From Harmothoe impar (taxonomy: Eukaryota > Annelida > Polychaeta > Phyllodocida > Polynoidae), in contig OX381718.1 of NCBI GenBank assembly GCA_947462335.1, positions 43,648,281 through 43,712,280 of the forward strand: a stretch of 64,000 bases of DNA. Reading direction: 5' to 3'. Every line of letters begins with the position of its first letter. Position 1 is the first letter of the stretch. The notes under the pieces are model-generated. The model was given only the letters and a program-made list of their open reading frames with translations, was not told the DNA's origin and ran no database searches. The position numbers and the translations under genes are program-made. Below, piece after piece: positions 1-64,000 of the stretch.

Positions 1-1800
1 GGTGCATGCATGCCACACTGGTTTTGGGGATCTTCCTTTTTCAGATTTCAATTTGGGGTTGACTAATCAGTTTCATTGATGTGGGGTTTTCACAGACTGG
101 CCTCATCTGCTCCCTCCATACCTTGAGGTTGACAGCGACAAGCCGATTAAGGTAGGTCTGCCCCAATTAGGGGGAGAACAGTCTCTAGATCAGACGGGAT
201 CCCTCAGCTATGGGCCCATTTCATGCTAGCAGTAAGCCCTGACACCTCTTACCACTACTGATGTGTGAGGGTTGTAGGGGAAGTAGGTGCCAAGACCTTT
301 TGAAAGTGGCCATTTTATATTAAGTGACCTTGGCCATGCCTAGAACTCTATCAAGCTGAGGTTCTCCTCTCTGATACCACAGCCGGACTGAGAAGGGTCA
401 GGTTCCCCCTCAGGGCTCACTTGTCTCTTTAGGGAGTGTACTTTAAAAGTAATGAGCCTTAAAGGAGCTAAGGGGAATCTTAATACTGCCTCTTTACCCC
501 TATGACGACGCCTGCTATATTTAGGATCAATACCTGGACAGGGTATTGATTATACCACATTGGCATGTATACAAGCGCAGGGGTCTCGAATAAGCACCAA
601 TCTTGAATAAACCCAGGGGATGTAGGGCATTGAAATCAATGAGTGCCCGGGCGCTTATATGGTATGCTTGGACTGTATATATTCCATTGAAATACTGTCA
701 GAAAGTATTTATTTGAGAAGAATAAAGACCACGGAACATAATAATGTATCATTAAGATGTATCAGCACATATACATGGTTATTCTTGTTTGAACTCAACT
801 ATTTATTTTAGTCAGTATTTAATAACAGGGGGTTCAATGGGATGGGGGGGGGGGCAAAAAAGATGTTGAACCCTCTCAAGGGGGTGTTGCCTGAAAATCC
901 ACCAACCACCCTTTTGTTAAATAAGGATTACCCCATAATTATGATATTAAGTGCTTCTCCCCAGCTGCCCATGCAGTACATCGGCTGTTAGTGGCGGCGA
1001 GTAGTGGTTGCGGCTACAACAATTGACGTTTATTGCTCAACATTCTTGCCATACCCTGTTTACACCTAACGCTCTACAAAACACAAATGATTAACATTTC
1101 ATTTAAAAATGATAGAAGGTAAATCAGAATTCCACTTCCTATTGTTACGAAGTACTTTTTTTTCTCTAAGGGGATGGGGGGCCTTGGTCAGAGTGTGACA
1201 TACAAAGATAGAGGTATGGAGAATAGCATAACAAGGGATAGGGCGGGTGTTGAAAATGGCCCATATTTGTGTAGCGTACTTTACAGACAGCCCCTCTTAA
1301 TATTCAATGAGAACTATTTGATTATGTATAAACTTAGATTTGGACGAGCGATAGAACATGTTGTTAAGCAGCATTGATTACATGCTGGGCATTAGAGCAT
1401 TATGAGCTCATAAAAGGCTGAGGCATTCTAAGTGACCATTAACAGGCCCTTCATTATAGACTATTAGGCATATCTCGACATCCTGAGAGCCTCTGGGGAC
1501 AAGTTTATTAACGTTCATTGTGTAGAGAGGGGGTAGCTTTATGGCCAGGTTAGTTATGCCAATGAGATAACTAGGCCGAATACTTGTTAGGTCAAAAAGA
1601 AGGTTAGGTAAAAGAGAGAATTAAGAAAGTAGCACGCTTCCCCCCCCCCCATTTTTAGAGGACACTAATGTGTTAAATATTTTCAAAGGGGGATTACTTG
1701 CGTGTGCACAGCCCCACCCTTATTGAAGGCATATGTCAAGAGGGGAAACGCCCTTGTCATATTTCTTATAGAATGGCTTTACGCTGTTTTTGCCGTACAC
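1..1800. other. gene-free AT-rich stretch
   Basis: No open frame here has coding character. It holds scattered homopolymers (a G run near 844-854) and ordinary AT-rich sequence. I see no RNA gene. Confidence 0.5.
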
Positions 1801-2013
1801 TCACATGTTAAGGCCTTTGATGGCAGCATAATGTATTACAGTGATATTGCCCTTGTTATCCCGCTGCATGAATGCAGCCCTGATGACACTAGTCATCAGG
1901 GCTTTATTTATGCTGTACCATCTGGAGTATGGGCCTATAGGTTCTGTAGGCTCAGCATGATGCTTGAATGCAGAACTGACATCATGTGGATTAAGGGCAT
2001 TAACATTAATAAT
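1800..2013. repeat. degenerate copy of the dispersed TTAACCC hairpin repeat
   Basis: It contains the family signature: GCATGAATGCAGCCCTG followed by its reverse complement, then GCATGATGCTTGAATGCAG. The ends are decayed. The overlapping open frames on both strands follow from the inverted-repeat structure and are not genes. Confidence 0.6.
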
Positions 2014-2446
2014 CATGCCACCCTCAAAGAGTTATAGTGTGCAGTCCCGGAGCTCGATATAAGTGCCAAGCTCCAATTTGTCATTCTAGTAAGTGAGGTG
2101 TACTGCTTGGTTAGACCTAAAGGAAATATAAAGGTGTTTCAGGCAACTTGGTCTGAACATCACGGCGGTATGTGGATTGTGTTTCAGGTGAAAATGGTGA
2201 TTCGTTGATCACATTGTTGACTAATACAGTTTGGGCTGACTTCTAAACCTCCAAATCGACTTTTTCTAGAAAACTTTAAAGTGACATTTTTTCTTCTAAT
2301 CTAATATGCTTTTTCTAATGTCAGTTCACTGAAAAGGAAGGGCCGGCTTGTTTGTAGCTAGGGCCAGGAAGCACAATTCTTCTTGGCCTTGGTATGTGGG
2401 TACAGGAAAGGACAGAGGACATCTGGGGAAACAGGACTAGGAGGAA

Positions 2447-2555
2447 GGTTGGAGGTTGGGGGGGGGGGGGGGGTATAGTATGGAGGTTGGAGGTGGGGGG
2501 GGTATAGTAGGGAGGTTGGAGGTGGGGGGGGGGGGTAGTAGAGGTAGGGGGGGAC
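2447..2555. repeat. G-rich minisatellite
   Basis: Four imperfect units of about 28 bp combine GGAGGTTGGAGG, a long G run and TATAGTA. The proline-rich open frames on the other strand are produced by this repeat. Confidence 0.75.
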
Positions 2556-2559
2556 GTCA

Positions 2560-2790
2560 CTGACCACGTGACTCAGCTCCTGATAAGGCACCAGCGTCTT
2601 AATCACGTGACCCCGCTGCAGGCTACGTCATCTACGTCACGCGTGCCCCGTCATGTGACAGCTCATTTCCCACTACCACGTGACTAAATCACGACCAATC
2701 AGCGACCAGAGATTGCCTATCGGCGCAGCGCCTCAACCGCCAGGCCCGGCTGTAGGGCGGCACAAAAGTCTGGGATCAAACGCATAGATG
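2560..2790. promoter_or_regulatory. candidate CpG-rich host promoter
   Basis: The sequence is CpG-rich against an AT-rich background. It has three CACGTGA E-boxes, TACGTCA CRE-like sites and one CCAATCAG NF-Y-type box within about 150 bp. The same motif vocabulary fills the provirus TIRs further on, so a relic of a related TIR is the alternative. An open frame starting at 2790 runs 66 codons and passes a GGTGAGT donor-like site near 2900, which could make it a first exon. No partner exon was identified. Confidence 0.3.
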
Positions 2791-3000
2791 TGCTGGCACC
2801 AGCCATTGTGGGGCGTGAGCCGATGGTTGATCTAGTTTTGAGTGAGCAGCTCATGGTTGCTCAGGAGCTGCTCACAAGGTTCCCTGAGCAGTTGGGGGTG
2901 AGTGTGTGGGGGTGTGAGCATTCATATTATATAGGGCATGTAGGTAGGCTGAGACCGCTGAGACATGTGTACGGAGTGGAAGGGGTTTAAATTACATGTG

Positions 3001-3155
3001 CATTAAGGCTACATACTGCTTTCATGCATCATGCCGACCCTTTGGGAGTGTATCAATCCCGTAAGGTTAGCATGATGCTTGAATGCAGCACCAGCGAATT
3101 ACTCGCCAGAGCTACATTTATGCATTATGCCAATAAAGGGACCAAATGCATAGAT
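3001..3155. repeat. partial copy of the dispersed hairpin repeat
   Basis: It carries the internal signature GCATCATGCCGACCCTTTGG, then GCATGATGCTTGAATGCAGC and the CTCGCCAGAGCT arm. The terminal TTAACCC part is missing on the left. Confidence 0.6.
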
Positions 3156-3299
3156 GCTCACAGGGTACCCTTAGCAGTCGATGATGAGGTGTGTATTGGT
3201 AGTGAGGGTTTGTATTATACTTATATAGAGCATACAGGTAGGGTAGGGCATGCTTGGGGTGTGAGGGTATATAAAGGAAATGTAGGTATCGGGTAAGGC

Positions 3300-5129
3300 A
3301 TATACGGGTTGATAATCTAGGTTTATTTGCGGTGTGAGGGATTTATCATAATCTATACGGCTAGTAGGTATTACCGTATATGCTGCAACGTGTTCAGTAC
3401 TGAGGAGGGGGGGGGGTGTTCAATTATGATGATGTCATTTCGAGGGGTCGCGAGTGTGTTCAGACATTGATAATACTCTGAAAAGGTGTTTTAGGGGGGT
3501 GTCCCGGGAAGCTCCAGAGCTTATTACTTGTTGGTGTTGCTACAATATAAATCAATGCCATTCCCTTAAATGTTCTAAAAGAGTCCCCATTCCCCTCTAC
3601 GGAACTTCCTTACCCCCCGTTTTAGGCCTTAGCTTACAACTAAAAAGGAAATTACTACTTAATGTACCATTCAATGAACGATCTGAACATAACCAATTTT
3701 GAAATAATTGGATTCCATGCGAGCCAAGGTTAAACAAGATTGGAAATAGATCATCAGATAAATGAGTGCAATTTCTGATATTACCTTAGTCAGGATGCTC
3801 AAGCTAGAGTACTAATGCCAGCATGAACAGTTTGACGGCTATTGCTCTACACAGAATGTTGGATAATGAAGTAAAGGATATGAATATATGTAGAACATCT
3901 TAAATCTAGAAGTGCTTCCCCTGCATTACGCAAATCTGACTCTCTAAAAGAGCCCAACACAGTATGAAAAACAACAACTAGTCCATAGGGTATTGAGCAA
4001 CATAGCATTAGATAGTTGGATGACACTCTTTTTCACTACCAATGCACTATTTATAGTGGTAGTTATAGGGTACATGCAGTATTTCTAACTGATGAGACCT
4101 GGGATTTCCCCTTAATATTCTAATAACTATAACTAACTTCTAATTAGCAAGGTATTCATGTAGCAGCGTACACCGAATTACTGATGCTACATGAATACAG
4201 GTCCAGTCAGTAATCTGCCTCCTATACACATCAGACCTCTATGCACATAATAGATCTAATCAGAGTACCGTATGTAGAGATATAGTGTCCTAAGTAACAT
4301 ATTGTATACTGTGTAATTGCACTCACAGCAGCAGCTCCATAGCACAGGGGGCCCTCATATCACACATGTATACTGCCACTATCTGCCCCATCTATTGCTG
4401 ATATCCCCTAGCCATCGTCTTACACAAAAGGGAATTAAGCAAAGTGAGGCTACACACATGTGATATGCTTATAGGGAACATCAGATCTCCCCATCCTCAC
4501 CATAATATGTGAAAGTTATGTTATAGAAGGGAGAAATGATATTACATCTGTTTCAAAATTAATGTAGAAACTTAGTTTCTTACCATATTACATGGTGACA
4601 CCTAGTACCATTCTGTGGTCGAAGGGAAACGATATTCTATGTGATTAGTTACAGTGTCTCAAATAGAGAAACTTAGTTTTTATCTACGTATGACAATATC
4701 TATGACCATTGCTATCTCTAAAGCGCTGCATCCTTCTCCATCCCTACCCAACACACAGAATAATTATAGGTAACATTCACAAATGATGTCACCTATTTTG
4801 AAACCTTTTCAAGACCACCTCTCACCCCCTGTCTTTATTTTCGCATTCATAAAAAATGTATCACATTTTGTCACTAAATCCACAGACCCTCTAGCCAGGC
4901 CCAGTGACGTCATTTGTGAACGTTCCTATACTCACCCCTCTCTCCTATACCCCCATCTCTACCGAGTCTCTGTCCCTCAGATATGGGCATGATAATTAGG
5001 CGGCCCTAGGTGCATGTATATTGGGCATATAGAGTGGCTTAGTGGGTGTGTATCTCTATATAAGCACTGACCTAACACATTACCTGTCGCACTCATCACT
5101 GAAGGGGTTGGTCGTGTAGAAACCCACTA
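3300..5129. other. gene-free stretch
   Basis: I see no gene, RNA or structured repeat beyond a short G run near 3410. The small open frames lack coding features. Confidence 0.45.
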
Positions 5130-5379
5130 ATTCAATCTATAATGTGCTATGCCCTTTTTGAAGTCATGATGCATGAATGCAGCCCTAGCTCGCTGGGCGT
5201 CCATTATTAGCATCATGCCAACTTCACAGGGGTATCAACACACTCCTGAAGGGTCGGCATGATGCATTAATGCATTTCAAAAGAGGGATTTTCCATGCTT
5301 CATTTGCCTCACCAGATCTGCATTGAAGCATGATGACGACCGAGGACATTAAAGCACTCTGCGGCCCTTAATGGGATAA
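5130..5379. repeat. dispersed hairpin repeat, near full length
   Basis: It ends in GCGGCCCTTAATGGGATAA, a variant of the family's right end, and contains GATGCATGAATGCAGCCCT and GGTCGGCATGATGCATTAA. The length of about 250 bp matches the other complete copies. Confidence 0.7.
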
Positions 5380-5624
5380 TTGAATCTTCCCAGGGCCTTT
5401 TTCTAATACCCTACTTGATCCTATTAGAGCAAGACGGAAGGGGCACTCTGCTATGTCTCTGTCTATGTGAAGGTAATAGGGTTGAGGTATGGAGGCGGTG
5501 AGGGTTGTACATGGGGGACACAGCCATCCCAAGGAGGTAAATATCCTGTAGATAGATGGGACATGCGTATGTTCACTATGTAAGTATTGGTGCTGGATTT
5601 CTCCCCCCCCCCCCTATATGGTCT

Positions 5625-5653
5625 CTCTGTCTGTTTGTCTCTCTCTGTCTCTG

Positions 5654-5689
<36 letters not shown>

Positions 5690-5745
5690 TGTCTGTCTGT
5701 GTCTCTCTCTCTGTCTCTCTCTCTGTCTCTCGTTTCCTGTTCATC
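5625..5745 (+). repeat. CT/CTGT microsatellite
   Basis: A compound (CT)n/(CTGT)n tract. It creates several overlapping Ser/Leu/Cys-rich frames on the plus strand and Arg/Glu-rich frames on the minus strand, none of them genes. Confidence 0.95.
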
Positions 5746-6028
5746 TATGTGCCCACCTCTCTTTCTTTCCTTACCTCCTCCTGTCTCCCTCTCCCCCTCA
5801 CCCCATCGACCCCCCCTGGCCTCGATCAAGTGGTATATCCCCTTGGCTGATCCATGCCCAGCACTCACCCAGACAGTCACCTATAGAGGTGCCCTCAGAC
5901 GGCGTTACTGTCCCAGCACCCCTCCCCCCTCCCATTCAGACACCGTCAGATGCATTACCTGCACCAACCCACAATCTTTGTCGCCAAATTGAAAGGAAAT
6001 TGCTCCCGTTTTGCATTATTACACAGCG

Positions 6029-6033
<5 letters not shown>

Positions 6034-6121
<88 letters not shown>
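6034..6121. repeat. (TA)n microsatellite
   Basis: About 44 TA dinucleotides. The tract directly abuts the left end of the next hairpin repeat copy, so the element probably inserted at or beside it. Confidence 0.95.
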
Positions 6122-6123
<2 letters not shown>

Positions 6124-6360
6124 TTAATGATGGCATTATACATTAATATATCATGCTCTTGCTCGTGATGATGCATGAATACAGCTTTGGTGAGTAACTC
6201 GCCAGTGTTGCATTCAGGCATCATGCCAATCCCATGGGGTTCCTGAAAGGTCGGCATGATGTACCGATGCAGCACTGGCAAGTTACTCGCAGGGGTTGCA
6301 CTGGTGCATCATGGCGACAAATGTCATATTTTAGCGACATGCCGCCCTTGAAGGGATAAC
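6121..6360. repeat. dispersed hairpin repeat, full length
   Basis: It starts TTTAATGATGGCAT and ends GCCGCCCTTGAAGGGATAAC. Inside are two copies of the arm pair AACTCGCCAG and its complement. About 240 bp. Confidence 0.75.
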
Positions 6361-7047
6361 TTCCATACCCGATAAGCATTACATCTGTATGTTGATGTGG
6401 ACCCTATATTATGTAAAGACTACCCTCGGATGGATGTCAAGACCAAGGGTGAGGGTTGAAAAGGTAAACACTTTTTCATTACAATTTATAATGGGTGGTA
6501 GTGTGGTTGGGTACTTTTACATATAGGTTGTATGTGTGCTGGCGGCATTTATAAGATCTTTAGGCGGTAGTTATTCTGACGTTCTATACTCAGATCAGAT
6601 ACTTGATATGGTCCAATGGTATGGCCACTAAAAAAATAAAAGTGTTTCTAACCACTGAGGACAGAAAAATATACAGGAGAAGCCTTTTTATTTTCACACT
6701 TGCCGGCTAAAATGTGCAGGATAATATGCTTTTTGTGAACAAATATGCCAATATTTATCAATTTCCATAATGTTTTGCATTAGGAATTAGCAATAAAAAG
6801 AATAGTTTCTTTCTGGCCTTGCTCCCAGAATGAGTTGGAGTATTGACCAAGGATGAGCGGAATATTCGTGTAAGAAACACATACATGCACCAAACATGAA
6901 TGCATGGTATCAGTACCTGCTATGTGGGTGTGTCTCTTATAGCCAGCAACCTCTAGTATGATAGCAGTTCTAAAGAAGACAGGGGACTCAATTATGTTGA
7001 TAGCCTACAATCAATCTAGTCCCACTAGAAGCGATGTAATCCTAAGT
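6361..7047. other. gene-free stretch
   Basis: AT-rich, without recognisable genes or repeats. Confidence 0.45.
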
Positions 7048-7306
7048 TTAACCCATTAACGGCTGCATAGTGCATTGATTCATTGTACCTTTTGGTCTGC
7101 ATGAGGCATTGCTACAGCCCTGGCAGGTCTATTCAACATTACTGCATTTATAAATCGGTAATTTCATAATGCAAACTCCTCGGAAGTGTATTAATCCCAA
7201 AGGGTAAGCATGGCGAGTTGCAAGTTACTCGCTAGGGCCGCATACAGGCATTATGTTTACAAATGGCATAGCACATTAAAGCACTATGTGGCCCTTAATG
7301 GGCTAA
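7048..7306. repeat. dispersed hairpin repeat, full length
   Basis: It begins TTAACCCATTAACGGCTGC and ends GTGGCCCTTAATGGGCTAA, so the two termini form an imperfect inverted repeat. The family's GAGTTACTCGC core is present. Confidence 0.75.
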
Positions 7307-8109
7307 CTAAGTGTTATCTCCAGCTCTTCAATCATACAGCTTTTATGTGAAGACCATTACCTCCATTTCAAAATACTGGCCTGATATTACATAGTAGGAC
7401 ATGTCTTCCCCCTCCTCCTCCTGTCCATCCATTCTGTGGTGAGAGATGGCCCCAAGCATCAATCTCAATTACCTCTCTGTGTGGATACAGCCATCTTATT
7501 ACACCATTAGATAATGCATGTTCAGTCGTCAAATGCAGTTGCATTTGAGTCTAGAGCAGGTATCTGTTTGGAGTTTGATGCCTCTGTTAGAAATATGAAC
7601 CGCACAGAGAGGCCTTCTGATGACTTCATCTTCTTCAGAATGGCACCATGCCTCGCCCTGACCAGTGCCTCCGCCTAAGGACGGTGTATCTTTAATAGCT
7701 TCATTAATTCATTTAGTGACAGTCCAATTTGTGTGATGGATGTCTGCAATGGGGAAGGTGTGGAGGGGTTGGTGCTACATTTACGGCAGCCTCGAGGGAC
7801 ACACATTTCAAAGACTTTTTCTTTCCTTTCTGAATTTAATTTTTGCCTTTATATGCATTTTTAAAACGTATTATCTGTAAGGTTTCTTTTCAATAATTTT
7901 GAAAAATAAAGATAGAGATTAAACCCTTTGCCAAATGGTATGTCGAAGAGGACCTTTTTCATTTTATCTCATTTTAGAGGTTGTAGGTGTAGTGGTTCAA
8001 CATAAGTCACTAAGGTACACAGCATATCAAAGAAATTGAAATCTTGAAGAAGCAATAGCCCTAACCTGTTTTAAGGTTTCTTTTTCAATTTTACATATTC
8101 CATCCTTAA
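7307..8109. other. gene-free stretch
   Basis: No gene or structured repeat was recognised. Confidence 0.4.
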
Positions 8110-8500
8110 CATAGACCCAGGTATGTGTCTATTATGCGCTACAGCATGCTTGTATCTCTCGTTCAAGGATTGATATAGACCCCAGTGTGTGTGCATTATT
8201 GACATCTGCAAGGTTGTATCTTCCACAGAGGATGTTTTAATTAATATGGAATCCTATCATGGCATTTAAATGTCTCTGCATGTTATGAACGATCAATAAA
8301 AACGATTATTAAATGAAACTCTTATATCTCAGTGTGTGTGTCTATAATGGACCTACCGGAGATGTATGTTTGTATCTCCCATGTAGACTAGTAGAGTTAA
8401 TAAGTTATAGACCTCAGTGTATGTCCATTATGGGCTTCCGTACAATAGGATTGTATCCCTCGTTGGAGGCTGATATAGACCCTGTGTGTATAGGGCCGCA
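8110..8500. repeat. degenerate tandem repeat, roughly 70-90 bp unit
   Basis: The block TATAGACCC(C)AGTGTGTGT, a CATTATGG-like segment, then TTGTATCTC recurs about five times with indels (near 8112, 8180, 8320, 8405 and 8475). It is an old, diverged minisatellite. Confidence 0.55.
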
Positions 8501-8997
8501 CTGTTAGAGGAGGTGCTTGTAGAGTGTGGTTAATGTCCACCGAGCTGCTACAAATCACGCCGCAGTCTGGGCACGCCTTACACTGCCTTATATGGGACCT
8601 AACACTGATAACCTGGGTGTGTAAAATTTACCCACTAGTGATCACCTTTGGGTCCTCATAATAGGCATGAACAAAGGAGACGTTCACATGAAAATCAATC
8701 ATGCTTTTCATATTTTCAATTTAGTTGATGGGTATTGCAATATTATTAGACAAGATATCAACTGGCACTAAGTGGATCATTTCAAGTGGGATAGTATACT
8801 ACATTGTTGTATAGTATGGTCAATCTAGTGGCAGGATATTGTCTTCAAAATGGCGACTTTAGGACATAAATTAGGCCCGAGAGCACTCTGTATTATCGAT
8901 CTGTATGCAGACCTAGGTTTTCAGTGGCGTACTTTATATGGTGCTTCTAGATAAAAGGAGAAGCTCAGTAAAGAGTGAGCTACATAAACGCTGTACA

Positions 8998-9215
8998 TTA
9001 ACCCTGTAGGGCCGCTTAGCGCTTTAATGTGCTTTATATATGGCCTTGGTCAGAATGATGAATAGAAAACTACTCGCCAGGTCTGTATTCATGCAGGGAA
9101 TAGGTCAAACCCATAGGGCCGCCATCATGCTTAAATAAAGCACTGGCGAGTTACTCGCCAAGCCTGCATCATGACGACCAAGACACATTGAACTATGCGT
9201 TCCTTAAAGGGTTAA
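8998..9215. repeat. dispersed hairpin repeat, full length
   Basis: It starts TTAACCCTGTAGGGCCGC and ends GTTCCTTAAAGGGTTAA. The GGCGAGTTACTCGCC palindrome is intact. Confidence 0.8.
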
Positions 9216-9831
9216 GTGCATCTTCTTCAATCTCTGTAGCCAATTAATCGGTCCGTTATATGTATCCCACAGAATTACTTTGAAAATATCCATACCTCCC
9301 TACCTCCAGCCCACGCCCCTCAATTTCATCCAAACCGCTTTCTCAAATTCCTACTTCTTAATTGTGTACTCGCTTGATCCTCGTTTTTTTTCTCTAGACT
9401 TCTAGGTCTCCTCGGTTTGGCTCCCCTTTCTATTTATCTCCGGTTTAACTCTGCTTATCGAACCTCATTCAGAACAAGTCACCAATTCGGCTCATGAATA
9501 CCTTCGTCAATTGCAAATATTGCCCTATTGACGAAAATATGATTATGACAACTAACACATCTGTTTTGAAAGAGCCTCTTGTTCTCATGTCTATAATCCA
9601 TGTCACACATGTATTCTATTAATGCATGAAAGTGTTGTTCATGGTATTCATGTGAGGTACGCATATATGTCCTTCCAGTTCCAGGTAGGGGGATAAGACC
9701 AACATCTCACTCCACCCTGCACAAGCCTTTCCTTTGGATGAATCCATCCATGCAGTAATCATATATATCAGTATAGCCTGTTGTACACAGGCTTGTGGTG
9801 ATAATGGGGGTTAGATGTCAGCCAGTACATC

Positions 9832-10077
9832 TTAACCCTTTAAGGACATAGTGTGTTAGTGTGGATTCCCTTTAGCGTCATGATGCATGAATGCAGCCTT
9901 GGCAGGCGAGTGATTTGCCAGTGCTGTATTCGAAAATCGGGGTTCATTCCGGCCATTTTGGGGTGATTCTCTCCTGACGGGTAGGCATGATGCACCAATT
10001 AAGTGCCGACATTGCATGCATTCATGCATCACGGTGACAGATTTAAGGCAACTAACATGCCATTCTTAAAGGGTTGA
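9832..10077. repeat. dispersed hairpin repeat, full length
   Basis: It starts TTAACCCTTTAAGGACATAG and ends CCATTCTTAAAGGGTTGAA. This is one of the best copies for defining both termini. Confidence 0.8.
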
Positions 10078-10686
10078 AGTGAAGGTACAAAGCATCCCAG
10101 GGCACACCTCTCCATATAAGCATGTCTATATAATAAAGGGGCCTTTATAAGACTTCACTATAAGGACCTCCTTACTTTATAAGGCCTTTGTAAAGATAAG
10201 GGCCTGTGTCAAACGACACGGCGGGAGTCTGACAATATAAAGGGCCTATAGGGTAAAGCCACCATGAGTCGGACACATACCCTGAGACAAACATTGACAT
10301 TTCTAGTCATTCATGTGATATAGGATAAGACTTCTGGTGATTTCTTGTTGGAAAGAATGACACCTGAATTTTACCATTATTCACAAATAAGAGGTCAGAA
10401 TGCTTGAATAAGTAGAAATGCATGTGTTCATCTCAGTGTATATATGTCCGACTCGAGGTGAAACTACCATATTGTGTGTGTACTTTTATATACATATCAG
10501 CCCTCTTCAGCGTCTGTTTAACAGCTCTGCTGCTCGGCTAAACAAGAATTGTACTGAATAAATGCGTCTACATTCTTAATAACTTTCCATTACACCTTTT
10601 CCTGTTTCAATGTTATTATCTCTATTGATCTAGGGGGAAGGGGTATTCCGACACATGTATGATGTAGAGGATTAGACGTTCACACA

Positions 10687-10793
10687 CAGAAAAGTGAGAG
10701 TCATTGTCGCTAAAACTACCCTCACCTGAGGGTCAGGTACTGCCTGACTCTCAGGTGAGGGTAGTTTTAGCGACAATGACTCTCACTTTTCTG
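10687..10793. repeat. 107-bp near-perfect palindrome (copy A)
   Basis: Two arms of about 53 bp are reverse complements with one internal mismatch and almost no loop. The core of each arm is TCATTGTCGCTAAAACTACC. A sister copy lies about 190 bp downstream. Confidence 0.9.
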
Positions 10794-10979
10794 AGGGTGT
10801 TCATGGTCGAATGGGGACCGAAAAAGATGTCCCTCCCCTCCTCTCCCCTTCCAAATCCCATTCATTCTGCCCTAATAAGCTCACAGTAGTACAGTCATAC
10901 GTATACGGATGGATATAGAGCTGTACACATAATATATATGCATCTATGTTCCGCTTTCAGTCTGGGTACACCTTACCTG

Positions 10980-11079
10980 CACTCTCAGAAAAGTCAGCGT
11001 CATTGTCGCTAAAACCACTCTCACCTGAAAGTCAGGTGAGAGTAGTTTTAGCGACAATGACGCTGACTTTTCTGAGTGT
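10980..11079. repeat. 100-bp near-perfect palindrome (copy B)
   Basis: Arms of about 48 bp flank a loop of about 3 bp. They share TCATTGTCGCTAAAAC with copy A but differ by compensating changes on both arms (for example AAAGTCAGCG versus AAAGTGAGAG). Confidence 0.9.
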
Positions 11080-12289
11080 GTGTCCTATATTCTGTGATGA
11101 AGCCGAGTTTTTATTTACCTGTACTCGGACACTTACTTGGAGAGGGACACTAACATTTGTGATTAATATTCAAGCCTTTTAGGCCCTTTCTAGTGAATAG
11201 TAGTAAAGTTTGAGTAGTATTCTTCCCGATAAAAGAAAAACACTAGAAGTCGTACTGTGCATCACTATAACCTCAAATGCCACTGTCCGTCCCAGGGTAT
11301 ACATGTATGTGTCCGACTCGTGGTGAATATATATCTTATGGCATCAACTTAGCAACATATGTTACAGAGACTAATTGACTAAATGCAATAATTTATATAC
11401 CTTTCATGAGATATTCACTTTGGTGAAGTTGAGATGATTTATACCTAGTATCCTGCTTAAAGGTAAGAAATAGTACGTATAATATTTTTCCCTATACTTC
11501 CAATGTATTACCTCCTACCTTTAGCCAGACTCTCCTTGCTTAAAATACCTTTCCTGTACAGTATCCCCCCTGGTAAATCCTGTGGGACTTATATAGCCAT
11601 CCATCAATACCTCTAACATTTAGTACACCTCGGATTCCTTCCTTCCTAAGAGAGAAGCCTTTGCAAAGGCCCATCTATATTCCATTATATTTGGACTAAG
11701 ACCCTTGGATATTCCTAAGACATGTTTTACTGTCATTTTCCAAATCCAAGGAAGTAAGGGCTGACTGTATATATAATGCACCTTATGTAGCGCTCCAGGA
11801 TACAGCCACACCGAACATTTATTTCAGGCCTATATAATTGACTCATGATCACACAGGCATAGAGGTACATTATCCTTATTATAAGTATAAATAATTATGC
11901 GGACCCAGGAACGTACCAGTGGAGGAGGTCTCTCCTATTGGACAGATCATTTTGAATTTTCTTAAGAAATTGTACAATAAATTATTGGCTTGATAATCTA
12001 TAAATTGGTGGATAAGTAATAAATTGGTGGAAAAGGTGGATGATGAATGTTCCAAACATTATTGATAATAACAATGATTATATTGATTATGCGTGTCTCG
12101 CGGCACACCACTTTTCGATGCGCTGACCTAAAGTGTACTTTCCCAGGGCATTCCCTTATTTTTCAAATCCCCAGAAGAAGTCCGTCCATGGATTCTACAC
12201 TTACCAGCATCACTAGAATAATACACTAGAATACTTTTAGTATATATACATGTTTGGGCCACTTACCAGTACTGGACGTCCCAAAGGTC
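11080..12289. other. gene-free stretch
   Basis: AT-rich, without a recognisable gene or repeat. Confidence 0.4.
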
Positions 12290-12440
12290 GCGTTTCCACA
12301 TGACCGACCTCGTTTCCACCCACTTCCGGCGCTCGCGCCAGCCTCACTTCCGGTCGACGGCTCGCGTCGTCGGCTACGTCGGCGGTACTCCTATTTCCGG
12401 TACTCTGCACGTCCGGGGTAAATCCAGAATGTCGCTGGGT
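12290..12440. promoter_or_regulatory. candidate CpG-rich promoter with ETS-type sites
   Basis: A CpG-dense island in AT-rich surroundings with four CACTTCCGG/TTTCCGG ETS-like motifs. A short open frame and a G run follow. It could be the start of a host gene whose exons I cannot identify. Confidence 0.3.
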
Positions 12441-12854
12441 GTGTTTGTGGGGGGGGGGGGGTTAGGGACGGAATCAGAGGACGGGAATGGTGAGGGCTGT
12501 GGGCAGAGGTAGGGTTGATGTGTTTTTTTGTTGGTTACTAATGGCAATACCTAGTGATATGGTATATGTTGGGGTGGGTGGGGGTGTGGTATAGTGTATG
12601 GGAGCTGTGCTGGGACAATGCTGTACACAGGATCGCAGTACTTAAGGAGTTCCTTTCCTGGAGCAAGCAGAAAGTGGGGGAGTGCTGCAGAGGGCGGGAA
12701 AGGCACTGATGGAGGGAGAGGGCGAGGCTAAAAGTGCAAGTGGTTATGATTGATAGGTACCCTGATGGCAACTGATCAGCTGGGGGAGTGGGATGCTGGG
12801 AGGTGACGATCTGGGGCTGGGGGGAGGGGGTGGCTGGCTACAGGCAATGGCTAC

Positions 12855-13300
12855 TGGAGAGACTGGGGACTGGGGACTGGGAGAGATTGGTGGAGACTGG
12901 GGGAGACTGGGGGAGACTGGGGAAGACTGGGTGGAGACTGGAAGAGACTGGCAGAGTGTCCGACAGAGATTAGAAAAGTCTGTGCGTGGGGGGGGGGGGG
13001 GACTGAGAGGTACCAGTACACACTAGAGATAATGGCAGAGACTCAGGTGGTGGTAGGGTACACTGGAGGGGAGGAGGAGGGGATGGTAGGGGGCACTAGG
13101 GTTACTAGGAGATGTGGCACTGGATACTGGAGGGACTTGAAGAGGCTCTGGACAAAGGACACTGGTGGGACTGGGAGAGGTGGCTGTGGGGTCGGCAGTG
13201 CTTACTGGAGGACACTCTGGTCACTGTGGGTTGGCTGGCAGTAGGCAGTGGACACTGGAGGGACTGAGAGATGTGGACACTGGAGGACAATATTGAGACT
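12855..13300. repeat. GGAGACTGG minisatellite region
   Basis: A tight array of GGGAGACTGG-like units of 10-11 bp at 12,855-12,960 grades into looser GGACACTGGAGGGACTG units up to about 13,300. The open frames over it are by-products of the repeat. Confidence 0.7.
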
Positions 13301-13779
13301 GATCGAGCTGGCTGGCTCAGTAAAGGCAGTATATACCTCCAGTATATACACACGTCCAGAATGTACACAGGTCTCCTGTGCCGCCAGTAAGCAGTAGGGG
13401 TGAATGCCCTGTGACCGTGCTCCTGTACTGCCAGCTGCCGCTCCTGTGACCTCCGCCTGGAGGGGGTGACGGGGGCTCTCCTCCTGTCCCTGGAGAGTGA
13501 TCAGAGCTTTGGATCTTAAAGCACCCAGGAAGACCCTGAGGCAACAGGGCTGTGTGTGGGGATCGGTGAGGTGGGGAGCCCTGGGGGTTGGGGGGGGGGG
13601 CTAGGTGACACGTGCCCTGCTTTTTTTTTGGGGGGGGGGGCGAGGTGGCAGTACTCACAGCTCTGAGGGTCCTGCTGCTGGAGGAGAGATGCTGCTGGAT
13701 ATGGTGGAGGGCGGAGGGGGGGGGGGGCACACTGCCTTCAGTGTATCCAATATAGGCCCACTACAGGCTAACTGGTGGT

Positions 13780-14430
13780 AGGCCTACTTGGTCCTGCTAT
13801 CAGTTGTGCACCAGAGATAGCAGTGGTGGTAGTAGTACTCCCTGGTATGGGGAACGCCCACAGTATACTAGAACCACTCACTGGCAGTAGTGGTAGTTGC
13901 ACCAAGAGATGAATGTATGTAAAACTCCCTTTACTCAAAATGTCGTCTGCTAAAGCCTGTCTGATGTCACTGACTACAGGCAGTTTGGGCTGGTTGCTGG
14001 TTGGTCCTGGTATTAGTAGTATTCCCCAGTATGAACCAACCCTCAGAGTAGGACCACCAACAGTGACTGGTAGCAGCACCAACAGATGAAGGCAACACTC
14101 TCTTTCAGTTTTACTGATTATGTCGTCTGCTTAAGCCTGATCCCATTCACCACAGGCAGTCTGGGATGGTGGTTGGATGGTCCTGGTACCAGAGCACCAC
14201 TGGAGACAGTATCCTCAATTATGAACTCCAAGTGAAACACTGGGGTGGTTATACCAACAGATGAATGTAAAACTCCAAATGTCGTCTGCTTCACTCTCCC
14301 TATGTCATTGTCGTCTGCCTCATCCCCCTCACCATGCTACAGTATGGGGATCCAGCTGGTGGTGTCACGGAGAGCAGACTACAGCTACACGTTGGTACTC
14401 CTGCTGCAGCAGACGACAACCAGCGTCTGA
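13780..14430. repeat. tandem repeat, 160-180 bp unit
   Basis: The landmark TGTCGTCTGC recurs at 13,941, 14,121 and 14,280. Around it recur CACAGGCAGT-TGGG-TGGT and CCAACAGATGAATG. About three to four diverged copies are present, and an isolated TGTCGTCTGC also occurs near 19,109. Confidence 0.65.
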
Positions 14431-14549
14431 GGAGGAGGATCCTACACTCTCCCCTCACTCTCCATTCACTGAGTGGGTTGTGGCTGCTGGTTACTGCTGC
14501 GGTTGACGCTTGGTGCTTGTAGTGCTTGCGGCACGCCCGGTACAAGCGT

Positions 14550-15514
14550 CAGGCGGGAGGCCCCTGGGCCGCTGTGCACTCGTAGTGGGAGGTGGTGGGG
14601 AGGGTAGGACGCGGGAATGAAGAAGACAACCTGTGGATGTGGTAGATATGATACCAGTGACTTGCAAGTGTTATAAGCCAAGGATAGGGTGATTGTCCTG
14701 GTGCTAGCCATGTATGATTACCATTGTCCAAGGGTTATAACACTTATGCAGCTTAAGGCTTATACCTCTTATGGAGCAGTTTATGTGCATAATATCTGAC
14801 TTACACTCATAGTAGGAGAGTGTGCTCAATGGATCTGCATGGTGTAGATACGTGAATGTGTTATTATATCAACTTCTTCTGCTATATCGAAACACATTAT
14901 CTTGCATCCTTTTCAAATCATAATGAAAAACAAATATGATTACCCCTTCCCCAGAAGAGAAGAAATGGTAATTTGGTATAGAACTCAGATTTCCCATTAA
15001 TTTGAATTAAAATAAATTGCTTTTCTATCGAGAAACTCCATCCACTTTATATTTTATATCACATGCGAAATATTTAGATAACCCTCTTTCCCCAGAAAAG
15101 AAGCCAACAGAGCCTGTATCCATATAGCGTTGATCAAACACACTATATACACTCCATGAGTTAGTCCCAGGTGCTGGGATGCTATACACTGTAGTCATCG
15201 CTCTCTGCATAAAACACCAGGTAGACATGGTTTATAGAAGACTGTCACAAGGTGTTAGATACCACGTCACAGCCCATCACCACTACATGATAACACACGG
15301 AGGCCGAGCCCACCAGGCAGCAGCCGGGTGTAGCAGGGACTCAGCTTATAGCTTAATTCATGCCTATCTCTGCATGGGACGTCTATACTAGAGGTCCCTT
15401 CCCTCCTGCCTTTCCACTTAGCACTCCATGCCATTCTGTCTCAGTATATAATTATGTCTCCCTACACTCCTATCGCTCTTCCTGATTCCTTTCTTGTTCC
15501 TCTCTCTCTCTCTC
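14550..15514. other. gene-free stretch
   Basis: No gene or structured repeat was recognised. Confidence 0.4.
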
Positions 15515-17263
15515 CCCAGGTAAAAAAATACCAGGGTTTATCATGATATAAATCATAATAGATTTACTGGGGTACTTTGGAACCAATCATAGTTTATATA
15601 CTGTGATAAATCATGATACCTAGCATTATAATATATTAGAGTATTTTCAATACCATGATATAGACTACGATTTTATATGGTTCTGATGTGTGATATATCA
15701 TGATATTTTGTGTCCTGTATACTATCATATTAACCAAGCTTCACAGATATACCATGATATCTACATGTGGTACACCATGGTAAATTTACTGTGGTACTTT
15801 GGAACAAACTATGGTTATTGTACTGTGATATTATCATAAGCGTTATACTGGTATATCATGGTATTGATTATGTCCAAAAGGAATCCATTTGAAGTAATTC
15901 CCATTTGGTTCCACATCAATTTTCACAAAGTATCCTAGTACCAAGACACATGTGTCATCCCAGAACTTAGAACATGATTCCAGGTACATTATTATTGTAA
16001 ACCATGAGTAGTTCTAAGTTACTATTGGATTGTGACAATGGTAACTCTCCACCCCTGTGGCTATATGCAAGACCTATTTACCACAAATGGGTGTTTGTAT
16101 CTTTTCAAGTGCTTCCTTCAGTATATTGTCATTTATTTTGGAAACTTTTGTCAAAAGTACATCTGGATCAGATTGTTCATGGCTTTAATGTTTCAGTTAT
16201 TCCAAAATTATTATCATTTTAACAATTATACATATCATTTATGATTTGAACACCCCAGAAAAGTCATCTCACATACCAAATACCACCTAGTGGGAGGGAA
16301 TTGAACTATGTTACTATAGTTTACCATGGTATACCATGGTATACCATGGTACCATGTGCTTTCTATATCCCCTATTATCGACCAGAGCACATTCTATTTC
16401 TGCTGTGTGCAAGCAATCTACTGTATCATATCATATGACATACTGTAATATTATGCTTTAACCCTTATATTTTGTATATTTTATAATATCCAGACCTATT
16501 TGTGTCCAGATAATGCATAATATCCACAAAATCATCCTACAGTGTTAATCCCCATAGACACACCAAAATGGCTGATTATCACTTAAAGAGGGATCTGAAT
16601 TTAAATATCTAGATGTCCAGGTGGTGCCTGGTAAGGTTGCTGATCATTGAATGTATGACATTATTTAGAATTCTTAATTATTTCAGCAATTATGGATGTT
16701 TTACTTGACATAGACCAGGCTGCCACCTAGTATGAGAGAATTGGACTATGTTACTCTAGTTTATCATGGTATACCATGGTTTACCATGATTTATGAGTGG
16801 GGTAAAATAGATTGGTTTATTCTGGTATATCCTAATAGATTATGGTTCAAAGACGTGGTCTTACCATGATACAGAGGAAGCATGGTATCCAATATTGCTA
16901 TAAAACTATGGTAGACCATATATATATCTTAGATGTAAATATCACAATTTACTCTAGTATATCATAGTTCACTATAGTATCTGAACCATGGTTTATCATC
17001 AGTTTAATGTACTGTAATAAATGTGAGTAATGGCTATGATGAGATTATCATAATATAAAAGGAATATTGTGGTATCTTGATAGATTATGGAATACTATGA
17101 TTTTAGAATCATTGTAGATCATGGGTTTGGTATATCACAGTAAATTATGGTTATATATACCACAAAATAACAGGGTATACTATGGTACACTAGGGTATAC
17201 CATGATGTATTCCGGTTTACTAGAGTAGATCATGATATTTACCGTGGTACTTTTTTACCTGGG
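15515..17263. mobile_element. non-autonomous TIR element rich in CCATGGTA palindromes
   Basis: The left end CCCAGGTAAAAAAATACCA matches the reverse complement of the right end (CCCAGGTAAAAAAGTACCA). TATCATGATA- and TACCATGGTA-type palindromes repeat throughout the 1.75 kb interior, and no open frame is present. CT-rich microsatellite lies on both sides. It is probably a MITE-like or satellite-like element, but the superfamily cannot be assigned. Confidence 0.6.
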
Positions 17264-17314
17264 TCTGACCCTCTATGTCTCTGTTTGTCTGTTTGTCTCC
17301 CTCTCTGGCTCTAT

Positions 17315-17316
<2 letters not shown>

Positions 17317-17357
<41 letters not shown>

Positions 17358-17470
17358 ATCCCCCCATCCCATCTCTCTCTCTGTCTCTCTCTCTACCCCA
17401 ATCCCCCATCCCACCTCTCTGTCTCTGTCTCTGTCTCTGTCTCTGTCTCCCTCTCCCCTCTCTATCTCCC

Positions 17471-17502
<32 letters not shown>

Positions 17503-17511
17503 CCTCTCTCT

Positions 17512-17563
<52 letters not shown>

Positions 17564-17580
17564 CCTCCCCCCTCTCTCTC
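17317..17580 (+). repeat. (CT)n microsatellite
   Basis: A long CT tract interrupted by CCCC and GT steps. The Ser/Leu and Arg/Glu frames over it are not genes. Confidence 0.95.
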
Positions 17581-17836
17581 ATCTTCCTACCAATTCTATA
17601 GTTTCCCCCGTTATACATGACTCCAGCAGCTGCCAAACTGCCATGTCACGTAAAGTCCCCTGACTCAGTGGCATGTTCTCCCTGGTTCTCTGAGACCACG
17701 TGCAGCATAATCTATTTTCTCTGGCATCATGTCAGGCAGAAAGGTATACATGAAGAGGATCCATACAAAAGCCACACTGCCTTCATGATATATACCGTGT
17801 GTAGGTGAGTAAGTATAGGGACATGATGCCATCAAG

Positions 17837-18066
17837 TTAACCCTTTATGGGTGACATAATGCATTAATGCATCATAACCTTGGTTGTCATGATGCATGAA
17901 TGCACCCCTACAGGGCTATATTCAAGCATCATGCCAAGCCTATGGGATTGAGACAACCACAAGGTTCGACATTATGCACTATTGTAGTACTGGCGAGTTA
18001 CTCGCCAGGGCTGCATCAGGACGACAAATGTAATCGTTTAGCAACATGCCGTCCTAAAATGGTAAC
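17837..18066. repeat. dispersed hairpin repeat, full length
   Basis: It starts TTAACCCTTTATGGGTGAC and ends GCCGTCCTAAAATGGTAAC. The GGCGAGTTACTCGCC palindrome is intact. Confidence 0.8.
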
Positions 18067-19590
18067 GGGGTGCATGCATGCATAGTAGAAGGTTTGAAAC
18101 TTTTGATACAAAGATAATGTATACAGTATACGCACTCTTCAACTCTTCAAGTGGTCGATAATGAATGTAAAAAGGCCAACATTTGTTCATAGAAGGGACT
18201 GGGATATAGCGAGCATGCAGCTCCTGACAAGCCACAGGTGGTATGCATGAACCAAGTATACTTAACTTATAAAGTATCAGGACTCTACTTTACTCTTTTG
18301 TCCAAGAATCAGAGAATGAATGCAGAGGGCAGGTGTGTTTCAGGAAACACACTCTGAGGTACGTACGTAGGTCGAATTATTGTTTCCCTTTTGAATCTCA
18401 GCTTGGGCCAATAAATAGGTGGGTTTCAAACACTTTTTTTAAAGAGGTTTATTGACCAAAATTTCATGTAAATGTAAAACACGTTCTTCCATAATGGTCA
18501 TGAAATATATACAACTAAGTACAATGATATTATTGCATCAGCGTCATTAGGATAATCCTTGCAGATCAATTTAGTGTTCATTTGGGTGTTCGTATAAATC
18601 ATACAATACTATGAAATATCACTGAAGATTTTTCTTTGTCAATTGCTACTACTTTGTATCATATGCCTTTAGTCCTGAGAATCAAGGTAGGGTAGGTCCG
18701 ATTTTGTTATTTTTCTAACTGTTAAATATACCCGTAATGAATCATTGGTCGGGTTGCTTGATACACACATTTTGTGGTTGTTTCTTTCGCCCTTGAAAGT
18801 TAGCAGTGAGTGCGTTTTTGGTAGCAATGGTTATTCACGAATTACGATATGGAATAGTGAATCGATATATTAATGACTTGTAAATTGTAGGCCTAGTTAG
18901 GTTTTTCCTAAATAGATAGTACTTAAATGAATCACCAAAAATTGGAATAAAAAGTCTGAGGTCGGTTCTGCATTGTAGCTATACTATAGTGACACTGGTA
19001 AGAACGATATAGTATCATGGTGACATCTAAACCAAATAGAACCCAACCATTCTATCAGCTCCGTTTTGCCGCCTTTTACTGTAGACAGAAACATGAGTTC
19101 TGACTAAAATGTCGTCTGCTGCCCAATCTGCTGTGGCGCCCCCTGGTGTGTCGTGGCGCAGTCAGCCGTGAACGCCGTCACAGCGTCCCCCCGAGCGAGT
19201 ACCCCAGAGCGTATAGGGACGAACTCGCCCATGTGCCTGGGCATCTATACCATGCATGATCTTAAGGATCATTCAGACTCAAAACCGTGTATAAACCCCT
19301 TGAGACTTCGTATACGTCATTTACAACATGTAATCAATGCTCACATAAGTATGGAAGTGATTGACCAAGCCATATTGATACTGCAGCCCTCCACAAAATG
19401 GATATCTCTACATTGAAAATGACAGAGTTCTGTCCTAATGACATTCATTTATTGAGGATGGTGTATGAACTCCTCCCCAGACTTAGTCATTGTTAGGTTG
19501 GGGACATTTCCATACTGTAACATATCAACATATCAGAGTGGGTTATCATTATAATTTCTATGATAACTTAGGAAATGAATAGCCGACACT
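18067..19590. other. gene-free stretch
   Basis: Mostly AT-rich, with a short CpG-rich patch near 19,130-19,230. No gene was recognised. Confidence 0.4.
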
Positions 19591-19690
19591 TGCCTGGTTA
19601 GCTCAGTCAGTTGCGTGCCTGCCTCTAAATCTGAGGGGTCGAGTTTTTGACACTCTCCTTGGAAAACTTACTAAAATGTTATCAAAATTT
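19591..19690 (+). repeat. tRNA-derived SINE head
   Basis: The block starting GCCTGGTTAGCTCAGTCAG looks like a tRNA A-box. About 35 bp on, GGGTCGAGTTTTTGAC resembles a degraded B-box. The anticodon stem and 3' acceptor do not pair, so it is a retroposed relic and not a working tRNA gene. Confidence 0.6.
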
Positions 19691-19913
19691 AGCCCTCAAC
19701 TAACACACACCAGGGGGGGGGGGTTATGTGAATTTATAAAGATGCTGAGAATGTCCACCAGGTGGGGTTAGTGAGTTTCTAAAGGTTCTGAGCATCTCCA
19801 CAGGGTCCCGCCACCAGTTTGTCCGAATTATCCCTAAACACAGAGGTACTATTGCATGAACATACATACAGTATTACACTGCATCTTAACAGAGGGGGGT
19901 AGGGATCTATGTG

Positions 19914-20354
19914 AGTAGTATAGTATGTATCGGAACGGGACTATAGTTAACTACTGTTTATTACTCAATCAACATGCAGCCAATCAGAGGCCTCCATTTG
20001 GTCACGTGACCCGTTGCCATGGTAACGTGACCTACTTAGGGCTCTCAGCCAATCAGAAGCCAGCATTCTGGGTGACCTACTGACCTACTTAGAAGCTCTC
20101 AGCCAATCAGAGGCTGGCATTCTGGTAACCATGGTAACGTGACCTACTTACGTCACGTGACCTACTTAGGCTCAGCCAATCAGAAGCCGGCATTCTGGTA
20201 ACTAGGGTAACGTGACCTACTTAGGGTTTGTTTGTAAACAACACCACGTGGCTCTCTTGTTTGTAAACAACACCACGTGACACGTGACTGTTTGTAAACA
20301 AACAAACAAAGAAAAAGTTATGTAACTTATATATAGAAATAAAAACACAACAAG
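19914..20354 (+). repeat. E1 left TIR
   Basis: It pairs with 30,027-30,447 at high identity, with a small insertion near the inner end. The outermost 98 bp match the E2 terminus with two mismatches. The interior holds about three 60-bp direct repeats, each with CAGCCAATCAGA (NF-Y type), GCATTCTGGTAAC and ACGTGACCTACTTAGG. TTTGTAAACAACACCACGTG blocks (FOX-like plus E-box) follow. Confidence 0.95.
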
Positions 20355-20416
20355 ATAATTTCTTTTCTTTTCATTTTATTCTTTATTTTCATTTCAATCA
20401 GAAAAAACACACAAGT

Positions 20417-20716
20417 TTATGCTTTTTTAGCTTGCTTCTTCGATTTGCAGCAACTCAACAGGCCGCAAAGTCTCACGCCGCCGTCACTCGCACCACCACA
20501 CCCCGGACGACTTCTCTCCAATAGACATTGCACGACTTTGGATAAATCCAACACCATTTCGGCAAGGCAGAGAATCTTTGCCTCCATGAAACGGCCGCCA
20601 TCGCAACAACCCGTCACAACAGCATCATCGATAGCTTCTGACTCACGGCCCGGTCGCTCAGCTTTGGGATTTTGCTCATGCGCATGACGCACTTCTTGGG
20701 GTTTCTTGTTCGACAT
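20417..20716 (-). CDS. small E1 protein, unknown (99 aa)
   Basis: This is the last leftward frame before the left TIR. It starts at a clear ATG and overlaps the protease 3' end by about 100 bp in another frame. The N-terminus is charged. Residues 46-70 form a likely amphipathic or hydrophobic helix (AKILCLAEMVLDLSKVVQCL), and the C-terminus ends in a Cys pair followed by a Lys-rich tail. Membrane association is possible but not shown. I do not recognise a family. The terminal position, intact frame and nearby TTTATT (AATAAA on the coding strand) support a real gene. Confidence 0.5.
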   Translation of the reverse strand: MSNKKPQEVRHAHEQNPKAERPGRESEAIDDAVVTGCCDGGRFMEAKILCLAEMVLDLSKVVQCLLERSRPGCGGASDGGVRLCGLLSCCKSKKQAKKA

Positions 20717-21066
20717 GCTTCCATTAGGAAATTAACGCAATGAGGTCCACAGGTGTCAGCAGAAGTGTCTTGTAGTTGAATGCGGTTTCTTTGCCACTTG
20801 AACGGAGCAGAGCGTTCCACGAAAGACAAGAACTCCGCACTCAGCGGCGGTAAGCCGAAGGAATCAAAGTAGTACACTTCACCCGTGCTCGACACGTAAA
20901 ACGCCACCCAATGCTGACCTGGTAAATGTTGCGGATCTGTGTTGCTCACGAAACAAGTGTCTTTGATAGGGTGCTTCGGAATAGTGTCACAAGAGAAAAC
21001 GCCCAGGAAACGATGTTTTGTGTGAACGTTTTCCTTCAACACTCTGCTTATTTCAAGCGTGTTCAT
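20614..21066 (-). CDS. adenain-like cysteine protease
   Basis: A maturation protease of the adenovirus/Ulp1 (C5/C48) type, expected to cleave capsid and core precursors inside the particle. Numbered from the ATG at 21,064-21,066 (150 aa), the conserved residues are His52 in GQHWVAFYV, Asp68 in YYFDSFG, Gln99 and Cys106 in TCGPHC. The spacing of seven between Gln and Cys equals that known for adenain. The frame is open further upstream, but that part lies inside the hexon gene and begins with non-family sequence, so I chose this ATG. It lies 29 nt behind the hexon stop. Confidence 0.9.
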   Translation of the reverse strand: MNTLEISRVLKENVHTKHRFLGVFSCDTIPKHPIKDTCFVSNTDPQHLPGQHWVAFYVSSTGEVYYFDSFGLPPLSAEFLSFVERSAPFKWQRNRIQLQDTSADTCGPHCVNFLMEACRTRNPKKCVMRMSKIPKLSDRAVSQKLSMMLL

Positions 21067-21095
21067 ACGATACGCCAAGTACCGCCGTCTTGTCT

Positions 21096-22403
21096 TCAGT
21101 TCATGTGGTAGTCGGTGATGGGGTGTCGATCTCGGGTCAGCTCGACGACGTTGTCGTACACCAAGTAGAGTAGCACCGTTGTTGTCGCTTGTAGCGCCGA
21201 GCGGAAACTGACTTCCACCCTCAGCTGACCCGCTCTTATAAGGTTCACGCGACACCCGTCGTGCGATCTGTCTGGGGTTAAGTCGAGGGGGAACACCGTG
21301 TAACCGTTCAGGAATTGATCGTATGAAATACCGCAGGAGCGCGCGCCCTCGTACATCCCCGTTTCCGTGTGTAGCGCCAAGTACTCTCTCACGGCCGCTT
21401 TGGTCTTAAAGTCGGGCACGTAGGCGTCGTTCGGCACTTTCTGATCGTTCACTATCACTTGAAGCGAGCTGATGTCGTAATGCTTCATCTCGAACGGGTT
21501 CTTGGTGTAGCTACCGTTGAAGGCGTCGTGGTCCAGGAAGCAAATCATCATCGACTTGGGAAGCTGGCCTGTGTTGGAGTGCGTGTAGCTGTGATCTCTG
21601 TTACCTTGAGGGATGGCGTACGTCGTCACCTCCACTCTGTTCACCGGGTAGTCGAAGGGCCCGTGTTCTATCACCGCTCTCTCGTGCGTTTCCGCTACAG
21701 CGTCCGCCACCAGCACGCGTCGCACGTAGAGCTTTGCTTTGTAGATCTTCAAGCTGTAGCCTCCGTCAGCGGCGCACATCAGATAGAAAGAGGGCGCCGC
21801 CTGTTTCAGAGTGAGATTGATTTCTGTCTCTCCAACGATGAGCTTCGGTTGATGAGCCAGGTCAAAGTGCAGTCGCGCCATCAGCGAAAAGCGCTTGTTG
21901 GAGATTAGCTTCTTGCGCGCTTTGTACCCCGCATTCGCGTCAGTCAACGTGTCAAACTGACCGGGCGTATCTTCATGCCACCCCTGGGCGCTCATGACGC
22001 CGTCCTTCACGTCTTTGTTGTAGTTGAGTAACCCTTCCAAGTAAGCTCGGTAAGGGTAGGTCTCGGTGTTGCCAGACACTTTGAAACCGCCGATGGAGAC
22101 TTGGACGTCTTTGAAGAGCGAGTGAGCCAAGTTGTTCACCGGAGCTACCGCGTCGGTGTCCTCGATCGCCGCTCCGTTCGCTTTCAGCACTTGACATTCC
22201 AGATGAAGGTAATTCTCGTTCAGGTCTGTGTACTCTTGCGACTTGTTGATGGTGAAATTTATGTTACCTCCATCCTCTAAAGAGTTTTTTGTTTCTATCC
22301 CCAGGAAAGACGACTTTAAGATAGTAGTCTGAGTCGGCGCTACGGTGGGCAGGTCGAGCTCAGAGAGCGCGCACTCGTTACTGCTCTCGTGTACGTAAGC
22401 CAT
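21096..22403 (-). CDS. major capsid protein (hexon, double jelly-roll)
   Basis: A 435-residue protein of Polinton hexon type. The conserved block at residues 89-129 includes VNNLAHSLFKDV and YPYRAYLEGLLNYN, a signature I know from Polinton/adintovirus hexons. It forms the pseudo-hexagonal capsid lattice. The ATG at 22,403 sits about 50 nt downstream of a TATAAATAAAAAG box. No breaks were seen. Neighbours are the pX-like gene upstream and the protease downstream, the usual morphogenesis order. Confidence 0.92.
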   Translation of the reverse strand: MAYVHESSNECALSELDLPTVAPTQTTILKSSFLGIETKNSLEDGGNINFTINKSQEYTDLNENYLHLECQVLKANGAAIEDTDAVAPVNNLAHSLFKDVQVSIGGFKVSGNTETYPYRAYLEGLLNYNKDVKDGVMSAQGWHEDTPGQFDTLTDANAGYKARKKLISNKRFSLMARLHFDLAHQPKLIVGETEINLTLKQAAPSFYLMCAADGGYSLKIYKAKLYVRRVLVADAVAETHERAVIEHGPFDYPVNRVEVTTYAIPQGNRDHSYTHSNTGQLPKSMMICFLDHDAFNGSYTKNPFEMKHYDISSLQVIVNDQKVPNDAYVPDFKTKAAVREYLALHTETGMYEGARSCGISYDQFLNGYTVFPLDLTPDRSHDGCRVNLIRAGQLRVEVSFRSALQATTTVLLYLVYDNVVELTRDRHPITDYHMN

Positions 22404-22452
22404 TGTGTTCTCTCTTCACGCGGCCGACAGACTGACGCCGGCCGCCTCCAGT

Positions 22453-22466
22453 CTTTTTATTTATAC
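22453..22466 (-). promoter_or_regulatory. combined TATA box and poly(A) signal before hexon
   Basis: On the coding strand the sequence reads GTATAAATAAAAAG in the only sizeable gap (79 bp) of the structural cluster. TATAAATA is placed to serve the hexon ATG about 50 nt downstream. The embedded AATAAA could end the upstream pX-like transcript. Confidence 0.5.
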
Positions 22467-22482
22467 CTGAACGCCTAGGCGC

Positions 22483-22908
22483 TTACCGGTCGAATACATC
22501 CCCTCTACGTCTCTTGCAAGAGCCACCGCCCGTCTGAGCAGAATGCCGGCGACGTTTCGACCCTTTCTTAGACGCGACAGTCGTCTTTCCTCCCGAGAAC
22601 GCCGTACTCGCCAGTCTCTTCAGAGCGCCTGCGCCTCGGTCTTTCACGCTGCTCTTTAAAGTCCGACCCGCCAGCACATCTTTAGCTACGCCCACACCGG
22701 CGCGGAGCAGCGTTTTTCCCACCGACTTCAATAGCGGGGTAGCCGAGCGCATCAGACCTAACAGAGCGCCGCCCAAACCGTGCCCGCTCTGGAAAGAGCG
22801 CCCGCTGTACACGTTGACGCCGTTGCCCAGCTGCGCGTTGTAGTAATCGCTGTACCCTCTGCCGACGGTGCGCCTGGGTGGAAAGTACGGAACGCGTTGA
22901 CGCATCAT
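22483..22908 (-). CDS. pX/core-protein-like basic virion protein (141 aa)
   Basis: The start is an ATGATG pair. A Gly-rich segment at residues 43-52 (GHGLGGALLG) leads into a long amphipathic helix with TPLLKSVGKTLLRAG and VAKDVLAGRTLK. The tail is strongly basic (SKKGSKRRR, CKRRRGD). This pattern matches the short core or pX-like protein between penton and hexon in other Polintons. It probably binds DNA or lyses membranes inside the virion. The start lies 11 nt from the penton stop. Confidence 0.8.
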   Translation of the reverse strand: MMRQRVPYFPPRRTVGRGYSDYYNAQLGNGVNVYSGRSFQSGHGLGGALLGLMRSATPLLKSVGKTLLRAGVGVAKDVLAGRTLKSSVKDRGAGALKRLASTAFSGGKTTVASKKGSKRRRHSAQTGGGSCKRRRGDVFDR

Positions 22909-22919
22909 TTTTCTCTCTT

Positions 22920-24038
22920 TCAGCGCTCAATAGGTCTCAGATGAAGTGTCACGGTCACCTCGCCTCTACCGAATGGGATGGAATGACCGGATCGGTCTCT
23001 TAAATAGATGCCGAACTCGGTAAACCTCTTGGATTTCAAGGGGAAATAATCCAAATGGGGAAAACTGATAGCTTGCACGCCACCTCGACGCTTTCCGCCT
23101 CTGTCCACCGCGACGCAGCGCAACAGCGGCACTTGCATGTCACCCACACGTCTCTCCTGGATCATGTCGGTGTATATGTACACAGAGTGCACGTCCCCGT
23201 AAACATCCATCGAGTAGGCGCCGGTAGTCGGCGACGCGAAACACGTCTTCTCTCCGAAGCCTAGAACGCATGCGAGATGCTGACTCAGCAGGACAGCACA
23301 GTGTCTCGGCGGTTTGATGGTGACGCGTTTCGTCTTGGCGTCGTACGATAAGATCCGCATCGGTTTGAGCAAGAAGCTGTCGCCCTCTAGTCTGTCATCT
23401 CGCAACGTCTCACTCAAGCGCTCGATTAGGGTGTGGTTGCTTCCGGTGAAAATAGGAGGTATCTCGAATATGTTTGGCATGAAACTGCGCACTCCCATGT
23501 CTTTCTCCATCTCTTCGATCATCTGTCTTGCTTGATCGCTGATCGCCTTCTTCTTCACCGCCGGGGACAAGAACTGCTTGTATACGGCATTCGTCTGTCT
23601 CAAGTCGACCTCTCTCTTGAACCTTTTTGTTTCCGGTTTCAATTGCTGCTCTTCCGACGTGTCTGATATCTCTTCCACCGTTACATAGCTCGCTTCCTTC
23701 CAGCTCAGCGGGAATTTTGAGCTGAACGTTAGCTTGCTCAGACCGTTCGCGTTTTTCATTCCCCTCCAGTCTACCTGTGGTTTTTTTCCTTCGGCGAATT
23801 TAGTTTCTTTTAAAACCTGGATCGCCTCCTCTAGCGAACCCTTGGTGCGCAGAGGAACAACGATGATCAAGTCGTCGTCGTGCACGTTAGTCCATTCTGT
23901 AGGGAGGATGATCTCAGTCAGAGCCGCTTCGTACGCTTCGGGCAGAAGGAGCGGCGAGTCGAAGTGAGTTCGGAAAGACGTCAAGCTGTTGTCAGGATAA
24001 TACTCCATAGAGCTGTTGCTAGGTAGAGTGATGTTCAT
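22920..24038 (-). CDS. penton / minor capsid protein (single jelly-roll)
   Basis: A 372-residue protein opening with TLPSNSSMEYYPDNSLTSFR and continuing to AALTEIILPTEWTNV. This N-terminal signature is typical of Polinton minor capsid proteins that occupy the vertices. The middle (about residues 100-190) is less conserved and charged. The ATG follows directly on an 18-base A tract on the coding strand. The frame is intact. Confidence 0.9.
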   Translation of the reverse strand: MNITLPSNSSMEYYPDNSLTSFRTHFDSPLLLPEAYEAALTEIILPTEWTNVHDDDLIIVVPLRTKGSLEEAIQVLKETKFAEGKKPQVDWRGMKNANGLSKLTFSSKFPLSWKEASYVTVEEISDTSEEQQLKPETKRFKREVDLRQTNAVYKQFLSPAVKKKAISDQARQMIEEMEKDMGVRSFMPNIFEIPPIFTGSNHTLIERLSETLRDDRLEGDSFLLKPMRILSYDAKTKRVTIKPPRHCAVLLSQHLACVLGFGEKTCFASPTTGAYSMDVYGDVHSVYIYTDMIQERRVGDMQVPLLRCVAVDRGGKRRGGVQAISFPHLDYFPLKSKRFTEFGIYLRDRSGHSIPFGRGEVTVTLHLRPIER

Positions 24039-24056
24039 TTTTTTTTTTTTTTTTTC

Positions 24057-25193
24057 CTACGTTATTTTTTTGACGGGGATCCACTCGTTGAACTTGTCGT
24101 CGTAACCTAACCAACGTACGAAAGCTAACTCTTTACCGTCGACGGTCTTGCGGCGCAACACCTCGTCTATCAGGTAGTTGTTGTCGTAACGACTCTTGTA
24201 CACCTTCTGAACCTCTTCCGGGTAGAAGACGCCTTTTATCTCCTCGCCCTTGTCGTCTTTCAGCTCGAACCCTCTGCTTCCCAACGTCTTAGCAACGTCG
24301 ACCACTTCCTCGCGCCAGTTTCCCTCGTACCCTTTGTCGAAGGCGCCTTTAGTTCTCAACATCCTCACTCTGTCACCCGGAGCGATGACGTCGACGGCGG
24401 ACGTCTTTGTTTTTTTCTTCTTTTTCCATATTTCGTCGATTTGTTTGTTAGTTGGGAGATCTTGTCGGTAGAAAACTGTTTCGCTGTTTTCCGAGCTGAC
24501 TTGAGCCGGCGCCATTTTCAACGTCTTGTGGTGAGTGCGATTGTAAGAAGACACTACATGGTGCAGTACGTCTACGTAGCGATACGTGCGCTTGTGTGTG
24601 AAATAACGCCACAGCTTCTCCTTCAGACTGCGGTTCAAGCGCTCCATTAGACTAGCTTTGATGTCGTCGTTCTCGCCAGTGAAGAACTCTATGCCCTCGC
24701 TCTTCAAGTGATCTTGAAAGATCTTGTTCAAAAACTCTTTCCCCTTGTCTGTCTGAACAGTGCGCGGTTGTCTCTCGCCAGTGCCTGTCATCTCTCGGAA
24801 GGCCTCGGTGACATCAGCGCCGCTCTTGGATTTAATGGGAACGGCCCACGCGTACCTAGAGAAAACGTCGATCGCCGTCACCACGTACCGGAAGCGGTCG
24901 TTGTGAGACGCCAAAGCTTGCATGTCCATCAGATCTATCTGCCACTGCTGATCGATTGGGCCGGTTATAGTCTTGTTCCTTGCGAATTTTCTCCGAATGG
25001 GTTTATGTTTAGTGTAGGCGTCCAGCGACACTAAAGCATCTCGGATGACGGCCGGGTTCAGGTGGCGAAAATGATGTTTCTGGAGTTTAGTCACGCTAGT
25101 GAAACTGGAGGGCGCTTTGACGTCGGTATATCTAGCTACTACGCGCTTCTTTTCTTTTTCCTTCTTGGTCAGTCTCTTCACTGGTTTGCCCAT
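24057..25193 (-). CDS. retroviral-type integrase with C-terminal chromodomain
   Basis: It integrates the provirus and generates the 6-bp duplications. Domains in order: a basic N-terminus, an rve core at about residues 80-200 with the catalytic triad Asp87 (QIDLMD), Asp149 (VQTDKGKEF) and Glu184 (LMERLNRSLKE), and a C-terminal chromodomain at about 338-378 (LIDEVLRRK, VRWLGYDDKFNEWIP). Asp149 to Glu184 keeps the D,D(34-35)E spacing. The ATG has a strong Kozak context (CCCACCATGGGC). This is the only integrase in either element, so E2 would have to use it in trans. Confidence 0.95.
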   Translation of the reverse strand: MGKPVKRLTKKEKEKKRVVARYTDVKAPSSFTSVTKLQKHHFRHLNPAVIRDALVSLDAYTKHKPIRRKFARNKTITGPIDQQWQIDLMDMQALASHNDRFRYVVTAIDVFSRYAWAVPIKSKSGADVTEAFREMTGTGERQPRTVQTDKGKEFLNKIFQDHLKSEGIEFFTGENDDIKASLMERLNRSLKEKLWRYFTHKRTYRYVDVLHHVVSSYNRTHHKTLKMAPAQVSSENSETVFYRQDLPTNKQIDEIWKKKKKTKTSAVDVIAPGDRVRMLRTKGAFDKGYEGNWREEVVDVAKTLGSRGFELKDDKGEEIKGVFYPEEVQKVYKSRYDNNYLIDEVLRRKTVDGKELAFVRWLGYDDKFNEWIPVKKIT

Positions 25194-25414
25194 GGTGGGC
25201 CTGTTGAGGGCGTGAACGACGAGCTCGCCGCTAGGCGGTTGCGCCCTTTCCTTTTCTTACTCGCCACGCTCCTATAGGAAGTCGGAGTTTGGAAAAGTTC
25301 ACTGTCGTCCTCCTCGTCGTCAGAGGATTGATCGTCCACCTGGAGAGAAGAGTCTGCTGCTGCTACTGCTGCTGCTGCTGCTGCTGCTTCTCCTTCTTCC
25401 GAGTCGAAGCTCGG
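25178..25414 (-). other. open in-frame extension behind the TGA of the 315-codon gene
   Basis: After the TGA at 25,415-25,417 the same frame stays open for 78 codons to a TGA at 25,178. It encodes an Ala run, an acidic segment (SSDDEEDDSELFQTP) and a basic segment (SKKRKGRNR). The end overlaps the integrase start. The composition looks like a real protein tail, so the TGA is either a recent nonsense change or a readthrough stop. Confidence 0.5.
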
Positions 25415-26362
25415 TCATTTCCGACCTCTGTCAGCAAGCCGTGTGTCCAAACTTCGGCCAGGTCCGCTCGCTTTATACAGATGGTTTCCGATCAAGGAGT
25501 CTGTGGGAACTGCTTCGCGCAGCGCTTTCGTGAACGGCGAGTAGCCCGCCGGTCTGGGCGCCGTCTTCCTGAACCTGGCAGCGTCGTTCAGTAAGTCCAC
25601 TATGTTGATGCGATGCTCAGGTGGTATTCTCCGACCCGACATCTCGCGCACCGCACCGTCCTCGTTCCACTTGATCACACCGGATTTCTCCAATTGTTTG
25701 TACAGCGCCACGGTCCGGGTGCGATTCCTCTTGGGAACTTGGTTCGCCAACCGCTCGAGTAGGGACGCGCTGGCCTCTTCAGCAGACTGACGGAGGTGAG
25801 CCGGGGGCGAAGAAGAGTAGGACGAAGAGATGTTGCTGTTGTGGGGATTCGCGAGAAAAAATTGCAATCTATTCAACAACCTTCGGTATTTCAACATTTT
25901 CTCGCGCGATTCCAAAGTGGGGTCGTTCAACACTAAATCCAAGTCCCTGTAGATAAACTGTAGCACCTGGTGCAAGGCCGCGTCGGGATGAAGGGACTGT
26001 TCTGCCTGCTTGTGGTAATAGGCCATGTCGGCAGGTAGGCGGGCGGCGGTGGCAGGAGCGGAACTCTCGTTCTTTTCAGTGCGCTCATCAGGAAGAGGAG
26101 GAAGGTTTGGAGCAGTAGAAGTACTAGCAGCAGCGACTGCAGTAGTAGCAGCGCTAGTAGTAGCAGCAGCAGCGGGCACATGATGAAGTAGACCTGCTCG
26201 TGATGATTTGTAGAGCGTCTCAGGATCCACGAGCGCTAAGCGTTTGTAGTGTTGTTGCTGCTCTGAGTCCGTCATGGGGACGACGGTGGCAATGACGCTG
26301 GTGGTGGCGGTAGTGGTGGTGGTGGTGCTGTCGGCGAGTAGGTGACGAATGAGGTGTCTCAT
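25415..26362 (-). CDS. conserved-position Polinton protein, function unknown (315 aa)
   Basis: The ATG overlaps the stop of the preceding gene (ATGA). The N-terminal third is Thr/Ala-rich low complexity around an ALVDPETLYKS motif. A middle helix-rich part includes LESREKMLKYRRLLNRLQFF, and a folded-looking C-terminal part (about 215-300) includes NIVDLLNDAARF and DSLIGNHLY. Placement between the ATPase block and integrase, plus the LDPE-like motif, resembles a recurrent Polinton protein of unknown role. The assignment is tentative. An open extension follows the stop codon. Confidence 0.65.
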   Translation of the reverse strand: MRHLIRHLLADSTTTTTTATTSVIATVVPMTDSEQQQHYKRLALVDPETLYKSSRAGLLHHVPAAAATTSAATTAVAAASTSTAPNLPPLPDERTEKNESSAPATAARLPADMAYYHKQAEQSLHPDAALHQVLQFIYRDLDLVLNDPTLESREKMLKYRRLLNRLQFFLANPHNSNISSSYSSSPPAHLRQSAEEASASLLERLANQVPKRNRTRTVALYKQLEKSGVIKWNEDGAVREMSGRRIPPEHRINIVDLLNDAARFRKTAPRPAGYSPFTKALREAVPTDSLIGNHLYKASGPGRSLDTRLADRGRK

Positions 26363-26691
26363 ATACGGAGAATGCTCTTTATAAGCGGTAAGGCCATCCC
26401 TATGAGAGCCGGAATGAGGAAACCTCCCTCTTGTACCAAGACGCGTCTCTTTTTTTTGATGGGCGTAGATTTTTTGCCGACCTCCCTCAACACGTCAGCC
26501 GATTCTCGAAGCTTGTCCAGTTGTTTGTCGCTGAGCGGGATGTTCCCTACCAGTAAATTGTGACAGATCTCACTCAACGCTGCGATCAGATCGTCGCTTC
26601 CAGAGTCTATTAGATGCGAGCAGTCCTTTGGCGAGCACTTAGCTAAGTGCTTGAGAGTACCAAAGTGTCTTTCGAGTAGATGAGAAGACAT
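26359..26691 (-). CDS. small Polinton virion protein with hydrophobic C-terminus (110 aa)
   Basis: Residues 1-70 are helical and charged. KKKRRVLVQEGGFLIPAL at 80-96 begins a hydrophobic tail to residue 108. A basic stretch followed by a QKGGFL-like motif and a membrane-active tail is a pattern I recall from a short protein encoded beside the ATPase in many Polintons; a membrane-lytic or scaffold role is inferred. The ATG follows the ATPase stop by six bases behind a short A tract. The stop overlaps the next ATG, suggesting coupled translation. Confidence 0.75.
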   Translation of the reverse strand: MSSHLLERHFGTLKHLAKCSPKDCSHLIDSGSDDLIAALSEICHNLLVGNIPLSDKQLDKLRESADVLREVGKKSTPIKKKRRVLVQEGGFLIPALIGMALPLIKSILRI

Positions 26692-26697
26692 TTTTTG

Positions 26698-27417
26698 CTA
26701 CTGCTTTCTCTTGTTCTTTTTTTTGTCTAGCGGTACGAACACTAGCTGAGAGTGTATGGACGTCAAAGAGGAGCGTATTCTCAGATCGTCAGGTGTTGAC
26801 TGCTTGAAGTCCAGAAGGAGGTATGAGTGAGGTCGCTTGAGTTCATGGGTAAATATACTAGAGAGGGCCGCCGCGTTGGACGGAAACACCTGGCGAGACA
26901 GACTAGCTATTTGCCCCATGTCGTGCGGGTTCTTGAAAACGATCATGTAGTGAGCGTTCAGACTCATAGTTCGAAAGTCGGGTGATTTCTGGAATAGGTT
27001 CTGAGTGATGTATATGACGCTCACGTTCCAGTGATGCGAGTATTTAGTAAAGATGTCGGCTACCACTTGCTGATTGGAACTGCTCATCAGATCGTCCAAT
27101 ATCAGTAGAGTGTGGGGTCGTAAGGCGTCTTCTGCTACTTCCACGTCTCCCGCTATAGTCTCTTTGCTAGGAAGACCTTCTCTGAATTCCACACCGTACT
27201 GATTTTGCATTTTTTCAAACAGAGGTTGCCACTCGCCGTAATGGTAAAAAGTCTTTTCCACCGGCGGCGTGACCAAATTGTTCACGTCGCTCAGAAATTG
27301 ATCCACCAAGCGCGATTTTCCACAACCCGACGGACCGCTAATGATACAACTAAAGGGTCCTTGTAGTCGAGCGTCGAATTGAATTTCTGTGAAAAGTTTG
27401 CTTCTACTGCTCGACAT
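26698..27417 (-). CDS. FtsK/HerA-type genome-packaging ATPase
   Basis: It pumps the genome into preformed capsids. Numbered from the ATG at 27,415-27,417 (239 aa): Walker A GPSGCGKS at 28-35, Walker B LLILDDL at 104-110 and a TQN sensor-like motif at 138-140. The length fits Polinton A32-like ATPases. A longer reading would need a GTG and a lysine run encoded by the A tract immediately upstream, so I chose this ATG. Confidence 0.92.
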   Translation of the reverse strand: MSSSRSKLFTEIQFDARLQGPFSCIISGPSGCGKSRLVDQFLSDVNNLVTPPVEKTFYHYGEWQPLFEKMQNQYGVEFREGLPSKETIAGDVEVAEDALRPHTLLILDDLMSSSNQQVVADIFTKYSHHWNVSVIYITQNLFQKSPDFRTMSLNAHYMIVFKNPHDMGQIASLSRQVFPSNAAALSSIFTHELKRPHSYLLLDFKQSTPDDLRIRSSLTSIHSQLVFVPLDKKKNKRKQ

Positions 27418-27589
27418 TTTTTTTTTTTTTTTTTTTTTCAGCACGCGTGAGAGAGCGGTTGTGTGTCTGACTGTCTGCTGTGTTTCTCACTCGAACGGTC
27501 GGTAGTGAATGGTTGTGGAGAAAAGTCCGCCGACTTTTTTATTGATTCCGGCCGGTGTCACAGTAGCGGCGGCAGAAGTGTCTTTTTTT

Positions 27590-27785
27590 TTCTTTTTATT
27601 TTTTGCGATAAAATTCTATTTTCACTCAATAGGCATAAATGTTTTGTATCAGACTCCAGAGGAGTCTAATACAAATATTTATTTTTTTGAAAAAAAGAAG
27701 AGGGAGAGGAGGAAGAGGAGGAGGAGGAGGAGGAGGAGGAGGAGGAGGAGGAGATTAATTTTTTTTTTTTTTTTTTTTGGATCAT
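27590..27785. repeat. A/T-rich and AGG-repeat spacer inside E1
   Basis: It holds an (AGG)n tract near 27,700-27,750 and T runs at 27,759-27,778. It probably contains transcript ends, since TTTATT (AATAAA on the minus strand) occurs near 27,680. No gene. Confidence 0.6.
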
Positions 27786-28436
27786 TTAGGCAAAGCTCGT
27801 CGCTTTGCCGCTTTTTTTTCTATTTCTGTGTTGTGACACGATCGTCTCGAAAAAGCAATAAGGCGTGTGAGCGCGGCGGTGACAAATACATATTGGAGCG
27901 TATGGTTTAAAATAGTGCGTCCCTATCTTCTTCAATTCGGCTGCGTTGCAATATGCGGGATAACAAGTGACAACGTCGAAACGTTTAGAGACCGTGTTCA
28001 CGTCGGCCACAACGCGCGCCCACCGAGTGGGAGCTGCAGTCGCTCCCAAGAAACCGATCGGCTTGTCGAATCGTTTCATAGCACTTATTCTCACTTTATA
28101 AGAGGAGGCAGGGTGAGGAGAGTAGCAGCGCTCTTTCTTTTCATGAAACGCCCAACGAGTGGGGGCGCTGAGAGCGGCTGTTATGCAATGGTAGAGTAAA
28201 TACTGTTCTGAGAAGACGGCTCTCGGCCATGTCGCTACGTTTTCCTTTTCCGCTCTTGTATAACGACGATGGCGCTCAGCTTTGCATTTCTCGAGAATTC
28301 GGTACGCTTCAAGAGATGCGTGAACCTCAACTACGTGACGCTCTCTCCTTTGAGATAAAAAAATAGCCGGGCAGTTGAGGAGGGCCCTTTGTTCGCGCGA
28401 CCGTCTTTTAGAAACTCGCGCCCTCTGCAGCGCCAT
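27786..28436 (-). CDS. unknown E1 leftward first gene (216 aa)
   Basis: The first gene of the leftward set, about 240 nt behind a TATAAAAG box at 28,673. It is Arg/Lys-rich, with a duplicated APTRWA motif (about residues 90 and 134) and Cys/His residues clustered near the C-terminus (CYPAYC and CICHRRAH). A zinc-binding fold is possible. I recognise no family. Its position just inside the common region suggests an early or regulatory protein. Confidence 0.6.
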   Translation of the reverse strand: MALQRARVSKRRSREQRALLNCPAIFLSQRRERHVVEVHASLEAYRILEKCKAERHRRYTRAEKENVATWPRAVFSEQYLLYHCITAALSAPTRWAFHEKKERCYSPHPASSYKVRISAMKRFDKPIGFLGATAAPTRWARVVADVNTVSKRFDVVTCYPAYCNAAELKKIGTHYFKPYAPICICHRRAHTPYCFFETIVSQHRNRKKSGKATSFA

Positions 28437-28672
28437 ATTTCTTTCCTCCGAAACAAAAAAGACTGAGTGAAAATAAAAATTTTAAAAAACAAAAAGCTCA
28501 AAGAAAAAAAAAAAAAAAAAAAAAAAAAAAGCAATAAGCAGACTCAGCTCGAAATTCCCTGCCGGCGTGATGGCGGTGACTGCAGGCGGTGGCGGCGGTC
28601 GGCTGGCGATGGGCGGTGGCGGTGTCGGCGGCGATGGTAGAAGGGTGTGTGGAAAGAGAGACGCATCTCAGT

Positions 28673-28680
28673 CTTTTATA
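28673..28680 (-). promoter_or_regulatory. TATA box for E1 leftward genes
   Basis: TATAAAAG on the minus strand, upstream of the 216-aa gene. The leader between it and the ATG contains GCC/ACC-rich triplets and a ~30-base A run. Confidence 0.5.
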
Positions 28681-28699
28681 GGAGCGGCGAGTCTGACAT

Positions 28700-29100
28700 T
28701 TTCAGCTGTCGCATGCTGACCTGCTGCTATCATAAGAGAAACAAAAGCCCTAATCACGCTTTTCAGCTGGATCCTTCCACCCCGCAAGACATGGATCCAG
28801 ATGGGAAGGTGGTTTAAAATTAAATCCGTGTACCGACTGTCATACAATAGAGTAATTAGTTGAACGCGTGTTACCTGTATAAAGGATTAGCGGGTCATGG
28901 GCTCAGCGTGTGTATAGAAAAACAACTACAGGTAGCGTGAACAAAGCGACCCCCTCCCTTTCTGTCACTCTGTCTGTGACTAGAGGGTGCGCGTGTGGTA
29001 AGCGGCTTAAATCTAAAGAAAAACAAATCACCCTCTCCTGTCGTCAGCAGTCAGCCGGCCGGCGGCTGGAAAATGCGATTAGAGGGATGATGAGCCGCGT
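28700..29100. promoter_or_regulatory. E1 copy of the common control region
   Basis: A divergent intergenic region homologous to 38,995-39,520 of E2. Shared blocks in the same order: AGAGAAACAAAAG, TTTTCAGCTGGATCC, ACTGTCAT, CAACGCG, TGTATAAAGGATTA, GTGTGTATA, AACTACAGG, AGCGTG, ACCCCCT, TGTCTGTGA, GGTGAGC/GGTAAGC-like, AAATCACC, CTCCTG and GCCGGCCGGCGG. No open frame is conserved between the two copies, so it acts as DNA: bidirectional promoter, and perhaps replication or packaging signal. Confidence 0.85.
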
Positions 29101-29182
29101 AGTAAGCGACTTAAGGCTGATCTAAAGACCTGCCGTGAGGGGGCAGCTGGCCGGTGGCTTGAAAAAAAGGGGGGAGTAAGGG

Positions 29183-29190
29183 TATATAAG
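29183..29190 (+). promoter_or_regulatory. TATA box for E1 rightward gene
   Basis: TATATAAG on the plus strand, 114 nt before the ATG of the Ala-rich gene. The leader includes an (ACT/ACC)n stretch. Confidence 0.5.
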
Positions 29191-29231
29191 GGGGAGTGAA
29201 ACCGTATTCGGCATCGTCGTCATCGTTCACG

Positions 29232-29276
<45 letters not shown>

Positions 29277-29303
29277 GCACCGCGCCTCAATTTGCAGATC
29301 CCC

Positions 29304-29939
29304 ATGATGGAAAGTTGCTACCGTGACATGAAGCGGAATGACGAAGCGGCGCGCGAATGTGAAGCTGATGCTGTAGCCTCTGCTACTGCTGCTGCTAGTG
29401 CTGCTCAGCGTGCTACTGCTGCATTTACTGCGGCTGTTAGTGACGCTGGTTGTGATGACGTTGTTGTTGTTGCCGCTGCGGCTGTGACTGCTGCTGTTGC
29501 TGCCGCCGATGCAGCTACTCATGCCACCGATGCCGACGCTGCTGCTGCTGATGCTGTTGCGGCTGCCGATGTCGCCGCTGATAACGCTGCTAGTGCCCGC
29601 TCTGCCACCCTTGCTACTGTCGCTGCTGCTGTTGTTGCTAATGCTCACGCTACTGCTGCTACAGCTGCTGCTACTGCTGCTACCGCTGCTGCCGAGGCTG
29701 CTGCCGCTGCTGCCGATGCTGCTGCCGATGCTGCCGATGCTGCTGATGCTGCTGATGTTAGCAGTCGCGTCGACAAAGAATCGTCATTTGTCACTCTTAA
29801 ACCTCCAGTTGAACGCGCGACGAGTAGTAGGGCTACCAACGCGACGGCCGGATGGTGCAACTGGTGTCGTCGCTTCTGCTCGTGCGCTTGCTTTTCTTCC
29901 AGTCCTACCTGCTGCTGCTACGGTATGATAGTGTTATAG
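29304..29939 (+). CDS. Ala-rich rightward E1 protein (211 aa)
   Basis: It starts at an ATGATG pair (29,304); the frame is open upstream only through a GTG. The short N-terminus (CYRDMKRNDEAARECE) is charged. About residues 25-150 are an Ala/Asp/Thr low-complexity region encoded by GCT-rich triplets, which may be an extended helix. The C-terminal 60 residues are distinct and Cys-rich (NWCRRFCSCACF). No family was recognised. It occupies the same place as the death-domain gene of E2, so it may be a host-interaction gene. Confidence 0.5.
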   Translation: MMESCYRDMKRNDEAARECEADAVASATAAASAAQRATAAFTAAVSDAGCDDVVVVAAAAVTAAVAAADAATHATDADAAAADAVAAADVAADNAASARSATLATVAAAVVANAHATAATAAATAATAAAEAAAAAADAAADAADAADAADVSSRVDKESSFVTLKPPVERATSSRATNATAGWCNWCRRFCSCACFSSSPTCCCYGMIVL

Positions 29940-30026
29940 TGTTTGAATGAGAACGCGCGTAGTTACACATAGACGCTGTAACAGATGTGCTTTTTTTTGA
30001 AAATATAATTTTAACATAACATGGAA

Positions 30027-30447
30027 CTTGTTGTGTTTATTTTCTATATATAAGTTGTTTGTTTACAAACAGTCACGTGTCACGTGGTGTTGTTTACAAA
30101 CAAGAGAGCCACGTGGTGTTGTTTACAAACAAAACCCTAAGTAGGTCACGTTACCCTAGTTACCAGAATGCCGGCTTCTGATTGGCTGAGCCTAAGTAGG
30201 TCACGTGACGTAAGTAAGTCACGTTACCATGGTTACCAGAATGCCGGCCTCTGATTGGCTGAGAACTTCTAAGTAGGTCAGTAGGTCACCCAGAATGCTG
30301 GCTTCTGATTGGCTGAGAGCCCTAAGTAGGTCACGTTACCATGGCAACGGGTCACGTGACCAAATGGCGGCCTCTGATTGGCTGCATATCGATTGAGTAA
30401 TAAACAGTAGTTAACTATAGTCCCGTTCCGATACATACTATACTACT
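30027..30447 (-). repeat. E1 right TIR
   Basis: The inverted partner of 19,914-20,354, with only scattered single-base differences and one small indel. This points to a recent insertion or gene conversion. Confidence 0.95.
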
Positions 30448-30450
30448 TAT

Positions 30451-30674
30451 GTGCCTCTACATGGGTAAAATTCGACACGGGCGACACGGCCCCTTTAAAA
30501 GTCGACACGTGCGACACGGCCTCTTTAAAGATCGACGGACACAGATAAAATTCGACCCACAGGGATTTTTCTCTAAATTCTTATATAGCTAAAAATCGAC
30601 CCAGCGACACGCTCCTTTGGCTAAAAATCGACACGCCGACATGGTCAGAAGTTCGGGTACCCATGTAGAGGCAC
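30451..30674. mobile_element. 224-bp MITE with GTGCCTCTACATGGGTA ends (copy 1)
   Basis: The ends are inverted repeats of GTGCCTCTACATGGGTA. The interior is made of CGACACGG and AAAATCGAC motifs. Its 6-bp duplication ATCTAT is now split by E1: the left copy is at 19,905-19,910, the right at 30,675-30,680. A second copy lies in an HPGD intron at 53,251. Confidence 0.9.
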
Positions 30675-30849
30675 ATCTATGTCTTTTGGCCCCGCCCCCA
30701 CCTTTTTGGTTTGTAAATGCTAACAATTTATATTGATTCCTGTATTTAATCATTTTGGTCATTTGCCAACAAATTGACGTTCGAATGCAAAACTTATTTT
30801 TATAATCTCTGGTGGCATGCCCTTAATACTTCCTACAGCTTTCACAGCT

Positions 30850-31180
30850 TGCCGCTTCTTACAGTTGGAATCGTCCACCCTTCTGAACTCCATCGGGTTT
30901 GGCAAATGCCATCTCAACAGCTGTAAGACTACGCGAGGTATTGCAATTTAAGACTGCACAAGGTGTGAATGTCCAGGCACTTTGGTGAGTTTGTCCAGTT
31001 GGCCCCCGCACCCCAACCCTCAGCGTTTCCTGCGCGTTCCCCGAGCGTCTATTGTGCCGCGTCCCGCCGACCAGAAAGAATGGATCTTCCACTGCCATCT
31101 TTTTCTCTGCGTCTGAACGTCGTCCGCCCATGCACCACTGCCGCCGCCTCCCTTTGTATCTAATATCTCTTGCCGCCGTG
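30850..31180 (-). other. CpG-rich patch with a 90-codon open frame
   Basis: Host DNA between the two proviruses. A CpG-rich segment at 31,000-31,180 overlaps a minus-strand frame (30,859-31,131) of charged, non-repetitive composition. It might be a first exon with its promoter, but no partner exon or family was recognised. Confidence 0.25.
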
Positions 31181-31382
31181 ATATGAATGGGCCTGGATGG
31201 GGAAAAGGGGACTGTTAGAAAAGCTATAGACGGGGAGGCAGTGATGATATGGGCTGTCTGTTTTCAAAGTATAGCTAGTTTTTTGGCGATGAAAAGCTTG
31301 GGATCGAGTCCTCAATTTAACGTTTAAGTCTACGTTTTATGCTTGAATACAATAGGTATTTGTAGCTATAGACTATAGTGTA

Positions 31383-31745
31383 CCCAGCAAATTCGGGTCA
31401 TCATGATCCATGTTTGGTGATCCATAGTGAGTGGATTTTGAGTGATAACGCACTGTGTCATCTTGAGTCATCTTCTGTCAACTCTCACTTAACATGGCCC
31501 ATCATCACCAATGCCTCACACATGATTCTCACTCACTGAGTGAGTATGGGCCACACATTGTCAGCTCTCACTCAGCATGGCCAGTCATCACCCATGTTGC
31601 CAGCATGGTCCTCACTCACTGCTTGACTATGCACCATTCACTGTCAGGTCTCACTCAGCATGAAAAGTCATCACCCATGTTGCCAACATGGTTCTCACTC
31701 ACTGTGTGACTATGCGCCATCCCATGTCAACTCTCACTCATGATA
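31383..31745. mobile_element. left arm of a CCCAGCAAA-ended element interrupted by E2
   Basis: It starts CCCAGCAAATTCGGGTCA and is packed with TCTCACTCA-CATGG-TCATCACCCATG repeats of about 95-120 bp. The matching right arm ends in ATTTGCTGGG at 43,070, on the other side of E2. Confidence 0.7.
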
Positions 31746-31751
31746 GAGATC

Positions 31752-32179
31752 AGTAGTATAGTATGTATCGGAACGGGACTATAGTTAACTACTGTTTATT
31801 ACTCAATCGACCTGCAGCCAATCAGAGGCCTCCATTTGGTCACGTGACCGGAAGTGACCTACTTAGGGGATTAGTGGTGACGTCACGTGACCTAGTTAGC
31901 CAATCAGAGGCCGCCATTTGGTCACGTGACCGGAAGTGACGTCATATGACCTACTTATGGACCGGAAGTGACGTCATATGACCTACTTAGGGGACCGGAA
32001 GTGACGTCATATGACCTAATTTAGGATCACGTGACCGGAAGTGACCTGATGAGTCACGTGACCGGAAGTGACGTCACATGACCTAATGGCCAACCGGAAG
32101 TGAGTGACCTCATTGAGGATCACGTGACCGGAAGTGACCTGATTGATCACGTGACCGGAAGAAGAAGAAGAAGAAGAAG

Positions 32180-32210
<31 letters not shown>

Positions 32211-32684
32211 GACGTCACGCGACTTAATGAAGAGATGAGCGTCTTTAAGGGGTCACGCGCTTTAAAATGTGATATTTTTTGGAGGAGGAGGAGGAGGAGG
32301 AGGAGGAGGAGGATAAGGAGAGGAGGAGGAGGAGGAGAAGGAGAGGAGGAGGAGGAGGAGGAGGAGGCGAGTCTCTTATTTTTTTCGGTAAACTAATAAA
32401 AAACACTACGATATAAGTTTGTTTTTTCATTTTTATTGTTTTACGAGCGACTGGAAGTGACTTATCGAACTAGGTAGAAGCGTTCTTTAGAGTGTATAAG
32501 GGGGGAGGGGAGGGGAGGGGAGGGGAGGGGAGGGGAGGGGAGGGGGGGAGGGGAGGGGAGGGGGGGAGGGGGGGAGGGGGGCCCCTTTAAGATGCATGGG
32601 GAGGGGGGCGCTTTTAGGATGCATGGGGCGGGTGGATCACATGACCGGAAGTGACCTGATTGATCACGTGACCGGAAGAAGAAG

Positions 32685-32715
<31 letters not shown>

Positions 32716-32843
32716 TTTTTGTTTAGGAAGTGAGGGTCTTTAGGATCACGTGACTGGAAGCGATGTCGTCACATGAGTGACGCTTTAAGAGACTGCGCGA
32801 CTTACTAGTAAAAGAAGACGTATGAAAATAAAAACACAACAAT
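31752..32843 (+). repeat. E2 left TIR
   Basis: The outer ~890 bp pair well with the right end. A further ~40-bp block at 32,802-32,843 pairs with 40,658-40,699, while the part between (about 32,640-32,800) differs. The interior is an array of GTCACGTGACCGGAAGTGAC units, mixing E-box, ETS and TGACGTCA (CRE) sites, followed by (GAA)n, (GGA)n and (GGGGA)n tracts. Confidence 0.9.
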
Positions 32844-32944
32844 AATTTTTTTAATTTTTTAATTTATTTTTTTTCAATCTTGATAAACACTCTATTTTTG
32901 AAAAGATGCACTCAATCAAGCAATAACACGCTTATTTTTTTTTT

Positions 32945-35900
32945 TCATATCTCTAAAGGACTCGTTGTCACACCGTCAGAATGCACGCGACGCTTATAAT
33001 ACAAGTAGCGCACGCCGTCTTTCTCTATGGTGTAGGTGACCATTTTGTTTCGCACCACTTTGAAATTTCTATTTACAGCAATGAGAGTTTTTCGTTGGCG
33101 AAGAACATCCAAGAAGTCGTCTGGTTCCTTAGGGTTTTGTTTCTTCTGTACGCCTTTTGCACTCCATTTTTTGGATTTTCTTTCACCGGTGTCGCTGACT
33201 CGATCGTAGCAAATGTAAGTCTTAGGGTTGAGACTTAGGATCCCGTCACCTTCCCACTCCGCTTTCATAAGCCCCGAAGTTCTCAGATCGTGAAGGTACC
33301 GTCTCTCACAACATCCGCCGGGCGGCGGACACCATTCTCGCACTCTTTCCGTTTTTGTCTTCACGAAAAGCTCTAAGTGATCGTCGCACACCGCTGTCGG
33401 AAGCCACTTTCGTTTCTCTCTGAAGTACGTCTCTCTCAGGCGAGGTTTGACCAGGTCATCCAACGTGTCACCGCTGAGAGCCATGTAAAGACTGTCGGTG
33501 TCCATTTGACAAAGGGCATAATCGCGCCGATCGACGAATCTATCCAAGAAGTCGTATGTGAACTCTAACATTTTCAACTTCGCGTACTGGTATACCATGA
33601 ACCCTATTTGAATAGGGAGGTTGTTCTTGACTGTTTTCGGTTGTAGTTCGACTTCAAACAGATCGGAACTCAACTCGGACGCCTTTTCGAAGCGCCACGA
33701 ATTGGCCAATAGTTCGAACTTCCGACTGTCAGTGTATCTCACCGCCGTGTGTTTTTCTTTGTTGCAGATTGTTTTACCGTACGTAGCGTTTCCCATTAAC
33801 TTGTAACAGTCTGACAGAATTTTCTCGTTCTCGTTCACGTTGCCACGTCTTCGCGCCGCCGTTACTTCGTCCGCGAAACCGGCAAAGGAGCGTTTAGGTA
33901 GGTATTCTACGACCAGCTGCACTTTGGTGACTATCAAACCGTGCTCTAAATACCACTTGAGAAGCGGCGTTCCCAAGAGAATATTTTTTCCGTGGTAACT
34001 CCCTATCAGACATCTCTGAGGCGTGTTCAACAGCTTTTCTTCCTGCGCAAAGTCTGACATGTGAGGTCCTATGTCCGATTTTGAAACGGTCACGTTCTTG
34101 AAAACGGGGGTCATTTCTTCGAAGTAGTCTCGTAGGTGAGGCGGCGTAGTGATGTCCACTTGAACTAAACCGAACATTTTCTCCTCTTTCACAGCGGAAA
34201 GGATGTCGCTCTTGCTCATCGCGTTTCGAGACACTTTCAAAGCGTCAACCTTCCAGCGTTGTTGGGAGGCCTTAACCCGCTCATCTCGACGCTTCATCTC
34301 TCTCCATTCGCACTCCCACACGACGACCAGCTTGTGACCTAGCGCTTTCAAGTAAGCGCTTACTCTAGTCGTTCTGTCGCGTCTCTCCTCCCTCAGTGAA
34401 GCGCACTGATATCGGTGCGACGGTATGCACTCGTGAGCGTGGAACCAACACCCGTGAAACTGGAAAACCGTATTAGAGGCCGTGTGAAACCCGTCCACGC
34501 GAATTCTCTGACAGCCTACAACCATCTCGCCGCCGTTCAAAGCGTGGCGCAGTTTCACGTCGCGGTCGTGCTCTACGAAGCGTAACCACTCCAAAGCGCT
34601 GTGAGAGTTTCTTTGCCTAATTTCGGGCTTGAACTCGGTCTCAGGTCGTCTCACCGCGTAATAGCCCGTGCAGTGCGCTTCGCTCATGCAGCGCAAGTAC
34701 AGAGAGTTAGCGTCTAGTCCTAGGATGTGTTGGCACGGTCTCGCTTCTTCGCCGTACTTGTGCTCCCTTATCCGCGTGGTGCCCTTCTCGTGAAATCTAT
34801 GGAAGATGATGGAAGGACCGCCGACTAGATTTTCTTTGATCAGAGCGTGGAGGACGGCGTCGAACTGGGGGAACGTTGTGAACGCGTCTTCTATGTTTTG
34901 GAAGAGGAACCGTAAAGTCAAACCGGCGAGAGAAACTCCGTCTTTCAACATGTCAATGCCGCGATCTGGGAAAAATTTAGCATGATTTTTCAGAGCTTCT
35001 ATGAAAGGTTTGACGTCTTTGTTGTTGTAGTGGATCAAGTAATCTTCCATAGTTTGCATCTTCTCGTCGGACCAAACTTTCTGACATGCGGCGTAGTCGG
35101 ATTCGGACATTTTGACGCCCGTCAGTTCGCTGTCAAAAGCCGATCTCGGTGGCAGCGTTCTGTTTGCCAGTTTCCTGGTAGACGTCATCCATTCGTAAGG
35201 AAAGTGACCTTTCTCTTCGTTCCTGGTGAAAGCTCGCAAATAGGTCGCGTAGTTGTAACCGGGTGCCAAATAGTTGACTACATCCAAGAAAACCGTGTGC
35301 TGTGTGTAAACCGCCAAGTATTGATTGCTTCTCTTTATGACGCTGAATTCTTGGTTTCTTCGGTCTCCGGAGGCAAAGAACGAGTGAAGGCGTATTTTGA
35401 TCAGGTTCAAGTCGTAACGCCCCGAGTTGAAGCCCACGACTGGAGCTTGACGGATGTATCTCAGAAGACGCTTCTTCAGTTGAACTAACGGGTGTCTGGT
35501 CTGAGCCGCAGCGAAGCCGCCTGGAGAAGGGGTGAATGTCGCCTCCTCCAGCAGGAGAGCTTCACCTATCGCCGCATCTAACTTCGCTAACGTCGGTCGG
35601 TAAAGTTCTAGCACAGCTTCCCCGATGACTTTGGCGTTCTCGTTTATGTGATTTAAAACTCGGTCCAACAAGGGGTCGGAATCTGCGTCGGATTCTCTGA
35701 CGAAGCAGACGGGCCCCTCCCACCCCGGAAAGTCGGATGCGACGCTAGCCGACAAAGGGACGTGATCCCACAGCAGGGACACGTGTTCCGTCGACGGTTC
35801 TTTGCACGGTCTGAAGAAAGCCTCGAAACCGAAGGGGATCTTGTAAGGGTAGATTCCGGAATGTCCGTCGGGGGGAAAAATGGAGAAGTCTGCTAGCGCT

Positions 35901-36310
35901 TCGAAAATCGTTCTCGAATTTTGGTAGATGCCACCTACGTAGCGCAACTTGACTTGTCGGCAAGAGGAAAGCTGGTTCCTGTGTCTCTTCAGCAAGAACT
36001 CGGTGGTGAACGCCGCCTTACACTTGCAACATTCGTATATGCCCGCGTACGCGTTGAAGTCCGTGACGAGAGAGACGTGCAAACCGCCTTTCGCCGTCAG
36101 GTGTAGGTTGACTTTACCTCGGGCGGCCAGAGTTCTGGAAGGCGGTCTGATCAGAGTAACGCGTCTTCTCAACTTCCGCCCCGGCACTTGACTCGACGCG
36201 GTGTAAACCACTATTTGTACGTCAAACAAGTTCTCTAACGCGGGTAAGTCGCGGATGTTCAGACCCGGAAAGGATTCAGGTGTGGCAGCGGGACAGAACT
36301 GACGTAACAA
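32945..36310 (-). CDS. family B DNA polymerase, main frame (protein-primed type)
   Basis: Replicates the element. Counting from codon TTG at 36,310 (about 1,121 residues): a C2HC-type finger at 93-117 (ECCKCKAAF ... H110, C117), Exo II FNSGRYD at 294-300, Exo III YNNKDVKPF at 428-436, Pol A GLDANSLYL at 531-539, FHGCWFHAHEC at 618-628, Pol B KLMGNATYGK at 837-846 and Pol C QMDTDSLY at 935-942. Catalytic residues are intact. No ATG exists between the upstream in-frame TAG (near 36,390) and TTG 36,310, so this frame cannot start itself. It continues the 36,276-37,067 frame after a one-nucleotide offset. Confidence 0.93.
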   Translation of the reverse strand: MLRQFCPAATPESFPGLNIRDLPALENLFDVQIVVYTASSQVPGRKLRRRVTLIRPPSRTLAARGKVNLHLTAKGGLHVSLVTDFNAYAGIYECCKCKAAFTTEFLLKRHRNQLSSCRQVKLRYVGGIYQNSRTIFEALADFSIFPPDGHSGIYPYKIPFGFEAFFRPCKEPSTEHVSLLWDHVPLSASVASDFPGWEGPVCFVRESDADSDPLLDRVLNHINENAKVIGEAVLELYRPTLAKLDAAIGEALLLEEATFTPSPGGFAAAQTRHPLVQLKKRLLRYIRQAPVVGFNSGRYDLNLIKIRLHSFFASGDRRNQEFSVIKRSNQYLAVYTQHTVFLDVVNYLAPGYNYATYLRAFTRNEEKGHFPYEWMTSTRKLANRTLPPRSAFDSELTGVKMSESDYAACQKVWSDEKMQTMEDYLIHYNNKDVKPFIEALKNHAKFFPDRGIDMLKDGVSLAGLTLRFLFQNIEDAFTTFPQFDAVLHALIKENLVGGPSIIFHRFHEKGTTRIREHKYGEEARPCQHILGLDANSLYLRCMSEAHCTGYYAVRRPETEFKPEIRQRNSHSALEWLRFVEHDRDVKLRHALNGGEMVVGCQRIRVDGFHTASNTVFQFHGCWFHAHECIPSHRYQCASLREERRDRTTRVSAYLKALGHKLVVVWECEWREMKRRDERVKASQQRWKVDALKVSRNAMSKSDILSAVKEEKMFGLVQVDITTPPHLRDYFEEMTPVFKNVTVSKSDIGPHMSDFAQEEKLLNTPQRCLIGSYHGKNILLGTPLLKWYLEHGLIVTKVQLVVEYLPKRSFAGFADEVTAARRRGNVNENEKILSDCYKLMGNATYGKTICNKEKHTAVRYTDSRKFELLANSWRFEKASELSSDLFEVELQPKTVKNNLPIQIGFMVYQYAKLKMLEFTYDFLDRFVDRRDYALCQMDTDSLYMALSGDTLDDLVKPRLRETYFREKRKWLPTAVCDDHLELFVKTKTERVREWCPPPGGCCERRYLHDLRTSGLMKAEWEGDGILSLNPKTYICYDRVSDTGERKSKKWSAKGVQKKQNPKEPDDFLDVLRQRKTLIAVNRNFKVVRNKMVTYTIEKDGVRYLYYKRRVHSDGVTTSPLEI

Positions 36311-37067
36311 ATCTGAAGCGCGCTTGCTGGTGTTGTATAAGTGAAAGGAAATGCAGCCGGATGCAGAGGTTGTCCTTGTTGGGAAAATCTAACACGCCGC
36401 TTCTCTTTCCAACTCGACCGGCCTGAGTGATCCTACCGCCTATGGGGAATTCCCCCGGTCCCATGTAAACGCAAATGTTCAAATTGGTAGGAAAAAGAAC
36501 GTGCCACTTGGTGTCAGCGTCGCAAAGTTTCCGTACTTTCTCGCAAGCGACGGTGTTTTCCATCTTTGAGAGGAGCTCTTCCAAAGTTTCTGAATTAGTT
36601 ATAGTAGGGAGCGGTTGTATGAGAGTTGCGTTGTTCTGGGAGGCGTGAAAGTAGCGCAGTTTGCTCTTGTCTTCTCTGTGTTGTAAGAGTAAGCCTACCG
36701 AGAAACCCACTTTGTATCTGAATCTTTGTGTCAAGTGAATGCGACGCATAGTATCTACAGCGTCACTCAACTCTCCGGTTGGTAGCCTGAAGTTTGTTAC
36801 ACTCACGCGAGTCCCGTGCATCCTGACGCCCGTTTGTATCGCAGGCCAATTCGCCGTGAACGTTTCCTCCCCGTTCGGTACAGCACATATGCGCGGAGGG
36901 ATGGTCACCCCGTCCAGAGATTCGCGTTGACAGGCGATCTTTCGGCAATCGCCTTCGCCGCATAGAGGGCAAAACTTAGGTATTACTCTACAATTTTCTA
37001 TGTGTCTCTCGTGGTTGTACGGTCTTTTAAACATTTTGAAACACTTTTCGCATACGTACTGCGTCAT
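36276..37067 (-). CDS. N-terminal part of the polymerase with zinc finger, separate frame (263 codons)
   Basis: It starts at an ATG behind an A tract. A C2HC finger (YVCEKCFKMFKRPYNHERH) at residues 4-22 is followed by further CxxC pairs (CPLCGEGDC) and a KDNLC motif near residue 230, just before the frame is lost. These elements belong at the N-terminus of Polinton-type PolB proteins. The polymerase frame overlaps its last ~35 nt, and the likely frame change lies at about 36,351-36,368. The residues after that point look out of frame. Treat as the 5' part of the same gene. Confidence 0.8.
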   Translation of the reverse strand: MTQYVCEKCFKMFKRPYNHERHIENCRVIPKFCPLCGEGDCRKIACQRESLDGVTIPPRICAVPNGEETFTANWPAIQTGVRMHGTRVSVTNFRLPTGELSDAVDTMRRIHLTQRFRYKVGFSVGLLLQHREDKSKLRYFHASQNNATLIQPLPTITNSETLEELLSKMENTVACEKVRKLCDADTKWHVLFPTNLNICVYMGPGEFPIGGRITQAGRVGKRSGVLDFPNKDNLCIRLHFLSLIQHQQARFRFVTSVLSRCHT

Positions 37068-37084
37068 GTTTTTTCACTCAGTTA

Positions 37085-37205
37085 CCAACTACTTAGCCGT
37101 CTAACTATCTATCTATCTATCAATCTATCTGTCTATCTATCTATCAATCTATCTGTCTATCTATCTATCTGTCTGCTGTCTGTGTATCCGTCTGTCTGTC
37201 TCATA
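37085..37205. repeat. (TCTA)n/(TCTG)n microsatellite
   Basis: A tetranucleotide tract in the 190-bp gap between the polymerase and the PC4-like gene. Confidence 0.9.
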
Positions 37206-37255
37206 CAGCGTACGTCAAACGCTGTGTGTGTGCGCGCGTGAGCGTTGAGCGTCTC

Positions 37256-38866
37256 TCATTCCGAATCTATACCGAGAAATTTGAGAATAATCTCTGTTTT
37301 GTCATCCAACTCTTTGAGCGCTCTGGCGGACAGCGTCACCCCCTGCTGTGTGGGTTTTTTGTCACGACCTTCGTACTTGCGCACGTGGAAGAGGTTCTTA
37401 CCGCTGTAGTAGCTCACAGCTGCGTACACTTCGCCCTCCTCATCCAGCACTGCGAACCAGGGGGTGTGATTAGGTCTTCCTTGCGCGGCCGCTGTGTCGC
37501 GTATGCGCACCACTGCGCGGATATCGGCGATGCGTGCTATTAGCTCGCGCAGCGCGTCGGCAGTGAAGTGCACTCGCTTGCTTCTGGTCAGAGACGCCTC
37601 TTTCACCTGGCCGTCTTTTGTGTAGCGCGGCCTCCTAGACAGTCTAGCCACGTCCTCCCAGATCTCCAGCGTCAAAGCCCCGTCTAAGCAGAACTCTAAC
37701 CCGAGAAGACGGGAGAAGGTTTTCTCTGCTTCTTCTCGTCCATCTCGTTCTTTTTCTTGTATTTTTCTCTTCTTAGTAGGCCTTGTTGTTCTGGAACTCA
37801 CCTTAGAACGTTTCAGACCCGCAAGAAGAGTAACACCATCAGCGTGAGCTGAATCAGCAGCAGAACCGATAACAGGAGCAGCGTCAGCGCTGGTGGTATC
37901 CGAGACCTCGTTGTTGGAACAGAGCAGCCACACGCCGTCGGTGCTGAGTGTAGCGGTAGAAGATGAAGCGCCGCCGCCCTCGTAAGGTGGCGGTGAGGGC
38001 AGTCGCCACGGACCGGACGCGCTACCAGTGGAAGTGAGGTCGAAAGCTGGGGAAGAGGGGAGCCGAAAAAACGTACCGTCCGCCCCTTTCCCTTCGGGTT
38101 CTTCGTATGCCTCATCGTCAGCGTCGTTCTCTGTCTCACCCTGTTGCTGCTGCTCCTCCTCCTCTTCTTCTTGGTTTAGGGGCTGAGTGTCCGAATAGCT
38201 GTAACTCTCAGCGCGAGCGGCGTCGAGGGCGTCGGTCGATGTAGTGGTGGAGAGGGGCTGTGCAACGTGCGGCAGGTCATCAAAATCATCAACAGTAGTG
38301 GGGAGGTAAAAACCCGGTTGCCAGTACTGCGCTGTGCCAGGAGCGTTGTCGTCAGTAGTAGTAGCGGTAGCAGCAGGTGCAGCAGAAGCAGCAGCAGCAG
38401 CAGCAGCAGACGCAACAGTAGCAGGCGCAGCAGCCTCAGCAGGCGCAGCCGTAGCAGGCGCAGCAGTAGCAGGTGCAGCAGCAGCAGCAGCAGCAGCGGC
38501 AGCACGAGGATCACCAGCAGCAGCAGCAGCAGCAGCAGGCGGGGCGGCAGTAGCAGCGGCAGCGCGCTTAGCAGCAACGTGTACCGTCGCGAGTGTAACA
38601 ACGTCGCTAGCACGACGACTACTACCAGTAGTACTACTACCACTACTTCTACTACTACTACTACTACTACTACTTCTATTACTACTACTACTGCTGCGAG
38701 CGCTCGCTACAGCGGGAGGGTGATAAGACCAAGCGGCTGCGGCGGTAGTCTCATTTTCAGTAGCAAGAGGAGGCACTGACGCTAAACGAGCGCTGTTCCG
38801 CGTAGTCTTCTTGTTCTTGAACTTGCTTAGATCCTTGGACGGCGCTAGGTGTTGTCTTTTGCTCAT
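37256..38866 (-). CDS. Ala/Ser-rich protein with two apparent PC4-like ssDNA-binding domains (536 aa)
   Basis: The start is the Kozak ATG (CACCATGAGC) at 38,866; the longer frame begins only with TTG. Residues 40-370 are low complexity: Ser/Arg, long Ala tracts, then Glu/Gln. The C-terminal ~150 residues look folded. Two units (about 390-454 and 470-532) each resemble the PC4/Sub1 core: a V.YYSGK strand, an IRKY-like strand, a short KDGQ or DKKP turn, then a GVTLSARALKEL helix. PC4 folds bind single-stranded DNA, so a replication or late-transcription SSB role is plausible beside a protein-primed polymerase. This is an assignment by eye. Confidence 0.6.
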   Translation of the reverse strand: MSKRQHLAPSKDLSKFKNKKTTRNSARLASVPPLATENETTAAAAWSYHPPAVASARSSSSSNRSSSSSSSSRSSGSSTTGSSRRASDVVTLATVHVAAKRAAAATAAPPAAAAAAAGDPRAAAAAAAAAAPATAAPATAAPAEAAAPATVASAAAAAAASAAPAATATTTDDNAPGTAQYWQPGFYLPTTVDDFDDLPHVAQPLSTTTSTDALDAARAESYSYSDTQPLNQEEEEEEQQQQGETENDADDEAYEEPEGKGADGTFFRLPSSPAFDLTSTGSASGPWRLPSPPPYEGGGASSSTATLSTDGVWLLCSNNEVSDTTSADAAPVIGSAADSAHADGVTLLAGLKRSKVSSRTTRPTKKRKIQEKERDGREEAEKTFSRLLGLEFCLDGALTLEIWEDVARLSRRPRYTKDGQVKEASLTRSKRVHFTADALRELIARIADIRAVVRIRDTAAAQGRPNHTPWFAVLDEEGEVYAAVSYYSGKNLFHVRKYEGRDKKPTQQGVTLSARALKELDDKTEIILKFLGIDSE

Positions 38867-38934
38867 GGTGGTGACTGTAGAGAGCAGCAAAAGAATGAGT
38901 GAGTGAATGGAGGTTTCCAGACCCCTTATATACG

Positions 38935-38942
38935 CCTTCTCG
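38935..38942 (-). promoter_or_regulatory. TATA box for E2 leftward genes
   Basis: TATATAAG on the minus strand, about 70 nt upstream of the PC4-like ATG. Confidence 0.5.
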
Positions 38943-38994
38943 CTTCTAGAGCTAAGCTACTTACTGCCCCTGTTCAGCTGCCGCCGGCTGGCCG

Positions 38995-39520
38995 GCGGCC
39001 ATTCACAAAGAGAAACAAAAGACATAAGGCATGACGTTTTCAGCTGGATCCCTTTCCCCCCTTTTGAGAGATCGACTGTCATGAGCTAAGCTACTTACCA
39101 CCCTGTTCAGCAATTCAACGCGCATTAGCTGTATAAAGGATTAAGCGGTTGCTGCCGCCGACTGACCGGCGGCCATTCACAAAGAGAAACAAAAGACATA
39201 AGGTATGACGTTTTCAGCTGGATCCCTTTCCCCTCTTTTTTGAGGGATCCACTGTCATGAGCTAAGCTACTTACCACCCTGTTCAGCAATTCAACGCGCA
39301 TTAGCTGTATAAAGGATTAACGGTGATGAGCTTAGAGTGTGTATACAAAAAAACTACAGGAGGCGTGTGGCGTGAAGCAGGACCCCCTAAGACGAACGTG
39401 TCTGTCTGTGAGTAGAGGCGTGTGCATGTGGTGAGCGACTTAAGTGTAAGACAAAAAAAAATCACCGCCTCCTGCCGTGGTGAGTAGACCGGGCCGGCCG
39501 GCGGCGGCCGGCTAGTTCAA
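38995..39520. promoter_or_regulatory. E2 copy of the common control region, with a 174-bp internal duplication
   Basis: Homologous to 28,700-29,100 of E1 in block order and sequence. In E2 the part from AAAGAGAAACAAAAGACATA (39,007) to TGTATAAAGGATTAA is present twice (second copy from 39,181). It separates the leftward PC4-like gene from the rightward death-domain gene, exactly as in E1. Confidence 0.85.
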
Positions 39521-39810
39521 TAGGGAGGGGTGACAGCTGACTAAGGCTGTGCATGAAAAAATCCGATTTTCACCTGACCTCTGACGTTTGTTACAATGAA
39601 TGTCAGAGGGAGGGAGACGTCCTCAGGTAGGGGGTAGGAGGTAAGGCTATGGATGAGGAAAAAACACCGTTTTCAGCTGGTCTCCACGGATAGCGATGAC
39701 ATACCCCTCGTCATCTAAGCTCTTAAGGAGCGGAGCGGCTGAAAAAGCGTCATGCGGACAGGTCGCTAGACAGCTGGAGTGCTGTTGGAAATAGGATTAA
39801 ACTCCCTCTG

Positions 39811-39818
39811 TATAAAAG
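39811..39818 (+). promoter_or_regulatory. TATA box for E2 rightward gene
   Basis: TATAAAAG about 100 nt before the death-domain ATG. An (ACC/GCC)n leader lies in between, like that of the E1 rightward gene. Confidence 0.55.
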
Positions 39819-39916
39819 CTCTGATTTCTGTTGGAAAAAAACCATATCGCCTCTGACCACAGTAACGTCTACTACCACCACCACCGCCACCACCGCCGCC
39901 GCCAAGACGAGACGAG

Positions 39917-40657
39917 ATGGCTCAAGCTATTCCACTTTCAAGCTCGCCTTCACCGCCTTGTCCACCTGAAAAAAAGTTAATGCGGCTTGACGACGTGAGA
40001 CGCGCGAGGCAGACCGATGGGGAAAACAGAGAGGTAGGACAGCGGCGCTTAGCATATAGCGACGCCTTGCTTCGTCAACTAGGTAAAGAGTTGAGCGGAT
40101 CTTGGAGAGAGTTGGGCAGTAGCTTAAAAGTTACCGCCGTCCGTATGGATGCTCTAGTAGAGCGCAGTGTCAAGACACCGGAGGAGCTGTGTACGGCGAT
40201 GTTCCGAGTCTGGTGGGGTGAAACCCCGCATCGTCATAGATGGGGAGAGCTCGGTCGCGTCTTCACCCGCATTAGACGCGTGGAACTGTTGGCTCAGTGG
40301 ATGTCCCTTCTCCACAGACAGGGGTTGGATTTCGAAAACCCAGACTCGCGCGCGATGCATAAGCACTTGGGCACCCTCGGCAGACGTCTAGGTAGCAGGT
40401 GGAAAGAGGTGGGGGACCATTTAAAATTGTCGCCTGAGAGGTTAGATAAGATCGCTGAAGAATGCGAATACGGAGGAAGTCCCGCTGAGTGGGCCTTCCG
40501 AGTGTTGAAAATGTGGCAAGCTGAAGCTGACGGTGCCGGCGGTACGCCTTTTGAACTCCTTCGAGTGTTGACTGAGGACATGGGAAAGTTTGACCTCGGC
40601 ATCGCGATATTACTTGACTTTATCAAGCAAGAAACAACGAGAACGACGGACATGTGA
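39917..40657 (+). CDS. tandem death-domain protein (246 aa)
   Basis: Two death-fold units: about residues 48-132 (LGKELSGSWRELGSSLKVT, core Trp63) and 148-236 (LGRRLGSRWKEVGDHLKLS, core Trp162), each followed by a MFRVWW or VLKMW helix. Death domains assemble apoptosis and innate-immune signalling complexes. A soluble two-domain protein without catalytic parts could act as a decoy or adaptor against host signalling; that role is inferred. The stop codon lies at the inner border of the right TIR. Host capture is likely. Confidence 0.8.
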   Translation: MAQAIPLSSSPSPPCPPEKKLMRLDDVRRARQTDGENREVGQRRLAYSDALLRQLGKELSGSWRELGSSLKVTAVRMDALVERSVKTPEELCTAMFRVWWGETPHRHRWGELGRVFTRIRRVELLAQWMSLLHRQGLDFENPDSRAMHKHLGTLGRRLGSRWKEVGDHLKLSPERLDKIAEECEYGGSPAEWAFRVLKMWQAEADGAGGTPFELLRVLTEDMGKFDLGIAILLDFIKQETTRTTDM

Positions 40658-41354
40658 ATTGTTGTGTTTTATTTTCATACGTCTTCTTTATTAGTAAGTA
40701 AAAAAAAATATTATAACAATTAAGACGCGTGTCCTCTTAAAGTGTCACTTCCTCCAGTCGCAGCTGATCGCCTCATCGAGGCTTGTGATAAACAAAAAAA
40801 AATGAAGAGACACGCTTCTTCCTCTCGAGAGGAAGAAGCGTGTCTCTCGATTGAAATCTTTTCTTTTCTTTTTTTCTTAAAAGAGACAAACGCCCCTTAG
40901 AGTGCCCCCCCATACCCCTAGAGTGCCCCCCTCCCCCCTCCCCCCCCTCCCCCCCCCACCCGCCCCATGCATCCTAAAAGCGCCCCCCTCCCCATGCATC
41001 TTAAAGGGGCCCCCCTCCCCCCTCCCCTCCCCTCCCCTCCCCTCCCCTCCCCTCCCCCCTTATACACTCTAAAGAACGCTTCTACCTAGTTCGATAAGTC
41101 ACTTCCAGTCGCTCGTAAAACAATAAAAATGAAAAAACAAACTTATATCGTAGTGTTTTTTATTAGTTTACCGAAAAAAATAAGAGACTCGCCTCCTCCT
41201 CCTTCTCCTCCTCCTCTCCTTCTCCTCCTCCTCCTCCTCTCCTTATCCTCCTCCTCCTCCTCCTCCTCCTCCTCCTCCTCCTCCAAAAAATATCACATTT
41301 TAAAGCGCGTGACCCCTTAAAGACGCTCATCTCTTCATTAAGTCGCGTGACGTC

Positions 41355-41385
<31 letters not shown>

Positions 41386-41829
41386 CTTCTTCTTCTTCTT
41401 CTTCTTCTTCTTCTTCTTCTTCTTCTTCTTCCGGTCACGTGATCAATCAGGTCACTTCCGGTCACGTGATCCTCAATGAGGTCACTCACTTCCGGTTGGC
41501 CATTAGGTCATGTGACGTCACTTCCGGTCACGTGACTCATCAGGTCACTTCCGGTCACGTGATCCTAAATTAAGTCATATGACGTCACTTCCGGTCCCCT
41601 AAGTAGGTCATATGATGTCACTTCCGGTCCATAAGTAGGTCATATGACGTCACTTCCGGTCACGTGACCAAATGGCGGCCTCTGATTGGCTAACTAGGTC
41701 ACGTGACATCACCACTAATCCCCTAAGTAGGTCACTTCCGGTCACGTGACCAAATGGAGGCCTCTGATTGGCGATTGAGTAATAAACAGTAGTTAACCAT
41801 AGTCCCGTTCCGATACATACTATACTACT
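40658..41829 (-). repeat. E2 right TIR
   Basis: The inverted partner of the left TIR. The CTT tract is about 28 units here against about 17 GAA units on the left. A 9-bp deletion lies near the outer end, and the inner part (40,700-40,900) is unique to this side. Confidence 0.9.
40806..40847. repeat. 42-bp perfect palindrome inside the E2 right end
   Basis: Arms of 21 bp (AGAGACACGCTTCTTCCTCT, then C) meet without a loop at TCGA. It follows the death-domain gene and is absent from the left TIR. It may act as a bidirectional terminator, a hairpin or an origin element. Confidence 0.85.
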
Positions 41830-41835
41830 GAGATC

Positions 41836-43070
41836 CTTCACCAGGATTAAGAGACCATGGAAGTTGTATGGATGCATGCTGTTTGTACTTTGCAGATAGG
41901 GCATAGACATTAAATGTTGATTTGATTGGTCTTAGCCCATATATGAACCAGCTTATTTATATAATTGTAAACATTATGAAAAAAGAGAACATAATGATAG
42001 TCAACAATATGATTTTAGATTCATTATTAAGACATAATAGACAATTTCATTTGTCTATGGGATATAGCATTGATTTGGAAACATTTATATTTTACACAGT
42101 ATTTAGACATTGATCAACCTTAATCTGTCAGGAATCTGAAAATATGATGTGCAGTGACCATTATGGTAGCACACTATCATGAGGAACTGCTAGGAATACT
42201 TAATATGAAGGTAAAACAGATGTTGCAGTGAGTGATAATATGGGCACATGCTACATCTGATCAAGCATGGCAGGTTATGACACATGGGTGACTGTGGGTC
42301 ACTCCCTGGCAGCTCTCACTCAGCATGACTCATCATCACCCAACATGACACACTATGTAAGTTCCTGCGTTCTGATTGGTCCATTTCAAATTTCCCGCCA
42401 TTTCCTTTGTTCTCAGTGCATAGCATCTAGCATTCACAACAGACAGACAGAGACAGGCAAGGAGAACAGAATGTATAAGGTGGGTTGTCCTACAGTACTC
42501 CTAGTGTGAATTCTACTTACATATGATTGTGAATTCTGCAGTAGCATAAATTACTATTATCTACTATGTCTTTATCCATCTCTGATTTATTTATATTTAT
42601 TCATTTCAGAATGAGAGGATTTCAAGGAACCTTATACATATATATTTACAACAGACACAAGAATAGAATATGAAAATGGAGCCAACAATGGAGATATAAC
42701 CACACAAGATACTGCATGGACATGGAAACAGGACCAAACAACTTAATTGATGTTATTAATAAAGTAAACATTTAATAAACAATGTATGAGTGCAGGTGAG
42801 ACTGCATCATGACACATGTGTGAGTGTGGGTGAGGCTGGGTGATGACACATGTGTGAGTGTGGGTGAGGCTGGGTGATGACGTATGTGTGAGCATGAGTG
42901 AGACCAGGTGATGACACATGGGTGAGTGTGAGTGAGGCTAGGTGATGACACATGAATGAGTGTGAGTGAAGGTGGGTCATCACTCACACTATGTGACTCA
43001 TTTTTGATTCAAACAACGCATGGGTGAGGGGCTGACAACCTATCACCCACAGTGACTCATATTTGCTGGG
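41836..43070. mobile_element. right arm of the CCCAGCAAA-ended element interrupted by E2
   Basis: It ends ATTTGCTGGG, the inverse of the left start. From 42,790 it carries GTGAGTGTGGGTGAGGCTGGGTGATGACACATG units of about 41 bp, the reverse-strand counterpart of the left-arm repeats. Positions 41,900-42,780 hold AT-rich sequence without a gene. Confidence 0.65.
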
Positions 43071-43322
43071 TGTTCAGAGCTCCATGGACGGATACATGTT
43101 CAATCGTGGTCTCTGGCCAGATTGGGTTGTGGCCCTCCAGTCTGCATGCGTGAACCCCTCTCTATGAATTATCATGTAATAATACTTTATTTGCTGTAGT
43201 GACATTCATCAGTCTGTTCATGCACAGTGAACTCAAAAGTGAGATCATGTCTATTATTTATCTGGTGTTGATGATTATCATCTGTACTGGGAATAGCTCA
43301 TCATGCTGCGTCCTCCTCATTT

Positions 43323-43998
43323 TTTAATAAGGACGGATGTTGATAAAATATTACATTTGTCGTCATGATGCACCAATAAGCCCCGTTGAGTATGCCCCTC
43401 AGAAGTTGACTCTCCGGAGTGTCTCAACTCCATATATAGGTTCGAAATGATGCTTGAATGTAGCACTGGCGAGTTAGGGGCCGTCCATAAATGACGTCAC
43501 ACGGGAGGGGGTGGGTGGGTGTTGGTCCAAGTGTGACAAAGTGTGACAGGAGGGTGGGGGTGTGTCAAGCCCAGTGTGACGTCACAATTTCAAAAATACA
43601 AATAAAAGCTATTTTAAAACTTAAAACTTTAATAGTGTAAAAGGTTTGTAAATATTATAAATTTATTGCTATTAGTATTACGGTAAAATCCATCGCCACC
43701 CATTCTTAGTCAAGGACTTGCATAATTTAACTGATATGTAATGTCAGGACAACCCTGATACAATACATAACTTATGCTTGGGGGGGGGGGGAGTGTCTGC
43801 AAATTTGTGACATAATTTTCTAGGGGGTGTCAGCTGATGTGTGACAAAGTGTGACAGGGGGGTGGGTGGGTCTCTGAAATGGCCGAAATTAGTGTGACGT
43901 CATTTATGGACGGCCCCTGTAATACTTCCCAGGGCTGCATTCATGCATCATGACGACCAAGGACATGATGCAATAAGGTATCATGCATAACGGGTCAA
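43323..43998. repeat. dispersed hairpin repeat split by a MITE
   Basis: The left half (43,323-43,476) ends in GCACTGGCGAGTTA. The right half (43,918-43,998) resumes with CCCAGGGCTGCATTCATGCA. The MITE between them interrupts the family's core palindrome. Confidence 0.8.
43477..43917. mobile_element. 441-bp MITE with GGGGCCGTCCATAAATGACG ends
   Basis: Near-perfect 24-bp terminal inverted repeats (GGGGCCGTCCATAAATGACG, then TCAC). A subterminal GTGTGACAAAGTGTGACAGG motif occurs on both sides. There is no open frame. The target duplication is not clear from the flanks (TTA versus TGTAA). Confidence 0.9.
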
Positions 43999-44134
43999 GC
44001 AGCACCCTCCTATTTTTGGCAGCACCTTTCTGTTATGTTCAGCACATCCTTCCTTTTCTCAGCAGTCATCTGCTCGTTCCAGTTGCTCCCTCCCCTTTTC
44101 GATAGCACCCTATTCTTTTGGCAGTACCCCGCCT

Positions 44135-44310
44135 TTGCAGGAGCACCCCATCTAAAGTTGCAGGAGCATCCCATCTTTGCAGCAGCACCCCATCTAAAGT
44201 TGCAGGAGCATCCCATCTTTGCAGCAGCACCCCATCTAAAGTTGCAGGAGCAACCCATCTTTGCAGCAGCACCCCATCTTTGCAGCAGCACCCCGTCTTT
44301 GCAGCAACGA
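44135..44310. repeat. 42-bp tandem repeat
   Basis: CCATCTAAAG recurs at 44,148, 44,190 and 44,232, within units made of GCAGGAGCATCCCATCTTT and GCAGCACCC. Because 42 is a multiple of three, frames stay open on both strands; not a gene. Confidence 0.85.
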
Positions 44311-44972
44311 CCTTTCTATATTGGTAGCAGCCCTTCCTTTGGCAGCACCGCTTCTTTTGGCAGCATCTTCTCTTTGCAGTCAGGGTGAACAAATACTACA
44401 CCTCTAAATTCAACAGGGCGATATCGGAATCGGAATTTTGAGGCTTAGTGACAAATTACAGGAGGAATAAAAAGATAATGACATGGGACATGGTGATTAT
44501 TAGGTTTCTTATAAAATTAAAAAGAAACACATGCGACCCCCCCCCCCCCCCCCAAAAAAAGGGACCCATTGATCACTAGTCTATAGATATAGTTTGAGAT
44601 TATACTGTTGGCATTAACCCGATCAGTGAAGACGGTGATCCGTGAAGACTAGCCAATATCCCCTATGTTCACCATCTCAATGATTGTGCGCTGCATACCA
44701 ACATTGGGTAATGATTGCTTTCACCAAAGTCAAGAAAAAAAAACTCATTGAAAAATAGGCCACCTGCTGATTAGGGAGTCTGGAGATCAATGATAATTGA
44801 ATTTCCTTGTAAATATACGTTTACATGCACTCATATTCATTGGTAATAGTATAAGGGGAATACAATGATGATATATGATCCCAATTCATATACACAATAG
44901 TAACCTATTCATATGATTAAGTCAACAAACTCCGGTTTATGGTACAGGCTCTGCTGGCCCTTAACAAAAACG

Positions 44973-46632
44973 CTATTGACAGTTCGAACTGTCAATAGTG
45001 GAAAATATTTCTGTTATTGACAGTTCACACTGTCAACAGTGGAAATTATTCCTGTTATTCACAGTTCCTCATGCGAACTGTCAATAGTGGAATATAATTG
45101 TCTTATTGACAGTTCCCACTTAATTGGAGTCAAAAATCGTTTTTTTTCGCCAAAATCGTTTTTTTGCCAAGATAGTTTTTTTCACCAAAATCGGTATTGT
45201 AGCCAAAATCGGTATTGTAGCCAAAATCGGTTTTGGAGCCAAGTTCGGTTTTGCCCCCAACATCGGTTTTGCCCCAAAAATCGGTTTCGGGGCCAAAATC
45301 GGTTTTGCCCTAAAAATCGGTTTTGCCCTAAAAATTGGTTTTGCCATAAAAATCGTTTTCAACCAAAATCGACCTTTCCACCAAAATCGACCTTTCCACC
45401 AAAATCGACCTTTCCACCAAAATCGACTTCCACCAAAATCGACCTTTCTACCAAAATCGACCTTTCCACCAAAATCGACCTTTCCACCAAAATCAACCTT
45501 TCCACCAAAATCGACTTTTCCACCAAAATCGACCTTTCCACCAAAATCGACTTCCAACCAAAATCGACCTTTCTACCAAAATCGACCTTTCCACCAAAAT
45601 CGACCTTTCCACCAAAATCGACCTTTCCACCAAAATCGACCTTTCCACCAAAATCAACCTTTCCACCAAAATCGACTTTTCCACCAAAATCGACTTTTCC
45701 ACCAAAATCGACTTTTCCACCAAAATCGACCTTTCTACCAAAATCGACCTTTCCACCAAAATTGACCTTTCCACCAAAATCAACCTTTACACCAAAATCG
45801 ACCTTTCCACCAAAATCAACCTTTCCACCAAAATCGATTTTTCCACCAAAATCGACCTTTCTACCAAAATCAACCTTTCCACCAAAATCAACCTTTCCAC
45901 CAAAATCAACCTTTCCACCAAAATCAACCTTTCCACCAAAATCAACCTTTCCACCAAAATCAACCTTTCCACCAAAATCAACCTTTCCACCAAAATCAAC
46001 CTTTCCACCAAAATCAACCTTTCCACCAAAATCAACCTTTCCACCAAAATCAACCTTTCCACCAAAATCAACCTTTCCACCAAAATCAACCTTTCTGGGC
46101 ACCAAAATCAACCTTTCTGGGCACCAAAATCAACCTTTCTGGGCACCAAAATCAACATTTCCACCAAAATCAACCTTAGGGTTATGAAAGTAATGATAAG
46201 GAACTGTCAATAATAGAGGAAATTCCCACTATTGACAGTTCAGTAAAGAACTGTCAATAACACTATAATTTACCACTATTGACAGCATGAACTGTCAATA
46301 AGAGAAAAATATCCCACTATTGACAGTCTGAACTGTCAATAAGAGGAATCTTCTTATTGACAGTTTGAACTGTCAATACCAGGATAAAATTCCCTTATTG
46401 ACAGTTCAAACTGTCAATACCAGGATAAAATTCCCTTATTGGCAGTTCACACTGGCAATAAGAGATTCATTTTCGCTTATTGACAGTTCCTTTTTAGGAC
46501 TATCAATAAGAGAATTGTTTTCCCTTATTGACAGTTCGAACTGTCAATAAGGGAATAATATCCTGGTATTGACAGTTTGAACTGTCAATAAGGGAATATT
46601 ATTCTGTTATTGACAGTTCGAACTGTCAATAG
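44973..46632. repeat. palindrome array with embedded 18-bp minisatellite
   Basis: Units of TTATTGACAGTTC facing GAACTGTCAATAA repeat about every 40-45 bp, three before and about ten after a 1.06-kb insert. The insert (about 45,125-46,185) is an 18-bp minisatellite of CCACCAAAATCGACCTTT type. Its left edge carries an unpaired TTATTGACAGTTCCC (45,103) and its right edge an unpaired GGAACTGTCAATAATAG (46,199), so it sits in the loop of one palindrome unit. Confidence 0.9.
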
Positions 46633-46639
46633 TCACGGC

Positions 46640-47224
46640 CAATCTAAAAGGCTATATCTGGAATCCCCAGCCATAACAGGACTATAATGCTCTATAAAAC
46701 ACGGGCTATAATAAATTAACTCACCAATGACCCCCACCCATAACGAGTCTATTTGGGGCTCTAGAATGGTCTATACTGGAGGCAATCATTTCCGCATGAC
46801 CTCTACCCTTTGGCCCGTGACACATGATGCCCTGCGCGACAACATGGCGGAATTGATCTTTCCGGTTCCGGTTCGATAGTCTGTGACCCTATGACCTCTC
46901 CGTGGAGCTAACTGTTGGCTTTTGATCAATGTGCCCCAGAATGCACCATTCATGGTGGGGGAAGTGTTTTATTGACATTCTCCAATGAATTCCTCCACTT
47001 AAAAGGAATGTGTGGGGCCTATTTGTGTGTGTCAATTATCATAATATATACAAGCATTGTGTTATTCAATGTGGTGGGAGGTTTTGTGTAGGAAGTAGGG
47101 ATGGGGATGATTTCGATTAAATTGGAAATGATGACATCGCGGAGGAAATAACATGGGCTCAAAAAAGGGCGTGCTGATTAGAATAGGAAAGTGCTGTTGA
47201 AAAAGCCGATACCCAAAAGAGGGA
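46640..47224. other. gene-free stretch
   Basis: No gene was recognised. Confidence 0.4.
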
Positions 47225-47364
47225 CCCAGCTAACAATACACGTTATTTTACGTCAAAATGACGTTTTAAAACGTTATATAACGTTATGCCATAGTTAGGA
47301 GTCATAGAGAAACGTTATATAACGTTATAACATGTTATATAACGTGTTCCTTTTGTTTACTGGG
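47225..47364. mobile_element. 140-bp MITE with ACGTTATATAACGT palindromes
   Basis: Ends CCCAGCTAACAA and TTGTTTACTGGG are imperfect inverted repeats. Inside are ACGTTATATAACGTTAT motifs. The CCCAG start resembles the elements at 31,383 and 49,464. Confidence 0.55.
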
Positions 47365-48572
47365 GAAGCACTGCTGAAAAGCGATGAAGGCTCACCAATC
47401 TCATTAAAAAGAGAAGGGAGATGCCAACAATGTCATAGTGAAAAAGGTGATAGGTCTATTTACATGTACTGTAGATATTCCTTATAGTTAAAGCTCCTAC
47501 CTCGTTTTCCTCATTTGTACCTCAGATGATTATGAACCCATTTATCGTTCTATTTATTCTGGTAACGGTAGAGTCTTAATATAAGTACCGTAGCCCAAGA
47601 TTCAATTTGAACTGTCTTCTACCTTCTGGTGGAAAGGAATAGATTTTGGCAGCTTAACATAGGACAAGGGGATCCGACTATAGGCCTATAGGCTGGGTAA
47701 ATAGCCCCTCTATAGTTAGGCCACTCATAAAAAAGTTGTTTCTCATCACCGCGCGCATCATAAAAATCATGATCTGAAGAAAACTCTTTTTTATTTGTTT
47801 TACATTTTTGATGAAAAATATTATGTTAAAATTGGAAAAAATATTGGCAAATTTGGTATCAAACTAAAGCTTATGCTATCAGTAACGCAGTCGGCTGGGA
47901 ATAAACTGCATTATACATTGTAACAACTTTTGCTGATCAATAAACTTTGAATTACTAAAATATGAAAATTTGTTGCGAAAAATCCTAATTTCCCTATGTA
48001 TTTCAGCTTCAAGTAAAAAAAAATTAAAATTAAAATAAAAAACGCCCTCGTCATATTTTTTACAGCTTGGTGATGAGAAACAATTTTTTTTTGAGTGGCC
48101 TTATGGTAAAAAAAACTTAATTTGTAAGGCAAGATTTATCAAAAATATATTAAAACGTACACCAGTAAAGGCATGCCTATTTGGCTGGTCGAAATTGGAA
48201 ATTGTAGGCCAAATGGTTTGTAGGACTCAGGGGCGGACACAGGATTTTGAAAAAGTGACTATAGTGACCAGTGAGCTACATCGGGAGAGTCACCTTCTAT
48301 CAAAGGCTTTTATCATCTGATTTGTCAACGTTTTCAGTAGCTCCAATTCCCAGTCCTGGATATTGCAGGCAGTGAAAATACAGGTGCTGCCATCTCTCGC
48401 CATGGGACAGCACCAAATCTACCAGGTTCTCGGCGCTGCTGTGGTGCGGCAGGCCAGAGCACCAGTGTAGCCTACATTGAACTTTAGATGTTGGACTAGT
48501 TTGGACCCTCCCCGACGGTACCCACAGAACCACTGACAGCCTCTCCATATTCTCCGTCTGACAACCCTAGAT
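47365..48572. other. upstream region of the HPGD-like gene
   Basis: AT-rich to about 48,200, then a more GC-balanced 48,300-48,572 that should hold the promoter and 5' UTR of the gene starting at 48,573. No TATA box is obvious. Confidence 0.4.
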
Positions 48573-51500
48573 ATGGCTGCAAACTTGGCCGGCAAAGTTG
48601 CCCTCATCACGGGAGGGGCACAGGGACTCGGCAGGGCCTTTGCAGAATGTCTTTTAGCCAGGGGAGCTCGGGTAAGTGCCCTGGGCAAGTTTACTGTTTT
48701 GATGTAAATGGATCGGCTTACTTTTATGAAGGCTCATTCTGAAGTGAGAGCTGGTGCCACCCTTCTTGGTCAATTGCCCCTCTGCATGTACAAATGTGAA
48801 CATCTGCATGCATAGATGGATATTGTATAATATTACATAGGCTACTGCATTTGAGGTATTCACAACAAGCTGAAAGAAGAATGCTTGCCTCCCGCTTGCC
48901 TCTGCTCGAAAAAAAACTTGCAGAGAGCCAACTGATCACTCCCGCAGCTGCAGAATGTTCAAAGTATTGCTGCCACCTGTCAGGTCGGGCTGGAACTATA
49001 AATATCTTTGATTCATTCATTTTCTAACAGAATATTAGGGTGTTCTCATTATACAACGAGGGCGTTGGTAGATTTCTGTAAAATATATAGTAATGCGCTG
49101 ACTTTTTACGCTAAAAAGGGGTGACATTTTTATGCCCCCCCCTAGAGAGGTAAATATTTTTACCACCGCTCAAGAGGGGTCCAGATATACACCACGCCTA
49201 ATGTAAAATAAAAGTGGAAATAACATTTTTAATCTGACACACTGCAATTTCCTTTTTTGGTCCTCGTACTCTAAGCTCAGGGCTATCAGTAAATATAATT
49301 TGCTAGAAAAACTACCTAGAGCTAGTATTAAACCTTTCTGACTGTCTCTGTAATATGGCTCTTGATTTTAACTATTGTAACCTTATCATGCTCATCTTGC
49401 GACACTTTCCTCTTCTCGGCAAGGATTCATTTAATGGTGGGGAAAATTACATCCCAATCATTTCCCAGCACGCAAGGGTACATTGGGCCAACATAGGCAG
49501 GTCGCAAACAATATTCAAACGTTGTACCAACGTTGGGGTTATAACATTGGTACAAAGTTGGCAAAATAATATTGTACCAACGTTGACAATTTCTCCAGCT
49601 ATTTGCCAATGTTGGTACAATGTCAGATAATGCATGTTGTACCAATGTTGGCAAAACAATGTTGTAGCAGCATTGGCAAAACTCCCACCAGAGGGCATGA
49701 TAGGTTGTTCCATATTCCATTTAAACCCTAGAGATTACATTGTACCAGCTTTTACAATGAAAGAGTAAAATACTGGCATTATTTCCAGAGAGACACCCCA
49801 TTTGTGGTATTGCCAAGTAGATAAGTCTTAAAGTATGGGATGAGTTTGTTTCACTTCTTAGCCCTTTAAGCTGAGATTAAGGTAAAGGCAAAGGCAGAAT
49901 TGGGCTTTAAAAAGGTAAATATTGAAAGATATATGTATTGAGCAGAGTTGATGACCCATTAATATCATGAAAAAGTTACAAAATTAAAGTCATTGAATTA
50001 CAGTCCCTCCAACAGGTTAAATTTGGACTATAAATGGGTTGTGTAGATGTTGACCCAACGTGCGACGTTGGCCCAATGTCATGCCAACGTCATGCCACTG
50101 GCGACATTGGCATATAGTAGAAATGGACGGCCAAAAAGCATTTGAGGCGACGATAAAAGCTAACGTCATGCCAACGTTGACATGACGTCGAATTGCGTGC
50201 TGGGTAGGCCTATGGCTACATGAAAAAGGTGAACATACCATTTTTATTTACTTTTTAAAATTTTGAGTTTCCATCGAGTATAGGAATGCATACACTTTTG
50301 AGCTTTTATGTTGAGCTTTGAATATTTTGTTTTTTTTATAACAGGTGAGCCTCGTTGACATGAATCGGCATGTCGGACAAAAGACAGAGAATGAGCTCAG
50401 GCAACAACATGGCAGCCAGAGCACCCTGTTTGTACCATGTGATGTTACAGACAAATCACAATTAGAAGGTAAATATTATATGCATTAATTGTCTTTGGTA
50501 AATGTGTGGGAGCGGGATTTCTATCTTTGGCTCATCTCATAGATTCGATCATCCTGGATACGGTCATCCAAGCCTTTGGCCTACGTTTCTACTTGTGAAA
50601 AACTTAAACTTGAGTAAGTCTCCTCTGCATGGTCAATGGAACGTTACACTACACAAACAAACAAATAAACAAACAAAATAATCCAATGAATTGAATCTAA
50701 TAGACTTCGTGGGATACTGCCCCAGCTCCCACTCGTGAAATACAACAGAAACGGTATCAATGGGCGTTGGCATTTGTCTATGTATTACATAGGTAAAAGA
50801 ACAGTCTTGATGAGAGTAATATCCGGAAGGCAGATGAACTGTTGATCAGAGCTATTGCTGTCCACAAATAAAACAGGGCCAAAATTATCTATGCACATCA
50901 ATAATTAATCACTGATAATCACAATATGTGTTTGTTTACAGGTGCCTTTCAAGCAACTAAAAAGACATTTGGTGGCTTGGATATAGTCGTCAACAATGCC
51001 GGCATTGGAGATGAAGACAATTGGGAGAAAACAATCGCAATAAACCTGGTAAGTATAGTTATATTTAACTGAGATGACAAGGGTGACATATTGTGTAAAA
51101 GCACCAATCGTGATCAGGTTGCATCAACAGGACGCATTCATGCATCATACTGACAAATTGCATAGTTGCATTGAGGCACTATGTGGCCCTTAAAGGGTTT
51201 ATCAAATATTTCAAAATTTTCAGTAATTTGATGAATGTGATTCATTAACAGAATATTTTATTGCCATACTGTTATATAATTTGTCAAAGGTATTGTGTCA
51301 TTCCACTAAATGTTTATCCAATGAATTATGTTTGAATGTTAATGACACTTATCTCTTCATTTGCCTTTATTCAGAATGCGCTAATCTATGGCTGTAGGTT
51401 AGGAATGGAGGCCATGCGTACGGATAAAAATGGACTTGGTGGCCTCATCGTTAATGTTGCCTCAACCGCTGGTCAGTTTAAAACTTGTAACTCTTTCTCT

Positions 51501-53780
51501 TTGGCCTAACTAATTGTTGTGATCAGGGAACCTGACCTATCCTACTTTTTGAAAAGGATTGAGTGTTTTAAGGGTAGAAAATGGTAAGATACCTCCTGTA
51601 AAATGAACTCAATTTACCAAATATTCTAAAGAAACATGAACACAGCACGTTTTTTCTTCGCATCATGACAGAGAGAGATTTATCAAACATCTAAATTTGG
51701 AATTGAATTGAGCAAAACACAAAGTTTTTGTTTTTTTTTAACGTTTTTTCCAGTAGTTATCCCTCAGAAAGGTCGTACTTTATAATCTCTATTTCAAATT
51801 TGTATATATAAGTGCTTTCATAATTTCCTTTCAGGACTGATCCCAATGCCTCTTGGGCCGGCCTACGCTGCTTCAAAGTTTGGGGCAATTGGCTTTTCCC
51901 GGAGTCTGGCTGTAAGAAATATTACTGTAGCATACTAGCAAAATCCACAATTGACTGTATATTGGTGTGATCAAAACTGGCTAATTTATATGTTGTTCTT
52001 CTTAGATGCATGAAATCTCAGTAGACAAGCATTTTAGAGTCTTCTGTAAAATACCCTATTCATGGGTCCTCTTATTATGCTGTATGCTGATATGCTGATA
52101 TCTGTATTATTGTTGCTACACCAGGTACATTGAATACTGACATTATTTGGAAAATCATTTGATGAATAGATACATGTGGACAGTCGAGGGAAAAGGGTCC
52201 TCCAAGGTAAAAACTCAATAATAAAGTTGAGGTCATCAGCTTTCCAATAATATCTTTTATTAGCAGATACCACCTCTAGTTTTTGAGTACTGGCTCTCTG
52301 AATATGTGTTGTCACTGTCCAATCTTAAATGCCAATAAGCTCTATCTTGCCTTGTTTAAGAGGTATTCCTATCTAATTAGCATAATTATGCTAATTACCA
52401 AATGTCCAAATCTTTTCAAACATTTGGTCACAGCTTTTGATCTAAAAATGGTACTCATATTTTGTTTTCAGCATAGAAATCGTTGTGGGGCCTTCTATCA
52501 CTTTTTGAGTTTTTCGATTTAGAATGAAAATCATGTTTCCATGGCAACCAACATGTGCAACAACACCAATGTAGGCCCAAAAACGTTTGTTTCACATTCC
52601 AAATATGGAAGGTTTTCACCATAAATGGAACTTTCCAAAGTAGTCTACTGTGTTCTACATCAAAAAGTAGTCGAGAACATTTTATGTTATATTTTGATCC
52701 TATTTAGCTATATGGAGCCCCCTGGTGGCCAAAGCTGGTACTAAAAATCCTGCACGGAGGACCCTTTTCCCGTGTTGATCCACACATGTTTACAATTCAA
52801 AAAGTCGGGGATTGGGGTTGGTGGATTTATATGGTGTGGGGGGGGGGGCAAAAGGTTGTTTATTTTTTTTTTTAGGGGGGGGGACCAAAAAGCAACTAAA
52901 TCAAAGAAAATCCACCATCCCACTATTGTTAAACTGCCAGAATGTCTCGTAATTCAACACAGGACAAGCTATGCAGATATGATAATCTAAAAGAGTGTCT
53001 TTTGAACAGGTCTTTACCTAAAATACCTAAAATAATTGTCTAAAAGGTTTCCTCTGTTTCTTCTTAAGGAGACCTACCCGGTGGAGGCAGTAGGTGTGAG
53101 AATAGCCTGTCTCTGTCCATCGTTTACTAAGACAGAAATCATGGAAAAGCTGAGACAAGCATCAACTAATTTGAAGGAACCTGTACTCCAGGGTGCAGCC
53201 GAGAGACTTCAGCTCGCCATAAACATGCTCGGGGAGATGGAGTAAGTTATGTGCCCCTACATGGGTACCCGTATTTTTGACCGTGTCGCCGTGTCGATTT
53301 TTAGCAAAAGGGCCGTGTCGATGTGTCGATTTTTATCCCATACCATTAGTATACACTCTACTTCATGTGTCCATGTCCGTCGATTTTTAAAAGGGCCGTG
53401 TCGCCCGTGTCGATTTTTAAAAGGGCCGTGTCGCCGTGTCGCCCGTGTCGATTTTTACCCATGTAGAGGCACAGTTATTCTTGCAGTTTATTTGTTTTTG
53501 AGTTGTCGCTTTTTCCTTAACCCTTTAAAGCACACAATCATGGTGCTTTGATGAGCTATGACCTATAGTATTGAGTTGGTACAGTGTTTTCTTCCATTTT
53601 ATCATTGGAAATTTATTCATGAATGGAAATGGACATCTATTAATTGGTTTCAGACCCTCAGATGTGGCTAATGCCTTTATGCGGTTAGTGGATGATGACC
53701 GTGCCCATGGAGCAGTACTAGCTGTGTCACCTCATGGACAAGAGTACAAACACCCACGGCACCTGAAGGGGAAACTATGA
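48573..53780 (+). CDS. HPGD-like: 15-hydroxyprostaglandin dehydrogenase-like SDR, complete (copy 1)
   Basis: Seven exons: 48,573-48,671; 50,345-50,468; 50,942-51,048; 51,375-51,471; 51,835-51,911; 53,069-53,241; 53,654-53,780 (804 nt, 267 aa plus stop). All introns are GT-AG. A classical short-chain dehydrogenase: NAD-binding TGGAQGLG at 13-20, Asp38 after the second strand (favouring NAD), NNAG at 92-95, and catalytic Ser140, Tyr153 and Lys157 (YAASK). Length and exon number match vertebrate HPGD, which oxidises the 15-hydroxyl of prostaglandins in the cytosol. The substrate here is inferred from similarity. Introns hold several MITEs. Confidence 0.9.
49464..50204. mobile_element. 741-bp element in HPGD copy 1 intron 1
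   Basis: It starts CCCAGCACGCAA and ends TTGCGTGCTGGG, a perfect 12-bp inverted repeat. Both ends carry arrays of AACGTTGGTACAA and CAACGTTGAC motifs. The middle is AT-rich. It could also be two related insertions. Confidence 0.6.
50705..50790. repeat. single arm of the GATACTGCCCCAGC foldback repeat
   Basis: It matches the right arm of the foldback element at 61,518-61,591 (GGATACTGCCCCAGC, CGGTATCAATGGGCGTTGG). Confidence 0.65.
51101..51202. repeat. hairpin repeat remnant in HPGD copy 1 intron 3
   Basis: It ends GTGGCCCTTAAAGGGTTTA and contains GCATTCATGCATCATACTGAC. It sits at the same place as the fuller copy at 56,250 in copy 2 intron 3. Confidence 0.7.
52188..52771. mobile_element. 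584-bp MITE in HPGD copy 1 intron 5
   Basis: GGGAAAAGGGTCCTCC at 52,188 and its exact inverse GGAGGACCCTTTTCCC at 52,756-52,771 form the ends. The interior is AT-rich without a gene. Confidence 0.75.
53251..53472. mobile_element. 222-bp MITE with GTGCC(C/T)CTACATGGGTA ends (copy 2)
   Basis: Same family as 30,451-30,674. A perfect 6-bp duplication AGTTAT lies at 53,245-53,250 and 53,473-53,478. It lies nine bases into intron 6 of HPGD copy 1. Confidence 0.92.
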
Positions 53781-55790
53781 GAATAGCCTACATAAACATG
53801 TTGTATAGAAATGTTGCCTGTTGTAAGACATTCTATTGATAACTGTATATGAAATAACTGATGTAATTATATTGCTCATGCGTATTCATATAACAATAAT
53901 TGTCTCATGATTACTTAATGTTATCAGTGGTTATAAAAGACTGATGTCTATTTTAAAGAATATAGAGTCAAGTCAAATCTTATGGCTATAATACATAATA
54001 CATATTGTGATACAACATCAAATGGGTCAGATCTAACTTTATCTACCCGGTATGCATCTTTAAAATCCCATTGTGATCATTCTTATAAGAAACCTTCCTT
54101 TGTATCTGCAGAATATTCACGGGGAAAAAATCCCTGTGAGATGAACTCATTATAAGATAAAACTATTAAAAATATGCTGGGCTCTTTTCATCACAAACAC
54201 AAAACTCAGGGCAAAGTTACAATTTTGTGACTAATAGTCAGAGCAGCAGTCATAAATATGTCGTAATCTATATTGTTTCAAAAAACAATGTGAGAAAGCC
54301 ATGCTTTAATTTGCACAATGTTGTGAATAAATAGTTGGGCTGCTGATTCATGTACTTGTTTTACTTAGTCATCTAATATATCTGCTTTATGAATATTCTC
54401 TGTACCTGTGCATTCAATATGAATGATCCCATCACTCCCACAACATTTTGGGAGAAATGCTTCATCTTGAAAAGTAGTTGGCCACTAGTAGTACAACACC
54501 ACATAGTGGAACAGTGTGATGTATTTCGACTATGACCAAGAATCATCCCTGATCACAGCATAGGTAGAGATATCTTATCATATATATCTCACTGAAAAAA
54601 AATTACTGGACTAGTGAGTGGTAGTAGTCCTAGCTGGGATGAGTGCGAGGGTAAATTCTAGGCGCTGCTAAATCAATAATAATTGAAGCAGATTGTGCTT
54701 TTAGTAAAGAACAGGCTCTAATGACATGGGAATTATTTAATCTTGAGAAAATATTTTGAGGATTATATCTAACCATCTCGAGCCCATATTTTAGTCAGAT
54801 TTATTATCTCTTATTTGAAAATGGCGTTCATGTTGTTTTGTATCCGAAATTTTTAATTTTAGGCCTGAATAGAAAGACGACACTTAGCATCCTGCAGGGG
54901 TGACATTCTCTCGTGACAGCTTTTCATAAATCCATTACGGGCACTCTCTACAAACGACACTCAAAAATGAACCACCTCTGACCACCCAATGCGGAAAATG
55001 GCGACAAACAAGGCTTTCTTTTTTCAAACATTTCTCAAAATATTCAACGTTTACAGAATAATCGGAGTTAACACATGTTGGGACTACATTTCATGTGCTA
55101 AGGGACAATGCTATAACTAAGGAAGAAGTTCTGAGTGAACCTATCAGTATTTCCTGCTCTTTGGTCCCAGCGTCAACACCTGAGTAGGAAAAGTGGGGGA
55201 GGGGGGCCTGAATATGTTTGGATCTCCCAAAAATTTGGCAAGATCCTATAATATAATGCTCACAATTCCCAACCCTTACCTCTCCCACATAGGCAAAGGT
55301 AGGGGGTAATTGTGTCTGGGCTCTCAATCAACAACTAGGGCTGGGGTCTGGGGTTAATCCGGGAGAACTGACAGTGGTACAAAAATCATAAATCTGTAGT
55401 GTATATGGTGGGGTACCACTCCCAACAAAATGAATCATCAATTCCATTCCGTTAATCATGACACTGGCGACCGTTTTCGTGCTGTGCAGTGGGCTGGGAA
55501 TGCACACTGTAAAGGAATCATGGTCCCTTATAGACTAAGAGAGAACAACAAGAGGGGTTATAAGAAAATGGTTTGTATCCAGTATCAATAAAATAGTTAG
55601 AAGTATGATATATCAGATAACCCAAGCTAATAGAGATAACGCGTCTGCGCCAATCGAGTCGCTAGGGCAGACTGCTGGTCCTCCTTTGCGACTCGTTTAT
55701 AATTATAATATGCTCAGTTGCACTCCTCTGCAAGTCGTCTTCCATCTACCGCTGCAAAATGCTGTTTGAAACATTTCCATTTCATCGCAG
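53781..55790. other. intergenic region between HPGD copies 1 and 2
   Basis: I looked for a first exon encoding TGG.xGLG for copy 2 and found none. No other gene was recognised. Confidence 0.5.
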
Positions 55791-58210
55791 GTGAGTCTCG
55801 TAGACTTAAATCAGCATGTCGGAAAAAAGACGGAGCATGAGCTCAGACGGCAACACGGTAGCCAAAGCACACTTTTTATACCCTGCGATGTTACAGACAA
55901 ATTACAATTAGAGGGTAAATACAAATTGATGCATACAATTAATTCACATTGATCAATAAGAGTGTCCTCCATGAATTAGTATAGGTAGTAGAACTTCAGG
56001 AAAATATTCCCAGTGTTTTGCATACACCTAATTTATAAATGTATTTGAATATACATCGTTCAAACTACTGATTACAGTAGTCGTAATGTGAACTCTTTTT
56101 TTGTTCACAGGTGCTTTCAAAACAACCATAACAACATTTGGTGGCCTGGATATTGTTGTCAACAATGCCGGCATTGCCGATGAGGTGCGCTGGGAGAAAA
56201 CAATTGCAATAAACTTGGCAAGTACAGTTTTATTTAACCAAGGTAACACTTAACCTTTTGAGAAAGGCTTATTGCCTTAAAGCAACATTTGTGGTCAGGC
56301 TGCAACAAAAACAGTGCCCTCAAGTAACTAGCTGGCACTGTGTTGATGCATCATGGTGACCCTTTGAGAGTGTCTCTAGGGTTGACATGATGCATTCATA
56401 CAGCTCTAGATAGTGGCTGCATTTATGAACAACACATAAAAGTACTTTGCAGTCCTTAACAGGTTAATCAGGTATTTGAAAATACACAGGTTTTCATGCT
56501 ATACTGTCATGATTATGGTTCCTAATTATACAAATTGGTTCTGTCATATCTCTGACAGTGTCAAAGTGTTTATCCAATGCTTGCGTCTGACACCAACCTA
56601 TGCTGTTTAATTCAGAATGCACTGATCTATGGCTGTAGGCTAGGTATGGAGGCCATGCGGACAGATAAAGGTGGACGTGGTGGTCTCATCATCAATATGG
56701 CCTCAGTTGCCGGTCAGTTAAAAAGTAGTTTTACTATGATTTTGGCCTGAAGCTCAAAGTCCATGGCTCTGAAGATCATATCATATATACTCATTTGTAC
56801 CATAAGAGAGTGGTCATTAATCAATAACGGGGGGAGGTGAAAACTTGTGAAAATCTGTTATGCCTGCCTTCTCCCCCCTCTGAAGCCTATGGAATATTTC
56901 GTGCCCCCCTGTTCGCCCTCCCAAACCAACCAGCCCCCCGGTATCTAACAGATGAACACTCCCTTATGCTGTCTGGGAGGTCATAATTACTAGTACATTG
57001 TATTACTAATACAGTGAGTAGTATATCTGTTTTGCTTCATAATAGATATGACACTTACTTTTGCAACTTGAATGTAAGTTTCTCCGTAATTTCCTTTAAG
57101 GACTGACTGCAGTGCCCCTTGGGCCGGCGTACACAGCTTCGAAATTCGGGGCAGTTGGCTTCTCCCGCAGTCTAGCTGTAAGGAAACCTACTGTCACATA
57201 CCAATTCAACACTTGGTGATGAGAAAACAGTTTCTGTACAGTGGTCTCATATATTAATTCTTACTTACATGCTATACCAATATTAATGATCAGAGAGTGT
57301 TTTCTGTGTATGGTATTCCTTCTATCTTTTCAAAGAAATACAGTCAAGATAATCGTAATACACACAGGTCATCTTACATCTAATTAACACCTGTATGTCC
57401 ACTATGACACTAAATATAATTATCCTAAATTTATTATATCGCTTATTTTTAAAGGAAACCTACCCGTTAGATGCAGTGGGGGTGAGAGTAGCCTGCCTCT
57501 GTCCATCGTTTACTAAGACAGAAATCATGAGGAAAACTCAGAAAGCTTGGAGCAGAATAAAGGAACCTGTACTTAGGGGTGCCGCTGAGAGAGCATCGTC
57601 TATGTTAAAGACGCTTGGGGAGATGGAGTAAGTGATGTTTGTTGTTTCTTTTTAACTTGTTTTCTTTCGTCATAACCACCGAGCGTGTCACATTCGCATT
57701 TCTAGTACTGGTTTATATGGTCAAGTAAGAGTGGTGATATTGGCCCTTTAGTGCTTTAAAGGTAGCATAATGCTCTTATGCATCATGCCCAGATGCATAA
57801 ATGCAGCCCTAGTGAGTCTACATGCCTGCACTCTATTTAGCATCATGCTGATCCTATGTAAATGTAATAACCCTAAAGGGTCGCTATGATGCAGCCCTCA
57901 TGAGTTGGTCAACGGGACTGCGTTCATGCATCATGACGATAAAGGGCATACAGCAGTAATACACTCTAAGGCCCATAAAGGATTAAATTGATACCATTGT
58001 GTCAAAAAGAGCTGCAAGAGTGGTAATTCTTATCATATTATCATTGGGAATTTTACAAGCACAAAACTTATTATTTATTTCAGACCCTCCGATGTGGCTG
58101 ATGCCTTTATGCGGTTAGTTGATAATGAACGTGCCCATGGAGCAGTACTCGCTGTGACTCCTGCTGGGCAAGAATACAAACACCCACGGCATCTAAAGGG
58201 GAAGCTATGA
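55791..58210 (+). CDS. HPGD-like: HPGD-like SDR copy 2, exons 2-7 without a first exon
   Basis: Exons 55,791-55,914; 56,111-56,217; 56,616-56,712; 57,101-57,177; 57,455-57,627; 58,084-58,210. All six have the same lengths and phases as in copy 1 and are free of stops. The active-site Ser and YTASK are kept. Intron 3 begins with GC, not GT. The nucleotide-binding exon 1 is not found upstream, so on its own this copy cannot make a full enzyme. It could be joined to exon 1 of copy 1 by splicing, or be a truncated duplicate under residual constraint. Confidence 0.8.
56250..56467. repeat. hairpin repeat in HPGD copy 2 intron 3
   Basis: It starts TTAACCTTTTGAGAAAGGC and ends CAGTCCTTAACAGGTTAA. 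Present at the equivalent position of copy 1, so it predates the duplication. Confidence 0.75.
57744..57986. repeat. hairpin repeat in HPGD copy 2 intron 6
   Basis: It starts CCCTTTAGTGCTTTAAAGG and ends AAGGCCCATAAAGGATTAAA, with the GCATAAATGCAGCCCT core. A remnant (CCCTTTAAAGCACACAATCA) is at the same intron of copy 1 near 53,522. Confidence 0.7.
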
Positions 58211-60164
58211 GCATGGCCTAATAATGTCCTGCTTTACACAATTTTATTGAAAACGTACTTTCTGGATATCAAATATATGTTTACTATTTATCCTGTATTC
58301 ATCTAATTATGATTGTCTCATAATTACACAGTATAAGACATTGAGGTCTATAACTCGACATTATATAATTAAAACTACTCTGATGACTATAGATTATGTA
58401 TTTATACTTTTGTATAAGAACAGCAACTGCCTGTGCATGATTGTATCACATAGGTTTTTATAACATCAATTGCAGCTTCGCTCTGATCAGAGTCACATAT
58501 TATGGATAAATAGAGTTTAAAAGAAAAGACCAGCTTAGCCAAAAGTCTAGTTCCATCGATTCATTGTATATTAATACACTTCAAACCGAGCTGCAATCCT
58601 CAGTTTCGTTATTCACATCCATACAAAACTATTCTAAAACAATAAAATCAAACCCAATTCATCCACCAAGGGGGCTGACATTTTGTAGCGAGATATGGCG
58701 ATAAATGACGTGAACATGACGTAAGAGAGGACCAGCCGCGGCCGGCCTACACTGGCACCCTGCTGCTTACCCCACACACTATTTATAGGGAGTTCCAACC
58801 GCTCAGCAGAGCGTGCCCCCAGTGCTACCACTGTGTGTACTACCAGGCTATGGCACCTACTCGATCAATGCCAAATCTGGGGGAAACGAAACATTCCCCA
58901 TTAAAACAAAAGTAAAGGGCATGTTGTACTTGTCCTCGCACACATGTATGTGGATCAAACACCTTTTATTGTATTACTTTTAGTTCAGAAATTATGGTAA
59001 GGCCAGTGCTACTAGCTGCATGTAGGGTGTTTACTCGGCACACTGCAGTGGTCACTATACCTTCAGAGTAGGTGGCACCGGTCGCATAGGTCTGCCCCCT
59101 GATGGACCATGTCTGTCCTATTTACCTGCAGTATACAGGTGCTGCCGTCTCCCCTTCAATACATTATCCATTCCGCCCCAGCAGAATGTTCACTTGTGAC
59201 ATCAGTGGCCCAGAAATGGCAGCGCCCATTCAGGCACAACAGTTGCATGTTCTTTTCAATTTTACTTGTGAAATGTACAGCCTTTGGATGAACGGCACTC
59301 ATAGATATGTAATAGGACCACAGATACTTTGAAACAAGCTTGGTTGAAAATACGATAATCTTTTCTTTTAATTGGCAACATTAATATAGCATGACATTTC
59401 ATATATCCATTTATTTCTAGATATGACGATAAATGTTGAAAACAGGAGCATCAGAATTCATATTGTATTGGTTTTAATATAAGAAATGTATAGACATAAT
59501 ATTTGCACATTGATATAGTAAATAAACTGTTTGAAAGCTCTTAGATACTTTGTGTTACTATTTAGTGACTGTTCACATGGGCCTTCCATATAAACCATCC
59601 TATTACTGTCATAAATCTTTGAGTTTGTGCAGAAATGATTTGTCAATTGCTTATAATATTTGGCCACTAGGTAGTAGAACACCACACTGTAATTTATTTC
59701 TACCGACATGGCCAGGAGTATAGATGTATCGCTTTAGCGTGCTAAGAAGAGAACATAAAAGGTGAATATATCACTTCTAATTATCATAAAAAAAAAGTGC
59801 TATGATACATACCACATTGTCAAATTCAGAGGGGCTTTGCGTGCAAGCTTTATACGTCTCATGATACTTTCGATCTGCCCAATGCCCTGGCGTTATAATC
59901 TACCGTGAGACTTTGATTATCCAGCCTTCAGTAATCTGGCGTCCTTGATTATCCAGCTTTTTTGTCAGGCACAGTCCTATACATACACCAATAAATATGC
60001 TTCAATAATCTGACAAATTCAAGGTCCGGCTGTGTTTTTTCCTGAAACGGGGTTGGTCGAAGTCTCACTGCACTATGTACTGGGGCAGTTTTATAGCTAT
60101 TACTTTCAAATTGTTTGCCAATATTAAAAATAAATTCACCTCTACCAACTTTGTTGTCCCCCAG
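58211..60164. other. intergenic region between HPGD copies 2 and 3
   Basis: No first exon for copy 3 was found. A short match to the upstream region of copy 1 (ACAGGTGCTGCCRTCTC, near 59,136 and 48,382) suggests a relic of the duplicated 5' region. Confidence 0.45.
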
Positions 60165-62353
60165 GTGAGTCTGGTGGATGTTAATCAGCGCGTTGGACAA
60201 ACAGCGGAAAATGAGCTGAGACAGCAACACGGCAATGAGAACACACTGTTTGTATCCTGTGATGTATCTGACAAAGCACAGTTACAAGGTAAATCATTCA
60301 ATTTTAGCTTAACAATAATCCTTTAAGGGAGTGCTCATTATTTAGCAACAATGGGATTTTTTGTGGGGGTAGGCTAAAAATGATTAGATGCCTTGACTGG
60401 GAGGGGACGGAATATCAACTGTTTTCAGAAAAAAAGCCCGCAAAAAAGAGGTGTGAATGTGCGTAATTTTAGACCCACAAATTCTTTTCGCAGCAATCTC
60501 ACCATTATTGTTCAAAAAGAGCCATGTCTTCATTTTTGCATCATAACGAAAAGGATCATAATACATAAACGCACTATGTGACCCTTAAAAGTTACATCTT
60601 TAATAACACATCTTAATACTGAATTTCCAGACATGTATGAGTTGATTTCACCGAATTTATAGATAATTCTACCGCAACCAATATCATGTTTTCAGAGGGT
60701 ATGATCTGACAGCAATAATGTGATCCAATGCTATCTGATCTAATTGAAATGATACATTTTGGATTCTTTGACCTCACTTGACTTACGTTAATGCGCATTA
60801 GTGCCTCAATATCAACCAAATTGCTCTAAATTATCCTAGAGGTAGAATTGGTTTTGTTACATATTATGGTTTATTTTGATAATCATAATTGTTTATCATT
60901 TCATTTGCAGGTGCCTTTAAAACAACCCAAAAGACATTTGGTGGTCTTGATATAGTTGTCAACAATGCCGGCATTGGAGATGAGATCAACTGGGAAAGAA
61001 CAATTGCAATAAACCTGGCAAGTATAACATTTCTAGCTACAATGACACTTTATGACAGTTATTCAGAAACTAAATAACCCTTAAGCAGTTGCAAATGACT
61101 AATTCTTATATTATGCAACTATTCAAGAAACATGTTTCTAGGTAACAATATATGCAATTCTAGTTGTGTGTAATATCAATGATAAATAAAACATGTTATA
61201 TCTGTTATGTGCTTGATGATTCTCTATCCTTACTTTCAGAATGCGCTAATCTATGGCAGTAGGCTCGGTATGGCAGCCATGCGCACAGATAGAAATGGAC
61301 GGGGTGGTCTCATTATTAATGTGGCCTCAGTCGCCGGTCAGTCGACAAGTCATTTTATACATTTATTTTTAAATACATGTACAAGATTTACTATGCTTGT
61401 ATTTCCTTCATTGAATGGCTTCAAAAAAATAAATGCAAAAGCCAACTACATTGATACCTTTCTGACGTATTTCATGAGTAGGGGCTGGGGCGCATCCCAC
61501 TGACTAAAATGTGCGGCTTCGTAGGATACTGCCCCAGCCCCCACTCATGAAATACGACAGAGACGGTATCAATGGGTGTTGGCATTTGTCTTACATACAA
61601 AGTAATTGTTTAATCCTGCGAAAGAGGTCATAATTGACTTAAAATATTTACATTTTATCTACATGTATTTAAACTCGCTGTTGCGATAAAATAATGTAAA
61701 ATAAATAATTAAAGAGATACAATGTGTAGATCACAATCCTTTGATTTTTCTAGGACTGAGAGAACTCCCCCTCGCGATGGCCTACACTGCCTCCAAGTTT
61801 GGGGCAGTTGGGTACTCCCGCAGTCTAGCTGTAAGTGCATCCAGATACAATTAAGTCAACAGTTACATCTTATTTAATACATTAAGTGTCTTTTGAGGGA
61901 TAGTAAGATGGATCAAATCCATAATATCGAATTGAATCTCTAGGGTCTACATAATTATACACGGCTGTTTTATACCTTTGCTACCGGTAGTTCTGTTCTG
62001 TACCATCTTTCACCATGCGATATTATGCTAGATTTTGCATGGTACAGTCGTGACATGCATATGTCACTGGGGCATTCATTGATTCAAGACCCTTCCATCC
62101 CCCGTGCTAGTTTAAGACCTGCGCTCTATCGTGACAGTAGACTATGTGCAATGAACAGTTTCTCCCACGACATCTTACAGGAGACCTACCCAGTAGATGC
62201 AGTAGGTGTGAGGGTGGCCTGCCTCTGTCCATCCTTCGCTAAGACAGAAATTCTGGAGAACATTAGGTCAGCATCGAGCAAATTGAAGGAACCTGTACTC
62301 AAGGGTGCTGCTGAGAAAGTCGAGGTCATTGCACAGATGCTTGGCGAGATGGA
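60165..62353 (+). CDS. HPGD-like: HPGD-like SDR copy 3, exons 2-6 in window
   Basis: Exons 60,165-60,288; 60,911-61,017; 61,240-61,336; 61,754-61,830; 62,181-62,353, with lengths and phases identical to the other copies and no internal stop. NNAG and YTASK are present. Intron 3 begins with GC. No exon 1 was seen upstream and no exon 7 in the 1.6 kb left in the window, whereas the other copies have exon 7 within about 460 bp. It may be further downstream or lost. Confidence 0.75.
61432..61591. mobile_element. foldback element in HPGD copy 3 intron 4
   Basis: The left arm (ATTGATACC, TATTTCATGAGTAGGGGC) is the imperfect reverse complement of the right arm (CCCCACTCATGAAATACGAC, GGTATCAAT), around a loop of about 20 bp. 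Confidence 0.7.
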
Positions 62354-63162
62354 GTGAGTAATTTCTTTTTTTATGAACAGTTTTTGCTTTCTTAATTGTT
62401 TCTATAAGGGCGTGGTCATTGTTTAGCATCAGGCTTGTGGGGAGGGGTGCATGAAATCTTTTTAGGTCCCCAACTCTGTAATGACCAAAAATGTTAACCC
62501 CCACCCCCATGCCGTAGGCGGAGGTTTGTTCTTCCATAGTTTGCTTGTTATCTTGTAGAAAACCTAATTATATAGACATAACTATGACATTAAATTTTAC
62601 ACATTTGTTGTGTAGTACCAATTATACCTGTAGCACTAGTACAGTCTGATTCTCTTATTGACCGGCACTATGTGTCCGGTCAGGAATTAAGGTAGACAGT
62701 GGCCGTCAGCTCAAACAGTCGAGCAGCGCGCCCATAGGAATAGCATTGGGGGATCGGACTGAACACCCTGTGTACATAGCCTCTATACTCTGTAGCATTA
62801 GTACCGAGCACCCCTCAGCCCTGCCCGCTACCAGCGTGGTTGTCACACCAGCCTGGCTGCAGCGCCCACCCCTCAGCCCTGGCGAGGTCTCAATCCGTTC
62901 CTTTTAAGACCTTACCTGCAATTAACCTATATGTTGTTCACACGTCTCCCACCCAGAATGCACTGCTCATTCCGGTCTGCTGAGTTTTCAATAGGTACAT
63001 AGCTTTGATATTATGTTGTTCACACCCCACTCCACATACTAGCAGTGCAGACTGCGGCAGGCGAGTCCTACTCACAAGCCGTCATATACATATATGGGAA
63101 CGATCACCTTCCTGTGTGGAGTGTGGGATATTGTTCACTTTAGGCCGATCTGACTTGCATAC
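62354..63162. other. gene-free stretch
   Basis: No HPGD exon 7 or other gene was recognised. Confidence 0.45.
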
Positions 63163-63345
63163 TAACCCTTTAAGAACGGCATGATACCTTAATACATCAT
63201 GCCCTTGGTTGTCATGATGCATGAATGCAGCCCTGGCGAGTAACTCACCAGGGCTGCATTCAAGCATCATGCCGACCCTACGGGATTAAAACACTCCTGT
63301 AGGGTCGGCATGATATACCAATGTAGCACTGGCGAGTTAGTCCCT
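63163..63345. repeat. dispersed hairpin repeat, left two thirds
   Basis: It starts TAACCCTTTAAGAACGGC. The two arm pairs GGCGAGTAACTC-ACCAGGG and CGACCCTACGG-CTGTAGGGTCG are the best preserved in the window and show the double-hairpin design. Confidence 0.8.
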
Positions 63346-63529
63346 CTCTCTTAATGTAATAAATTATATAAGGTCGGTATGATGCTTGAATGAATCCGTG
63401 CCCTTTGCTGCCATTATGCATGAATGTAACCCTAGAGAATGATTCTATTTTGTGCATAGTGTATCATTACGCTGTGTTCCATTTGTCGTCATGATACATG
63501 AATGCAACCCTGCTGCATCGTTATTTCTG

Positions 63530-63950
63530 CACACTAACCCTTTAAGGACAGCATGGTGCATCAAGTGAACAGCTATGCATTCATGCATCATGACCTCTCC
63601 ACACTAACCCTTTACGGACAACATGACCCTTTAATGATCCACGATGATCCACGATTTTTAATCCACGATGATCCACGATTTAATGATCCACGATGCATGC
63701 ATCATGACCTCTTCATACTAACCCTTTAAGGACAGCATGATGTGTAAAGTGAACAGCGATGCATTTATGCATCATGCCTTCTCCACACTAGCCCTGTAAG
63801 GACAGCATAGCACTTGAAGTGAACCGTGATGCATTTATGCATCAGGACTTCTCCAAGCTAGCCCTTTAAAGGACAGCATAGTACGTCAAGTGAACCACAG
63901 TGGTTTCATGCATCATACCGTCTCCACACTAACCCTTTAACCCTTACGTG
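63530..63950. repeat. 70-bp tandem array derived from the hairpin repeat end
   Basis: ACCCTTTAAGGACAGCAT recurs at 63,537, 63,607, 63,721, 63,791, 63,861 and 63,932: spacings of 70, 114, 70, 70 and 71. The 114 step holds an extra GATCCACGAT minisatellite. Each unit is the hairpin family's left end plus GCATTTATGCATCATG. Confidence 0.85.
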
Positions 63951-64000
63951 CCCAAGCGCGCCAATTGGCACGGTTTTAGGCATGAAACAACTATTTTGAA

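What the first reader, a model, noticed from the sequence alone, without database searches (positions are those of the whole stretch)
19914..41829. A bipartite Polinton: two independently integrated proviruses with complementary gene sets
E1 (10.5 kb) has ATPase, protease, hexon, penton, pX-like and integrase genes but no polymerase. E2 (10.1 kb) has the family B polymerase plus replication- and host-type genes but no integrase or virion gene. Together they equal one full Polinton with no gene duplicated. Each has complete TIRs and its own perfect 6-bp duplication, so they are not one element broken in two. Shared termini and a shared control region imply recognition by the same proteins. Known Polintons are monopartite to my knowledge. 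Bidnaviruses, whose PolB is thought to come from Polintons and sits on one of two segments, offer a precedent.
Basis: partly seen in the sequence, partly recalled or inferred. Interest (0 to 1): 0.97.

Follow-up and report, generated by a model that had tools for sequence, protein, structure and literature searches.

The report
Polinton split into complementary elements
In a 1.5-gigabase genome (likely of an animal) the core genes of a Polinton, a virus-like mobile element, are divided between two kinds of roughly 10-kilobase elements with the same ends, one with integrase and predicted capsid genes and the other with the DNA polymerase gene, and none of 41 elements examined was found to be complete, so the two kinds likely have to work together, which the paper searches made here did not find reported.

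Summary
Confirmed and extended. E1 (10,534 bp) and E2 (10,078 bp) each have inverted repeats and a perfect 6-bp target duplication. E1 holds integrase, ATPase, protease-like and double-jelly-roll capsid genes; E2 holds the family B polymerase (frame-broken in this copy) and a Death-domain gene; neither holds a trace of the other's module. The host-genome search, which answered late, gave a census: 14,427 ends in 1.51 Gb. The first 100 listed ends (5 Mb of one contig) make 41 elements of discrete size: 11 of 10.42-10.56 kb, all E1; 28 of 8.7-9.9 kb (11 E2, 2 E2-derived, 15 of a third, gene-poor class E3); two longer ones look like E3 with inserts. None shows both modules; of 28 polymerase sites on that contig none lies within 10 kb of a listed E1 gene site. 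Ten of ten elements checked, from all three classes, have 6-bp duplications, and their ends agree in 90-100 of 100 bases. Best reading: a split Polinton whose parts complement each other, copied to roughly 7,000 places without a visible complete master. Inferred: help in trans, shared packaging. Not shown: virions, or any need for E3. New variant of a known kind.

The parts
19914..30447 (.). E1, virion-and-integrase element, 10,534 bp
   Evidence: Ends and 6-bp TATGTG duplication
19914..20305 (+). E1 left terminal inverted repeat (outer 100 bp shared with E2)
30055..30447 (-). E1 right terminal inverted repeat
20337..20418 (.). AT-rich block at the 3' end of the minus-strand gene row, about 74% like E2 32826-32898, with AATAAA motifs
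20614..21255 (-). Adenain-like cysteine protease (start uncertain; ORF overlaps the capsid gene)
   Evidence: Peptidase_C5 E 0.00025, 21.2 bits against cut-off 21.3
21096..22403 (-). Major capsid protein, predicted double jelly roll, 435 aa
   Evidence: 37 homologues; model of P0121 pLDDT 83; fold matches
22483..22908 (-). 141-aa basic/hydrophobic ORF, possible minor virion protein (label recalled, untested)
   Evidence: ORF; no Pfam match
22920..24038 (-).
   Evidence: ORF; no Pfam match; model unusable
24057..25193 (-). RVE integrase with weak chromodomain, 378 aa
   Evidence: rve E 2.3e-13; 304 homologues; 109 scored copies in the genome
25415..26362 (-). 315-aa ORF, unknown
26359..26691 (-).
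26698..27444 (-). Packaging ATPase, IVa2/A32 type
   Evidence: Adeno_IVa2 24.9 bits over cut-off 21; also PF00910 22.0 over 21.5
28701..29066 (.). Shared internal control region with TATA motif (28878)
   Evidence: 74% over 221 columns to E2
30448..31751 (.). 1,304 bp of other DNA between the two elements (part of it repeated at 53249-53473)
31752..41829 (.). E2, polymerase element, 10,078 bp
   Evidence: Ends and 6-bp GAGATC duplication
31752..32635 (+). E2 left terminal inverted repeat, with microsatellite
40956..41829 (-). E2 right terminal inverted repeat
32826..32898 (.). Counterpart of E1's 3' block
32945..36355 (-). Family B DNA polymerase, larger part (residues 239-1375 of homologue P0001)
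36360..37067 (-). Family B DNA polymerase, N-terminal 236 residues, in another frame
37256..38890 (-). 544-aa ORF with C-terminal PC4-like stretch (possible ssDNA-binding protein)
   Evidence: PC4 E 0.00032, 20.6 bits against cut-off 25
38973..39505 (.). E2 control region (with an internal 175-bp tandem duplication), TATA motifs at 39132 and 39308
39917..40657 (+). Death-domain protein, 246 aa
   Evidence: Death E 1.1e-07

Best explanation
E1 and E2 belong to two classes of elements that share ends and 6-bp target duplications but divide the core Polinton genes between them, and they likely work as one split (multipartite) Polinton: E2-type copies would supply the polymerase that replicates every class, and E1-type copies would supply the integrase that inserts every class and the capsid, protease and packaging motor. 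Shown: separate insertions, complementary genes, common ends, diverged but common internal control and 3' blocks, discrete size classes in the host genome, a third class (E3) with the same ends and control-region similarity but no core gene found, and no complete element in the sample. Inferred: help in trans, protein-primed replication from the common ends, shared packaging. Origin, inferred: sister copies of a one-piece ancestor lost opposite halves but kept ends, promoter region and 3' block, and then spread together; E3 lost both halves and rides along or serves an unknown role. That all three classes keep to 8.7-10.6 kb would fit a size limit set by packaging.
For: Window. Census: terminus with up to 1 mismatch, 7,198 forward and 7,229 reverse in 1,511,831,793 bases, control 1 and 0. 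The first 100 listed (exact) places pair into 41 elements: 11 of 10,419-10,557 bp, 28 of 8,728-9,881 bp, and 13,245 and 15,926 bp. Middle 2.3-kb pieces of 39 of them: 11 of 11 long-class ones carry the E1 integrase (92-99%), 13 of 28 short-class ones are E2-type, 15 are E3, none holds both modules. Motif counts with up to 2 mismatches: integrase 1,574, capsid 1,519, polymerase 2,500, controls 0. On contig C1, 74 of 76 listed capsid sites have an integrase site within 3 kb; 0 of 28 polymerase sites lie within 10 kb of a listed integrase or capsid site (nearest 12,574). Ten of 10 elements checked (3 E1, 3 E2, 4 E3) have perfect 6-bp duplications; ends match 97-99 of 100 between E1 and E2, while internal shared DNA is about 74%. 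Relatives at 47-51% have polymerase and integrase on contigs of the same length, 17,632, 16,628 and 12,657 bp, and are in the polymerase sister group (98/98), so one-piece forms likely exist outside.
Against: The sample is 5 Mb of a 1.5-Gb genome; a rare complete copy elsewhere is not excluded. Gene content was judged from middle pieces, not whole elements. 18 of the 100 listed ends stayed unpaired, and 3 of the 14 listed integrase sites in that stretch lie outside any pair. Integrase is found at fewer sites than polymerase (1,574 against 2,500), and E3 outnumbers each of the others in the sample. No virion, transcript or dependence data.
Confidence: 0.85

Rival explanations
1. E1, E2 and E3 are deletion derivatives mobilised in trans by a complete one-piece master that is rare in, or has been lost from, this genome.
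For: Polintons lose modules: Krupovic et al. report elements lacking capsid, protease and ATPase together (PMC4028283, passage). E3 shows that module-poor elements spread in this family. Only 41 elements were examined.
Against: No complete element among 41 and no polymerase site within 10 kb of a listed E1 gene site on C1, 0 of 28. E1 and E2 keep open reading frames in many copies: 109 of 109 scored integrase copies without stops, 37 of the 41 best polymerase copies in frames of 1,354 aa or more, one of these with a stop inside. Internal shared DNA differs by about a quarter while ends agree, so the split is old.
Confidence: 0.08
2. Unequal partnership: E1 is a virus that borrows polymerase from an unrelated Polinton or the host, E2 is a satellite with its own polymerase that steals integrase and capsid, and E3 a satellite of both.
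For: E2 carries only replication- and host-type genes; dependence on a helper is known for virophages (recalled).
Against: E1 has no polymerase trace; E1 and E2 share ends, control region and 3' block, pointing to one ancestor; both are numerous.
Confidence: 0.07
3. The split family is real but is now only an intracellular transposon system; the capsid genes make no infectious particle. (This concerns transmission, is not exclusive with the best explanation, and its share is counted on its own scale.)
For: Thousands of copies in one genome suggest much movement inside the host lineage.
Against: Capsid and integrase sites occur in nearly equal numbers (1,519 and 1,574); sizes stay within 8.7-10.6 kb apart from two elements with inserts, as a packaging limit would predict; relatives 66-81% identical are in other public assemblies.
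Confidence: 0.3

Closest known systems
Polinton/Maverick elements, group I
   Same: AGTAGT ends and 6-bp duplications as reported for vertebrate Mavericks (PMC8097293, passages); RVE integrase, IVa2-type ATPase, C5-type protease, double-jelly-roll capsid, PolB family whose profile carries a Vsr-like insertion, the mark of group I (PMC10328495, passage).
   Different: The gene set is divided over two element classes of about 10.5 and 9-10 kb; Polintons are described as 15-20 kb single units (PMC4028283, passage), and intact vertebrate Mavericks carry seven or eight conserved genes together (PMC8097293, passage).
Bidnaviridae (Bombyx mori bidensovirus) and Vesanto virus
   Same: Divided genome with a Polinton-type PolB on one segment and similar ends on segments (PMC4061559 and PMC8363768, passages). 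The proposed origin of their second segment, derivation from the first with exchange of genes, is similar.
   Different: Parvovirus-type capsid and SF3 helicase and small ssDNA segments; here a double-jelly-roll capsid, an integrase, and integrated copies with target duplications.
Adintoviruses
   Same: PolB, integrase and adenovirus-like virion genes in linear dsDNA of animals.
   Different: Reported as single genomes, 13.3-14.6 kb for three Drosophila-associated ones (PMC8363768, passages).
Autonomous and non-autonomous transposon families
   Same: Shared ends let one element's enzymes move another (PMC6431247, passage); E3 looks like such a passenger.
   Different: Here no class found carries the whole enzyme set; the autonomous role itself is divided.

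Membership tests
Polinton/Maverick | Inverted repeats with (AGT)n-type ends and 6-bp target duplications | tested here: met
   Both window elements and 10 of 10 others checked; rule from PMC8097293 (passages)
Polinton/Maverick | RVE integrase, packaging ATPase, adenain-like protease, double-jelly-roll capsid | tested here: met
   Met by E1 (protease 0.1 bit under cut-off); absent from E2
Polinton/Maverick | Family B polymerase of the protein-primed type | tested here: met
   Met by E2, frame-broken in this copy, open in most of the 41 best copies; absent from E1. Protein priming itself not testable
Polinton/Maverick | Polymerase and integrase in one element of 15-20 kb | tested here: not met
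   0 of 41 elements; 0 of 28 polymerase sites within 10 kb of a listed E1 gene site
Group I Maverick | Vsr-like insertion in PolB | tested here: met
   Profile of 22 homologues matches Vsr structures at positions 841-923, E 1.5e-06; 8 of 22 members match Pfam Vsr; the window's own piece did not match Pfam Vsr
Bidnaviridae | Parvovirus-type capsid and SF3 helicase | tested here: not met
   Capsid model is a double jelly roll; no parvovirus family. The ATPase also matches PF00910 RNA_helicase at 22.0 bits (cut-off 21.5), weaker than IVa2 at 24.9; I read this as a P-loop cross-match
Multipartite genome | Discrete element classes that recur, with core genes divided | tested here: met
Multipartite genome | Segments packaged and needed for each other | not testable with these tools
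   No virion, infection or expression data

The most novel reading that the evidence does not exclude
A living multipartite virus of the double-jelly-roll lineage: at least two, perhaps three, linear dsDNA segments of 9-10.6 kb with common ends, one for virion and integration, one for replication and host control, and one gene-poor (E3) that is a third segment or a packaged satellite. All are kept to one size by the capsid, and the system has settled in roughly 7,000 places of one genome. It would be the first divided Polinton and a second route, beside bidnaviruses, from a Polinton to a segmented virus.
Probability: 0.5. Interest if true: 0.93.

Novelty: new variant of a known kind. Interest (0 to 1): 0.87.

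Why it matters
Divided genomes are common in RNA viruses and rare in dsDNA viruses (recalled). A Polinton in the split state, in thousands of copies and with likely one-piece relatives in sequence databases, makes the origin of segmentation testable: which cis elements must stay on every part, how parts are kept together, whether capsid room favours the split, and how gene-poor passengers exploit it. It would also give the bidnavirus story (a Polinton polymerase on one of two segments) an independent parallel.

Tried and rejected
IMG/VR was scanned with single proteins and alignments: no relative confirmed. An 18-base piece of the terminus matched 6 IMG/VR contigs; 7 window proteins found nothing significant in the held parts of these (best E 0.14), so I take them as chance. 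Sequence search of solved structures: none for the capsid; Vsr and weak zinc-finger matches for the polymerase. Penton model unusable. Before the census I leaned on public contig lengths (integrase 99% on 10,510 bp; polymerase 98% on 9,882 and 66% on 9,859 bp). With thousands of copies in the host, collapsed repeats would give such contigs too, so these no longer count as evidence of free molecules; 14 of the 17 closest listed clusters are on contigs under 4.3 kb anyway. One remote polymerase (P0113, 35%) lies on a contig of 10,509 bp, one base from 10,510; I take this as coincidence. Capsid and integrase tables share the lengths 3,306 and 4,673. I first took the 1.3-kb spacing as a hint of joint insertion; the census (4 of 40 gaps under 5 kb) removed that. 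I first read the two trees as congruent; a second integrase tree and the AU test left it open. Rejected: one element broken in two (each has its own ends and duplication); assembly artefact (different perfect duplications, many copies). In print: searches listed no divided Polinton by title or start of abstract; passages seen in PMC11071296, PMC11071308, PMC12721341, PMC6431247, PMC4061559, PMC8363768, PMC8097293, PMC4028283, PMC10328495, PMC12220804, PMC12567637, PMC11521997 describe none; no paper was read whole, and the library holds open-licence papers only.
Full report
Check of the observation. The 20-base terminus occurs four times in the window, 0.01 expected. It bounds E1 (19914-30447, 10,534 bp) and E2 (31752-41829, 10,078 bp). 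E1 is flanked by TATGTG on both sides and E2 by GAGATC, so each was inserted on its own. They lie 1,304 bp apart in the same orientation. Inverted repeats differ by 6 in 392 (E1) and 5 in 844 aligned positions plus microsatellite gaps (E2) (Fisher p 0.11).

Gene content. E1: integrase (rve, E 2.3e-13; chromodomain below cut-off), IVa2-type ATPase, C5-type protease just under cut-off, and a 435-aa protein with 37 homologues, whose close relative P0121 (95%) gives a model (pLDDT 83, 19 sequences) matching double-jelly-roll capsid proteins of PBCV-1, a grouper iridovirus, Sputnik and mavirus and, at 28% identity, a protein from a bracovirus record. The 'penton' and 'pX-like' ORFs remain unverified. 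E2: DNA_pol_B_2 and a Death domain and a weak PC4-like stretch. The polymerase is in two frames against the 1375-aa homologue P0001: this copy is damaged. The homologue profile carries a Vsr-like insertion, the mark of group I Mavericks by PMC10328495 (passage).

Complementarity in the window. Profiles of polymerase, capsid and integrase and single-sequence searches with eight other proteins were run against ORFs of 25 aa or more: 262 in E1, 227 in E2, 512, 32 and 540 in left flank, spacer and right flank. Every hit (E up to 0.5) is the gene's own place.

What E1 and E2 share. The outer 100 bp match at 97 of 100 (E1 left, E2 left), as between the two ends of E1; E2's right end lacks 8 bases. 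Beyond that the match drops to 5-14 of 20 per block (last block 0 of 19). Two internal blocks are shared at matching places: a control region (164 of 221 columns, with a TATA motif; score 145 against a shuffle maximum of 30) and an AT-rich block at the 3' end of the gene row, about 74%. So they descend from common ancestors, long separated, with ends held together.

Census. The host genome (1,511,831,793 bases in 736 contigs; window at C18:43648281-43712280) became searchable. The terminus with up to one mismatch occurs 7,198 times forward and 7,229 times reverse (control 1 and 0), that is some 7,000 elements if ends are paired. The tool lists 100 places, all exact, on C1 up to 4.96 Mb. They pair into 41 elements, 18 ends left over. 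Sizes: 11 of 10,419-10,557 bp; 28 of 8,728-9,881 bp; one of 13,245 and one of 15,926. I fetched the middle 2.3 kb of 39 and separate pieces of the two long ones and compared them with 12 query pieces of window proteins and with each other. All 11 of the longer class carry the E1 integrase at 92-99%. Of the 28 shorter ones, 11 carry polymerase and/or PC4-region matches of 93-99% (8,967-9,747 bp), 2 are E2-derived, with polymerase remnants and a Death-domain gene (9,786 and 9,881 bp), and 15 match neither set but each other (8,728-9,822 bp). This third class, E3, has at least two subgroups. Both long elements belong to E3 by their outer pieces; the 13.2-kb one holds a reverse-transcriptase ORF and the 15.9-kb one other, internally repeated DNA. 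No piece held both modules. The 11 integrase-motif sites that lie in paired elements are in the 11 E1-class elements; 3 more of the 14 listed in that stretch are outside any pair.

Genome-wide motif counts (up to 2 mismatches): integrase 775+799, capsid 763+756, polymerase 1,256+1,244, controls 0. On C1, 74 of 76 listed capsid sites have an integrase site within 3 kb, and 0 of 28 polymerase sites (24 exact motif sites, 4) lie within 10 kb of a listed integrase or capsid site. Protein searches scored 109 of 7,980 integrase candidates (all 109 in stop-free 399-aa frames) and 41 of 7,243 polymerase candidates (37 in frames of 1,354 aa or more, one of them with a stop; the window's copy is one of the 4 shorter); these are the best-scoring copies, not a random sample.

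Ends of other copies. For 10 elements (3 E1, 3 E2, 4 E3) both flanks were read: 10 of 10 have perfect 6-bp duplications, each of a different sequence. Outer 100 bp: E1-E2 97-99, E1-E3a 97-99, E2-E3a 95-98, other classes to E3b 90-92, within classes 97-100.

E3. In the 15 middle pieces no ATG-started ORF exceeds 117 aa; side pieces from other copies show a 149-aa open stretch and an alanine-rich ORF of 218-314 aa or more, the latter's DNA similar (66-71%) to the low-complexity ORF at E1 29196-29939. Two of eight side pieces show 84% identity over 56-57 bp to E1's control region, and two more a weaker match (79% over 57). No Pfam family reached its cut-off in the two E3 ORFs scanned. E3 is thus a gene-poor relative, not an unrelated element. 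Its whole-genome count was asked three times and not answered.

Mechanism. Likely: E2 polymerase copies all classes from the common ends; E1 integrase inserts all with a 6-bp stagger; E1 capsid, protease and ATPase would package them. Size is held to 8.7-10.6 kb across three classes with different content, which a packaging limit would explain. These steps are inferred. The window's 1.3-kb spacing is unremarkable: 4 of 40 neighbour gaps in the sample are under 5 kb.

Relatives. Polymerases 76% and 66% and integrases 71-81% identical occur in public assemblies. The polymerase and integrase tables (120 rows listed of 458 and of 304) share exactly three contig lengths, 17,632, 16,628 and 12,657 (0.33 expected, at most 5 in 2,000 trials), which likely marks one-piece relatives; in the polymerase tree (23 of 120 rows chosen) they fall in the sister group of the E2 clade, 98/98. 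The integrase trees leave the matching point open, and none of the three lengths is among the 37 capsid hits.

Comparison. By ends, duplications, genes and Vsr insertion this is Polinton/Maverick group I; it fails the feature 'polymerase and integrase in one 15-20 kb element'. Bidnaviruses and Vesanto virus show that Polinton-type PolB can sit in a divided genome (PMC4061559, PMC8363768, passages), but with a parvovirus-type capsid. Passages of PMC11071296 mention segmented bidna-class parvoviruses, not Polintons.

Limits. Sample of 41 elements from 5 Mb; gene content from pieces; host unnamed; no virion, transcript or dependence data.

Noticed in passing
G000 contig C1, e.g. L011, L015, L017, L024, L034, L040 (middle pieces of 8.7-9.8 kb elements): A third, gene-poor element class (E3) with the same ends; 15 of 41 sampled elements plus two with inserts. 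Why a gene-poor element keeps to 9-10 kb is unexplained unless packaging sets the size.
   Followed up: partly
L014, L035, L061, L062 (elements at C1:785032-794817 and C1:2884121-2894001): E2-derived variant with polymerase remnants, a Death-domain gene joined to the alanine-rich ORF, and a 330-380-aa ORF of unknown kind.
   Followed up: partly
window 36355-36360: The E2 polymerase of this copy changes frame once against its homologues; most of the best other copies are open.
   Followed up: partly
window 32158-32370 and 41198-41407: GAA/AAG-type microsatellite inside both E2 inverted repeats; may explain the length spread of E2.
   Followed up: no
C1:987894-1008600 and C1:1027412-1048133: Two E3-E2 neighbour pairs with nearly the same lengths and spacers (1,822 and 1,887 bp), perhaps a duplicated stretch of host DNA.
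   Followed up: no
second clade (P0007-P0029; P0171-P0193): In the next clade out, polymerase and integrase contigs share no length, so the split might be wider; clustering at 90% makes this weak.
   Followed up: partly
window 38977-39324: E2's control region has a 175-bp tandem duplication (95%), so its promoter-like block is doubled relative to E1.
   Followed up: no
window 4698-4826: The E1 protease query matches this flanking stretch weakly (35% over 43 aa, E 0.004); not found by phmmer. Possibly a host cysteine protease or chance.
   Followed up: no
window 50935-62255: Three copies of a host gene with exons that look like a short-chain dehydrogenase (motif recalled, not tested).
   Followed up: no
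window 45354-46144 and 44933-46660: An 18-bp tandem array flanked by 41-bp-spaced palindromic units of the TATTGACAGTTC/GAACTGTCAATA type.
   Followed up: no
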